This document shows positions 1 through 64,000 of a stretch of DNA of 64,000 bases, in pieces. This DNA comes from Pisolithus tinctorius (Eukaryota; Basidiomycota; Agaricomycetes; Boletales; Pisolithaceae): contig JANFAH010000037.1 of NCBI GenBank assembly GCA_024663395.1, positions 62,001 to 126,000 of the forward strand. The letters are read 5' to 3'. The notes beneath the pieces were generated by a model. The model was not told where the DNA came from. It did not search any database and worked only from the letters and a program-made list of their open reading frames with translations. A program made the position numbers and the translations under genes. Position 1 is the stretch's first letter, and every line of letters starts with the position of its first letter.

Positions 1-180
1 GAATCAACATGGTGTGCACTTTGAAGATGGTGAGTAACAATATTTTCACTTGATACATGTCTCATTATCCTAACTTTATAGGTTACTGGCCTGACCACAA
101 GCAAGATATGGCATCCCTCATAAGTAGTCCCATCTTTCAGTTACAGCTACTGACATACTACTGGTAGCTCCTTGGTGATA

Positions 181-828
181 CAGTGGCCCAAAAAAGTGTC
201 CCAATGTTGAGTGATTTTGGAAGAATTTAAGATATATGAGAGAATCAGTAGGAATCAGTTCAAACTCCTACAGGACCAAAAGTAGCACTAACTGTTGCCT
301 TGGCCACAAGGGCTTGTTCATGTAATTTGGTTGCATGGCACTGAGATATAACCATTTTAAAATGACATGTCATTGGGACACTTTTTTGAGCATGATGTTG
401 TCTGTCATTATTTAGTAAATAACATAAGGATTTGACAACTTCTGAAGAATTTTTTGCTTCAACCTTGCATGATTACATAATGTACATAATCCTGAGCCAT
501 AAAAAAGGCTTAGTGACCACTCAGCTAACCCTACTCCACTGTGAAATGCATTTTTGTCTCTGCTTGAGCAAATATCCATCTTCTTTCTGAATTGGGCTTT
601 TTGGCTCATCAAATATCCTCTAAAATTGGTCTGGGAAGCTCTACTGTGGCAAGAGTCATCAAAGAGATCCAGCTAGATAAGGAAAATCTCAAAATGGGAC
701 ATCCTTACCAGCCTTCTTCTACTAGCAGAAGGAGAATAGTCTCTAGTGTGACCTCCAGGAGAATTGAAAATGCCATCCAGGCCACCCATATAATAAGAGT
801 GGCTCTTTCCTCTCCTGTCTCTGCCCAA
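181..828 (+). repeat. Left inverted arm of the Tc1 element
   Basis: This is the reverse complement of 2305-2952 with few mismatches. The match stops just after a shared run ending GCCCAA. Arms this long are unusual for Tc1/mariner, whose terminal repeats are usually tens to a few hundred bases, and suggest a fold-back rearrangement of two copies. Confidence 0.8.
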
Positions 829-900
829 ACTGTTTGCAGTGTGCTCAATTCTGCATCCCTGACAGCTGTAGTCAAGCAGGAGAATTATCCTGCAAAGGCT
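592..900 (+). pseudogene. Tc1/mariner transposase, N-terminal helix-turn-helix fragment
   Basis: The translation has a helix-turn-helix segment of the type that binds Tc1 terminal repeats (IGLGSSTVARVIKE), then a basic linker and a second DNA-binding stretch (RRRIVSSVTSRRIENAIQA). It continues into TVCSVLNSASLTAVVKQE, the bipartite-domain end of Tc1 transposases. The catalytic DDE/DDD core is absent. There is no credible ATG, and CG codons have been lost. This is a decayed fragment, not a gene. Confidence 0.7.
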
Positions 901-967
901 GTGCTACCATTTTCCACACATATTTCCTTCCTTCTGACCCAATACTATTGATCTTGGGTTGAACTGA

Positions 968-1126
968 CTAGATGACCCTAGTCCAGTCCCCAGTCCAGGT
1001 TTGGTGCTTAAGAGCAAAGGAAAGTCCCTGTTGCTTGTGCTTGCCAGACAGGAGTGGCTTTTCCTGCTTGACTACAGCCTTCAGGGATGTAGAATTGAAC
1101 ACACTGCAAACAGTCTGTGTGTCAAG
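968..1126 (-). pseudogene. Second Tc1 transposase fragment, opposite orientation
   Basis: Minus-strand translation gives TVCSVFNSTSLKAVVKQEK, then KPLLSGKHKQQ and FALKHQTWT. This is the stretch of Tc1 transposases just before the first catalytic aspartate. Its start overlaps in sequence with the end of the plus-strand fragment at 836-893, so the interior is itself a head-to-head rearrangement. The ORF ends at a stop in the expected W-S-D-E region. Confidence 0.6.
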
Positions 1127-1704
1127 TTTGGGCCTACTCTGACCAACTCTGACACTAGACAAAGTCTGGGGAGAGGTTTGAAAGCAAGTCTAACACAGAA
1201 GAATGGACCTCTGGGTGGTGGAGTGTCAGCAGGGACAAAGTCTGCTGAGACAGAGGTGGAGTGGAGTGAGGGTGTTGGGTTTAGCTCATGTGCTACCCCC
1301 TTGCATGATCTCAGCCCTTGTATTTCAGAGGTAGAGACCAGATGGATAGTCAGAGGTAACTCTGACAGACAGAAGATGGAGAGAGAGGGAGTAGGAACTA
1401 AGTCAATATTCATACTGAGGAACAACAGAGTATGGTACATGCTTTTATACTGCTACAGAGGTACAGTAACTGGAACCAGAACTGACATATAGAGACTCAT
1501 AAATTTTCAAGTAAAAACTTCCTAGATGATGAATGAAGGGAAGACAGAGGACATATGATGGGTAACATAGAACAACCCAAAAAGGAAACAGTCCAAGTGC
1601 TGGACCATGCAGTGTGCATGCTGTCAAGGAGAAGTCTGAAGGGAGGTCACATGACTGCTCAGAGAATGGTCTGCATGGTCCAACAGTAGATCAGTGTTAG
1701 ATTT

Positions 1705-2155
1705 GGCAAGTCGCTCGTAGCCTTCGTTCGTTAATTGACGCCACTTTTCCTTACCGTGGGAAACACTTCCCGTTTACGGGTCTACAAGACCACAATACTT
1801 AGTCGTTCTCGAGCGCTGACAATACAGCGCGGTAACCTTTGTTTTATTATCTTCAAATGTTTCATACGTATAAATTAACGGTACAAGGACTCACGCTATG
1901 ACCGTGCTTGTAGTTTCAGCACCGGGTTCAACACCCGTGTCTCACCCTTTTGTTTCATATAGTGTACTTAACTCGCTACTGTAGTAACACCACCTCAGAC
2001 GTTTGCCGCTCGCGCACTCGACTGAGGTGGGTATAGTGTCTCATGCTCGCGTTCGTGTACTTCTCGCTCACGTCGTTACCTTAGATCTTGTTATAGGTAA
2101 TGCAGAAACAGACGTTTGCTGCTCGCGCACTCGACTGAGATCTTGTTATAGATTT
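1705..2155. mobile_element. CG-rich insertion inside the Tc1 element, candidate SINE
   Basis: This segment has normal CG content inside CG-poor DNA. It lies between two copies of TAGATTT (1698-1704 and 2149-2155), which may be a 7-bp target-site duplication. Around 1922-1935 is GGGTTCAACACC, matching a tRNA-like Pol III B box. I could not assign an A box or a clean tRNA fold. It also holds a 31-bp motif repeated with one mismatch (1996-2026, 2109-2139), a 9-bp inverted pair (1990-1998 with 2022-2030) and a 14-bp direct repeat (2083-2096, 2138-2151). It codes for no obvious protein. Confidence 0.4.
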
Positions 2156-2304
2156 CTGTGAATCAGTACAAGTCCAACAGCAGTCAGAGTGGAGAAGGTT
2201 TGTAACTACCAGAGGATGGGTGGAGTTGGTGCAGAATGAGTGAATGACTGGCAGAGAAGGATGCAGAGTGAGTGAGGACTTAGGATAAATGCATGGTCCT
2301 GACA

Positions 2305-2952
2305 TTGGGCAGAGACAGGAGAGGAAAGAGCCACTCTTATTATATGGGTGGCCTGGATGGCATTTTCAATTCTCCTGGAGGTCACACTAGAGACTATTCT
2401 CCTTCTGCTAGTAGAAGAAGGCTGGTAAGGATGTCCCATTTTGAGATTTTCCTTATCTAGCTGGATCTCTTTGATGACTCTTGCCACAGTAGAGCTTCCC
2501 AGACCAATTTTAGAGGATATTTGATGAGCCAAAAAGCCCAATTCAGAAAGAAGATGGATATTTGCTCAAGCAGAGACAAAAATGCATTTCACAGTGGAGT
2601 AGTGTTAGCTGAGTGGTCACCAAGCCTTTTTTATGGCTCAGGATTATGTACATTATGTAATCATGCAAGGTTGAAGCAAAAGATCCTTCAGAAGCTGTAA
2701 ATCCTTATGTTATTTACTAAAATAATGACTGACAACATCATGCTCAAAAAAGTGTCCCAATGACGTGTCATTTTAAAATGGTTATATCTCAGTGCCATGC
2801 AACCAAATTACATGAACAAGCCCTTGTGGCCAAGGCAACAGTTAGTGCTACTTTTGGTCCTGCAGGAGTTTGAACTGATTCCTACTGATTCTCTCATATA
2901 TCTTAAATTCTTCCAAAATCACCCAACATTGGGACACTTTTTTGAACCACTG
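2305..2952 (-). repeat. Right inverted arm of the Tc1 element
   Basis: This is the mirror copy of 181-828, with the same helix-turn-helix fragment read on the minus strand (about 2305-2541). It ends CCACTG then TA. Confidence 0.8.
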
Positions 2953-2954
2953 TA

Positions 2955-4704
2955 TATCTACCTGGTGTTTGGAATTGAAGTTAGTTATGCTGGAACCCAC
3001 ACCATCTGTGTTCAACCTTATCCCTCCTTCTGATGTTGCACCACAGGTTCATGTACAATGGATAGAGACCACTTCTGCAAAGCTCCTTGACAACTCACTT
3101 TTCTTGTGAGACAGTTTTGATGAGAATGTACATTTGTACAGTTCATTATCTGCACTACTAATGGATTGGTTTATCAGGGAAAAACAGGAATTTCACTCAC
3201 CTTGCCCTCAAGGAAGCTGTCATACAATTCTACTATACCAGTGTAGGGAGCTGTATACTCCCTGAGGCTGAAACAGGATACTGTCAGTAAATTCTGCTGC
3301 CTCTATGACAAGCCCCTATCACTCTGTGCCTTTGGAATTCTTTCCACTTGCTGCCATGTGTTGCATCCTACCCCCTTTCAGCTTCAGAGTTTCTTTAGTC
3401 ATCAATAAGCTGATCTGAAAAAGTCTGCATTCACCCAGAGTCATCAATAGGCTCCACCCAGCCACATTGCTGGTCATCCATGCCAGTTCATCACTAAAAA
3501 AAAACTCTGGTTTCCCCTGTTGCCCAAAATTCCACAATCCAACTCCTTGAACCTGTATGCTTTTACTTTCTGCACTGCTGCTGTCCTGCCACCCCCCACT
3601 CTCTGCCTGTACACATAGCCTCATTCTGTTGGAAGGTACCCCCCTTGCCCTTGTTCCTGTTACTCTCATTTACCACTTGCTAGACTATTTCACATGCATC
3701 TGTACTTCACTGATGGCTGTCATCCTTTCCTTTATTTTCCAGTCTTTTAGTTTTTCCACTCCACTTTACTGACTCATGCCTATGTCCCATGTACTATAAA
3801 ATTCTGCCATAGTATCAGAAAAATACCACCCACTTTTGGAGTCACTATCTGTGTGTGTATTGCAAGTTCAAGAGTCCCCAGAGTCTAAAAATGTCTATTG
3901 AGTCTACAGCATCTACAGTGTCTCCAGTGTTCTCCATGCCTCCTTTGTCTCAAATATGCTCTTCTTGTCCTATAACCATCCCTTGGAAATCCCACATACC
4001 CAACTTGCCATCACTTGCATGCCAACAAGCCTTCAGAATTAAATTCTGCATTCCTTGCTTGTATACCTATCCCTACCAGTGTGTCCCTTGACCTCTCCTT
4101 CCACTCAGCACCCCTTGGGACAATCCTAGGGAGTTTTCCCTACAGCCTACCTCTAATCACACAATTCCCAGAAGTCATGTCTCACAATGTTTTGGAGCCC
4201 ACTGTGAAGGGTCTGTAGATCTGGAAAGGAGATCCTTACAACCCACTCATCAAAGAACTGAACTCAAAGAGCTCCTAGAGCCCTTCTGCAGGCTATCTAT
4301 TTCTTCATCAGAAATCTTAATCCTAGTAGCAGATCCCAGAGATATTTCAGAGCCACACTTGTCAGACTCAGATCTCAGTTTAGATGAGATCTTTTGGAGT
4401 CCAGAATCCCAGCATTTTACCCAGCATTTCCTGGAGGTTTTGACTTTGATGAACCCTTTGCTCCCCCTGTCAAGCATCAAGAACTTTTTCCTCTATCAGA
4501 ACTAACTTCTTCATCATCCTCACCATCCAGTGATTCAGAACTAGCTGCTGAACAGCTACTCCTTCCTTTCTACTCCTTAATTGTAAACCTGATATCACCC
4601 TTTCCATGCAAATACCCATACAGAATACCCCTGCCTCATCTCTCTCAAATTTTGCACTTCCCATTCCCCAAATTCCAATCCAGATCCCTGTACCACTTTG
4701 CATA
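2955..4704. other. CG-poor intergenic or repeat DNA without a supported gene
   Basis: There is no reading frame with recognisable domains. Several ORFs of 60-116 codons occur on both strands but look like chance in AT-biased, CG-depleted DNA. The part from about 3890 may be the 5' region of the gypsy element whose gag begins at 4705, since S/T/P-rich frames run into it. No LTR pair could be found. Confidence 0.4.
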
Positions 4705-6274
4705 ATGTCTGGAGCAAAAGATATGCCACTCAGCAGTTCCATAAAAGCCCCAAAGTTTTCCAGGCATACTGAAGACATCACCCATTACTTTGAAGATGTT
4801 GAACAACTCTGTCTCAATGCTGGTCTCATTTCTGGAAAAGATAAGATCCACTGGGTCATTTGTTACACTGACCACAATGAGGTGGAATTTTGGTCCACCT
4901 TAGATGCTGCAACCAATGGCTTCAATGACTGGGATGCATTCTCCAAAGAACTCCTGAACTACTATCCAGGTGCCTCAGTGAAAGATCATCACTATACCAA
5001 AGGCAACCTCAAAACTCTACTCTACCATCAGGTTCAAAAGCCTATGGAGTCACTGGAAGATCTTGGAAATACATCTGAGAATTCCAACACATCCTCAGCC
5101 TCATCCAGAAGAAGAAACTCCCTGAGGACTACATCAACAAGAAATTCCTTGAGGGGGTTTCCCCCAAGGTTCTGAAATTCCTTGCTCATGTGATTGCAAC
5201 TCTCTGACCTAGATCATGACATTGACAAACCATGGAATTCGATACAGTCTACAAACATGCCAACTACCTCCTCAGTGGAGCCAAATGAAAACCTCCCTCA
5301 GCCAGACTCATTGGCACTGTTTCCCCAGAATTCCACTCCAACTTCCTCACTGACTGTTCCCACTATCTTGAAATGAGAGTATGTTCATGTTGCTCAACAA
5401 CCAGTCTCTGCCCTGCTTCCTCAGCAAGGACAAGAAGACCAATTCCACCATTCTTTCAATCCAGTGTTTCTTCTGTGGGGAACAGATGGCCACAGGACTG
5501 CAGAGTGTGTGCTGTGTCATGAATATGTACAAGCTGGGAAATGCTCCCTGATTGGGGAAAGAGTTTTCATGCCAGACAGCTCTGACATTCCTAGGACAGC
5601 TGTGGGTCAGAATTTTAAAGAAAAGATCAACAACTTCCTCACCATGCACAACTTGATCATTGCCTCAGCAAACCTCATCTCAGTTCAGCAGCCCAGTCAG
5701 CAGTCAACCTCATCCTGCAGGCACAATACTCCTCCCCATCTCATCAGCACAATGTTCTTCAGCAATGAGGAAGCCTCAGAATACCAAGTTGACTTACACC
5801 CTTCCTCCTATCTAGTTGACAAAGATCTAGAGATGAGTGCCACAAAGAGGATCAATGCACCTTAGCAAGAGCTTATGTGCAGGTAGAAGAGTTGAAGAGT
5901 GCTATCAAGAAAAAGAAGATGGCTCATTTCACCAGCATAGAAATCCCAGCTCATCATCAAAGACCTACAGTAGCAGTCCCTGCATCATCCAATGTGCCAG
6001 CTCCCTCTATCCCAGTCAGTAATCCTGCTCCAGCTAACCTGCCTCTTCTTTGGAACCCCTAGCAGCTGGAAAAACTCCAGTCACTCCTAACCTTACAGAT
6101 CTCTGGAAACTTAAGCCCTCTACAAATTCTGCACCTCAATTCCATTACCAAAGCAGCTTTGATGAGGCTGCAGTGACCAAGTGGATTGTAAACCAGGTCT
6201 TAGACACAAAGATGGAAATCTCCACTAAAGACCTATTAGCTGACATGCCTTGTGTATGCTGTGTGGTTTGCTAA
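4705..6274 (+). pseudogene. Degenerate Ty3/gypsy gag (no pol)
   Basis: The frame starting at 4705 has the gag pattern of Agaricomycete gypsy elements: a fold-and-path start (KAPKFSRHTEDITHYFEDVE), then EFWSTLDAATNGFNDWDAF and YYPGAS. After frame breaks, 5464-5640 keeps a zinc-knuckle-like segment (GHRTAECVLCHEYVQAGKC) and its usual follow-on. The stretch 6120-6270 keeps the linker before the protease (AVTKWIVNQVLDTKMEIS). Several stops and frameshifts separate these blocks. Protease, reverse transcriptase and integrase are missing, so the element is truncated after gag. Severe CG loss indicates it is old. Confidence 0.7.
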
Positions 6275-7650
6275 TGTACTAGGAGGTAGGGCCTTTAAGT
6301 GATACAGCAGTCGTCATAATGCAAAGCAAATGGTAGGCTCAGCAAAGGGCTGGTTAAGTGGGGAAAGTTTTTATCAACTGGGTCACTTGCATAGGGGATG
6401 GATTGCACTGGGACATGGGTCATAAAAACAAACAGAATGGCATGAAACATAAGTAAGGTCAAACTCTGGGTAGCTGAGTGACAAGGCATAGGATATATGT
6501 TTGTTTCAATTTATACAGAACCAATGTCAATGGCATATGGTACAAGGGGACAGCCAACTACAAGTTTTGGAGGTTCCCTGCACATTGAAGCATATACAAT
6601 GACACAAGCATTGGTGGGCTGAAAATAATATCTTCATTCTTCATACAGTATGCCACACTAATGGGAAGTGGAGGGACTCACAGTAGGCTCAGTAACCACC
6701 TGAAAAATATCCCCTCCTATTGCATCTTTGCTGGTCCAAGCACAGATAAGAAAGAGGTTGATTGGTGTTGAGGAAATAGTGCCATACACATCCGATTCTC
6801 CTTTGCAATACCCACAAAGATGGGAGATAAAAGCCTCCACATCAGCACCATGTTGCTGAAATGCTGCTCTGATAAGTTTGGAAACAGTAGCTTGGACACC
6901 AGATGTTTGATATGTTGTGACAGCCAACTGAAGGTCTGTCTGAAAATCACTATTCAGTTTGTTGGCTTGCAACAAGTATAAATATTCAAACACAAGAATG
7001 GCACCTGCAATTGTTGGTTATAGGTGGGAAATCATGATAGGATATCAATTACCAATGCCATGTTCTGCAATGGATAACATTGAAGGCTGTGGTGACTTGG
7101 CCAAGATAGGCATTTCATCAAGAAATGAGGAAGAAGCGACAATGATAGGCTATGATATTGTCAAATGAAGTGATCTGTCCATGGCAGAATAAGGGAGACA
7201 AAACTGACCAACTGAACAATATGTCATAGGACTATATCAGGTGATGTCAATGAGGAACAGGGCCACAAACCAACTACAACTATGATCAGTAATCATCATA
7301 TGAATTCAAAAAAAATGCACACATTCTACACAAAGTATGTTAGTATGGGAAATAATTCTGAATGATGATGACTACATGCTGATAGATGCAAATAGAGAGA
7401 TAAGGGTCAAATTGAGCTTCCATGAAAATGTGCACCTACATCCTGAAAGAGTGTAAAATATGAATGTGGCATAGACATATCAATGGAACTCACTATCTAT
7501 ATAATATCAGCAGCCTATTCAATGACCTTGAATGAAACTCACATCCTATGACCAAAAAATGCATCAGTTTAGAGAGAAATATGGTGAGCAGACATCTAGG
7601 AAAACCTGCTACAACTGTGCTCACATCCTAAAGACCCAACATCATGGTGG
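6275..7650. other. CG-poor DNA without a recognised gene
   Basis: Only short frames are present. The longest (6658-6993, minus, about 111 codons) has no recognisable domain. Nothing here matches the missing pol part of the preceding gag remnant. Confidence 0.4.
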
Positions 7651-7657
7651 CAGTAAT

Positions 7658-8410
7658 CATGGTCAGAATGCTTCCACCTCCTGCCATCACTCCACTCACT
7701 GCCTATGAATGCAAGTCCAAAAGGGTGGGAGTGAACATGGTCAGAATGCTTCCACCTCCTCCCATCACTCCACTTACAAACTATGAATGCAAGTCAAAAG
7801 GGTGGGTGTGAGCATGGTCAGAATGCTTCCACCACCTGCCATCACTCCACTCACTGCCTATGAATGCAAGTCCAAAAGGGTGGGAGTGATCATCATCAGA
7901 ATGCTTCCACCACCCACCACAACTCCACTCACACACTATGAATGCAAGTCCAAAAGGGTGGGAGTGATCATCATCAGAATGCTTCCACCTCCTGCCATCA
8001 CTCCACTCACCACCTATGAATGCAAGTCAAAAGGGTGGGTGTGAGCATGGTCAGAATGCTTCCACCTCCTGCCATCACTCCACTCACTCTCTATGAATGC
8101 AAGTCCAAAAGGGTGGGAGTGACCATGGTCAGAATGCTTCCACCACCTGCCATCACTCCACTCACACCCTATGAATGCAAGTCCAAAAGGGTGGGAGTGA
8201 CCATGGTCAGAATGCTTCCACCACCTGCCATCACTCCACTCACATACTATGAATGCAAGTCCAAGAGGTGGGAGCAAACATGGTCAGAATGCTTCCACCA
8301 CCTGCCATCACTCCACTCACTCTCTATGAATGCAAGTGCAAAAGGGTGGGTGTGAACATGGTCAGAATGCTTCCACCACCTGTCATCACTCCACTCACCT
8401 CCTATGAACC
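7658..8410. repeat. Minisatellite, ten units of 77-78 bp
   Basis: Units starting with CATGGTCAGAATG (or the variant CATCATCAGAATG) begin at 7658, 7736, 7813, 7891, 7969, 8046, 8124, 8202, 8279 and 8357. Spacing alternates 78, 77, 78, 78, 77, 78, 78, 77 and 78. Because 78 is a multiple of 3, units translate as a 26-residue repeat, but the 77-bp units shift the frame and no long ORF survives. I treat it as non-coding. It sits about 100 bp beyond the 3' end of the GTPase gene. Confidence 0.9.
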
Positions 8411-8504
8411 CCAAGCCACAGCCATATTAGTGTCCACTGAGTCAGTTTTTTCATAATTTTACACACTCTCTGTTATCAAATCAGCATCTCATCCATACCA
8501 CTCA

Positions 8505-10261
8505 CTATTTTCTTACATAAGGAAACCACATTGAAAGGATATATGAAAGGACTCCTGGTACAACCTTGCCAACATCACGAGTCATGCACTCCTTCAATGT
8601 ACTTGCACATATCAGTACATTTTTATCCTTCTGTTTTCTCACTTACTGTGTTATTGCAAACTCCATACACAGTTCCAGGTTTGACTGCTGCGATGATATG
8701 AGGAGCTGCTGCAGTCCTTCCTCACTTAAAGCATTTGCTGTGCATGTTAGTAGGGGTGTGCACTCAGCATCCTCTTTGTTCATTCCTGCAGTCATGTTCT
8801 ATCAAACTGTGCCATTCTGGGGTGATGGTTAGAATACTCACCAGTGAGTGACAGATAGTCATGGGGTGGAAACTGTAACTTATCCAACCAACCCCTGACC
8901 ATTACAAGATATTTGTTCAGATTCCTGCATTCCACCTCTGCAGCCCCTTTCACTGCATCATCTACACTCATACCCTTTTCGCTGAGCTCCAAAAAAGCAT
9001 GCAAGGCCAAGGAATCTGTTTTTGTTAACAATACAATTACAGGAACTGGGACAAAAATGTTGAAATTTAAAATCATCAAACAGAGTATGGTCAATATACA
9101 CACCATGCCCCGTATCACACTCTCCAAAAAACTTCTCTTCTGCAGCCATGACCATCCTGTGCCTGTCACTCAAAGGAATACAATACCTAAAACAATCACA
9201 GAAACCATGTCACTTTGATTACAGTGTCAAACATAGTGCCCCTACCATATGGCATGGATTCTCTTGTCAAGTTTGGTTGTCTTGGCACGATCCATCACAA
9301 ATTTCTTGATCACGTCAAACTCCTCTCTACTTCCAGCCTCAAATCCACACGAGTCATGGAATACAAAGCGCGGATTACTCTTAAAGACCAGCTCATCCTC
9401 GATGTTGTGGTAGCCACGCTGGACACATTCAACCATTCAACAAAAGCTGCAGAATATTCATGAAGTCACCTCACCGTTGTTGAACCCTGCACTACAGTAG
9501 CATCCACCTAAAAACAACCCGACGCGTTGTTAATCTCAAACGAATACCATGAAACATTCACACCTTCTCTCCTTTTCCATTAAAAATTTCTGGTTTATCC
9601 GTAGTATTACAAACCCTCTGCAGAATTGTTGTTTTACCTGCATTGGCTCTGCCCACGACGAGAATCCGAAAGCGATTGATGCGATCGATGTGCTTTCTAG
9701 CTTGCGCAGGATCTAAGCGCAACCTAGAGCGTGCGGAGGCTGACACTGATCATTACTGTACTTAGACTTGTCCCCCTCGTCGCAAGTACAACGCTTACCG
9801 GTGGGTACTTCTTCAGTATGTACAGGAACGGGAGTGTCCACACTTTCTTCCGGAGAACGTGGACCCGTGGGTTGCGCCTCGGTCAGTACAGGAACAAGGG
9901 CACCCAGAACGCTTGGCAGAGAACCTGGTCAAGCAACTAAGTAAACTAAAGGACACCATAAAGAATGCGAGCAACCACCTTGAGCAGGGGCGGGAGCGGG
10001 AATGCCCGCGTTGCTTGGGCTAGGGCCCGCAGGAGAATGTGGGCGGGTGTTTTCGACCGCCGTGGCAGCACGCACACCCACAGTATTGACTGAGGGAGAG
10101 TCGGAGGCTTCGACAGGAACTTCAGTCAATGCGGGGACGCGGATGTCTGTACTGGCTGGGGGCTGTGCAGCTCCAACGGGAGCGGGAACTTGCGGAACAA
10201 CGGCGTCGTCGTTCGGAGAAGGCGGCCGCCAAAAACAACACAATGCCTTGAAACACGCCAT
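8505..10261 (-). CDS. P-loop GTPase, Agaricomycete G-domain family
   Basis: Multi-exon minus-strand gene. Exon 1 starts at 10261 (MACFKALCCFWRPP) and ends near 9979. Exon 2 is about 9924-9799 and exon 3 starts at 9745. Visible motifs are Walker A/G1 GRANAGKT, the G3-type FHDSCGFEAGS and the G4 motif TKTD after VPVIVLL. Later exons read HAIW, then YCIPLSDRHRM, EECDTGH-type and VRGWLDKLQFPPHDYL. They continue near 8780-8650 (LLTCTANALSEEGLQQLLIS) and end at a TAG at 8505-8507 (MWFPYVRK). Splice sites fit throughout. The first about 100 residues are Pro/Ala/Val-rich with PVPVLTE-like repeats. The part right of about 9290 has normal CG and the rest is CG-depleted, yet the frame is intact, so the gene is probably still functional or only recently silenced. 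Its cellular role is unknown. It resembles small soluble GTPases expanded in mushrooms. Confidence 0.8.
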
Positions 10262-10838
10262 GAATAATGAGAAGTCGAAGTTCTTTGGTATGTCGCAGGA
10301 GTAGGAAGTGTATAGTTCACAATGAAGATGGACGAGTGGAGAGTGCGTGGAGTGCGGACTGCTGCTGACCGATATCAAGGCGCTATCGATGATCATGTAC
10401 AAATGTATACCGGTGGTGATGGCTTTTTCCGACACGAGGTGTACACGTTTTGATTCAGAAAACTTCTGAGTCAAGCTGCCACTATCATTACATTCTCCTA
10501 TCAATACTACTCGGGCGTCACGATTGGTGTATCGCGAGGGAAAATATAACTGGACATATTAGAGATTGTAAGAGATCACATGTAAGAGTTGCGAACGGCA
10601 CAGGAAAAAGAAAGAGAAATTAACTTAAAGAAACCGCAATTAGAAGCGTCTAAAGAGATCAAAAGTCAACCGAACTAATCGAAGGAATTTGGATGCGTCC
10701 TGTGGATCCGGTCTAAGCAGAGTGAATAGGATAACTGGAGAGAATACAGACAGTAAGAAACATTTTGGGAAAATCATACCACGTCGCAAGGGGCATTTAC
10801 AATCAGGCAACACCAATCTCGAAAAAACTTCTCCACTT
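10262..10838. other. Intergenic region upstream of the GTPase
   Basis: No supported gene. It should hold the GTPase promoter and the 3' end of the next minus-strand gene. No clear TATA box was picked out. Confidence 0.5.
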
Positions 10839-11685
10839 CTACGAAGACGCGCGCTCGTCCGAATCAGCCTTTAGATCCATGAATCTGCGCAGAGGAAACC
10901 ACAATTCAAGTGTATTCCGTCGTTCACGTCCGTAGGTCATGGGTGTGGTGGCAGGTGACTGGTGAAGCTCCAACAACACTGCCTTCGAAATGGCGGGAAG
11001 TGACAAATTGCTCGCCGACGCAGAAGGCTCAACAGCGAGCGTCGTCCCGGGTAAAAATAACGGCGCGAATCGTGCAGGTGAGAGCGAGAGTCGTTCCCGG
11101 GTGCGCTGATAATCGTTTGGTCCAGGCCGTACTTTGTCGCTTACGAAGAGATACGAAGAATTGGGATCGCTCCGCCCTTCCTCAGTTCCCTCGTCCTCTG
11201 TGTTTCCCATCGAGCCCACGCCCTCAATATAATTTGTCGGCGCAAGCTGCATCTCCCCAATCCTGGGGCGAGTAACAATTACATCCTGCTGGTTGCTCTC
11301 ACCGTCACGCTCTTCGTCCCCGCCGTCGAAGTTACTCTTTCTGCGTCCATCTCCACGCCAACGGCCCCGCAATCGCAATCTTCCCCTACCTTCTAGACAA
11401 GCCAACGCATCCATTCTACTCCACATTCTGGCCGATGAAGTGATGCTGTCTGAGCACGCAGATGAAGCCGCGCGAAAAGCGGTGCCAAGAGCAACGATGA
11501 ATCGTACTCGACAAGAGGGACTGAGTGGGATGCGCGGCGATGCGAAGATCGGGGCGGATGAGGTGTTGAGATGAGTACGTTCAGAGATGACCTATACGAA
11601 GATGTGTAGAGGGTGCAAGCGAAAGATGCGGACGCAATGGCTGCACCAGTCCAGGGTGTGATGGTTCCGGAGGTGCTGTCCTCAT
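10839..11685 (-). CDS. Hypothetical protein, unrecognised
   Basis: A minus-strand frame is open from about 11597 to the TAG at 10839-10841, over 240 codons. Just upstream is an acceptor-like TATAG, and an ATG at 11685 can be joined through a 56-bp GT-AG intron in phase. The predicted protein is charged and low in complexity (GRGRLRLRGRWRGDGRRK; an acidic DEERDGES stretch) and ends RRFMDLKADSDERASS. No domain or transmembrane segment is recognised. Part of the Arg/Gly stretch may really be an intron. Start and exon structure are uncertain. Confidence 0.35.
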
Positions 11686-13239
11686 TCCCTCCTGCATCGA
11701 CAAGGGAAAAAAAGGACTCGGTGAAGGAAAAGGCAGGTGCGTTGGGTAGTAAAGTCAGAACTAAGTGAATGCCCAGAACTAATAGATTATTCCCGACATC
11801 AAATAATTTTTGTACAAATGTGATGCCATATCTGGCATTCTTTGGACCAAATTACGGAACGTTTTCGGTCGAAATTCAAAACATCCCCCACATCGAGTCA
11901 ACGATGAATTTTTGTGGGTTCCGTCCTTGGACTTTCTGCCAGACATTTTGTGGCACATGTCACGCAGATATTGATGTGCAATACAGGTTCACGCTGTTCT
12001 GTCCTCATGTGGTTTACGGTGTCTATGAAGGCACCATCGACAACTGGATATGCGTCGAGAGCCTGATGATACGACACTCCACTCTCAGTTCACTCGCGCT
12101 ATTTAAGTAAACGTTTAGTGGATTGGTTCATGGAACGAAGGAACGAAGGAACTCGAGTCAGCGAAAGTTCGGTTGAGGTGGATGGTACTCCGCTGTCTTC
12201 CCAGGGCCAGGTGTATCTCGGAGTCTGCAGGTCCACTTTTGTTGGTGAGCGGGTCACTTTAATTTGCATATATTCGGGTGCTGGTGTTCAGTTGTCACAT
12301 CGCATCTTCATAGACTTCACCAACTTCAAGCTTGGCTGCAAATATCTAACTTGGCGCTTTCCTCACAGGTTGTAAGTGGTACGTACATAGAATTTTTTGA
12401 AGTTCTGAATGGCATCGTGTCTTTTATCGGGTCGACTATACTGCGCGTCGATCCGGAGCAAGTCAAGTCAATTGAGATCGGAAAGCTATGTGAGGTGTTA
12501 GTACTCCTGGCTATACTCGCGTCGCAGCTGGCGACGAAGCCTAGCACTACTTACCGGTCTACTTCGAGGTAGCATGACTGTATGTGGGTGCACTGGAGTT
12601 GCAGTGAGGGAGCTGAACGAGCCAAGACATGGTAGGAACGCATTGTTAAGTTATATTCTCCAACCAACTCTAGCAACAAGAACAAAAAAGTGGAATGTAG
12701 TATAGGTATTTCTGCATATAAAACCTTTGCGGGATGGATACATACATATACTTTCCGGAAGAACAAAAACAAAAAGACCAACCCGACTTGAGACCGCAGA
12801 CGGACTCTGACTCTGACAGAGCTGTAAATACTAAGGTAGTGAAAGCGTAACTAACTACTTTAGTAGCACCTACTAGTTACTTATAGGAGCGTTACGAAAG
12901 GGAACACTTCCAGCTGTGCACCGCGGATGGACGTACGTACGAAGGAGTTACAGCGTTTTGCCTACCCGTAAGTAAAGAAGAAAGAAATCGATTTGAAGGA
13001 GGGGAGTCAAAAACGAAAAGGTGGAGAACCGGACCATAGAAAAAATATGTCACTCAGATGAAAGCGTCGTGAGGGAGAGAGCGAGAGAGAGATTGAGCAC
13101 TTGTGCATATGTATAACGCATCAACTAAAATGTGTCGTATAGGTCGTCGTCGCAGCAGCAATCGAGAGAAAAGAAAGGACAGAAGAAGAAGAAAAGGAGA
13201 AAAGAAAAGGATAGTGAATGAATCACGCGAGGGTCACAA
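11686..13239. other. Region without a supported gene
   Basis: Frames at 11769-12110 (plus) and 12118-12572 (plus) are open for 85-113 codons but show no family signature and no consistent splicing. About 12980-13220 is purine-rich and lies just beyond the 3' end of the kinase gene, so it may be its 3' untranslated region. Confidence 0.4.
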
Positions 13240-16200
13240 TCATAACTTTAATTCGGTGAGAACTCTCCTAGCGAGCATTTGATATTGCCAGCCGTCACCA
13301 CCGACTCTGCGGAATTGTATTCCATGCAGAGGTAACCATGGTACCTAAAAAAAGAACGCAACAAAACGAACAGCTCAGCGTTCGAAAGGGGCCAAATAAT
13401 GCGAAAAATTTCAAGACACGCACCTTAACAATATTGATTTCGAACCGCACAGAAAGCGAGTTGGCCCCTATCATCTCAAACACCTCATGATCCACTTCTC
13501 CGGTCGGGAACGGCGTAAGTTTCGAAGGTGTCGGAGTTCCGGGCTGTTGAGGTTGTTGTTGAAGTTGAGGCGTCGCAGCGAAATCTCGGGGTATGGGCGG
13601 TAATACCTTGGTTTTGGTTGGAGAGTGTGGCCGGAGTATCTGCTCGTCGAACACTGGAGCGGCGACATTGGGAGTATTATAAGTTTGCTGCTGCTCTTGC
13701 TGCTGGTTAGGATGATGGCGGGATCCTTCAGCAGCGAGGACAGTGTGCGCATTAGAGGAGACGTTGAAGAATGACGACGACCCGCTGCTCGGCGTAACGC
13801 TTAAAACGGTGCCAACGGACGGTCTGTGAGGGAGTTCTTTCTCCAACACATTTGAAGCATGATCACTATGTTGCTGCTGCTGCAGTTGTTGTTGCTCCTT
13901 CTCTTTCTCCCTCTCCTTCTCTTTGATACTTTCTCTCTCGCGGTCCCCCTTCGATTTGACACCAAACGACAATTTGGATGCCTTCTTGACGAGTGATCGA
14001 GCTGTAATACCGGTCTCGTTGGACCCAGAAGATCCCTGACGACGATGTTGACTGGTCCGGGGCTGCGTAGACGACGACTCGGGCGGCGGGGAAGAGATAG
14101 CAATGGATGGGATGTGGATGCATTCGAAGCCGCCTTTGATCTCGCGGTATTGGACTTGCATCCGATCTAGCACCTTCTTGATCTCTGTCTTGAGGACAGA
14201 TGGCGGCTTGGTCGTAGTCGTCGAAACGCTACAAACATGCGATGATGAGAGGAGTGCTATGATGCAACGAAAAGCACATACCTAAACAATCCCTTCAGAT
14301 GCACGGGCTTAAAGTCCTTGGCGTTTTGCTCTCTATCTGATTCAGTACGCCCATCACCAGCTTCCTGCTCTCCCACGTAATTCTCCTCCACCTCATCCGT
14401 ACGTCCGAACTGCGCCCCTCCGATCCCAGCAGGACGGCCACCAACCGTACTGTGGCCAGTCGATGGCCGCCGATGTCGTCCGATGGACGCACCGATGCTG
14501 GGTAGGAGTACACCACCGGTACTGCTTCGCCGTTCGTGGCGCATAGAACGGCCCTGCGGATCGAGAATCGTCGCCGCTCGTCGGTGGACATGGGCATTTG
14601 CCAACGGCTGGCTCTGACTGGCTGAGATCGAAGGTGGAGCATAAGTGCTTTGACGTCGAAGGTCTCCTCGTTCAAACTGGTTGTTGGCTCCATTCGCGGC
14701 CGGCGCGTTATCGTTGTCGGTATTGGTAGTACCCGCTCTGAGAGGTACACCGCCCACGATCGTCGTACGCTTGCCAATACTCCTCTTCTCATGCTGTTCG
14801 CCACCACGACCACCGAGAAGCGTCCCGAAGCGCTTAACGAGGGTTACACCAGCAGACAACGGCCCATCGTGTGTTGGTTGCTGAGACGGTTCTCCATCTT
14901 CCCCGCCTGTGCCTGCGACACGTTCTTTCTCCGTGGAGAACACGCCGAACTCGGGTCCAGCTGTATGTGGAACTTGCATCTCTTCAGGTCGCTCGTCGAC
15001 ACGACTCTCCCGGGGGCCAAACACTCCGCTGAGCCCGCGCAACATTGTCGGGCGTTGGCTCATGCTGTGGCTGCGACGATGGGTCGATGCGGGTGGCGCA
15101 CGCGGAAGGGGTGCTGTGGTGGGCGGTATAGCGGAAGTAACATCCACTGGCGGTGAGACGATGGTCGGCGGGACAGGGAGCCCGGCATCGCGAGGTCGTG
15201 GCTGACCGTGGAATGCAGGGGTGGCGGGTGTGGCAGGCGCAGCAGAGGTTGCGTCATAAGACATCCCTGAATAGTGTGACGTCTCCGGAGCAGGCAGACG
15301 TGGGAGAGGCATGCTGTAGTCGGCTTTCGCGGACACGGGCGCCGGGAACTGCTGCGTGTCCCTGCGCGATGAAAGAGAAAGTGCCTTCGGGTTGTATGCC
15401 GATGGGGCAGTGCTAGTTTCGTCAGGGGAAAGAGCGTTGGTAGGTGGGGCGTTGTTGGTGATGGACAACTGCGAGCTCGCAAAGTGGCCGGGACCGTACA
15501 CGCGCTCGCGCTCCATCTTCTCGCGGGCGAGGTAGTATATCGAGATAAGAGGATCGAACCCGCGAGTTGGATCTGGGGGCTCGCGAAAGCCATCGTTGAT
15601 GGACAGGTGGGACTGTGAGGTCGGTGGGGAGTGGGTCGGTGTGACTGGAGGCGACGAGCCAGGGGAGAAGAATTTCTTTCGGTAGAAGTCAAACCCGGAG
15701 AACCGTTTTGACTTCTTAGGAGTCATCATGGAGTCGCTACTGCCTTTGGGATTTATGTTGTTGTTGGATCCGTCATAGGAGACAGCCAAGGACGAGTTTG
15801 AGAAGGAGTCGCCCCAACGATTTGATGAGGTGCCGTTGCGACCGCGTTTGCGATTATAGGCACTGACGGCACGAACGTAGGGCTCGGACTCGAGGATTTG
15901 GACGAGCCTGTGTTCGATGTCTTCTTCCGACCCGAATTCGAAGCCTTTCATGCCCCTGATTACTTGGCGATCCAGTTCGTCGGCACGGAGAGGCTCGCGG
16001 TGGACGAGATGGGAATCCGGGGGACCGCCGAATCCTCGGACCATCCATGGATGTTCGAGGACTTCCGAGAGGGTCGCGCGTACGGCGGGATTTGTTACAA
16101 GCATCCGTGAGAGGAGACCCTTGCACTCTGAGAAACGATCGGTCAACAGAGAGCAGCATACCGCATGGCGGACGTACCAGCGCTGAGCCAGACAGGGTAT

Positions 16201-17368
16201 TCGACGAGACCACGCTTGATCTTTGCATGGAGAGCAGGCATGCTCTGATCGTCGAACGGGACCTTTCCGCAGACGAGGACGTAGAGGACGACGCCGAAGC
16301 TCCATACGTCGACTTCTGGGCCGGTGTAGACCTTGGCGTTGAGGAGTTCCGGTGCTGCGAAGTAGAGGGAGCCACAGAAGGTGGAGAGATGGCCGGTTGG
16401 ATCATAGAGGTTGGAGAGGCCAAAGTCGATTATCTTGATGTTACCCGTTTCGGATATGAGTATATTCTCGATTTTGAGATCTGGGTTTTTGCTGTGAGTG
16501 GGTGGATACGGAGAGGGATAGGGATAGGGAGCTTACCGCGATGGACGACGTTGTTGCGATGCAGGTAGTCGAGTGCACTGCCGATTTGACGGGCAAACTT
16601 GCGTGCGACACGTTCGCGCAGTCGACCGTGGCTGATGATGTAGTCGAGCATCTGACCGCCGTTGACATACTCGAATACCATGTAGTAATGATGCTGATGG
16701 ATGATCATCTCACGCATGCCACATATGTAGGGGTGGTGGAGGAGCATGGACAGGGCTGCCTCGCGGATTGTTCTGATTTCCTTTGAGGCGTCTTTAGAGG
16801 CCTGCTTTGCGATGGCCTCTGGGGTTGCATTTGAGCCGTTGGGTATGGAGGCGGCGGGGTGGACGCGGGGGAGGATTTTTATTGCAAACTGTTTGGGGAG
16901 GGCGATGAGAGGGCGAGGAGGAAGAGAGAGGGGGGGCAGGGCACACACCTTCTCCTCAGTGATGTTGTGTATGGCGAGCTTGACCTTGCCCATGCTTCCA
17001 GCGCCGAGTGTTTTTGTGAGGGTGTAGTCGCCGAGGACCCTTGTTGATCCCCGGGTGGGCTTGTTGGTGATGGAGCTGGAGTCTCTGTGCTGGCGGTGTT
17101 TTGGGTCAGACACCGGGGCTGGCTGGGGCTGAGCCGGGAGCGAGTAGGCCTGTGGGGGCATCGAGACGGGCCTCTGGTGGTGGTGGCGACTCTGTCTGTG
17201 TTGTAGTAGCACGGTGGGGGCAGGCAGAGGACGCGGAGGAGGCTGTGGTGGCTGGGTGGGCAACTGCAGGTCAAACAGCTCGTCATGTCCCACAACCAAC
17301 CCGCCTCTGGTCTCTTCCGGCACCTGGCCAAGCGACGGGACAAGCGATGCTGGATAGAACGCCGCCAT
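13240..17368 (-). CDS. KIN1/KIN2-type (PAR-1/MARK family) Ser/Thr protein kinase
   Basis: Start ATG at 17368 ([15 protein letters not shown]). A Pro/Gln-rich N-terminus is followed by the kinase domain: glycine loop [12 protein letters not shown], intron, then VAIK-type lysine in [27 protein letters not shown] and [18 protein letters not shown] follow. The HRDLKIEN catalytic loop forms exactly when an intron with acceptor CCCAG near 16460 is removed, and the DFG motif lies near 16425-16440. The domain ends [12 protein letters not shown] and is followed by the Kin1-like GPPDSHL and REPLR segment. A long Ser/Pro-rich linker leads to a C-terminal KA1 domain: [19 protein letters not shown], an intron, then [17 protein letters not shown] and a TGA at 13240-13242. 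This architecture is that of fungal Kin1, which acts at the plasma membrane in polarity, exocytosis and cell-wall control. The KA1 end would bind acidic phospholipids. Intact. Confidence 0.9.
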
Positions 17369-17487
17369 GCAGTGGAAGAACGACAGACAAGTGGCAGTTT
17401 TTACTCAGTGCTAGTCGTTATTATCTCCAATACACTACTCCTTAGCAAGCTAGCACGGCGCCTATCAGCAGGCACAGCTACAGGAAA

Positions 17488-17883
17488 CTATTTCCTCCAC
17501 TCCACAGGATGCCTATTATACACCGGCCACGGCGGTACTGCCATCTGTAAGACGCTCAGCGTGGCCATCCCCACCCCACCCCCCCAAATATCGTTACATA
17601 CCACGAATAGGAGTAGCGTAGACAGCGCAAAAGCACCCATCGTCGCTCGCAAGGACTGCAGAGCAAACCCAACCACAAACGATACCACCTGTCGGACACA
17701 TCAACCATAAATATACGCTCGTCTGAGGGGATGTTACCGTGCTCGCTGCCAACCATATCCGAGAGATGCTGTCCACCCTCTTCTGGCCTATAAAATCCTA
17801 AAGAACAACGCCTTAAATGACCACCCTCACAAGATCTTCCTACTCACTATCTTGCCCTCGAAGATGTCCTGCAGCGGTGCCAT
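17488..17883 (-). CDS. SPC1: Signal peptidase complex subunit 1 (SPC12/SPCS1)
   Basis: Small four-exon gene. Exon 1 reads MAPLQDIFEGKI from the ATG at 17883, and a GTGAGT intron follows. Exon 2 gives DFIGQKRVDSISRIWLAAS. Exon 3 gives two hydrophobic helices (VVSFVVGFALQSL and TMGAFALSTLLLFV). Exon 4 gives MAVPPWPVYNRHPVEWRK and a TAG at 17488-17490. The DF-GQK start, two transmembrane segments and the PPWP-(I/V)Y-x-RHP-x-W end are the hallmarks of this roughly 80-100-residue ER protein. It assists signal peptidase and membrane-protein quality control. The predicted length of about 85 residues fits. It is divergent from the SNF2 gene, 115 bp away. Confidence 0.85.
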
Positions 17884-17998
17884 GCTGGTATGCACACAAT
17901 TAATAGCGTTGGCAACGGCGAAGGGTCCAGGCGGTGATTAGTCAGCATTGCGCGTCACGAAAAATAATGAGCGCGTCTGAACCAAAACAACGACAACA
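17884..17998. promoter_or_regulatory. Shared SPC1 / SNF2-helicase promoter region
   Basis: Only 115 bp separate two divergent start codons (17883 minus, 17999 plus), so a bidirectional promoter or overlapping 5' regions is implied. No TATA box is evident. Confidence 0.5.
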
Positions 17999-20900
17999 AT
18001 GTCGAAAAGTCCTGCGCCGTCGTCCCCTGGGCAGTTTGCAATGTCGTCGGTCCCGGCGAGCACCCCTGCGTCCTCGCCGCCGCCCAGCGAAGAGCCGGGG
18101 ATCGAGGCTGTCTCGTCTCGACAAGTGAGTGGTGGCTCCTCGACCCAGTTCAGATTCTAACACGCGTCTTTTGCAGCTCTCTGAGGCTCCCTTGCTGGAC
18201 GACGACGACGTACGTACGCGTATTACTTGTCCCCGCACGCGTACTGAAGCATTTGTACCCAGGAGTTCCAAGGACGTCTGGCTCGCCTCGAACGTATTCT
18301 CGACAAATCGTTTACCTACTCTCAACTGCTAGGCGAACAGATGGACAAGGAGAAACGCACATCTGCCCTTCGCGCGGCCATGGCTATGTCTTCAAAACCG
18401 AAGTCAACAAACGCGTCGACGACGACGCGCAGGCGTGGCGCATTCCAGCGTGCCGCCCGAAAACGCCCTCGTCTCAGTGATCTCGAACCTGAACAAAATA
18501 CCAAAGACGTGGATGAAGTAAAGGAAGAGGCTACCAACCCCGACGCGAATGACCCCTCGGCACCTCGTCCAAAGTTCTTGCAGCCCTCGCTCATTACAGG
18601 TGCAACGCTCAAAGACTATCAACTCGATGGAGTAGAGTGGATGGTGTCCCTCGACAAGAACGGCGTGTCCGGTATTCTAGGTAAGACCTCTTACTGTCTC
18701 ATTTTCACAACTCGGGATAACGCGTTACCAAACGTACAGCCGACGAAATGGGTCTTGGAAAAGTAAGAAATATAGTCTCTTGGGGTTCCTCCTGACCAGA
18801 AGTTCCTCTAGACTCTCCAAACTATCGCGTTCAACGCTCATCTCCGCGAGTTGGGTCATTTCAGGCCGTTTCTGATCGTATGTCCGCTCAGCGTGATACA
18901 CAACTGGATAGAAGAGTTCCGTCGTTTCGCTCCGTCGGTCGGTGCAATTATCCTTGAGCTGAAATCTTTCTCATTTATGCATAGATCCCGGTCTGCATGT
19001 ATCATGGGTCTCCCACAGATCGTGCCGAGCTCCGTCGTACCGTCATGCGCGAACCGGATGATGGGTCTGAAGACACCGCACAAGCTTTTGAATCTGTCAT
19101 GGTCAAAGAAAAACTATCACAGCCCAACCGAAAAGGCAAGAAGAAAGCAACGAAATCTAATGCTCGTGCGGCACCTAGACGCAGCATGTCCACCCGAAAG
19201 CGCAAAGCCGAATCAGACGATGACGATGACGACTACCAGGAGGATGATCAAGAAAGCGATGAGGAAGAGGCTCCTCGCGCACGGTATACCAAGACCAAGA
19301 ATAATACCAAGAACAAAAATACCCGTTCGCTACCTGTTCAGACTCGGGAAACTTTCCCCGTGGTAGTGACGACGTATGAAATGATCATTCGTGACCGGCC
19401 TCAACTCTCGAAATATAACTGGGGATATATTGTCGTGGACGAAGGACATCGTCTCAAGAATCTAAATTGCAAGCTTATACAGGAAATCAAACGGTACCCC
19501 AGTGCCGGACGGATGATCTTGACTGGAACACCGTTACAGGTAGGTTCATCGCGACATGCATGTGCGCTGGTTCACCAAATAACTCGGTAGAACAATCTTT
19601 CGGAATTGTGGTCTCTGCTTAATTTCATACTCCCGGATATCTTCGACGACCTCGATTCTTTCCAAGAGTGGTGCGTGTCTTCATTCACATTTTACCGCCC
19701 TACAGAATGTCGCTTCTAATGATGTACTGCTGCAGGTTCAATCTCGGGACACTCCAATCCCGTTTCTCACCATCTCAAGCAACACAGCTCATCTCTACTA
19801 TCCACGGCATTCTCAAACCCTTCCTCCTCCGCCGTCTCAAGGTTGACGTTCTCGGCAAGAGCTTACCTCCTAAAAAGGAATATGTGATATATTGTCCGCT
19901 GAGTGTGGAACAACGGCACCTTTATGATGCCATCGTGGAGGGATCATTGAGGCATCTGCTTTTGTCGCGTGGCGGTGAGAATGCAGATAAGAAGAAGATC
20001 GAGATCGATATGAATGCACCTCGCAAGTTGAGGGATAAGACGAAGTCGGGGGTAGTGGCATATGATGTTGATGGGAGCGACGACGACGACTATTTTGAGA
20101 ACCTCGATGAAGGAGCCGTAGAGCAGCCAAAGAATGCCGAGAATGACTTGGCAGAGCTGGGTCGGCAGCATCGATTGCGTGAGAGTAGTACGTGCCCTTT
20201 TTCTGGTGAATCTGGCCTGATATTGAACGATACGATAGTAAAAGGCATCAACAACCTTCGACTCCAAAACAGCGTCATGCAACTCCGAAAGGCGTGCTCG
20301 CACCCACTACTGTTTGATGCCGGCCTCACAGAGGCTGAAGCACTCTCTGGAACAGCAACCGCAGAGGAGCTCGTTGACACTAGCGGGAAAATGATGGTCC
20401 TTGAACGGCTGCTCGACGAATTGTTTGCGAGGGGTCATAAAGTGCTGCTATTCAGTCAGTTCACGACTATGTTGGATATCATCGAGGTAGGTTGTGCCTC
20501 GCATCATGAGATTTCACCCACTGATATGAGACTCTCTCTCTCTCTCGAAAAGACTTGGGCAACGGAATTGAAAGAGTGGAATACCTGTCGAATTGATGGC
20601 AAGACTCACCCATTGGATCGAAGGGAACAGATGAACACATTCCAGCAGGGCGGCGATCGCCCTGATGCGCCTCGTCTGTTCCTACTTAGCACACGTGCAG
20701 GGGGGTTAGGTATCAATTTGACCGCCGCAGATACCGTCATCTTTTACGACCAGGACTGGGTAGGTCCTTAATCTTTGCGCCGGCTCCACGTGCAGCTGGT
20801 GTAAAAGAGTATACTAGGATACTGATTGACCTTTTGTTTTATTTCCTTCTTTGCTCCGCATCACCACCATCGATCTCCCATCCCGGTTAGAACCCGCAAA

Positions 20901-21562
20901 TGGATATCCAAGCGCAAGATCGAGCACACCGGATCGGACAGACCAAACCCGTGTTGATATTCCGACTTGTGACCGCACACACCATCGAACAGCGGATCAT
21001 GCACCGTGCAAGTGAGAAGCGGCAGTTGGAGGCGTTGGTGATTGCTAAAGGTGGGGGTTTTTTCGTGACATGTGTTATGGGTTAGGGGGCGGGACCCCCC
21101 GGCACTGACTTGAATTCGGGAACAAAAGGGAAGTTCAAGATGCCTGGACAGACTGGACGAACGAAGGCAGAGGTACTTGGGGAGATGGCGACTGCGCTTT
21201 TGAAGCTCGAGAGCGAGAATATCGAGGTTGTCCCTGCGACGAGGGAGGGGAAGCGCGGGGTGTTGAGCGACGAAGATTTGGATATGTTACTCGACCGGAG
21301 CGAAGCTGTGTTTGTGGACCGCGGAAAGGGATGGTCTGCGGGCGGCGGCGTTGTCGTTGCACATGCACACGACACCACTAGCGGCAAGCCAGTTTCAGGA
21401 AGAGAGGACGATGGTGAGGTGGGTAGTGGGGCCACCGCAGTACCAGAGGCCTCGGCCCCGCCAGTGGTTGGTAAGAGGGCGGCATTTGCGGTGTATGAGG
21501 CGCCCGTGAATCAGGCGAATGAGTGGGTATCTAAACTAATGGGTGAGGACGTTTCAGAGTGA
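17999..21562 (+). CDS. SNF2-family chromatin remodeller, LSH/HELLS/Irc5 (DDM1) type
   Basis: Start [17 protein letters not shown] at 17999, followed by a short coiled coil ([15 protein letters not shown]) and a basic linker. The ATPase begins at [15 protein letters not shown]. Motif I (DEMGLGKT) is split by a 23-nt exon at 18740-18762. Then come [26 protein letters not shown], the DEGHRLKN box and LTGTPLQ. Lobe 2 has [46 protein letters not shown] and [10 protein letters not shown]. The stop is at 21560-21562. The DEGH box (rather than DEAH), the acidic/basic insert after the Ia region (19080-19340) and the C-terminus place it with Lsh/HELLS/Irc5. Family members remodel nucleosomes in heterochromatin and support DNA methylation in plants and animals, apt in a genome with CpG-decayed repeats. 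About twelve exons, all intact. Confidence 0.9.
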
Positions 21563-22099
21563 CCTCGTGAAGAGGAGGGTTTGGCATATATGATGATTAT
21601 ACCAGTACATTATAGGTGTTATATCTAGACATACATAGTAGATATGATGAATCAGATCTTTGAGGTCGTGTCTCAGCCTCCCTCTCGGGCTGTTTGGAAT
21701 GTCACCTTGTCTACGGTTCGTCAAGCCACGTTGCACCTAAGTCCGCATAATTGGGTATATTGACCACTGCCTTTCCCCGCTGTGCAAGTTCATACAACAA
21801 AACGAACGATAAGAAACCTTGTAGACCCACCGGATTTCCTCGCAGTTGATCATTACCGTTGCTACTTGTATTAATATTGTTGCGTGCATGTGTTTTTCCT
21901 TGGCAAATAAGGTTCTAATTGCCGGTGGAGACGGCCTTCTTCCAGTACTGGGCAGACATCTAATTTGTTATGTGTAATTGACGATAAAACGGATAAGAAG
22001 AACGAAGCCGAATTGACGCCAGCTGTCCGTTGTCGTCCGCACACGCACACACTCCCGCTCCCTCATCCCTCCACCAGTGCCAGTGGCCCATCCATCATC
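21563..22099. other. Intergenic region between the SNF2 and F-box genes
   Basis: No gene seen. The two neighbours are in tandem on the plus strand, so this holds the 3' end of one and the promoter of the next. Confidence 0.5.
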
Positions 22100-24615
22100 A
22101 TGTTGGCACCCGTGCTAGCACAGTTTGTCGACTCCACTGACCACTCTTCATTAATGTTGAGCAAGCATGGGAAGGCTCTCCTTGTTAATGACAAACTTGG
22201 GCCTGTGGAACGAGTTGTCGATTTACCCCCAGAATTATGGACCGCTGTGTTCTTGCAGACAGATGGCCGTACGATACTCAGATGTTGCGCGGTGCGTATG
22301 CCTTTTCTTTGTCTTTTCTTTTCTCTATCGTAATTTTTCATTCTGACGGATAAGTACGGGTGCTATTTAGGTATGTCACAGATTCAACGATATCATCGAA
22401 GGATCCGTAGAACTCCAATACCGAATCGAACTAACCGTAGACGGGATGATCGACGGTCCCCCAAGCTCCCTCTCCATTGGAGAACGTCTCACCCGTCTCC
22501 GCGCGCTCCGCCGATCCTGGGCAACCCTCCAATGGACGTCCAAGATCACCGTACCGATGCCGGGCCCTTGCCACGCCTACGAGCTCGTCGGCGGTGTGTT
22601 CTGCAAGATTCATCATTCGGCAAGGCATAGGTATAGCTCGAGACATTTGACCGCGGCGTGGTTGCCGTCTGCGTTGGATACTGAGGGTCAGATGTTGGTT
22701 AGGGACGATGTGGGGTTGCCGACGAGAGATTTTGCAGTGGATCCGTCGCAGGATTTGATTATATATTTTAGGGGTAACGATATCGATGCTTTGTGAGTCC
22801 TTTGTTGTTTCGCGTTTCTCTTGTTGGTCTCGAGGTCGTGGGAAGTCGGGGGACCGTGGAGGAGAGAAGGGGAGGGGTTCTCCCGACGGTTTTTTTTTTT
22901 TTTTTTTTTTTTGACTAGTGCCAGGGGAATATGATTAGGCTGACATTTTATCTCTCGCACACACAGGCCAGCGTTGGTCGCTCCCGGTGCGGTGGAATTA
23001 CACGTCCGGGCGCTTTCCACAAACGAGGTCCACCCAGACGCCCGTTCGGCTACGCTGCGCATGCCCGTTCTCCTCCCCGTCACAAACGCATTCATGCAGA
23101 TCGTCGACGATATCGTTGGTATGCTGTACTTTATCGAACCCGAGCGACCACACATTACGTTGTGGAACTGGAAAACTGGGAAAGTCGTCGTGGTATGTTT
23201 TCTTCCTCGGGCAACACCTCGATGTCCAGTTTTTTTTGGGGGGGAGTACACGAGGCTTATCTACATTTACAGAACCAATCTACTTTCCATATTCCACCCA
23301 ACACATGGGACTTCTCATTTATCTCGAACCGCGCGTTCTTCGTTACCACCGTCCAGACATACGGCACTATCGACATCTTCACATTTGACGGCGACCCTAC
23401 TGAATCAGATCAATCCGACAGTTCATCCTCCGCCCCCTCATTCGAACCTAGCACCACGTATAGATTCATTACCCAGCCCAAATCCAATGTAACCCATGTT
23501 GCCTCTTTGCACCTTCCCCCTACCCTCCCGCATATCCGGGTTGTCAATCTTTCCACGCATACTGGGCCCTTCCTGGCTCGGCCTCCTTCTGGAAGACCAT
23601 TCGTCGCCGCCAACGAAGAGAGGACACACGTCTTTTCGGTGCAGTATGTCAATCCGAACCCCGACGCCGTGAGGAGACAGATGCGGTACTGTGTATTTTT
23701 GAAGAACAGCACGCTGGAGAAGTACATAAAGAAACACCAAAGCAGGTCTGGTACTGGTGCCGGTGGGGAAAGATTGACTGGGCCTTTGGTGGTTCCGTGG
23801 GAGGCATGGGGGAGGGAAAATACGCGGTTCATGGTGCATCATTGGAACCAATTCGAGTGGCTAAGGTAACGTTACATTTGCTGTTACATCTGGCATTTGG
23901 CGGAACGCCCCTGATCGCAGTTGGAGCAGGTACGTGCACGGCCACAGAGTCGTCCTGCCAGCCCCCCGAAATGGAAGGGCAATGATGTACGTTCTTGATT
24001 TTAATGTGCACGATACCGTGCGGCAGAACCAGTATTACCGTGTGGACGATGGCGATACGACGGACACATCGAAAGCCGATGCGATCTCAATTGGCGCTCC
24101 GCCTACACCCAAACCTAGTAGGAACCCATGGAACAGCATCGCCATTGCCACCAATGGAGAGCTTTACCGAATGCCAACGGTTGGACATTCTGAAGAGGAA
24201 GAATTGGACAATACCGGGGAGGATGACGATGGTCCGGTTGTCTTTGCGCCGGACCCGCTGCAGATAATGTCTTTCAGCAGGCAACAATTTGCTATGCACC
24301 AACAACGACTCCGGCAACGCAATACCGGTTCTAAGCGCGCTAGCCTTGTCACCGAGCCATCCGTCGAGGAGTACCCATTGTTCTTCTCTGCCCCGTTCGA
24401 GACCGCACTCCCATATCGCGAGTTGCAGCATGAGCAAGAGGTGGAGTATTCCGGGATTATGGTGGACGAGGAGAGAATCGTGGGTCTTGAGGTCAGTGAC
24501 ATACGATTTCACCAATGCGGCTGGTGTGGCTGATAATTGATTCTCGGACTGCCGCTGACAGTATCCTGCGTTTTTAAATGGAGATATGAAGGATATTCAT
24601 GTCTTCACGATGTGA
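22100..24615 (+). CDS. F-box domain protein, Agaricomycete type
   Basis: Start MLAPVLAQFVDSTDH at 22100. The F-box lies around residues 40-75: VVDLPPELWTAVFLQ, then TILRCCA joined by an intron to VCHRFNDIIEGSVELQYRI. The core that follows (DGPPSSLSIGERLTRL, then TVPMPGPCHAYELVGGVF) recurs in large mushroom F-box families. Later exons give a beta-rich C-terminal half (VDDIVGMLYFIEPERP, TLWNWKTGKVVV, TWDFSFISNRAFFV, YVHGHRVVLPAP). The last exon reads YPAFLNGDMKDIHVFTM and ends with TGA at 24613-24615. F-box proteins link substrates to SCF ubiquitin ligase through Skp1, and the substrate is unknown. An intron at about 22795-22966 contains 23 consecutive T. Six or seven exons, no breaks. Confidence 0.8.
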
Positions 24616-24978
24616 GAGGAGGCCATTGCCAAAATTTCAGATATTTGTGTGTACACTTGGTTGTGCTCCTATCATTTCTTCTTCTTGTACATGTGCTTGC
24701 TCACTACTCACTACGTATACCCAAAAAGTCTTGCGTGATCGAATGAAACTTCACATGTTAGCTTGTTTGCATTTCTTCTATGTACTATCGTGTACTACTA
24801 CTGTACTGACTCTAACATCTGGGACTCAAAATACATGACAATCCTCTTCCGACCATATTACGCTGACGGTGTCGTTAGTGATTATCGTTTTCAGTGACTT
24901 TCGCTCAAGTAGGGCCTGTGCGGGTCGAGAACGGTTACATAAACTGCCTCCTGAAGGTCTGATATCGCACGCAGGTGA
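24616..24978. other. Intergenic, ending at retrotransposon copy 1
   Basis: No gene seen. The last five bases, GGTGA (24974-24978), are one half of a split target-site duplication. Its partner is TCACC at 42791-42795 on the same strand, the reverse complement. Confidence 0.7.
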
Positions 24979-25268
24979 TGTAATGGCGATGCGAAGTTAT
25001 AAGACTTGCAACGACACCACACCAGGATTCTTCTTAAATACTACTCGTTTCCAGAGTGAAAGGTCTGTTTGATTCGAGGTAGAAAAAGAGAGTCCCCGTA
25101 CAGTACGCTACATAGGCCATTTTATAGGTTAGAGAGCAGGCACGAAATATGTCAGAGTACTGCTACGGGTAAAGTAGGATCAAGAAACAAATGAGATGAT
25201 AAGTAAGACTGTCATAGAGAATTCACCATCTGAACAAACGGTCGACAGCGTCGGACCGAATCCTTACA
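24979..25268 (-). repeat. Copy 1 3' LTR, 290 bp
   Basis: Reads TGTAAGGATTCGG to CGCCATTACA on the minus strand. It appears identical to the other LTR of this copy and to those of copy 2, so insertion was recent. Confidence 0.9.
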
Positions 25269-25315
25269 TTCCCCCCTCCAGGGTACAAAGTACCCTTTCT
25301 TCGTGTAAAACTTGC

Positions 25316-28300
25316 TTACAAAGCAGCGTCCCCGGCACTTCCCGCGGTCTCGTCCTGGGGCATCGTTTCATCAACTTCACCCTCCGCATCTGCTATGCCG
25401 TCGTAATCCTCTCCGTATTCCCCTTCGTCGTCCGGGCCATCGAAGACACTGTCGACGCTTAGATGGTTAATCGTGATATGAGTATGATCGGCGAGGGTGT
25501 CGAAAGGGGGATCCATGTCTAAGGTAGAGGTCGAGGAACTAGCGACGGTGGCATTCTGACGATTATCAGCAGTGGTTTTAGGTGCCTCACGACGCCTGCT
25601 TGTACGCGAGGTCTCGTGACGTCTACTGGTCCGAGGCCTCTCTGATCCTTGTGTTCTAAACGGCGACGAGTTGGGACGATCACCCAGAGGCCCCCTTGTA
25701 CGACGATTGTCTCCTCTACGATCCCGGCGGTCCTGATAACCTCGCTGGGAGCGATCGCGCTGGCGTCTAGCCCTCTCTGCCGCGTCCCAGAGCAGGCTAT
25801 TCAATGTCTCAGTCTCTGCAGCGTTGAGTACCTGCCCGCCCTCTATCTCTTCCCTGCTACGCAGGTCAGTGTCCGCTCCCAGAACTTCCTCCCTAGTTGG
25901 GGCTGGGCCCGTGATGACAATGCGATGTCCCGTGCCAGGTTCAAGGTAAGCGAATCGCGACCTCGTAGTGGCTCTACGGTGGTAAGCTTCCCTGAACTGA
26001 CGATATCCAGCAGGGACGTCGAGGGGATCTCCCTCGTTTCGCCGCAGCGCTCTGTCGTACACGAAGAAGGACCGAATCTGCTCACGGTGAACCAAGAGTC
26101 GCTCCTCTGTCTGCCCAGGGCCGGAGTCAACCCAGATGACAAAATAATCAAAGCTAGTCCATTCAATGGAACGACTTTGGGCAGGGTTCGACATAGTGGC
26201 GGCCTGATGACGTCTCGTGTCAGGTGAGTGGTTGATAGCTAAGCTCTGTAGCTCGCTAACGATGTTGGACAGGGTGTTGTGGAGCGTCGCTAGATTTTCG
26301 GGGCTGATGACGGGTTGCCTTGCAGGCCGAGATATCAAGGGAGCGGGGTGCGATCGGCGACGTGCCCTCTTCGGGTAGGAGGCGGTTTTACGGGCGTAAC
26401 AATGACAGTGGGAGTCGCACTTGCGTCCCCTGGGCCTGGAGGTGTATAACGCTCGTGAGTTGGATCGTGTACGCAAACCTGAACGTAGGTGGGCCCGACG
26501 AGGGTGATCCGAAGGGCGGCGTGAATGGTTATAGGGACGACTCGAAGGCGCAGGAGGTCGGTTGTGTTTAGTGGAGCGATGAGGGTGGTACGGACGAGGA
26601 CGGGTCTTGGGTTGATGATTTTGAGAGCGGGAGGATCCAGCCGTAGTGGGGTGTAGGTGAGTGGATGGGGACCTCCAGTTGGGACATGAGCGATTTAAAT
26701 GGGCCCCACAGATATGCGGTGTCAAGTGTCCTATGAACACCTGGGAGTCGTTGTCCGACGAGCTCCCGTCGCTCTCGTCCCTTAAATTTTCAATCCCATC
26801 AACCCCAATGGCCTCGAAATAATCGGTAAGCGCTTTCAGGTGCGCGACCTCGTCGTAGGGTAACCACGTTCGATCTCCAGCTGTCCACTTCACTTCGAAC
26901 TTCGCGTCCGATCGGCTGCCACGATGGCTAATTATCTGGTCGACAGCCCATTCTCGGTTTGTCCCTCCGAGTTCCGGAATCTGATCGTCTTTCCGTCCAG
27001 GGAACTTTCTATCGTCATTAGGTATGTGCACCCTTAACAATGATGAATGAAACACGTCGTGAATACCTCTTTGCTTTAGGTTATCAGGTAATTCAACGCG
27101 ATAAGAATTATTCCCGAAGTCGTCCGAAATGCGGTACGGTCCAATGAATTTCGGTACGAGCTTTCGCGATGTCCCCCTTGACAAGCTAATATTCTTGGTG
27201 GAGACGTACACGAGGTCACCCGTAACAAATGGGCACACTCGGCGCTTTTTATTAGCGCCAACCACTTGTTTCAATCGTGCCTTTAGGATTGCGTCATGGG
27301 CGTCCAACAGAGTAAGTTTCATTTTATTGGCAAACGCTCTCACGCTTGGGTATTCATCTCTCGTCGGGGAGTCCCAGATCATCCGTCGAGGCATCCGTCC
27401 GGTGTTCAGGAAGAACGGTGCGTAACCAGTTGATTCCGATGTTGCGTTATTGATTGCAAACTCGATGGCAGGTAGTCGTGACACCCAGTCCTTTTGATTC
27501 GGCCCGATGCAGCATCTCAGCATCTGGGCAATGGTTCGGTTGGCGCGTTCCGTTGTGCCATCTGTTTCCGGGTGGTACGCACTCGACATTTTCTGCTTAA
27601 TCCCAATTAGCTCATTTAGGCGTTTCCAGAAGGTACTAGTGAACAGGACGTCGCGGTCGCTAATGATCGCTCGAGGTAAGCCGTGGTGTTTATACACCTC
27701 GGCGAACATTAATTCTGCTACTTCACGAGCAGTATAGGTTGTTCGGCTCGGTACGATGTGCACCATGGAAGTTAGCAAATCGATAATCACCATTATCGAG
27801 TCATACTCGCCGTCGCGGTCTTTGGACTCTGGGAGCGGTCCCACAAAGTCTACTCCAATCGATTCCCAAGGTCTGGATGGTACAGAGAGTGGGTTTAGTA
27901 GTCCGAATGGTTTGTGGGTCGGTGGCTTGCTCCGTTGGCAAGTCTGACATGATGTACAGTATGCGGTGATATCTTTCACCATAGAGTCCCACCACAGGAA
28001 TTCACGAATATATGACACCGTCTTTCTGGCGCCTAGGTGGGCGAGCAAGGAGTGGGCATGGTTGATGATGACCTCCCTAAGTCGTTTGCCGTCTACCTCA
28101 ATATCAGGTACGCAGAACACGGTGCGATCCGGGAGTTTCAGACTGATGAATCCGTCAGGCGTGATATTGAAGTTCTTGAAAGCCTGTGGGTCCTCGATGA
28201 TCCGTTTGAAGAAAGGGTCCCTATCATACTTGTGCTTAGCGGCTTTGAGTATCCCTTCGCTTCCTGGGTATACAACCAATGGTACCCTAGTCGTCGGTGC

Positions 28301-31116
28301 CCTCGTTATGTCACCTTCCGACGTGAGTTGCCCCGTGTCCGGCATAGGGATCCGCGTGTCATGCATCGTGTTTACAGCGTGTGTGTCCTCAGGTGGGGGA
28401 CGTTCACTGTCCTCATCCCCCTTCCTTCGTTCGCCTGGGCCAAGAAGAACGAAGCGATTCTTCATTCTCCTAGCAAATTCGATACCGGTTTCAGGCCAGC
28501 CAGTCTCCGCAGGCGGTGTTGGAGGGCGACGATGGCGCATGGTCACTCTCTTGGTAGCGGGCTGAGCAGGTGCGTCCTCCGTGCGTTCGCATGCGTCATC
28601 CGCACTGCTCATTGCAGCAGGCGGCTCCCCCTCCATAGGTCGCTCCTCAACGCTCGTTGGAGAGGGCATCGCCGGAGGTTTCAGCACTAATCGCAATCGG
28701 CGCACAGAGGATGGTCCCGCTGCCTTGGGCGCTTTGGGGGAGTCACTCGGCGAAGTGTCTTCCGGTTGTTTCACTGTTGCCCGCGCTTGGGACCTGGTGG
28801 ACATCGCCATCGCTTCGACGCCAACATACAAAGGTGCGCTGATGATTTGCTGACGTTCCTCCGTATTGGCAGACTCCTCAATCTCTAGGTCATGATGCAG
28901 ATATTCGCTGGGCGCACGGATAGTCCCTGGGCATCAAATTCATACATCCGAGAGAGAGCGTCCGGGAGGATGTTATCGACACCAGGTACGTGTTTGATAT
29001 CAAAGTCAAACTCGGCCAGTTTCTCTAACCAGCGTGCTTGTCTCCCAGACAGGTCTTTCTGTTCCAGCAAGTACATCAGACTCTTATGGTCGGTAACCCA
29101 CGTGAAGTGAGTGCCCTGCAGTATATCCCGGTGCCTTAACATCGTTTCCACCCCAGCAAGGAGCTCTTGCTCATGAACGGGGTAGTTACGTTGAGCTGAC
29201 GACATCTTCGCAGAGTAAAAGGCGGCTATCTTCGCGGACTTCCAGTCCTTCCCCTGTGCAATTACTCCGCCTATTCCATTTCCGCAGGCGTCGGTCATAA
29301 CCCAGATGGGTTCGCGGTCGGGACCGTACTCCAAGGGAACGCGGCTGTGACTCGCACAGGTGGCAACGTATTGTTTCACCGTTTCGAATGCTCGCTGCTC
29401 AGTAAACGTCCACCGGAAGGGACGAGTTTCGGCGCTTGCTTCTGCTAGCACACCCAAAGGTACGCGGACTTTGTAGATGTCGTCTGCCAGGTAGCCTACT
29501 GACCCAATAAATCCTTTGCATAACGTCCGGTTGGTGGGGACTTTCCAGTTGAGGATCCGATCGACCTTTTCAGGATCCATTTTTATTCCATCATCAGTGA
29601 CGACGCGACCCAGGATCTTCACTTCATCACACAAGAAACGAAGTTTCTTCTCGCTCAGGTAAAGTTTCTCTCGTGTGAGGATTTCAAGAACGAGTTTGAC
29701 GTGTCTAATGTGATCTTCCAGGGTCTCAGAGTAGATGATTATATCATCCAAGTATACGTCCATGAACGTTCCCACATATTCCCCAAAAATGTGATTCATT
29801 AGGGCTTGGTACGTCGCTGGAGCGTTGCAGTCGCCTTGCTGGACTACCAGACTGACCATATTTCCGTCTGGGGTCGTAACGGCCGTCCTTTCTACATGCT
29901 CGGGGATCACCCGAATTTGTTCGTACGCGTCGGCTCCATCAATGATCGACCTATATGGCCTCTTGGCCACTCGCCATAGGATACCATCCATATCAGGCAT
30001 CGGTGACGATAACTTGCGCGTATTCTTGTTTCGCTCGCGCAGGTCGACCACCACACGGAGTCGCGGAGGGTTCCCTGCCTTTGGTATTAGCAACATTGGG
30101 CAAGTGTTCCTTGCCGCGGTTAGTTCCCAGCGGCCGGTTTTCAAGTAGGCGTTTTTCTTTTCCGCCCAAAGAGGTCTTAACGCCTCTGGACATCTAGATG
30201 GCCGCCAAGGGTATATTTTCTTTTCATCTATCAGTGGGATCTCGTGATTTATGGCTCGGAATGGGGGAAGGGCCGTCGCTCCTACTTGGGAGCATAGAGG
30301 CTTTGCTAATTCCTGTAAGTACTTCCTTGCCTTCTCAAGGTTCTCATGGTAAACGTCCGTCGCGCGTGATTCCAGGGTTGAGACCTGCGCTCCTTTCATC
30401 TCGGTGGGCGTAACACTTCCCACAACGACTCTAGGCGAGTGTAACCCCACCATTACTTTGTGCTGATAGAGGAACGGTGTCCCTAGGATCAGATCGTAGT
30501 TTTGCAAGTTCATGACATCGAAGTATCGTTCGCAGTCAATCCCTTGATATTGGAAACGGGCCTTAGCGCCGAAGTTCACCTTGGACCGCGAGCCCTGAAC
30601 CGCGAGCTGAATGGTGAGAGGTTTCTCAAGCGAAATACGTTTCACTTTCAATTGTTCTGCAAGCGTCACTGACATGAAATCAGCCAGCGATCCCGTGTCG
30701 ATCAGCGCGCGCGCCGGGTGGCCGTTCACGTGCACGACGACCACCAGAGGCTTCGGTATCTTTCGCGTGAAATCCTTGGCTATCGAGGAATTTCTCTGTA
30801 GGGTCAACTTATCCTCATCGCGGACCTTAACGCCATTCAACTGGATCATGTCATACGGTGCGTCTTTCAACTGATCTGCGACCCCGTTGGTTTCATCATT
30901 TCCAGCGCTCTTGAATAGTGCGCAGATCCCCGGGTCTTCTTCCTCCAGGGGGTCACTGCTCGTTAAGGCTACACACGCGCGAAACAGCCTCTTAGCATGC
31001 CAATGCACGACGTCGAAGTCTGGCCTGGAAATCCTTTCCAGCGGGAGGACCAGGCGGGCCGCCAGGTGATAGTCAAGTACGTCGATTGTCGTCTTATCTT
31101 CCCTAACACACGCAAA
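25316..31116 (-). pseudogene. Copy 1 pol, frameshifted
   Basis: The reading frame follows a UGA at 31117-31119 and carries protease, reverse transcriptase and RNase H as in copy 2. A run of four C in copy 2 (48400-48403) is three C here (minus strand of 28929-28931). This 1-bp deletion shifts the frame after YEFDA and stops pol at 28885, just after RNase H. A second open frame (28831 to 25316) still encodes integrase, chromodomain and the long C-terminal extension, but it is cut off from reverse transcriptase. Products would lack integrase. Confidence 0.9.
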
Positions 31117-34110
31117 TCATCCTGAGTTTCCCCCTTCCAGCATTTGAAGACTGTGCTCCTCGAGCTTAGCGATAATGCAGTCCTCAATAGGGCGTCCCAT
31201 GGGGTTTGATCTCCAGGTCCGCGCGCGCTCTTGGCGTCTCAGTTCCGTTTTCGGGATACCAGCGCGTTCTCCCTTTCGAAACCAGTACCAACTATCAAGT
31301 CGGAAAGCAGGGTTCATTAGCAGGTGCATTTCGACTGTAATCTCGTCTCCTGGGCCTAATACATCTCGTTCGCTTTCCACAATCATGTGTCGGCCATCCA
31401 TCAGATCATAGACCAGGAATCGGGAGTCCATATAAGTGCGCAACGAGTTCGGGTCATCGCCGGGGTAGCAGATCCCGGATAGTCGTTCCATGGCCCTGTC
31501 CTCCAGGGGGTGCCCTAGTTTTGTGCCCACCCACCAGATTCCACGGGCCTGGTTGCTCCTATAGGCGTAGACATGTATTCCGTCATTCGGGGCTTCTTCT
31601 TCGGGAATGGTACTATCGCTAGTTCGGTAGTCTTCGTCGTCTGAGACGCTCTCCAGGTCTGGGAGATCATCATCAGGTACGCCATCATCTTCCTGGATCG
31701 TAGGCCCTCGAGCCTGAATGAAGTTCAAGGATACCTCAGGGCCGTGCCTAGACGAACTCGCCAACTGACGTTGGCACTCAATATCTCCGAAGTCGACACC
31801 CACACCAAAACTCGTAATGCCTGAGGACTTGCCGGCATTGAGCACGGTCTGACGATCAGGACAATTCCTCGAGAAATGCCCCGACTTATGGCAGATGAAG
31901 CATAGGCCCTCCGCCTTATGTCGTTCTTGCTCTTCTTTGCTTAGTTTAGGGGCATCACGCTTCCGCCTGTCCGGACGTCTGGTGCGTTTCCCTCCCAGGG
32001 TGTGATTATCGGGCGTAGCGGCTTCCTTTCGATAGCCTTCGCCCTTAAATCTCCTCTTCCTTTCGCGTCTTCGCTTGTGTCCTGACTTGTGAGGTTCGGG
32101 ATTCTCTGGTGACGCGGCCGCACTTCCCACCGCCCTATGCTTACTCCTTCGTCGCTTAGATCTACGAGTATAGTCACCAGCGACAGTCTGGGCGATTTCG
32201 AGGATCTCAGCGGATGCCGAGATCTTCTTTAGTGATGAGATCTCCGGGTTCAATTTTTCTTTCCATAGGTCTCGTTGGAGCTCCTTTCGGAGTCCCGACC
32301 AGAACTTGTGCACCTTAGTGCGTTCGTCGGTCTCCCCGATCATGTTCCATAGCTCGTTGAGCTCGTACAGGTAGTTTTTTACCGTTTTAGAGTTCTGATA
32401 ACATGATTGTAGTTTCTCTCTTTGCCGCATTCGGAAATCAATGGGGAAACAATAATTGAATAGTTGCGTAAAGAAATCCGAGAGTCTCCACTTGTAAGGA
32501 TCCCCTGAGACTTCCCGCACGTAAAACTCATGTGCCTTACCCGTCAGGTAGTGGGATAGGATGAACGCACACTTCTTGGGTTCGACTCGACCGTCTGTAA
32601 CATACGCGGCCCCTTCGGTAACGAACCGTTGAAAGGCGTGTACGTCGTCGGACCCATCGTACTTATTCGGCGGGATGGGCTTAAGAGTCGTCCTGCGACG
32701 AGATTTCGAACGCTTCTTGGATTTGCGTTTCTTTCCCTTACCACTCTTGCGGCGTCGGGATCTACCACGTCGGTGGTTCGAGCTGCTTGACGACCCACCC
32801 AAGCTTAACGATGATTCACTGGTTGTCGAAGAAGAATCATCATCGCTCGTGTCAGAATAGCTGGATGGATCACTACTGGAGTTTGACGATATGGAGTCGT
32901 CATTCGAGCTCTCGCTCGTGGTAGATGCAGACTCGGACGAGCTGGTATCGTCGTCACTTGATGAATCTGAGGTGTGCTTCGCCTTCCTTTTATTTTTGGA
33001 TCTTTTGGAGCGCTTCTCATCCTTTTCAAGGCGCTTAAAGGCGAGTCCAATGTAGCTTTTTGGATTGATTTGTTTTACAGGCTCCATAGCCCTCGGCGTC
33101 TTCTGTCGTTCACGCCTCTTGTGATCTTGACGGACGACTTTATCAACCATCTCCTTTATCGGGTTTGGGGGTTCTCTCGAGGGTTTGGTCTCCCTCTTCT
33201 TGTTTTTCTTCGAACGCTTTAGCTTACTCCTCTTAGGAATCCGCTCATCTTCCCCGCCATGCGGTTCTGGGAGTTCGTCCTCAGTGGGTTGTGCGGTGCC
33301 CTCCGGATCGTTCCCCTTTGACGGTCCGGGTTGGTCACCATCGCTCTCATTTGCCAATCTATTAGCGGCATTCCACAATGCAAGGGCTGCGCGTTGCGCG
33401 TCTGGGTCTATCTCATTCTCGCTAAGTTTCAGGTTCCCCCAATTCCTAGGATCGGGTCCCTTTCCCTTGCCTTCACCCTTAGCGGAGGGCTCATCACTTT
33501 CTGACGAGGTCACTTCAGGGTTATCCCTCGTCATCGACAACGACCTCCTCCGGATTTTCTCTCGTTCATCCAGGGTCAGTTGCCGTTCCGCCCTTCAGAC
33601 GGCATTTGTCTGGTCTGGCCTTAACATGCTGTGGGCTCGTCGCTCATGCGACTTCTTACGCACCACCTCTGTCCAGTCGTTTTGCTCCGCTTCCATATCA
33701 CTCGTTGGGAAGATGGATAAAGAGTCGCAGTGGACATTATCAGGTAAGACGTTGTTCGTACTATGAGTCACTACTCGGACTCTAACAGTACGAGCCTGTG
33801 AGGCCTCCGGGACTCCAATGTCACCGGGATACACCGGCGAGCTAGTCCTCAAGCCGGGAACGTCAACGGTAGCACCTTGGGGCACTGGACTAGGGCTCCT
33901 CGAGCCAGACCTTACCACATCGCTATAACTCCGGATGTTACTAGCGGCGGTTTTTTCAATTGGGGTAGAGTACTGACTCCCGAGCGGGGTCAGCTTCGGT
34001 AGAGGGGACACACCAACGATCTCAGCGCCAGGCTGAGTCGTTGGGCTTTGGGGTAGGGATGAAGCTCGAGCGCGGGTGCCTCGGCGTGCAGTAGAACGGG
34101 TATTAACCAT
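31117..34110 (-). pseudogene. Copy 1 gag with premature stop
   Basis: It starts MVNTRSTARRG at 34110. Codon 172 is TGA (33595-33597) where copy 2 has CGA (43734-43736), a CpG to TpG change. The frame is open again downstream to the natural UGA at 31117-31119. The rest matches copy 2 gag, including the Ser/Asp-rich and Arg/Lys-rich tracts and the CCHC zinc knuckle. Confidence 0.9.
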
Positions 34111-34245
34111 TTCTTTTTGTTAAGTGTCTTCGGATACTTACTCGAGTGTCGACAGGGGATCAGCCTGCGGATGGTTGAGAAGGTATCGAAGGGGTTTGTT
34201 TAGAGTTCGAGTTTTCTTTTGACCGTTTGGGACAGGAAAAAAATA

Positions 34246-34535
34246 TGTAATGGCGATGCGAAGTTATAAGACTTGCAACGACACCACACCAGGATTCTTC
34301 TTAAATACTACTCGTTTCCAGAGTGAAAGGTCTGTTTGATTCGAGGTAGAAAAAGAGAGTCCCCGTACAGTACGCTACATAGGCCATTTTATAGGTTAGA
34401 GAGCAGGCACGAAATATGTCAGAGTACTGCTACGGGTAAAGTAGGATCAAGAAACAAATGAGATGATAAGTAAGACTGTCATAGAGAATTCACCATCTGA
34501 ACAAACGGTCGACAGCGTCGGACCGAATCCTTACA
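34246..34535 (-). repeat. Copy 1 5' LTR, 290 bp
   Basis: Holds the promoter, including a TATAAAA on the minus strand. It is followed on the right by GCAGT (34536-34540), the reverse complement of the ACTGC that follows copy 2. Confidence 0.9.
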
Positions 34536-36618
34536 GCAGTACGGGTATGTTTGGCCTGGTTTGTCTCATCGTCTTTTTCATCCGCAACGACCCTCTCGGC
34601 CCGGATCAGTACGACGCCAATGATGCCAACTGCAATCTGACAATGGGGTAACATTATTACTTGCAAAGAAGCCCGAAGGATCTCCAGTATGGCAAACCTG
34701 ATGTCTGGCAGCTCCATCCTTCGCCGAATTGCAGGATTCTGCCAGATGCTGCATCAGTACTCGCTGCGAGAAAGCTGAATTACGGGCACAAGAGTCATAC
34801 GCACAAATAGACGACGTGATCCTAAAGATATCGTACACCAAATTTCGTCCCACACACATATGACATCAGGATGATTTTCGGAACGATGAAACAGTTGAGA
34901 CGCACCTACGTTGCAAGTCCAACCAGAGCGAGGGCAAGCAATCATTTGAAAGTTCCCTGGTTGACGAATGACACTTCGACGACTTCCGCCCCCCACGTTC
35001 CCTTTGCGCCTCAGGCGGTCGTCAGGCCGAACCTATGTTCCTGGACGCTTTCCCTCGTCAGGTGCTAGAAAACGGTTTGTCGTTTGGGACTTTGCAGGGC
35101 CGGTTGGACAGCCAGACCAGTCACTTGACTGATGGAGTGTGGACGTCATTTTATTTCCCTTCGTGACCCCACCCCTCAAACCTCTTCCTGATGGTAGTAC
35201 CCGTGTCACCTGATTATAGACATCACCGACGCAGGTGGTGGATTCAACTTTGCGTACGACTTTCCTCGGCGCGAATATACGTTCGGGCGCGTAGCTTCGC
35301 AGAATGACATCGATCATAGATTGAACATTGACGCTCTTCGTTTATTCATCATCACAGACATTTGTTAAACTTCGTCTAATCTGCACTTCTGCTCGATATA
35401 ATCTCTTCCGCAGCAAGGTACTTTCTACATGACTTCCATTTCCTTCATGTTCCTCCATGTGACGTCCACTCAACGTCCACTGGCCATCCAGAGGTGCCTG
35501 GAGGTTACATAAGCAAGTCGGTTGCGACTTTCGTGTCCCGACAACTTTTTCAATTTCACTTCTGACCTACACCTCATCCTTTCGCACACAGAGCGAGGAT
35601 GCAAGCATGAAAGTTCAGGTGAGGCTACAGTCAAACTAACGAAGAAAGCACAGACATTCCGTGTCTACTTGTCTGCTAAAAACCATATTGTTAAAGCGTC
35701 GGGTGATCAACAGATCTTCCTTCTTCCATACGTGGAGAACATGGTCTAATCTCGATGTTCAGTGCACAGACTGGTGTCACGGATGTTATCTTTTGCTCAA
35801 GTTTGATGGCATGTATCATCATTCTTTGAATATTTTGGATCGGGTATAGCCATTTGATGGCGCACTGCTGGCTTTTGAACTTGATTCTACGGTCGGCGTT
35901 GAGCGTTAATTACACATGTGACGTATCTTTGTCACTGTCATACCTGGGTCACTGATAGGAGTCTCCCGAGCGCAGTCAAGTCCACCAGCGGACATCGGCA
36001 AATCCTGAATTTCCAGTTATATGTACTGGAAATCAACGCCTCAGAGTCCGAACACACCGTGATCTCCGTTACACTGTTTCAAACCTCTCCAATTCCTTTC
36101 ATGTTTAGCTGCGAATCACGGTTCCAGGTTATTATACCGAAGACACTTGTTCTAGCCGCCTCTGCGACTACATGAAACACCGCGGTGATTTTTCCACGTT
36201 CTTTGCATATTTGGCCGCTTCAGAGCGCGAAGATACTCTACCAGTTATTGTGATTGCCGTTCGGCTGCCACATGGATTCGTTCCCTTCTTGGCTTGGTAA
36301 GTGAAAGTTTTCTGAGAGGACCACAGGATCCACGACCAAAACAATATTAGCGTCAGCCCGGATATGCACCGTGTCTCATCGCAGTTCCTGTTGAACGATC
36401 CTTCAGATTTGTAAGTAACGTCTGTCGGAAATGTAAACACTACAGCTTGGCCAAATATCGCCGGCATCCTTTCCCCTGTCCTGAGCCTGGTTGTCACGGC
36501 CTCAGACAAGTGTCGATTATAAAATAGTCGTCGCGCTGAAATTTGAATCTTTGTGAGCCCTCTCCTTGTGTTCATCTTCTCGAAGGAACTTTGTAGGTTC
36601 TCGACGCATATAATTTTT
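34536..36618. other. Left part of the inverted segment, no supported gene
   Basis: Short frames only. A minus-strand frame starting MELPDIRFAILEIL (ATG near 34717) runs into the retrotransposon edge. In the pre-inversion order it would continue into 52354 onwards (KTSSKAIWRRFLRC then stop). It has one hydrophobic stretch but no recognised domain. Confidence 0.35.
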
Positions 36619-37737
36619 ATGGCCACACAGTTCGTATCGGGGTCACCCCAGACCTTCCTCTTACCCGATTTCCTCACCACCTGCCCTTATCCCCTACGGC
36701 TGAACCCCTACCTTGATGACATACTGCATGACTCAGACAAGTGGCTTGTAGAAGTCTGCGGCTTTTCCGAGGACAGTCTGGAGAGGTCCAAGGCTGCGAA
36801 GTCTGCACTACTCAGTGCAACCTACTACCCAGACGCAGATGCCCCCCGGCTGCGCGTATGTGCTGACTGGCTCGCATTGCTTTTCAACGTGGACGACTGG
36901 TTCGATGAGTACGACTTGGGAGACGCACGAGCGCTGTGGCAAACCTGCTTGGATGTCTTTCGTGACCCGAACCTTCGGACCGAAAAGCGCAGTGTCCTGA
37001 TGGTTAAGTCGTAAGCCTTCCTACTCCTGTTAATGCTTAACTTTGCTGAGGGTGTCCAAGATTTTTCGACCGCTTCCGCCAGACTGCCGGGCCTGGTTGT
37101 ACTGAGCGGTTTATCCATGGGTTCTATTTGTTTTTCGCTGCATCCGAAAGAGAGGTTGAACGCCGCTCCAAGGGCTATATTGCGGATCTGGAGTCATACA
37201 TAGCCTACAGGCGCGACACCAGTGCATGCAAGCCTTGTTATGCAATGATTGAGTACGCTGCTGGAATAGACTTGCCTGACGAGGTCGTCTCTCACCCGGC
37301 GATCATGGCCATGGAGGAAGCTGCTAATGACATGATAAGCTGGTCCAACGTGAGCGATCTCTTGACATTATAGACGTCAGCTACATAATAGCTTGCAGGA
37401 CATCTACTCCTACAACAAGGAGCAGGCTCGAGGCGATATCCACAACCTCGTCATGATTCTCATGTACGAACAAGGGCTTGACCTTCAAGGCGCTGTGGAC
37501 GCAGCCGGTGCTTATTGGGAAGCAGCGTTGCAGCGCTTTGAGGACAACTTCACTATCCTGCCAACATGGGGTTCGCCCGTCGATCAGAACGTGGCCATCT
37601 ATGTCCAAGGCCTTCGGGACATGGTTATCGGCTCATTACACTGGTCATTTGATGCGGAACGTTATTTCGGCAAACAGGGCCAGCAAATTAAGAAAGATCG
37701 AATCGTCAGGTTGCTCCCGATGAAGTCTCTATTATAG
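36619..37737 (+). CDS. Sesquiterpene synthase (class I terpene cyclase)
   Basis: Start MATQFVSGSPQTFLLPDF at 36619, stop TAG at 37735-37737, two introns. The aspartate-rich metal-binding motif is DDWFDEYD at about residues 92-99 (FNVDDWFDEYD). The NSE/DTE triad is NDIYSYNKE, formed across the second intron (donor after ISWSN, acceptor before DIYSY). The effector Arg-Tyr pair is in DAERYF near the C-terminus. The length of about 320-330 residues is normal for a fungal terpene cyclase without a prenyltransferase domain. The family ionises farnesyl diphosphate with magnesium to make cyclic C15 hydrocarbons, and the product cannot be predicted. Intact. No cytochrome P450 or other tailoring gene lies nearby in this window. 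Confidence 0.88.
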
Positions 37738-39972
37738 ATGTGACGTTGGAATGTAAGCCAGGAGCCATGTTCTTCCCCCGACACGTTTTGTGTACGGTCA
37801 ACCTTATCGTAAATATCGGATAGTTTAACGTATGCAATGTAATCCAACCAATCGCTTGTCAGACCTACCAGAGATTTATAGATGAACTTCTCAGCCCTGT
37901 ATGTCATTGTGGGGTACTAAGAAGCCATACCATTAAATTTCTCCCGCTCCAGCCAGGGGGCCGTGACTGTGCACAGCCACGTAGGACTTACCCTGAGCTT
38001 GTCACCTTGTTTACAAGCTTGTCACTGCACCCCGAAAATTGAGACGCTTTTTTCGACATCCGCGCACCTGCCTGTCAATTCCGGCGTGGTAAACAAGGTG
38101 CCTGCCGGCGCCGCCGGCCATGTTCTAGTTATGTAATAAAGAACTCAAGTACTCGACTCCATTCCATCGTCGTCGCACAGGCTACAGAGGACTCCTCGGC
38201 GCTCCATTTCTCACATCATCCGTCACCACCACATACTAATGGAACAAATTTTTCACGAGTATCGTTCACTCTAGCGCTCTCGGCGGCCTGTATGCCCGAT
38301 CCATCAGTGCTGAAACCACCTGTCCCTCCTTCCCCCTTCGTTCGCGGTCTTAGGAGGGCGGTGTCCTACGATATCCCTTGCATAACTGTCCTTTCGCCTC
38401 CAGTCTTGCGTCTATTCTGCTCGTTCGCTACCAGTGGTGGTACCAGTACCCTGCTCAACAGCTTATTCCAGTTTAACGCCAAACCGCGCACTGAATGCAC
38501 TAACGATTTTTGCCCCAAACCTTGATAAGCAGAGCGTGACTGCTTGTTGAATAGGACTAAGTAGTGGCTGAGTCGCCAAACTTGCCCGGCTTACCACGAA
38601 CCCCCCTGAATTGTTCGAGCGGTCGAAACGTTGCGTTTCATGCCATCACTAGTGGGCCAAGTGGCGTTCGTAGCGACCTGCGCCACAGCATATGACGCAG
38701 CGAAATGGTGCATTAATAGCTGGGTTGACAAAACAAGAGTTATTGTTGGGGATCAAGCAGCTTACGAGAGCGAACATCGAAAATGGCATTCTGAATAACA
38801 CCCGAAAGTGGAATACCGCTAGATGAGTTGGTCAATTCTTGAAACTACTGGTACGATGCCCAAATACGTAATAACTTTTGGTAATTGAAATACTTTGCCC
38901 AGTATTCAAGTGCCAGGCATTGTTATCGACCAACGTACGGTAACCTCCTGGACATAAGCACCGAAGGTCTGCAGTGGAGTAGCACCAGCCGTTCCAGGAA
39001 TTGATTGGACTCCTATTCTAGATCTGACTCGACCGAAGTTCGTTGGACGACGCAACCATTTTTCTCCGGTATACATGCTAATGGTACAACACCTCCACCC
39101 TCAGCAACCATCGCAGTTTGATATTGTGTTATCAAGTAACAACCTACCGAAACCTTCGTCGCGCTAGAATATATTATTGCCTCTATCGATCACTATGGCA
39201 GGCCGCTGAAGTTCGTCGCCCGAGCGACTGAAACTTTAATTGCTACTGCACCGCTGACCTCTGCGAGAAAGCGGGCTGTTTCGCCTTTGTCCATTTCTGC
39301 CTCTTATAATGTTCAGTGGACGCTGCAATCACCAAGGCTATCCAGCCGGCAGTGGGAAATCATGGAAGGGAACGTGAGGCGCCGACACGCCTAGTCGTAT
39401 GGCGTGCAACATCAGCTTGAGACATAGGAGCATCATTGCGAACACTTTGTTGGCCCAGTAAAAGTCCAGCCTATCTCAGGGGATATCAAAAATGTGCTCA
39501 CCCGATCAAGCGGACATACACAGAATTAACCCGGCTATCGTCTTCCCGGAGCTTTATCGGCCGCTGCTATCGGACATTGCTGTCTTGGCCACTTAAGCGA
39601 TCTGTGCTGCGACATTTGTGCCCACATGATGATAACCAAGTTTGGTGTGGCAACAGAAATGGGTGGAGGTAATAAACATTGAGGCTGTAAACGGCGATGA
39701 CGAGGTAATAGGAGGATTGAAAGTAGGAGTGACGTTAAAGGATTCTAACACGGACAGGGTTTCGAACTTCCTGATACATTCCCCTGGATCGTCTCAATCC
39801 TGAGCGAGTCGCCCATTTCATCAAACTCACATCAAATAACGTCCAAGAACAGACAAGAGCATACATGCCCGATTACCTGAAGTATTTGCGCATGTAGAAG
39901 CACCGAAGCAGGCTGAGCGCCAAGTCGCGCAGACGTCGAGAGCGCCCCTACGTGAATATCAATATCTTGTCT
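37738..39972. other. Intergenic between terpene synthase and permease, no supported gene
   Basis: 2.2 kb between convergent genes. No convincing frame. About 37960-38220 has an AATAAA-containing stretch that resembles LTR-like U3/R sequence, but I found no second copy or target duplication, so it is not called. Confidence 0.45.
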
Positions 39973-42451
39973 CTATGAATTTTTTGCCCTTTCGTTATTG
40001 GACACTTCTGATTCCGAAGTCTTTGATACGCCCATCTCGGCAGCTAGGACGCAAACAAGTACGATCGGCGGTATGCGGAAGCCGAGGCAATAGAGGACGT
40101 ACCAGAGATCTGTCTGATGGGTCCAGAAAACCAGTTTCGAGCGCTGATCAACCAAAATCCCACGTTGTACAGGGCGACGATGCCAACGCAAACGATAGAA
40201 TAATTTAGGGTTTGAGAATCGACAGGCTGACGGGTTAAATTAGGGCGCAGGAGAATTCCGCAACATGCGGAAAACCCACGTCGAGTTTCGGGTAGTGGCA
40301 AGGAAAGCACTTACATTTGCCTGAGGAAGGATGAAGGCGATGGCGATGAACGCTATCCACACAACAGCGCCAATAGCAACTGGAATTGAGAATGCACCGA
40401 GATGGAAAGGTCCACGAACGAATCGCTCCCGGTAGATTACACGCAACGCAATCGGGATGCCTGCAAATGTTGAACGGAAGGAATACAGGGACTTGCACGT
40501 CCGCCAAACTTCATCAAGGCAAAGAGTGTCACGTACCATAAGAAATATAGAGACCGATGGTTGCGATACTAGTTGCGGCTGAGAAGGCGACCGAACTTCC
40601 GAGACTCGGAAGTGCAAGACAGAAACTAAGGGTACATGCCAGCCACACTACACGGAAGCTCATGATGACCTATTTGAAGATGGACCAAGGACCATACATA
40701 CCAGTGCGAACAGGATTTCCACGCTTAGCGTCGACTCTGCGGAAGAACTTGTGTCCGGGTATACCACCATCACGAGCGAAAGCAAACATCATCCGGGAAT
40801 TTGACGTAACCGAAAACGTTCTTCGTAGAAAGCGACCATCAGTGCTTTACTCCTTGGCAGCCACGAAATATCTTACCCGCAGAAGTACATGGCTCCAATG
40901 ACGATGACCACCAATACAATCGCACCCTTTTCTCCCACCGTATCCAAGAAAATCTGCGCCACGGGTTCACCAGTGGATGAGCTGAGGGTGGTCTCCAGAT
41001 CTTGTATCGAAAAGAGGAGTCCGAGAATAAGGAACCACCCTAGAACCGCAGAAACACCAAGGGCCATGATGATACCGACGGACCCAGCCATAGCAGCATT
41101 ATGAGTCTCCTCTGTCATCTATGCTAGAGGTCAGAACTGCATTTGACCACGCGAGGAAACACGAATTAAGCATACATGAGCACTCGCGTCATATCCTTAA
41201 TACATTTTCGTTAGTTACGAACTCACGCTGAGCAGATTGTTAATTTATTCACCCGTCAAGGTGTACTGAGCCATCAGTATCCCAATTATGCACACATACG
41301 CATGGCTCGCGCGGGTTCCCCATCCTTCGTTCCCATTTACCCCGGTTCCGTCAATGAAAGTACGGAAGACGAAGTTGGCTGATTGGTGCTTCGGAGCACA
41401 GGCGAGGATAGCTATCACTAGGGAAGTAGTTCCAAGGGAGTGCCACCAAACAGAGACATTGTTCAAATACTTGAGTAGATGCACGCCGAAAGTGTTTATC
41501 AGCCCTATAAATGATCGTTCATGAAAACCGAAGTGATGCGCACTAAGGGACTTACCCTGACTGACTAACACGGCGGCGTATATGCCAATTGTCGTCTTGG
41601 GAGTTGGGACAAAGCTTGTCCCGAACTCGGCCACGGTAGACAGGAAGTTTGCGCAAGCGAAGCTGTTCAAAAACACAACTCTCAAGCTAAACTGCAACAT
41701 TCAAAAAAATTGAACCCTCGTGACCTGATTCCCGTGGTAACCGCCACTTGGCCAAGCAGGTTAAACCAACCCGTAATCCATGATGCCAGCGGTGCACTTT
41801 CAGGGTTCGCCAACATGGCTGCCCAGTAATATGGTCCACCGCTCGTTGGGTGTGCACTACATATTTCTTGAAAAGAGTCACTTCGAGATAAATCAGTCCA
41901 GGCCATGAACACCCTCCATACCTGCCATCGCAAGTCCGACAAGCATAGTCGTGCAAGCTGGGGGGGAAAAAAATCAGAGAACGAATATATACATAGGCAA
42001 TTGCCTTCTGGTAAAACTGACAGACGATGAGCCAACCCCAAACCATTACCGCGGGACCTCCGGTGTTCTGTAGTTTATTAGTTTATTTGTGTGCCTAGAG
42101 CATCGCCGAGCGAATGTTGCACCTACCAGCCCATACGAGAAAAGGGAGGGTATACCCGTAATAATACTGATTATGGAAAACGATACACCAAAGTTCTGAC
42201 AGGGCGACAATGAGCACGTCTCCATCGAACCCCCCATCGTTTGCAACAATCAGTTGGCACTGTTCATGCTTACCTGCAGAAGGGAGAGCTCGCGTCTGCT
42301 CATGAATGTCATTGGAGCGCTATAAAAACGTCTGTCTCGTGACTCACCTTAGTTCTTGCTTGTAACCCATGCGCGCAAGCTCGGCCTCATCCTCGTCATC
42401 CTTGGAGACGGGAACGACGGCCTTCTCGTTATTCATAGATCGTCCAGACAT
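39973..42451 (-). CDS. Amino acid / GABA-type permease (APC family)
   Basis: Start MSGRSMNNEKAVVPVSKD at 42451. The N-terminal tail has the family signature ARMGYKQELRRELSLLQNFG. The first transmembrane region reads SIISIITGIPSLFSYGL, then NTGGPAVMVWGW. The conserved AHPTSGGPYYWAAML and WITGWFNLLGQVAVTTGI follow. Later exons give SAHMTEETHNAAMAGSVGI, ALGVSAVLGWFLILG, MMFAFARDGGIPGH, IPIALRVIYRERFVRGPFHL and NYSIVCVGIVALYNVGFW. The end is AAEMGVSKTSESEVSNNE with a TAG at 39973-39975. Around twelve helices and at least ten introns. Related proteins (Uga4/Bat1-like) import GABA, choline or other amino acids at the plasma membrane. Convergent with the terpene synthase. No functional link to it is implied. 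Confidence 0.85.
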
Positions 42452-42795
42452 ATAGATAGTCGTTTGACGGAATAAGGTAGTAACTACGAGCTGAGAGAGC
42501 ACAAATTAGACGCTCACCCAACCTTGAACTGAATGTGTTCCCAAAGCAGTGAGGTATACCGTTGGACGGGTCTATCTCCATCAGTCAGGGTCTGGATTTG
42601 TCAGAGCTGCGTGCCTCGTATAATCTTTCTTCCTTATCTCTACGCTCCGGTGGAGACGGCCAAAGTTGGTCGTGTGAACCACTCCCAGCTTATCGCTGCA
42701 TTCTTGACAATGCAATAGCAACCCGCGGTTACGAGGCGGTGTGTGTGGGAGGCCGTTGGCTGTCAAGTTACATACTTTACATACAGTAGATCACC
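42452..42795. other. Permease upstream region up to copy 2
   Basis: Only 344 bp separate the permease start from the 5' LTR of copy 2, so the retrotransposon end may influence its promoter. The last five bases are TCACC. Confidence 0.5.
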
Positions 42796-43085
42796 TGTAA
42801 GGATTCGGTCCGACGCTGTCGACCGTTTGTTCAGATGGTGAATTCTCTATGACAGTCTTACTTATCATCTCATTTGTTTCTTGATCCTACTTTACCCGTA
42901 GCAGTACTCTGACATATTTCGTGCCTGCTCTCTAACCTATAAAATGGCCTATGTAGCGTACTGTACGGGGACTCTCTTTTTCTACCTCGAATCAAACAGA
43001 CCTTTCACTCTGGAAACGAGTAGTATTTAAGAAGAATCCTGGTGTGGTGTCGTTGCAAGTCTTATAACTTCGCATCGCCATTACA
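42796..43085 (+). repeat. Copy 2 5' LTR, 290 bp
   Basis: TG...CA ends. TATAAAA is at 42938-42944. The sequence just after it (43086 onward, TATTTTTTTCCTGTCCC) does not start with TGG, so no standard tRNA primer-binding site is seen. Confidence 0.9.
42938..42944 (+). promoter_or_regulatory. TATA box in the 5' LTR
   Basis: TATAAAA within the LTR, the probable core promoter for the retrotransposon RNA. The same motif is at about 52206 in the 3' LTR. Confidence 0.6.
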
Positions 43086-43220
43086 TATTTTTTTCCTGTC
43101 CCAAACGGTCAAAAGAAAACTCGAACTCTAAACAAACCCCTTCGATACCTTCTCAACCATCCGCAGGCTGATCCCCTGTCGACACTCGAGTAAGTATCCG
43201 AAGACACTTAACAAAAAGAA

Positions 43221-46214
43221 ATGGTTAATACCCGTTCTACTGCACGCCGAGGCACCCGCGCTCGAGCTTCATCCCTACCCCAAAGCCCAACGACTCAGCC
43301 TGGCGCTGAGATCGTTGGTGTGTCCCCTCTACCGAAGCTGACCCCGCTCGGGAGTCAGTACTCTACCCCAATTGAAAAAACCGCCGCTAGTAACATCCGG
43401 AGTTATAGCGATGTGGTAAGGTCTGGCTCGAGGAGCCCTAGTCCGGTACCCCAAGGTGCTACCGTTGACGTTCCCGGCTTGAGGACTAGCTCGCCGGTGT
43501 ATCCCGGTGACATTGGAGTCCCGGAGGCCTCACAGGCTCGTACTGTTAGAGTCCGAGTAGCGACTCATAGTACGAACAACGTCTTACCTGATAATGTCCA
43601 CTGCGACTCTTTATCCATCTTCCCAACGAGTGATATGGAAGCGGAGCAAAACGACTGGACAGAGGTGGTGCGTAAGAAGTCGCATGAGCGACGAGCCCAC
43701 AGCATGTTAAGGCCAGACCAGACAAATGCCGTCCGAAGGGCGGAACGGCAACTGACCCTGGATGAACGAGAGAAAATCCGGAGGAGGTCGTTGTCGATGA
43801 CGAGGGATAACCCTGAAGTGACCTCGTCAGAAAGTGATGAGCCCTCCGCTAAGGGTGAAGGCAAGGGAAAGGGACCCGATCCTAGGAATTGGGGGAACCT
43901 GAAACTTAGCGAGAATGAGATAGACCCAGACGCGCAACGCGCAGCCCTTGCATTGTGGAATGCCGCTAATAGATTGGCAAATGAGAGCGATGGTGACCAA
44001 CCCGGACCGTCAAAGGGGAACGATCCGGAGGGCACCGCACAACCCACTGAGGACGAACTCCCAGAACCGCATGGCGGGGAAGATGAGCGGATTCCTAAGA
44101 GGAGTAAGCTAAAGCGTTCGAAGAAAAACAAGAAGAGGGAGACCAAACCCTCGAGAGAACCCCCAAACCCGATAAAGGAGATGGTTGATAAAGTCGTCCG
44201 TCAAGATCACAAGAGGCGTGAACGACAGAAGACGCCGAGGGCTATGGAGCCTGTAAAACAAATCAATCCAAAAAGCTACATTGGACTCGCCTTTAAGCGC
44301 CTTGAAAAGGATGAGAAGCGCTCCAAAAGATCCAAAAATAAAAGGAAGGCGAAGCACACCTCAGATTCATCAAGTGACGACGATACCAGCTCGTCCGAGT
44401 CTGCATCTACCACGAGCGAGAGCTCGAATGACGACTCCATATCGTCAAACTCCAGTAGTGATCCATCCAGCTATTCTGACACGAGCGATGATGATTCTTC
44501 TTCGACAACCAGTGAATCATCGTTAAGCTTGGGTGGGTCGTCAAGCAGCTCGAACCACCGACGTGGTAGATCCCGACGCCGCAAGAGTGGTAAGGGAAAG
44601 AAACGCAAATCCAAGAAGCGTTCGAAATCTCGTCGCAGGACGACTCTTAAGCCCATCCCGCCGAATAAGTACGATGGGTCCGACGACGTACACGCCTTTC
44701 AACGGTTCGTTACCGAAGGGGCCGCGTATGTTACAGACGGTCGAGTCGAACCCAAGAAGTGTGCGTTCATCCTATCCCACTACCTGACGGGTAAGGCACA
44801 TGAGTTTTACGTGCGGGAAGTCTCAGGGGATCCTTACAAGTGGAGACTCTCGGATTTCTTTACGCAACTATTCAATTATTGTTTCCCCATTGATTTCCGA
44901 ATGCGGCAAAGAGAGAAACTACAATCATGTTATCAGAACTCTAAAACGGTAAAAAACTACCTGTACGAGCTCAACGAGCTATGGAACATGATCGGGGAGA
45001 CCGACGAACGCACTAAGGTGCACAAGTTCTGGTCGGGACTCCGAAAGGAGCTCCAACGAGACCTATGGAAAGAAAAATTGAACCCGGAGATCTCATCACT
45101 AAAGAAGATCTCGGCATCCGCTGAGATCCTCGAAATCGCCCAGACTGTCGCTGGTGACTATACTCGTAGATCTAAGCGACGAAGGAGTAAGCATAGGGCG
45201 GTGGGAAGTGCGGCCGCGTCACCAGAGAATCCCGAACCTCACAAGTCAGGACACAAGCGAAGACGCGAAAGGAAGAGGAGATTTAAGGGCGAAGGCTATC
45301 GAAAGGAAGCCGCTACGCCCGATAATCACACCCTGGGAGGGAAACGCACCAGACGTCCGGACAGGCGGAAGCGTGATGCCCCTAAACTAAGCAAAGAAGA
45401 GCAAGAACGACATAAGGCGGAGGGCCTATGCTTCATCTGCCATAAGTCGGGGCATTTCTCGAGGAATTGTCCTGATCGTCAGACCGTGCTCAATGCCGGC
45501 AAGTCCTCAGGCATTACGAGTTTTGGTGTGGGTGTCGACTTCGGAGATATTGAGTGCCAACGTCAGTTGGCGAGTTCGTCTAGGCACGGCCCTGAGGTAT
45601 CCTTGAACTTCATTCAGGCTCGAGGGCCTACGATCCAGGAAGATGATGGCGTACCTGATGATGATCTCCCAGACCTGGAGAGCGTCTCAGACGACGAAGA
45701 CTACCGAACTAGTGATAGTACCATTCCCGAAGAAGAAGCCCCGAATGACGGAATACATGTCTACGCCTATAGGAGCAACCAGGCCCGTGGAATCTGGTGG
45801 GTGGGCACAAAACTAGGGCACCCCCTGGAGGACAGGGCCATGGAACGACTATCCGGGATCTGCTACCCCGGCGATGACCCGAACTCGTTGCGCACTTATA
45901 TGGACTCCCGATTCCTGGTCTATGATCTGATGGATGGCCGACACATGATTGTGGAAAGCGAACGAGATGTATTAGGCCCAGGAGACGAGATTACAGTCGA
46001 AACGCACCTGCTAATGAACCCTGCTTTCCGACTTGATAGTTGGTACTGGTTTCGAAAGGGAGAACGCGCTGGTATCCCGAAAACGGAACTGAGACGCCAA
46101 GAGCGCGCGCGGACCTGGAGATCAAACCCCATGGGACGCCCTATTGAGGACTGCATTATCGCTAAGCTCGAGGAGCACAGTCTTCAAATGCTGGAAGGGG
46201 GAAACTCAGGATGA
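43221..46214 (+). CDS. gag: Copy 2 Gag polyprotein, 997 residues
   Basis: Starts MVNTRSTARRG at 43221, 135 bp after the LTR. The middle has a long Ser/Asp/Thr tract (about residues 375-445) followed by a Lys/Arg tract (SRRRKSGKGKKRKSKK). The Retrotrans_gag-like region is at about 489-616 (VHAFQRFVTEGAAYV, SHYLTGKAHEFY, FNYCFPIDFR, FWSGLRKELQRDL). The CCHC zinc knuckle CFICHKSGHFSRNC is at about 737-750. An acidic tail leads to a UGA at 46212-46214. Gag forms virus-like particles that package the RNA. At almost 1000 residues it is long for a gypsy Gag, mainly because of the low-complexity tracts and the roughly 250 residues after the knuckle. Confidence 0.93.
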   Translation: MVNTRSTARRGTRARASSLPQSPTTQPGAEIVGVSPLPKLTPLGSQYSTPIEKTAASNIRSYSDVVRSGSRSPSPVPQGATVDVPGLRTSSPVYPGDIGVPEASQARTVRVRVATHSTNNVLPDNVHCDSLSIFPTSDMEAEQNDWTEVVRKKSHERRAHSMLRPDQTNAVRRAERQLTLDEREKIRRRSLSMTRDNPEVTSSESDEPSAKGEGKGKGPDPRNWGNLKLSENEIDPDAQRAALALWNAANRLANESDGDQPGPSKGNDPEGTAQPTEDELPEPHGGEDERIPKRSKLKRSKKNKKRETKPSREPPNPIKEMVDKVVRQDHKRRERQKTPRAMEPVKQINPKSYIGLAFKRLEKDEKRSKRSKNKRKAKHTSDSSSDDDTSSSESASTTSESSNDDSISSNSSSDPSSYSDTSDDDSSSTTSESSLSLGGSSSSSNHRRGRSRRRKSGKGKKRKSKKRSKSRRRTTLKPIPPNKYDGSDDVHAFQRFVTEGAAYVTDGRVEPKKCAFILSHYLTGKAHEFYVREVSGDPYKWRLSDFFTQLFNYCFPIDFRMRQREKLQSCYQNSKTVKNYLYELNELWNMIGETDERTKVHKFWSGLRKELQRDLWKEKLNPEISSLKKISASAEILEIAQTVAGDYTRRSKRRRSKHRAVGSAAASPENPEPHKSGHKRRRERKRRFKGEGYRKEAATPDNHTLGGKRTRRPDRRKRDAPKLSKEEQERHKAEGLCFICHKSGHFSRNCPDRQTVLNAGKSSGITSFGVGVDFGDIECQRQLASSSRHGPEVSLNFIQARGPTIQEDDGVPDDDLPDLESVSDDEDYRTSDSTIPEEEAPNDGIHVYAYRSNQARGIWWVGTKLGHPLEDRAMERLSGICYPGDDPNSLRTYMDSRFLVYDLMDGRHMIVESERDVLGPGDEITVETHLLMNPAFRLDSWYWFRKGERAGIPKTELRRQERARTWRSNPMGRPIEDCIIAKLEEHSLQMLEGGNSG

Positions 46215-49200
46215 TTTGCGTGTGTTAGGGAAGATAAGACGACAATCGACGTACTTGACTATCACCTGGCGGCCCGCCTGGTCCTCCCGCTGGAAAGGAT
46301 TTCCAGGCCAGACTTCGACGTCGTGCATTGGCATGCTAAGAGGCTGTTTCGCGCGTGTGTAGCCTTAACGAGCAGTGACCCCCTGGAGGAAGAAGACCCG
46401 GGGATCTGCGCACTATTCAAGAGCGCTGGAAATGATGAAACCAACGGGGTCGCAGATCAGTTGAAAGACGCACCGTATGACATGATCCAGTTGAATGGCG
46501 TTAAGGTCCGCGATGAGGATAAGTTGACCCTACAGAGAAATTCCTCGATAGCCAAGGATTTCACGCAAAAGATACCGAAGCCTCTGGTGGTCGTCGTGCA
46601 CGTGAACGGCCACCCGGCGCGCGCGCTGATCGACACGGGATCGCTGGCTGATTTCATGTCAGTGACGCTTGCAGAACAATTGAAAGTGAAACGTATTTCG
46701 CTTGAGAAACCTCTCACCATTCAGCTCGCGGTTCAGGGCTCGCGGTCCAAGGTGAACTTCGGCGCTAAGGCCCGTTTCCAATATCAAGGGATTGACTGCG
46801 AACGATACTTCGATGTCATGAACTTGCAAAACTACGATCTGATCCTAGGGACACCGTTCCTCTATCAGCACAAAGTAATGGTGGGGTTACACTCGCCTAG
46901 AGTCGTTGTGGGAAGTGTTACGCCCACCGAGATGAAAGGAGCGCAGGTCTCAACCCTGGAATCACGCGCGACGGACGTTTACCATGAGAACCTTGAGAAG
47001 GCAAGGAAGTACTTACAGGAATTAGCAAAGCCTCTATGCTCCCAAGTAGGAGCGACGGCCCTTCCCCCATTCCGAGCCATAAATCACGAGATCCCACTGA
47101 TAGATGAAAAGAAAATATACCCTTGGCGGCCATCTAGATGTCCAGAGGCGTTAAGACCTCTTTGGGCGGAAAAGAAAAACGCCTACTTGAAAACCGGCCG
47201 CTGGGAACTAACCGCGGCAAGGAACACTTGCCCAATGTTGCTAATACCAAAGGCAGGGAACCCTCCGCGACTCCGTGTGGTGGTCGACCTGCGCGAGCGA
47301 AACAAGAATACGCGCAAGTTATCGTCACCGATGCCTGATATGGATGGTATCCTATGGCGAGTGGCCAAGAGGCCATATAGGTCGATCATTGATGGAGCCG
47401 ACGCGTACGAACAAATTCGGGTGATCCCCGAGCATGTAGAAAGGACGGCCGTTACGACCCCAGACGGAAATATGGTCAGTCTGGTAGTCCAGCAAGGCGA
47501 CTGCAACGCTCCAGCGACGTACCAAGCCCTAATGAATCACATTTTTGGGGAATATGTGGGAACGTTCATGGACGTATACTTGGATGATATAATCATCTAC
47601 TCTGAGACCCTGGAAGATCACATTAGACACGTCAAACTCGTTCTTGAAATCCTCACACGAGAGAAACTTTACCTGAGCGAGAAGAAACTTCGTTTCTTGT
47701 GTGATGAAGTGAAGATCCTGGGTCGCGTCGTCACTGATGATGGAATAAAAATGGATCCTGAAAAGGTCGATCGGATCCTCAACTGGAAAGTCCCCACCAA
47801 CCGGACGTTATGCAAAGGATTTATTGGGTCAGTAGGCTACCTGGCAGACGACATCTACAAAGTCCGCGTACCTTTGGGTGTGCTAGCAGAAGCAAGCGCC
47901 GAAACTCGTCCCTTCCGGTGGACGTTTACTGAGCAGCGAGCATTCGAAACGGTGAAACAATACGTTGCCACCTGTGCGAGTCACAGCCGCGTTCCCTTGG
48001 AGTACGGTCCCGACCGCGAACCCATCTGGGTTATGACCGACGCCTGCGGAAATGGAATAGGCGGAGTAATTGCACAGGGGAAGGACTGGAAGTCCGCGAA
48101 GATAGCCGCCTTTTACTCTGCGAAGATGTCGTCAGCTCAACGTAACTACCCCGTTCATGAGCAAGAGCTCCTTGCTGGGGTGGAAACGATGTTAAGGCAC
48201 CGGGATATACTGCAGGGCACTCACTTCACGTGGGTTACCGACCATAAGAGTCTGATGTACTTGCTGGAACAGAAAGACCTGTCTGGGAGACAAGCACGCT
48301 GGTTAGAGAAACTGGCCGAGTTTGACTTTGATATCAAACACGTACCTGGTGTCGATAACATCCTCCCGGACGCTCTCTCTCGGATGTATGAATTTGATGC
48401 CCCAGGGACTATCCGTGCGCCCAGCGAATATCTGCATCATGACCTAGAGATTGAGGAGTCTGCCAATACGGAGGAACGTCAGCAAATCATCAGCGCACCT
48501 TTGTATGTTGGCGTCGAAGCGATGGCGATGTCCACCAGGTCCCAAGCGCGGGCAACAGTGAAACAACCGGAAGACACTTCGCCGAGTGACTCCCCCAAAG
48601 CGCCCAAGGCAGCGGGACCATCCTCTGTGCGCCGATTGCGATTAGTGCTGAAACCTCCGGCGATGCCCTCTCCAACGAGCGTTGAGGAGCGACCTATGGA
48701 GGGGGAGCCGCCTGCTGCAATGAGCAGTGCGGATGACGCATGCGAACGCACGGAGGACGCACCTGCTCAGCCCGCTACCAAGAGAGTGACCATGCGCCAT
48801 CGTCGCCCTCCAACACCGCCTGCGGAGACTGGCTGGCCTGAAACCGGTATCGAATTTGCTAGGAGAATGAAGAATCGCTTCGTTCTTCTTGGCCCAGGCG
48901 AACGAAGGAAGGGGGATGAGGACAGTGAACGTCCCCCACCTGAGGACACACACGCTGTAAACACGATGCATGACACGCGGATCCCTATGCCGGACACGGG
49001 GCAACTCACGTCGGAAGGTGACATAACGAGGGCACCGACGACTAGGGTACCATTGGTTGTATACCCAGGAAGCGAAGGGATACTCAAAGCCGCTAAGCAC
49101 AAGTATGATAGGGACCCTTTCTTCAAACGGATCATCGAGGACCCACAGGCTTTCAAGAACTTCAATATCACGCCTGACGGATTCATCAGTCTGAAACTCC

Positions 49201-52016
49201 CGGATCGCACCGTGTTCTGCGTACCTGATATTGAGGTAGACGGCAAACGACTTAGGGAGGTCATCATCAACCATGCCCACTCCTTGCTCGCCCACCTAGG
49301 CGCCAGAAAGACGGTGTCATATATTCGTGAATTCCTGTGGTGGGACTCTATGGTGAAAGATATCACCGCATACTGTACATCATGTCAGACTTGCCAACGG
49401 AGCAAGCCACCGACCCACAAACCATTCGGACTACTAAACCCACTCTCTGTACCATCCAGACCTTGGGAATCGATTGGAGTAGACTTTGTGGGACCGCTCC
49501 CAGAGTCCAAAGACCGCGACGGCGAGTATGACTCGATAATGGTGATTATCGATTTGCTAACTTCCATGGTGCACATCGTACCGAGCCGAACAACCTATAC
49601 TGCTCGTGAAGTAGCAGAATTAATGTTCGCCGAGGTGTATAAACACCACGGCTTACCTCGAGCGATCATTAGCGACCGCGACGTCCTGTTCACTAGTACC
49701 TTCTGGAAACGCCTAAATGAGCTAATTGGGATTAAGCAGAAAATGTCGAGTGCGTACCACCCGGAAACAGATGGCACAACGGAACGCGCCAACCGAACCA
49801 TTGCCCAGATGCTGAGATGCTGCATCGGGCCGAATCAAAAGGACTGGGTGTCACGACTACCTGCCATCGAGTTTGCAATCAATAACGCAACATCGGAATC
49901 AACTGGTTACGCACCGTTCTTCCTGAACACCGGACGGATGCCTCGACGGATGATCTGGGACTCCCCGACGAGAGATGAATACCCAAGCGTGAGAGCGTTT
50001 GCCAATAAAATGAAACTTACTCTGTTGGACGCCCATGACGCAATCCTAAAGGCACGATTGAAACAAGTGGTTGGCGCTAATAAAAAGCGCCGAGTGTGCC
50101 CATTTGTTACGGGTGACCTCGTGTACGTCTCCACCAAGAATATTAGCTTGTCAAGGGGGACATCGCGAAAGCTCGTACCGAAATTCATTGGACCGTACCG
50201 CATTTCGGACGACTTCGGGAATAATTCTTATCGCGTTGAATTACCTGATAACCTAAAGCAAAGAGGTATTCACGACGTGTTTCATTCATCATTGTTAAGG
50301 GTGCACATACCTAATGACGATAGAAAGTTCCCTGGACGGAAAGACGATCAGATTCCGGAACTCGGAGGGACAAACCGAGAATGGGCTGTCGACCAGATAA
50401 TTAGCCATCGTGGCAGCCGATCGGACGCGAAGTTCGAAGTGAAGTGGACAGCTGGAGATCGAACGTGGTTACCCTACGACGAGGTCGCGCACCTGAAAGC
50501 GCTTACCGATTATTTCGAGGCCATTGGGGTTGATGGGATTGAAAATTTAAGGGACGAGAGCGACGGGAGCTCGTCGGACAACGACTCCCAGGTGTTCATA
50601 GGACACTTGACACCGCATATCTGTGGGGCCCATTTAAATCGCTCATGTCCCAACTGGAGGTCCCCATCCACTCACCTACACCCCACTACGGCTGGATCCT
50701 CCCGCTCTCAAAATCATCAACCCAAGACCCGTCCTCGTCCGTACCACCCTCATCGCTCCACTAAACACAACCGACCTCCTGCGCCTTCGAGTCGTCCCTA
50801 TAACCATTCACGCCGCCCTTCGGATCACCCTCGTCGGGCCCACCTACGTTCAGGTTTGCGTACACGATCCAACTCACGAGCGTTATACACCTCCAGGCCC
50901 AGGGGACGCAAGTGCGACTCCCACTGTCATTGTTACGCCCGTAAAACCGCCTCCTACCCGAAGAGGGCACGTCGCCGATCGCACCCCGCTCCCTTGATAT
51001 CTCGGCCTGCAAGGCAACCCGTCATCAGCCCCGAAAATCTAGCGACGCTCCACAACACCCTGTCCAACATCGTTAGCGAGCTACAGAGCTTAGCTATCAA
51101 CCACTCACCTGACACGAGACGTCATCAGGCCGCCACTATGTCGAACCCTGCCCAAAGTCATTCCATTGAATGGACTAGCTTTGATTATTTTGTCATCTGG
51201 GTTGACTCCGGCCCTGGGCAGACAGAGGAGCGACTCTTGGTTCACCGTGAGCAGATTCGGTCCTTCTTCGTGTACGACAGAGCGCTGCGGCGAAACGAGG
51301 GAGATCCCCTTGACGTCCCTGCTGGATATCGTCAGTTCAGGGAAGCTTACCACCGTAGAGCCACTACGAGGTCGCGATTCGCTTACCTTGAACCTGGCAC
51401 GGGACATCGCATTGTCATCACGGGCCCAGCCCCAACTAGGGAGGAAGTTCTGGGAGCGGACGCTGACCTGCGTAGCAGGGAAGAGATAGAGGGCGGGCAG
51501 GTACTCAACGCTGCAGAGACTGAGACATTGAATAGCCTGCTCTGGGACGCGGCAGAGAGGGCTAGACGCCAGCGCGATCGCTCCCAGCGAGGTTATCAGG
51601 ACCGCCGGGATTGTAGAGGAGACAATCGTCGTACAAGGGGGCCTCTGGGTGATCGTCCCAACTCGTCGCCGTTTAGAACACAAGGATCAGAGAGGCCTCG
51701 GACCAGTAGACGTCGCGAGACCTCGCGTACAAGCAGGCGTCGCGAGGCACCTAAAACCACTGCTGATAATCGTCAGAATGCCACCGTCGCTAGTTCCTCG
51801 ACCTCTACCTTAGACATGGATCCCCCTTTCGACACCCTCGCCGATCATACTCATATCACGATTAACCATCTAAGCGTCGACAGTGTCTTCGATGGCCCGG
51901 ACGACGAAGGGGAATACGGAGAGGATTACGACGGCATAGCAGATGCGGAGGGTGAAGTTGATGAAACGATGCCCCAGGACGAGACCGCGGGAAGTGCCGG
52001 GGACGCTGCTTTGTAA
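46215..52016 (+). CDS. pol: Copy 2 Pol: protease, RT, RNase H, integrase, chromodomain and extension
   Basis: In the same frame as gag and open immediately after its UGA. The first ATG is 36 codons later at 46323. Counting from that ATG: aspartic protease ALIDTGSLADF near 100; reverse transcriptase with MDVYLDDIIIYS near 419; RNase H with TDACGNGIGG near 571; integrase zinc finger (H-x-H ... CTSCQTC) near 980-1020; integrase D, D, E in GVDFVG, SDRD and TERAN near 1052, 1116 and 1152; chromodomain (FEVKWTAGDRTWLPYDE) near 1352-1404. A further 490 residues follow, first Pro/Arg/Ser/His-rich, then a more globular part beginning MSNPAQSHSIEW. The stop lies 47 bp before the 3' LTR. Confidence 0.93.
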   Translation, partial: FACVREDKTTIDVLDYHLAARLVLPLERISRPDFDVVHWHAKRLFRACVALTSSDPLEEEDPGICALFKSAGNDETNGVADQLKDAPYDMIQLNGVKVRDEDKLTLQRNSSIAKDFTQKIPKPLVVVVHVNGHPARALIDTGSLADFMSVTLAEQLKVKRISLEKPLTIQLAVQGSRSKVNFGAKARFQYQGIDCERYFDVMNLQNYDLILGTPFLYQHKVMVGLHSPRVVVGSVTPTEMKGAQVSTLESRATDVYHENLEKARKYLQELAKPLCSQVGATALPPFRAINHEIPLIDEKKIYPWRPSRCPEALRPLWAEKKNAYLKTGRWELTAARNTCPMLLIPKAGNPPRLRVVVDLRERNKNTRKLSSPMPDMDGILWRVAKRPYRSIIDGADAYEQIRVIPEHVERTAVTTPDGNMVSLVVQQGDCNAPATYQALMNHIFGEYVGTFMDVYLDDIIIYSETLEDHIRHVKLVLEILTREKLYLSEKKLRFLCDEVKILGRVVTDDGIKMDPEKVDRILNWKVPTNRTLCKGFIGSVGYLADDIYKVRVPLGVLAEASAETRPFRWTFTEQRAFETVKQYVATCASHSRVPLEYGPDREPIWVMTDACGNGIGGVIAQGKDWKSAKIAAFYSAKMSSAQRNYPVHEQELLAGVETMLRHRDILQGTHFTWVTDHKSLMYLLEQKDLSGRQARWLEKLAEFDFDIKHVPGVDNILPDALSRMYEFDAPGTIRAPSEYLHHDLEIEESANTEERQQIISAPLYVGVEAMAMSTRSQARATVKQPEDTSPSDSPKAPKAAGPSSVRRLRLVLKPPAMPSPTSVEERPMEGEPPAAMSSADDACERTEDAPAQPATKRVTMRHRRPPTPPAETGWPETGIEFARRMKNRFVLLGPGERRKGDEDSERPPPEDTHAVNTMHDTRIPMPDTGQLTSEGDITRAPTTRVPLVVYPGSEGILKAAKHKYDRDPFFKRIIEDPQAFKNFNITPDGFISLKLPDRTVFCVPDIEVDGKRLREVIINHAHSLLAHLGARKTVSYIREFLWWDSMVKDITAYCTSCQTCQRSKPPTHKPFGLLNPLSVPSRPWESIGVDFVGPLPESKDRDGEYDSIMVIIDLLTSMVHIVPSRTTYTAREVAELMFAEVYKHHGLPRAIISDRDVLFTSTFWKRLNELIGIKQKMSSAYHPETDGTTERANRTIAQMLRCCIGPNQKDWVSRLPAIEFAINNATSESTGYAPFFLNTGRMPRRMIWDSPTRDEYPSVRAFANKMKLTLLDAHDAILKARLKQVVGANKKRRVCPFVTGDLVYVSTKNISLSRGTSRKLVPKFIGPYRISDDFGNNSYRVELPDNLKQRGIHDVFHSSLLRVHIPNDDRKFPGRKDDQIPELGGTNREWAVDQIISHRGSRSDAKFEVKWTAGDRTWLPYDEVAHLKALTDYFEAIGVDGIENLRDESDGSSSDNDSQVFIGHLTPHICGAHLNRSCPNWRSPSTHLHPTTAGSSRSQNHQPKTRPRPYHPHRSTKHNRPPAPSSRPYNHSRRPSDHPRRAHLRSGLRTRSNSRALYTSRPRGRKCDSHCHCYARKTASYPKRARRRSHPAPLISRPARQPVISPENLATLHNTLSNIVSELQSLAINHSPDTRRHQAATMSNPAQSHSIEWTSFDYFVIWVDSGPGQTEERLLVHREQIRSFFVYDRALRRNEGDPLDVPAGYRQFREAYHRRATTRSRFAYLEPGTGHRIVITGPAPTREEVLGADADLRSREEIEGGQVLNAAETETLNSLLWDAAERARRQRDRSQRGYQDRRDCRGDNRRTRGPLGDRPNSSPFRTQGSERPRTSRRRETSRTSRRREAPKTTADNRQNATVASSSTSTLDMDPPFDTLADHTHITINHLSVDSVFDGPDDEGEYGEDYDGIADAEGEVDETMPQDETAGSAGDAAL

Positions 52017-52052
52017 GCAAGTTTTACACGAAGAAAGGGTACTTTGTACCCT

Positions 52053-52063
52053 GGAGGGGGGAA
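52053..52063 (+). other. Polypurine tract of copy 2
   Basis: GGAGGGGGGAA immediately before the 3' LTR, the primer site for plus-strand DNA synthesis. Confidence 0.85.
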
Positions 52064-52353
52064 TGTAAGGATTCGGTCCGACGCTGTCGACCGTTTGTTC
52101 AGATGGTGAATTCTCTATGACAGTCTTACTTATCATCTCATTTGTTTCTTGATCCTACTTTACCCGTAGCAGTACTCTGACATATTTCGTGCCTGCTCTC
52201 TAACCTATAAAATGGCCTATGTAGCGTACTGTACGGGGACTCTCTTTTTCTACCTCGAATCAAACAGACCTTTCACTCTGGAAACGAGTAGTATTTAAGA
52301 AGAATCCTGGTGTGGTGTCGTTGCAAGTCTTATAACTTCGCATCGCCATTACA
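52064..52353 (+). repeat. Copy 2 3' LTR, 290 bp
   Basis: Appears identical to the 5' LTR. Followed by ACTGC (52354-52358), whose partner is at the far side of the inverted segment. Confidence 0.9.
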
Positions 52354-52358
52354 ACTGC

Positions 52359-53600
52359 AAAGACGTCAAGTAAGGCAATCTGGCGCAGATTCCTACGGTG
52401 TTGATTGCTCACGCGCAGGGTGAGGAAGGGAATGCCACCCGAGCGGGGCTGCAGGGGCACGTTCGAGTTTTTATAACAGTTGGTTTTATCTAAGTGGCAA
52501 AGTCAAGGCGTGGCCGAGACCGCGAATTGCAATGGCCTGTTCAATGTCTGAGCGCTACTACCACAGTGACCCTGTCCGACATGTCCTGATATGTACACCC
52601 ATGTCGTCGCCGTGCCATTGGACCAGCGAACTTGACATTGGCATCTCGCTGAGTAGGGAAATCTGAGGAGATTGACCATGTATTAATGCCACCGAGTGCC
52701 AATCAGGGTCCTGGTGCATCACGTATAGGTAGTTCCAACACAGACTTCGTGGCAGATAAAGCATGGAGGGTTCTGCGTTTGACACGTTACATGTCTGTTT
52801 GATGGTAGTCACGGATCGAGAAGGTATGGCGTTTTGCGGGGTTCATAGGGAGGGCTGACGATATCCATGGTTAGTTAACCGTACTTCTCCCCACTGCTGT
52901 TTCGTCAACTTGTTGTCCTCATGGCAGACCGGAATGTCACAAATCCGACATCGGATGATTTCGGTCAGCGCGCTCCTCATGCATGTTACACCTCTTTCGA
53001 CGTTGCGGTATAGAGTTCTTCATCAAACTGCAACACTGTCTTCTAGGCCTCTACGCGTGAGCTTTCTGCCGACTGCTCAAGAAAACCACTCATTGACTAT
53101 TTAGTTGGGAATTTGTTATCTCGCTCGACTTCGATTGGAAAGTTATCACTGGGAAACATGCCTTTCGATGGCCCTTGGTAAGCATCCTTGCTTGATGAAC
53201 AATTCAAACCGACCCACTGATACACCAGCAGTTTTTTTATTTTGCTGGAAGATATTTGATGTTGGCTGCATTAATAGGAATGTAAGCCATATCCTTGATG
53301 ACTATGGACCACCTATATGCTGCTGAAATATCGTGTAGCATAGTCTCAGTTGACCCTCCCACGTATGTCCTACACACCCTAACATCTGTGGCGTATTGAC
53401 ACCGTAAAACAACACAAAAGGTCGCTAAATTGTCATAATTTGGTCACATTCAACGAGGTTGGTTGCCGTTATCATTCTCAAAACCTAGTTGAGCGCAAAG
53501 CTTCCGATAGTTAGCTGCGAGCGCTTCTCTTGGTTTGGCTTGCATCAACTTGGCAGTTCGCACGTACGCGCCAATGTCTTCGGGACATGTACTCTTTCCG
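52359..53600. other. Intergenic region right of copy 2, no clear gene
   Basis: Short frames only. A minus-strand frame at 52558-52812 (MLYLPRSLCWNYLYVMHQD) is open for 84 codons without a known domain. Upstream exons of the membrane protein at 53612 onwards may lie here but I could not assign them. Confidence 0.4.
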
Positions 53601-53611
53601 ACGGATATTCT

Positions 53612-54516
53612 AGCATTGCCGTATGGCACAATAAGTGGATTACGCGGCTTGTGATTCTTCTCGTCCTTGGGCATTGGTCACTGGTATTGCAGAGCGGCCT
53701 CGTGATCACGTCATGGACACCGACCTCGGGTTGTGTAATCGTGGAGACCAAAAATACTATTCTCGCTGCGACGTCCTTGTATGCAATGAGCTTTGATTTC
53801 ATCGTTCTCTGCCTTTTGGCCTATAGGCTGGCCTTTGCCCTTGACCCGATATCCATTGCCTCGGGTGGACTCGCGCGCAGGCTTATTTCTGAGGGACTCG
53901 TCTATTTTCTTGTCTCGTAAGTTTACAATCGCTTTATAGTATATATAAATATATCTTGCTTCTCACCAGTTTCGTATGCAATTCTATCTCCTCGCTGCTC
54001 ATGATTATTATTGTCTACGACCCCGTGGTGGCCGTGATTTTTCATATCCCTGCCTGCGTTGCGTCCACGGTAAGCACACACAGATGACAAGCGATACTGC
54101 CACCTAACTCATTCTTCCGGGTTATGTTGGGCAGATTGCATCCTCGCGAGTCGTTCGCAGCCTCAGCACATTCAATGCGGAGACGGGGAGAGTACAGTAA
54201 ACACCTTTCAACTGATGAGTCGCGCACAGTGCGATGACCACTTGATTAGCGCCGATATTGGCAGTGTTCGCAACACGCCCGTATTCGTAGGGGGGACTAT
54301 CTCCTCTAGAGGAAATGGGCGCACGGACCGAGTAGATGACGTTTGCATTGAGGTATGTTCCGTTTCGTTTCTACAACAAAATGTTTACTCGTGTATTCCC
54401 CTTATTAGACGGGGAAACTCTCATCAATTGGAGCAGAAGCCGACCAAGGCATATGCAGGCATGCTGCAGAAGTTAGTGAATCAGATGAGAAGTTGTCTGC
54501 AGACGGCATGGTTTAG
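53612..54516 (+). CDS. Multipass (7TM-like) membrane protein of Agaricomycete type, 5' end unresolved
   Basis: From IAVWHNKWITRLVILLVL onwards there are hydrophobic segments (GHWSLVLQSGLVITSW, TSLYAMSFDFIVLCLLAYR, GLVYFLVSFVCNSISSLL, MIIIVYDPVVAVIFHIPA), then ASSRVVRSLSTFN. The order matches the second half of a large, uncharacterised mushroom family of seven-helix proteins with a variable cytoplasmic tail. Clear introns are at 53920-53973 and about 54070-54134. A late intron (about 54354-54409) joins VDDVCIE to TGKLSSIGAEAD, ending at TAG 54514-54516. The first helices and the start codon are not found upstream, and one intron near 54200 is unclear, so this may be a 5'-truncated gene. Confidence 0.55.
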
Positions 54517-54747
54517 ACAAGTCGGTTGCTGTCAGACTGCGTGGAGCTTTCTGCAGTTGTAATTTTACAATTGTTATGTAGCTTGGGTCCTTTGAGCTTT
54601 GGTAGCGCTTCTTGGCATGTCTCTACACTTATAGCATTATATAGGCAAGTCCAATACCTATGTATGTACTGTACCTCCAATTTTTTCCGGTGGGTATCAC
54701 AGTATTGACATGTAGATCTTCGTTATGGGTAGAATAGGTGAGCCACG

Positions 54748-54760
54748 AAAAAAATTAAAA
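54748..54760 (-). terminator. RNA polymerase III terminator of tRNA-Gln
   Basis: On the minus strand TTTT, then a run of seven T, follows 4 nt after the tRNA 3' end. Confidence 0.7.
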
Positions 54761-54764
54761 GTAA

Positions 54765-54845
54765 GGTCCTGCCAGGATTCGAACCTGGGTTTCGGGAACA
54801 TCTTATAATCAGAATCCCGAGTGATAACCGCTACACTACAAGACC
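54765..54845 (-). tRNA. tRNA-Gln (anticodon CUG) with a 10-nt intron
   Basis: 81 nt on the minus strand. The acceptor stem GGTCTTG pairs with CAGGACC (one G-T). The D arm has GTGTAGCGGTTATCAC (A box). The anticodon stem CGGGA/TCCCG encloses TTCTGA, a 10-nt insert and T. The T arm CCAGG/CCTGG encloses TTCGAAT (B box). Removing ten bases after position 37 gives a standard 7-base loop with anticodon CTG. CCA is not encoded, as expected in eukaryotes. Confidence 0.9.
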
Positions 54846-56856
54846 ATGCAACGCATTGCATGCTGCTGCACACTAACACCAACTCACGGGCCCTCAACCA
54901 CCTCGCTAGCGCAGGACATACAGCTGACCGCATACCAAGCTCCTGATGTACACTTCATTCGTTAACAGTCCAGGCTTGATGTACAGCACTGTATCTCTAG
55001 TGGGAGAAGGGGGTTGAGATCAGACCTGTTGTTTGGGAACGTGGGCAAGACTCTGGAAGACTAACAATTCGAACAGTCATCGCTATGTTACAATCTTCGA
55101 GCAAAACACAGTTCCACATCAATAGCCCATAGCAGCAGCGGCAGCCGCGTACCTGTATTGAACCAACCACTACGTTCTCCCAGGTTCCGAAGATTAGTAT
55201 CGTCTTCCCATCTACGCAAGTGAATAAAGATTATGCGAGTCGTCTGTGCACCTCTGTAGATCTTGTGTAGAGTGCCTAGGGCACCCCTGCGCGCCGAAAG
55301 TCGTGTTACCACAACTAAAATAAGTGTGATTGAGATGGAGTAGCCCTGGAGCACTGGTTGTCGAAACACGGGTGGACCGCTCCTTGGCTATTCAATCTGC
55401 GCCTGAAGTGTTTGACGATCTGTCCCCCCCGGGTCTCACTCTCACCCTGATGGACGGTATGTGTGACTTGGAAGACACGGGGCGCTGCAGCCTTGCTCTC
55501 CTACAACTTTGGATAAGGGTTTGTCACGATGAGGTCCTGAATGTCAGTGAGGGTGACCAGTATGAGAGCTTCCCCTGGGTGGAGCAGTGGTGGCTGCACC
55601 ACATCCTCTGGGCGTATCAGATAGCTAACTTCGGAGTTTCTGAAAGTTCCATTTCATCTGGTACGTCGGGTGTGTGACAGTGAGGTGCCTCCCAAGACTG
55701 ACGAAACGTGGCGCACGAATGAAAGGATACAAAGGACTGGGCTAAGTCATTGGGCGTAGAACGGAGTCCAAGGGGATAGCGCAGGTAGAGTACAGCTTAC
55801 GCGGTGCACGGCCTATGAGCGTCCAGCCCTGGTCCCGTGGGAGCTATCCCCCACTTCTGATACTGCTTCATCCACACCAGAACGAGGAGCTATCCTTCAG
55901 AGGAGCGTTCGATCACCATTAGTTCAGTTGAACCACTTAGTCACTAGAAGTTAGTGACGAGGAAAGAATCCGTTGATCACTGTCCCTCATTATACCTGGG
56001 AGTCTATGTACTTACCCCTGCACCGCGGCAGAATCAGATTCCAATTCGGTGGCGATTGACGGAAATGAGGATAGAAGGAACAGGACTTGCCTTCAGCGGT
56101 TTTGGTTCCAGGCCATGGAATGTTTATGAGAAAGCCCTAGGGTCGTTCACACGTCTGTCTGTGGAGTGGAGCAACGGAAAATAAGTAGTCAAACTTCTGC
56201 CGGATCTATCATTGGAGCAACCCCAGCCTGGGCGGCATGCCGCCGACAGCAGGAGTCGAGCGCATGAAGCATCTGTCGTTGTCTCCAACTGACTTTGTCG
56301 TTATGCATTGTAGTTCAATGAGCTGGAGTCGCCCTTGTGAGTTGCCCGGGCTCGGGGGGGTCGTCAATGGAAACAGGTGTCGAGTGGCAAATGCCGGCGG
56401 AAGCGGTAAAAGTGTGTGATGACGTCAGGGGTGCTCCCTTTGCCGGGCGCAGTCGCCCTTCTCCGAGGCTACGGAACACCTTGCTATCTTGCATGCGGCC
56501 AAGTACATCGCGCGTATTCATAGCACAGATAAAAACAACGCACGTTTCCATGTTCACGCGCGAATGCTGCTGAATAGAACAATGGAGCTGCAGAGAAGTT
56601 GGAGTTTCGGACAGATCGTCACGGTCACCCCCGTTTCATCAACTCGCATACCCAACCTATTTAAACACGATACTAACACTGTGACATTGGCGGACATCTA
56701 GCGCGACACTATCCCCAGTGACGCTCTTGGCGAGATTTATATTGAAATCTGTTCTAACAATCTGCGGGCACGAAGTAACGAACAACAATTAGTACAGAGT
56801 ACGTTTTTCTTTCTGCTGTACTTTGTCTATCCAGACACTGGTCCCTTTCCACTGTG
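54846..56856. other. Intergenic, no supported gene
   Basis: About 2 kb with scattered frames up to 115 codons on both strands. None has a domain or consistent splicing. Confidence 0.45.
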
Positions 56857-59800
56857 ATGTCCCACATGCCAGGCCATCGTTCGCTGACCATACCTACCAG
56901 TATCATGACACAATCTCGTTCCCCGTCTCGCCAACAAACGGATTCTTCGAATGGAGACGGTCAACCCTCTACCGCTCGCAATGGAGGAATCAGGACCCCA
57001 AGGCGTGTTCAATGGGCTAGCAGAGATGATGTCCGGTTAAGCATCGACCCCGAGACATTATCCCATTTGAGCGTGCACGCTCTGGACGAGTTGGGGCTCG
57101 ATGTATGTCCATCATGCTATTCTTCTAATTGTTGGCGTCTAACCCACTTTACTTAGCCTGAAGCCTTCGAAAACCTTCGAAGTGCTCTGGAACGGCACAA
57201 ATCTGGGAGCGTTAGCGCAAGGGACGGAGCAGCCCATGAGACAGATCCATCCAGATCACAATTAGAGTCGGTCTCGCTCACTCAGCGTCTCCCTTCCCGT
57301 CCAGCTCTACCTCCGCAAAGCAGTGTCACGTCCACAACCTCAAACTCCAGGCACGATCAAAACCCCTTTTCAAACCCAGTCCCTTCTCATCGCTTCTCAC
57401 CCTTATCCTCCACGGATATAGGCAGACCCCTTAACGTCGAAACCCCCTCAACGGACACAGGAGCAAATACGCCCGAGTCTGATGCGCCCTTGTTGGTACA
57501 GAGCACACACAAAGTCCCTGGTGAAGTGTGGATAGACCCTAACGAGAGGGAAGGTTTACCTGTCGGCCCCACACCTCTTGGGTTGACACTTGGCATCGAT
57601 GTGGGCGGGACAGATTCGAACCGTGATTCCTCAACAGGGATGACCCGTCGAAGTACCCTTCTCGGAAGCCTGCGGCGTAGCAACGATGCAGACTTAGGGA
57701 GAAGATTCAGCACGCGCAACAGTGCAGCTGTTGTCAATCCTGCTATGGAGCGACATGCTGAGAGGCTGGCAGTACATCGGGCAGCTGGTGTCGTTAGGGC
57801 GCATACGAGGAGAAGAGAAAATTGGGTACATCGACCCCACCCTGGAAAACACATCGTCTGCGAACGAGGGGAGGATGATGGGGTAGGTACAGATGCAGAC
57901 GGGACCGAGAAAGATACCGAGAAGAGGATGCAGAACGGAGGGAGTCGTCTGGATCATCCAGATCTAAAAGATGATGCAGGAGCAGAGTGGACGGACGTCG
58001 ATCAGTCGCATCCGGAGCCCAAGATGCTGTGCCATGCGGACAGGGATCGTAACAGGATGAGGGGAAAAATTCCGTCATGGTTCCGCTCGTTCGCTAATCG
58101 ACGTTCACATCCTGGTACTTCTACGCATTTCGACCGAATCGATCCTGAAGCCAACACGGCATCCTCCATGCACGCGCTGCACCCTCATCCCCGTCTAGGA
58201 AATGGGGTCCTTAGTGCTTTATTGACACTATACGGGCGCGACCACGATCATGACCAGGAACGTGAGGGTGAACATGACGACGAAGGAAGTACAAGTGGAG
58301 GGAGCACACCAGGCCGCAGGAGCCGCTCGAGTTCGGTAGCGGGAAGTGAGGATGAAGTATCAAAGTTGGAAGAACCAGAGAGACCATGGTTAGATCGACC
58401 AGAGGGCAAAGGTAAGAACAGTTCCTTTAAACCAACTGCCTCGACCCAGACTGAGGCCGAGACGAAAGTTTCAACATCTTCGCGCAGAGGCACTTCCAAA
58501 GCCTCGAGGCTTACGAAACCAGCAGGCAGATCCCTGAAAACGTCTTCCGCCTCCTCTCTTCTGAACGCTCTCCACCACCGTACGCAGTCGTTGCCGACAT
58601 CATCGTCGACAGCTGCACTTATCGCGGGTGCGGGTGCGCTTACTGGGGCTGCTGTCCCAAGCGGTGCCACCCTTGCACCAGATCTACGGAGAGGAGAGGG
58701 CTTGGTAAGATACGAGATTGATGGGGGAGCCACAGATGCTACTGGAGAAAGAGAGACAGGATCGCCTGACACCGTAGTGCCACCGCCGGCCTCTGCAGAA
58801 ACTTCACAGGCTAGCTCGTGTTCGCAAACTAACACATCTATCAGTCCAGCCAGTACAGGCTCAGAAACACGAGCAGGAAGCAGGGGAATCAACAGAGGAT
58901 GGAAGGCCGTTCTCCGGGACCTTCCCCTTCCGTCGACAGGGGTAGTGGGTGATGTTCTGAAAGGGGTGTCGCGTTCCTTGCCTGGTACCCCAGGCGGACT
59001 CGGAAGCTTGGGGTGGGCTACGTCGAGTGAGAATATGACGCCTTGGTCAAGCGGGGATGCTACTCCACACAGTATAGGTGGTGACGGGACTTCGGAGACT
59101 GGGACACCTGTTGAAGGGCTAAAAGAGGAGGGTAGAAAGGACTACTTCGGGGAGAAGTGGGAGGAAGCGCCGAGGGAAAAGAAGAGAGGAAGAGAGATGG
59201 AGATGGCGAATAAGCATCGCGAGGAAAAGGAACGGAAGAAACAGGAGCGAAGGGAAAAGAGAAAGAGGGAAAAGGAGAAGAGGCAGAAAAGAAAGAAAGC
59301 AGAAGTTTGGGCAAGTCTCCGTTTTATTTCTTTTCCTCTATATTTGTCGAGTATTCATATCGTCGCACAGATCACCCGCCATGTCGCCGCCATTCTCCAG
59401 CGGCAAGAATTTATCCTTAAGCTTGCACGTGCCATGATGATGTTTGGTGGACCATCTCACCGCTTTGTCGCGCAGATACAGAGCACTGCCCGCGTGCTCG
59501 ACCTCGATCTCAGTTGCATGTATCTCCCTGACGTAATGCTTATATCCTTCGAGGACAGGGCCACCGGAACGAGTAATGTCAAGTTTATACGCCAGACCTC
59601 AGCGTTGGATCTGGAGAAGCTCAGCGACGCACACACTCTCTACTGGAATGTGAGCATTGGCGCCCTTTTCCTCACTACCTTTCGGTGTGCGTCGCGTGTG
59701 GTTACTTACCATACGACCAGGTTATTCATGACAACATATCTGTCTCACAAGCCTCCGCCGCGCTCGACGTTCTGATGCAAAAGAAGCCCTTGTACAACTT

Positions 59801-60994
59801 TGCACAACTTGTCTTCATCGGGGCGATGTGCTCTGCTTCTATTTGCTCAGTCTCTTTCTCTGGTTCATTCATCGATTGCCTCGTCTCGGCACCACTCGGT
59901 GGTCTATTGGTTGCGATACAGCTCCTCAGTCCTCGGAATGAGTTATACGGAAACGTCTTCGAGATCACGATCTCAACTCTGATGAGTTTTGTGAGCGCTG
60001 CATTGGCATCAACGAAACATTTCTGTTACCCTGCTGTAACGAGTAGTTCGGTGGTATTGATATTACCTGTGTGTCGTTCGTTCTTTTGTGCGATATCTTA
60101 CTGACGTTGTCTAGGGTTTCATCGTCCTGTGTGGCTCACTGGAGATTTGCTCACGGTCCCTTGTAGCCGGTGCGGTCAGACTCTGCTTTGCGTTGATGTA
60201 CTCCCTCTTCCTCGGATTTGGCCTTGGAATCGGCGCACAGTTGTATGAGAGCTTCGTTGGGAAGGAATTGGTTGGCGCGACGGATTACCTCTGTTTGGAA
60301 AGCCATGATCCATCAGGACCGTGGTGGCAACAGACGCCTAGTTTGTGGTGGGCTTTCTTGACAGTTCCCATGTACTCGCTATTTTTGAGTATGCGACTGA
60401 TGGCGCCGTGGTGGAGACGAGAGCTGGTGAGTCCACCTCTATGGACCTTCATTTTGGGGTTTTTATTGATATTTGTGGTCCCGTAGCTGGTATCGATTGT
60501 CATTTCATGTATGGGTTGGGTTACGAACCACTTCACGAGCCTCAAATTCCCCAATCAGGGTGACATCAGTGCAGCTGTTGGGTATGCCTTAACCTCATCT
60601 TCTGCTCGCTTTTATGGTTTAATGATTCATTCAGCGCGTTCGTGGTTGGGTTCGTGTCAAACCTGTACGGGCGATTTTTTGAAGGGAACGCCTTCGTTGT
60701 GATGGTAATCGTCCTTTTTCATTCCACTGTTCTCCAAGTCGGCACAGCACTAACTAAGTACCACAGATTACCGGTATACTCTTCCAGGTTCCTTCAGGAC
60801 TTGGCAGTAGCGGACTCCTCAACTTCGTGTACGACCAAGCATCTGGCTCATCGTCGTCCTACCAGAGCGGGTTCGAAACGGCGCTTCAGCTGATCTCGGT
60901 CGCCATCGGACTTACGGTTGGGTTGGGAATTTCGCTCGTTGTCGTGCATCCCATACAGAGCCGTAGGAGAGCTGGTGGGCTATTCAGTTTGTGA
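56857..60994 (+). CDS. PRM10-like / ThrE-domain multipass membrane protein
   Basis: ATG at 56857 (MSHMPGHRSLTIPTS; a second ATG is at 56866). A long, charged, low-complexity N-terminal half of about 800 residues ends in a basic EKERKKQERREKRKRE tract. The ThrE/PRM10 region follows: ITRHVAAILQRQEFILKLAR, MMMFGGPSHRFVAQI, YLPDVMLISFED, then a run of helices (FAQLVFIGAMCSASICSV, SAPLGGLLVAIQLLS, GFIVLCGSLEICSRSLVAG, LMYSLFLGFGLGIG). Later come GPWWQQTPSLWW, MGWVTNHFTSLKFPNQGDI and TGILFQVPSGLG, ending RRRAGGLFSL with TGA at 60992-60994. PRM10 homologues are pheromone-induced in yeast, and bacterial ThrE exports threonine. The substrate here is unknown. The N-terminal half is typical of fungal members. 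Confidence 0.85.
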
Positions 60995-61912
60995 AATGGT
61001 ATAGTGCCAGGATGGCTCCCTTCATCGTCTCCAAGGGCTCGGGCTCCTGCAGTAAGCGCTGGACGCATGATTCCCAACTTTACATAGTTGCACGGGCATT
61101 TTTGCGAACACCTGACAGTTTCACTGCCAAGCCGCATTTTATACCATACATTTCAAATATAATTGAACACCATTTTAGATATCACGTTCTCCTTCACTTA
61201 TTCTTCGGCATCTTCTAGTAACACTGCCGACTTTAATCTCGGACAGTATCGGCATTTCATACGCAACGCTCGTTACCGTGTACTAATAGTTTTTCATGAG
61301 GTGGAAGCTGGAAGTGCGTATCTCTGACATGCAAGTCGTCCCAGACCAATGGCTTCGGGCTACGTGCCGCTGACTGCGTGGGTGAACTATTAACAAGAAT
61401 ACACTGTCAGGGAGGAACGCTACCATTACCAAGTGCGGAGACGCGGGCGGCAGATGGACAAGCTGACTAATATTTCCAGCAAGTTGTGCTGGTAACCCCG
61501 CGGCCCTCTGCCTTTGAAAAAGCCTGTGCCGCGCAGCATTCGCTATTCGCCTCCAAGGCTTCCCCCCTCTTCATCAACTGTCTCGTTTCTGGCAAGTATG
61601 AAGGATTTTCCAGAGCTGCCACTATAATACCTGCCCACTGTATGGCAGCTGACGACGCTAACATATAAATATTCCGACGTTGTGTGTGTTCGCTATTATT
61701 CTGGAGTCCAAATACTATGATTCATGGGAATGAGAAACTCGTGTTTCCACTTCAATTCGTACTTTCAAGAAGACAGAGCAATTGCGCAATGGTCAAAACC
61801 CTCCCACGTCCAATCTCACGCTCGTTATCCATTATTCCTCTTGTCTCACGCATTCTTGGAATTAAGCGTTAATTAATGCTGACGAAGTAGGCGTTCATCG
61901 TAGCTTACTCAC
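60995..61912. other. Intergenic, one short unassigned frame
   Basis: A 65-codon minus-strand ATG frame at 61467-61664 (MLASSAAIQWAGIIVAALE) could be a small gene or a distal exon of the gene to its right. No family recognised. Confidence 0.35.
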
Positions 61913-62311
61913 CTCTAACGCTACCCGTAATCCCGCTACTGCAGTGGCAGTGTCCGGTTCCGTCGCAAAGGAAGCCTGAATGAGGGGGGGTGGGATAATT
62001 TGTTTGTTCTTGGACTCGAACATCGCAACCCAGTAAAGGTTGGGGGCGGCGCTGTCTCTGCGACTACCGGGCTTCAGCCCACCAAGTTGCGATGTCTTGG
62101 CATTGTGAACGGCGCTGTAGCTCGAATTCCAAACGAAGGCGATTTCCTGATCCTCCATCACATCGAGAGCAGCAGCTATCTTCTTCTTCGTTGCTTTCTG
62201 CAGACGAAGGTCAGAACTTGGAGAGGGTTAACAAGGGAATAGCTGACATTCATGTGGGGCGATGTAGGTGATGTCTGATGTTGACTGATTTCTGATCTGA
62301 ATCCTACTCAT
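61913..62311 (-). CDS. Small hypothetical protein, two exons
   Basis: ATG at 62311 gives MSRIQIRNQSTSDITYIAP. A GT-AG intron of about 50 bp leads to KKIAAALDVMEDQEIAFVW at 62197, and the frame runs to ALE at 61913, where a GTGAGT donor suggests one more exon. The second exon reads like a globular beta protein (YWVAMFESKNKQIIPPPLIQ). No domain recognised. The exact splice phase of intron 1 is uncertain. Confidence 0.4.
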
Positions 62312-62934
62312 TTTATATACGTACGTAGGGCGCAAAGAATCACGGTGATACACAAATGGATAGTTTCGCCGCTGATGGAATACCATTCCATTCAATGCGG
62401 ACACCGTGAATGTACGTTTGGACACGTGGCCAACACTCTCCAATTGAGGGAATGTTCTTGGGCGCAAGGGGTAGCTTCCATCGTTCCTGTCGAGTTATGA
62501 ATGGGAGATCTACTATTAGTTCAGAGAAAGAGAGGTCCACATCTCTCTGCCGCTGTCTGTTTCATCGACATGTAATGTCAATGAACTGACTGGTGAAACG
62601 TAGTTCAAAATAGGTGCCACCTACCAAGTCAGATCAAATCAGACGTGTCATTTGGTAACTGAATCTAGCCGGTAAAGGGCGGGTAATCACTTAGCCAAAA
62701 TCTTCGGTGCGAGTAAGAAATGAGCCAATTCCCCGAGTCGCATGCTATCAAGAGAGTGAATTCCATACACCTGTGATTCCCACCCTGCCAATCTTATTAG
62801 AGGTGATAATAATGCGTGTGACACCCTCTTAATAGAGGGAAAATACTATACTTTCTGCCTCCTTCAATATCTCTTCAATAATAATTGTACTTAGTGTGTA
62901 GTACTCCAGTAGCCCGGAGGAAATAGTACTCTAT
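62312..62934. other. Intergenic, no gene seen
   Basis: A minus-strand frame (62340-62540) lies just upstream of the small hypothetical gene but has no recognisable domain. Confidence 0.4.
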
Positions 62935-63545
62935 TTATGCCGTCTGACGTCGGTGGCAATGGCCACCCCCCCCCACGCCCCCTCGCGCTCGTTGCCGACG
63001 TCGGCTGACGTCGGTGGCAGTTGCCGCCCTCCCGCGCTTGCTGTTGCCCACGACGAGCTCGTATTTTGTGTATATCTCCCCCAATTGTGTACCAATTTGC
63101 CTCGGACTTTCTTTACCTTACTCGGGAACACGTGACCGTTCTATTTGTTACCGGCTACCGCCAAATTTTCAGCGATGTCGGAAAGCGCTACCCTGCACGT
63201 GATGTATTTGTAATGTTGTTGTTGTATTTATAGTTTTATGACATCAGCGGTTGTCGGTGACAGCTGCCGCCCCTCGCGCCCCCTCGCGCTCGTTGTTACC
63301 AACGACGAGCTCGTGTTTTGCACATATCTCCCTCGACTGTGCACCTATTAGCGTCGCATTTTCTTTACCTTACATGCAGGTGGCCCGGCGGCAATGAATA
63401 GTACCATTACCATCACTTGCTAGTATTTATAATTATCATAATGTATCTATTTATGTCTGACATCGGCAGTCAATGGCGACGCACTGACAGCAGATGCTCC
63501 ACCCATGCTCGCTGTTGCCTACAGCGAGCTCACTGTTGTCCAGTG
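62935..63545. repeat. Diverged tandem repeat, about 2.5 units of roughly 220-290 bp
   Basis: Each unit opens with a TGAC(G/A)TC(G/A)G-type motif (62945, 63007, 63239, 63457) and continues with CTCGCGCTCGTTG-like and ACGAGCTCG motifs. A shared stretch with CTTTCTTTACCTTA-like ends lies at 63050-63120 and again at 63303-63374, about 253 bp apart. Units differ at many bases, so the array is old. Non-coding. Confidence 0.6.
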
Positions 63546-63607
63546 TCCACAACACATTATACATTACCGTTAACAGATTTCTTGTATGTATAACAACTCT
63601 CGACACA

Positions 63608-64000
63608 TTATGTATTAGCAAGAGTACGCAAGCTAATCGTCCAGGTCTTCCTCGTTATCATCATCATCCGTGTCTTGAATGAATTCAACACTTTTCGGGA
63701 GTGTTCTCTTGTGTGATCCATGTGACCTCTTTCTGGGTGGGCCCTCTGACCTGTTCTCCTTGTCTGCGGACAGCTCTGCACCACTGGGTGCCTTGCGCTT
63801 GTGCGATACACCCGCATCCACTCTTTTCTTGCGTGGTTTAAGCACTGCCTCACCTGCGGTGACTCGGCTCTCCCACTGTGCCAAAAATTCCTGTCGCTTG
63901 CGCTTCGAAAGCTTTTTCCAAAAGCATGCACCGGAGCGGAGTGTGTCTCGTAGTCTGATCACCTCGGATATAACGCCGATACTCGATGGATTAACAAACT
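63608..64000 (-). CDS. Hypothetical protein, C-terminal part, runs off the window
   Basis: A minus-strand frame is open from the window edge to the stop at 63608. It reads FVNPSSIGVISEVIRLRDT, then FWKKLSKRKRQEFLAQW, a basic nuclear-localisation-like region (KPRKKRV, PPRKRSHGSHKR) and a very acidic end (DTDDDDNEEDLDD). It is probably a nuclear protein, but the family is not recognised. The N-terminus lies outside the window. Confidence 0.5.

Follow-up and report, generated by a model that had tools for sequence, protein, structure and literature searches.

Two oppositely oriented retrotransposons around a gene-bearing block

The window, the whole 64,000-nucleotide stretch of Pisolithus tinctorius DNA analysed here, corresponds to positions 62001-126000 of contig C37 in an assembly of 92.5 Mb and 221 contigs, and has a G+C content of 50%. 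It contains two mutually inverted copies of one LTR retrotransposon with a gene-bearing block between them (Table 1). The copies, of 9,557 bp (copy 1) and 9,558 bp (copy 2), are separated by 13 substitutions and a single 1-base indel (99.85% identity), and their four 290-bp LTRs, which start with TG, end with CA and are accompanied by a 5-bp duplication, are identical. Each of the 13 substitutions is a transition, and by our reading 12 fall in a CpG context. Transitions falling mostly at CpG sites are the pattern expected from the decay of methylated CpG.

In copy 1, the gag match lies within the minus-strand frame 31120-33594; after it, protease, reverse transcriptase and RNase H share one frame, and the integrase is in the next. 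The integrase frame comprises a zinc-binding domain, a core and a Tf2-1-like SH3 domain, the match to the core (20.9 bits) being under the Pfam cut-off of 32.6. Since the coding strands of the two copies point in opposite directions, both would be transcribed away from the block, with their 5' LTRs facing it.

Table 1. Features of the window (positions counted from its first nucleotide)
Feature	Position	Strand	Remarks
Left outer flank, weak spot of the assembly	17800..24978	.	deletion-ridden consensus, genuine haplotype differences
Left flank of copy 1, GGTGA	24974..24978	+	partner TCACC 42791-42795; single copy in C16 empty site
Copy 1, Ty3-type LTR retrotransposon	24979..34535	coding strand -	5' LTR adjoins block
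Copy 1, distal LTR (3' LTR in coding sense)	24979..25268	-	same as other three LTRs over 290 bp
Copy 1, block-side LTR (5' LTR in coding sense)	34246..34535	-	
Block read as inverted, 8,260 bp	34536..42795	.	C16 homologue runs the other way with respect to both outer flanks
Right flank of copy 1, GCAGT	34536..34540	+	partner ACTGC 52354-52358
Terpene synthase exons (Terpene_syn_C_2, PF19086)	37050..37734	+	Pfam E 2.8e-28 and 7.2e-13
Amino-acid permease exons (AA_permease_2, PF13520)	41248..42074	-	Pfam E 5e-7 and 5.5e-6
Left flank of copy 2, TCACC	42791..42795	-	reverse complement of GGTGA
Copy 2, Ty3-type LTR retrotransposon	42796..52353	coding strand +	opposite to copy 1
Right flank of copy 2, ACTGC	52354..52358	+	reverse complement of GCAGT; single copy in C16 empty site

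The two genes that the original prediction had read in the block, a terpene synthase and a permease, are both represented by exons with Pfam matches. For the terpene synthase, the best of 43 solved relatives is 7ofl (E 2.6e-39 over 97 residues), and a further, upstream exon probably lies in the open frame 36547-37011, which has no Pfam match. The weaker of the two permease matches (E 5.5e-6) is just below the Pfam cut-off, and the first exons of this gene are probably located between 42074 and 42795. Among the frames scanned, namely 10 of the 13 block frames of at least 100 codons and 10 chosen flank frames, no Pfam-matching frame abuts an insertion site. As the permease frame ends 0.7 kb from the end of the block, the region upstream of this gene is the one most likely to be affected.

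Exchanged target-site duplications

Copy 1 lies between GGTGA and GCAGT, and copy 2 between TCACC and ACTGC. These four 5-mers and both element boundaries are as originally described: neither copy has a direct duplication of its own, and each 5-mer has its reverse complement beside the other copy. The estimate that two independent 5-mers would match by chance about once in a million also stands, given equal base frequencies and a window with 50% G+C.

All other copies of the family with pairable ends are bordered by direct 5-bp duplications (17/17; 16 exact and one with one transition), and exchanged or unrelated flanking 5-mers were found at none of these 17. The swapped pattern is thus limited to copies 1 and 2 among the 19 copies tested. 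Ends were taken from two genome searches and paired by contig, strand and order, not by duplication; some paired ends are 17-46 kb apart, presumably on account of nested inserts. At least five places without pairable full ends (on C1, C16, C29 near 188.6 kb, C61 and C75) were left out of the control, and the number of family copies is a lower bound, the best 40 candidates having been scored in each search. Together with the domain order, these duplications confirm from sequence that the elements are of the Ty3 type and generate 5-bp duplications, as had been proposed.

The 17 control copies represent 16 independent sites, since the insertions at C91:65715 and C32:508153 are allelic, with flank and duplication common to both contigs. 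Over the first 1.5 kb the C91 copy is 99% and the C32 copy 96% identical to copy 1, and one of the two allelic copies seems to be more decayed.

An allele with neither insertion

Three queries were run against the genome, namely the flank outside copy 1 (20000-24978), the block itself (34536-42795) and the flank outside copy 2 (52354-57500), scoring the best 40 of 259 candidates for the block and 2/2 and 6/6 for the flanks. Among the matches listed, C16:1258520-1292628 is the sole other lengthy match for all three. Pieces longer than 1 kb are 96-98% identical between C37 and C16, and two shorter ones 93-94%. On C16 the order is left flank, GGTGA, reversed block, ACTGC, right flank, with no element and one copy of the 5-mer at each join. 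The GGTGA join unites the left flank with the reverse of the block's right end, the ACTGC join unites the reverse of the block's left end with the right flank, and the flank and block matches overlap by exactly these 5-mers.

Turning the block round in C37 would restore the C16 order; the inverted order occurs, among the matches listed in the same searches (best 40 of 259 for the block, 2/2 and 6/6 for the flanks), in C37 only. Because C16 has single targets and C37 has exchanged pairs, the C16 order is the ancestral one here. The original prediction, which had named an uninserted allele as one of the comparisons to make and held that inverting the block would repair both duplications, is thereby borne out: C16 shows both predicted empty sites, the block reversed, and the order that had been taken as ancestral.

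The C16 allele has insertions of its own. A 15.1-kb insert inside the block (C16:1268513-1283639, at window ~38820), absent from C37, carries, close to either end, inverted repeats of ~437 bp (94%), contains a transposase frame of the tnp2 type (PF02992), and is situated downstream of the terpene synthase exons. In the right flank, a 515-bp insert of the same family as copies 1 and 2 (C16:1263395-1263909, at window ~52671) is located ~0.3 kb from the copy-2 site. It consists of a full LTR and the 11 bases that normally follow the 5' LTR, joined to LTR positions 1-221 in inverted orientation; this inverted piece shares the last five of the 11 bases, TTTCC, and the whole insert is bordered by a perfect 5-bp duplication, GCCAA. 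Its structure resembles that of a snap-back reverse-transcription product, with a U3 end on either side, that became integrated. A short dispersed repeat at window ~38000-38135, with dozens of genome matches at ~70-96%, is present in extra copies at that place on C16.

From window position 1 to ~17900, the two contigs are nearly identical, with five substitutions in the first 18 kb. This tract (C37 ~58970 to 79900, an extent given without the sequence of C37:60001-62000) is bordered on its left by sequence of ~97% identity and on its right by sequence with ~0.9% substitutions up to copy 1; it could reflect a local loss of heterozygosity or an effect of the assembly. Within it are an inverted repeat pair of ~650 bp and 98% identity (178-828 and 2305-2955), found on C16 too and possibly the ends of another element, and a tandem array with a unit of ~78 bp, ~90% alike (7646-8408).

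Age and kinship of the two copies

Substitutions separate the haplotypes at 2.6% (88/3,375) and 2.9% (116/3,974) of aligned columns in the block's two large pieces, compared with 0.14% between copy 1 and copy 2 and 0/290 differences between the LTRs of each copy. Both insertions therefore probably took place much later than the separation of the haplotypes. Elements this young, as dated by their sequence, fit insertions confined to one haplotype, and the inversion would be younger still if it came after both insertions.

Ten of the 13 sites at which the copies differ, in element positions 602-1222 and 8601-8931, were compared with five other copies; three mid-element substitutions are left out of this chimera test. 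Seven of the ten are private CpG changes, four or five of which are assigned to copy 1 and the rest to copy 2 (611, 639, 892, 8619 and 8908 for copy 1; 742 and 1043 for copy 2), and one is a non-CpG change private to copy 2. The other two are CpG changes each common with one other copy, copy 2 with the C10 copy and copy 1 with the C91 copy. As these two shared sites could reflect either ancestry or repeat mutation, they do not place a crossover point. In the pieces compared, two further derived sites are common to copies 1 and 2 only, among seven copies, indicating that the two are close kin.

A probable inversion and its alternatives

We consider it probable, reading from the assembly sequence, that the 8,260-bp block was truly inverted on the C37 haplotype. 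According to this model, the host is a heterozygous, probably dikaryotic fungus, in which one of two haplotypes would have received two copies of a single Ty3-type element, oppositely oriented and 8.26 kb from each other, each insertion making a 5-bp duplication (GGTGA and ACTGC). Genome size, the presence of two haplotypes in one assembly, the terpene synthase and the transposon families would point to such a host. Homologous recombination between the near-identical inverted copies would then have turned the block, exchanging one side of each duplication; the other haplotype, represented by C16, lacks both insertions and retains the old order. Three marks of such an event are present: opposite homologous copies at both breakpoints, exchanged duplications, and single targets on the uninverted chromosome. 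The substrate would be 9.56 kb of inverted homology at 99.85% identity. The model supposes that the exchange happened in the organism, inside the elements and after both had inserted; ectopic crossing-over is the simplest mechanism that would do this.

The same exchanged duplications would arise, exactly, if the assembler had switched between the copies inside the repeat. According to this explanation the ancestral order, with both elements in place, is the real one, and the block was turned only on paper. We regard it as unlikely, though it has points in its favour: the repeat measures 9.56 kb at 99.85% identity, its copies are 8.26 kb apart, and they are the most alike pair seen in the family. 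It is opposed by the control, in which the assembly passes through each of the 17 other pairable copies and finds its duplications in agreement. Since five of these match copy 1 at 99% identity across its first 1.5 kb, elements of such length were in general resolved by the data.

The consensus immediately to the left of copy 1 is of poor quality, which fits a misjoin without proving one. In window 18.0-25.0 kb, 69 of the 76 gaps of 1-2 bases relative to C16 are deletions on the C37 side (73 of 80 when the gaps of 16.7-25.0 kb are listed one by one). Elsewhere among the stretches compared, C37 deletions of this kind number at most 4 per 2-kb bin, counting alignments of at least 1 kb at 95% identity or more. 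With such gaps, the zone resembles raw long-read sequence that was insufficiently polished; read support for the left join may be thin, or reads may have mapped ambiguously there. Against an artefact, the block and right flank of C37 are free of any such excess. Transitions outnumber transversions relative to C16 by 49:14 in the left flank, 66:22 and 90:26 in the block pieces, and 48:19 in the right-flank stretch 54624-58019; since the bias is the same throughout, none of these C37 stretches was copied from C16. The idea that the poor left zone is a bad duplicate of C16 was likewise rejected, its 63 substitutions showing the usual bias, which marks the zone as sequence of the second haplotype.

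Alternatively, the exchange might have taken place at integration, two cDNAs each bridging both targets while the block was cut free and turned. The identity of the four LTRs, and the two derived sites that copies 1 and 2 share against five other copies, accord with this scenario, and the elements may have inserted at about the same time and from a similar source. In concerted integration, both ends of one cDNA normally enter one site. Two coordinated two-site integrations would be needed here, whereas recombination requires only homology already present, and we hold this alternative to be very improbable. That C16 was rearranged and C37 keeps the old order is barely credible: with two alleles only, the polarity rests on the duplications, but an ancestral C37 should show direct duplications and does not, and the joins on C16 carry each 5-mer once and no element.

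Implications and comparison with known systems

If the inversion is real, and reads agree, this locus would be a clear-cut example of fungal DNA inverted through LTR retrotransposons, with the footprint and the uninserted allele found in one genome. It would also mean that recent insertions make haplotypes differ in gene order around a probable secondary-metabolism gene. The case further suggests that mismatched duplications might be used to flag inversions, or assembly errors, automatically in long-read assemblies.

With the young inverted elements in mind, one may speculate that they act as a live, nucleus-limited toggle, which keeps flipping the block in the growing mycelium. According to this speculation, one haplotype would occur in either orientation, and the terpene synthase and the permease would come to lie by turns beside one or the other set of neighbours and retrotransposon promoters. 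We think this improbable, even if the homology seen in the sequence makes renewed flipping possible in principle. In the nearest yeast case, the flip/flop of Saccharomyces chromosome XIV, a 24-kb region lies between 4.2-kb inverted repeats, and orientation changes were reported 0 times in ~53,800 mitoses and 950 meioses (PMC9731477). Given this stability, as reported there, frequent flipping is not to be assumed. The two systems share a gene-bearing block between near-identical inverted repeats and the occurrence of two orientations; the Saccharomyces repeats, however, belong to a host sporulation gene family and are not mobile elements, and that polymorphism is described as conserved among species (PMC9731477).

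Among fungi, inversions between two compatible monokaryons of Phlebopus portentosus have been ascribed to transposon activity, one of them altering a terpene cluster (PMC12411881). As in our case, a structural difference between fungal haplotypes involves terpene genes and transposons, but the inversions there are ascribed to DNA transposons, and the parts of that report drawn upon here make no mention of exchanged duplications (PMC12411881). In the fairy-ring mushroom, 63 transposon-related variants include one inversion and thirteen deletions, with some of the deletions attributed to recombination between copies (PMC9674265). Inversions are also reported among the differences between the nuclei of a dikaryotic rust, where transposons are enriched at such differences (PMC12129025).

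A close precedent for the proposed ectopic crossing-over is found in Drosophila buzzatii, where the Galileo transposon made inversion 2z3 (PMC2775673). There, as here, opposite copies are described at both breakpoints, with exchanged duplications and with single targets on the uninverted chromosome (PMC2775673). Galileo is reported as a cut-and-paste transposon with 7-bp duplications and visibly chimeric copies (PMC2775673), whereas the Pisolithus pair are LTR retrotransposons that make 5-bp duplications, the block measures just 8.26 kb, and chimeric copies were not demonstrated at the 10 of 13 sites compared, seven of them private CpG changes. The mechanism is thus already known, and the present locus, if the block was truly inverted, is a further case of transposon-mediated inversion.
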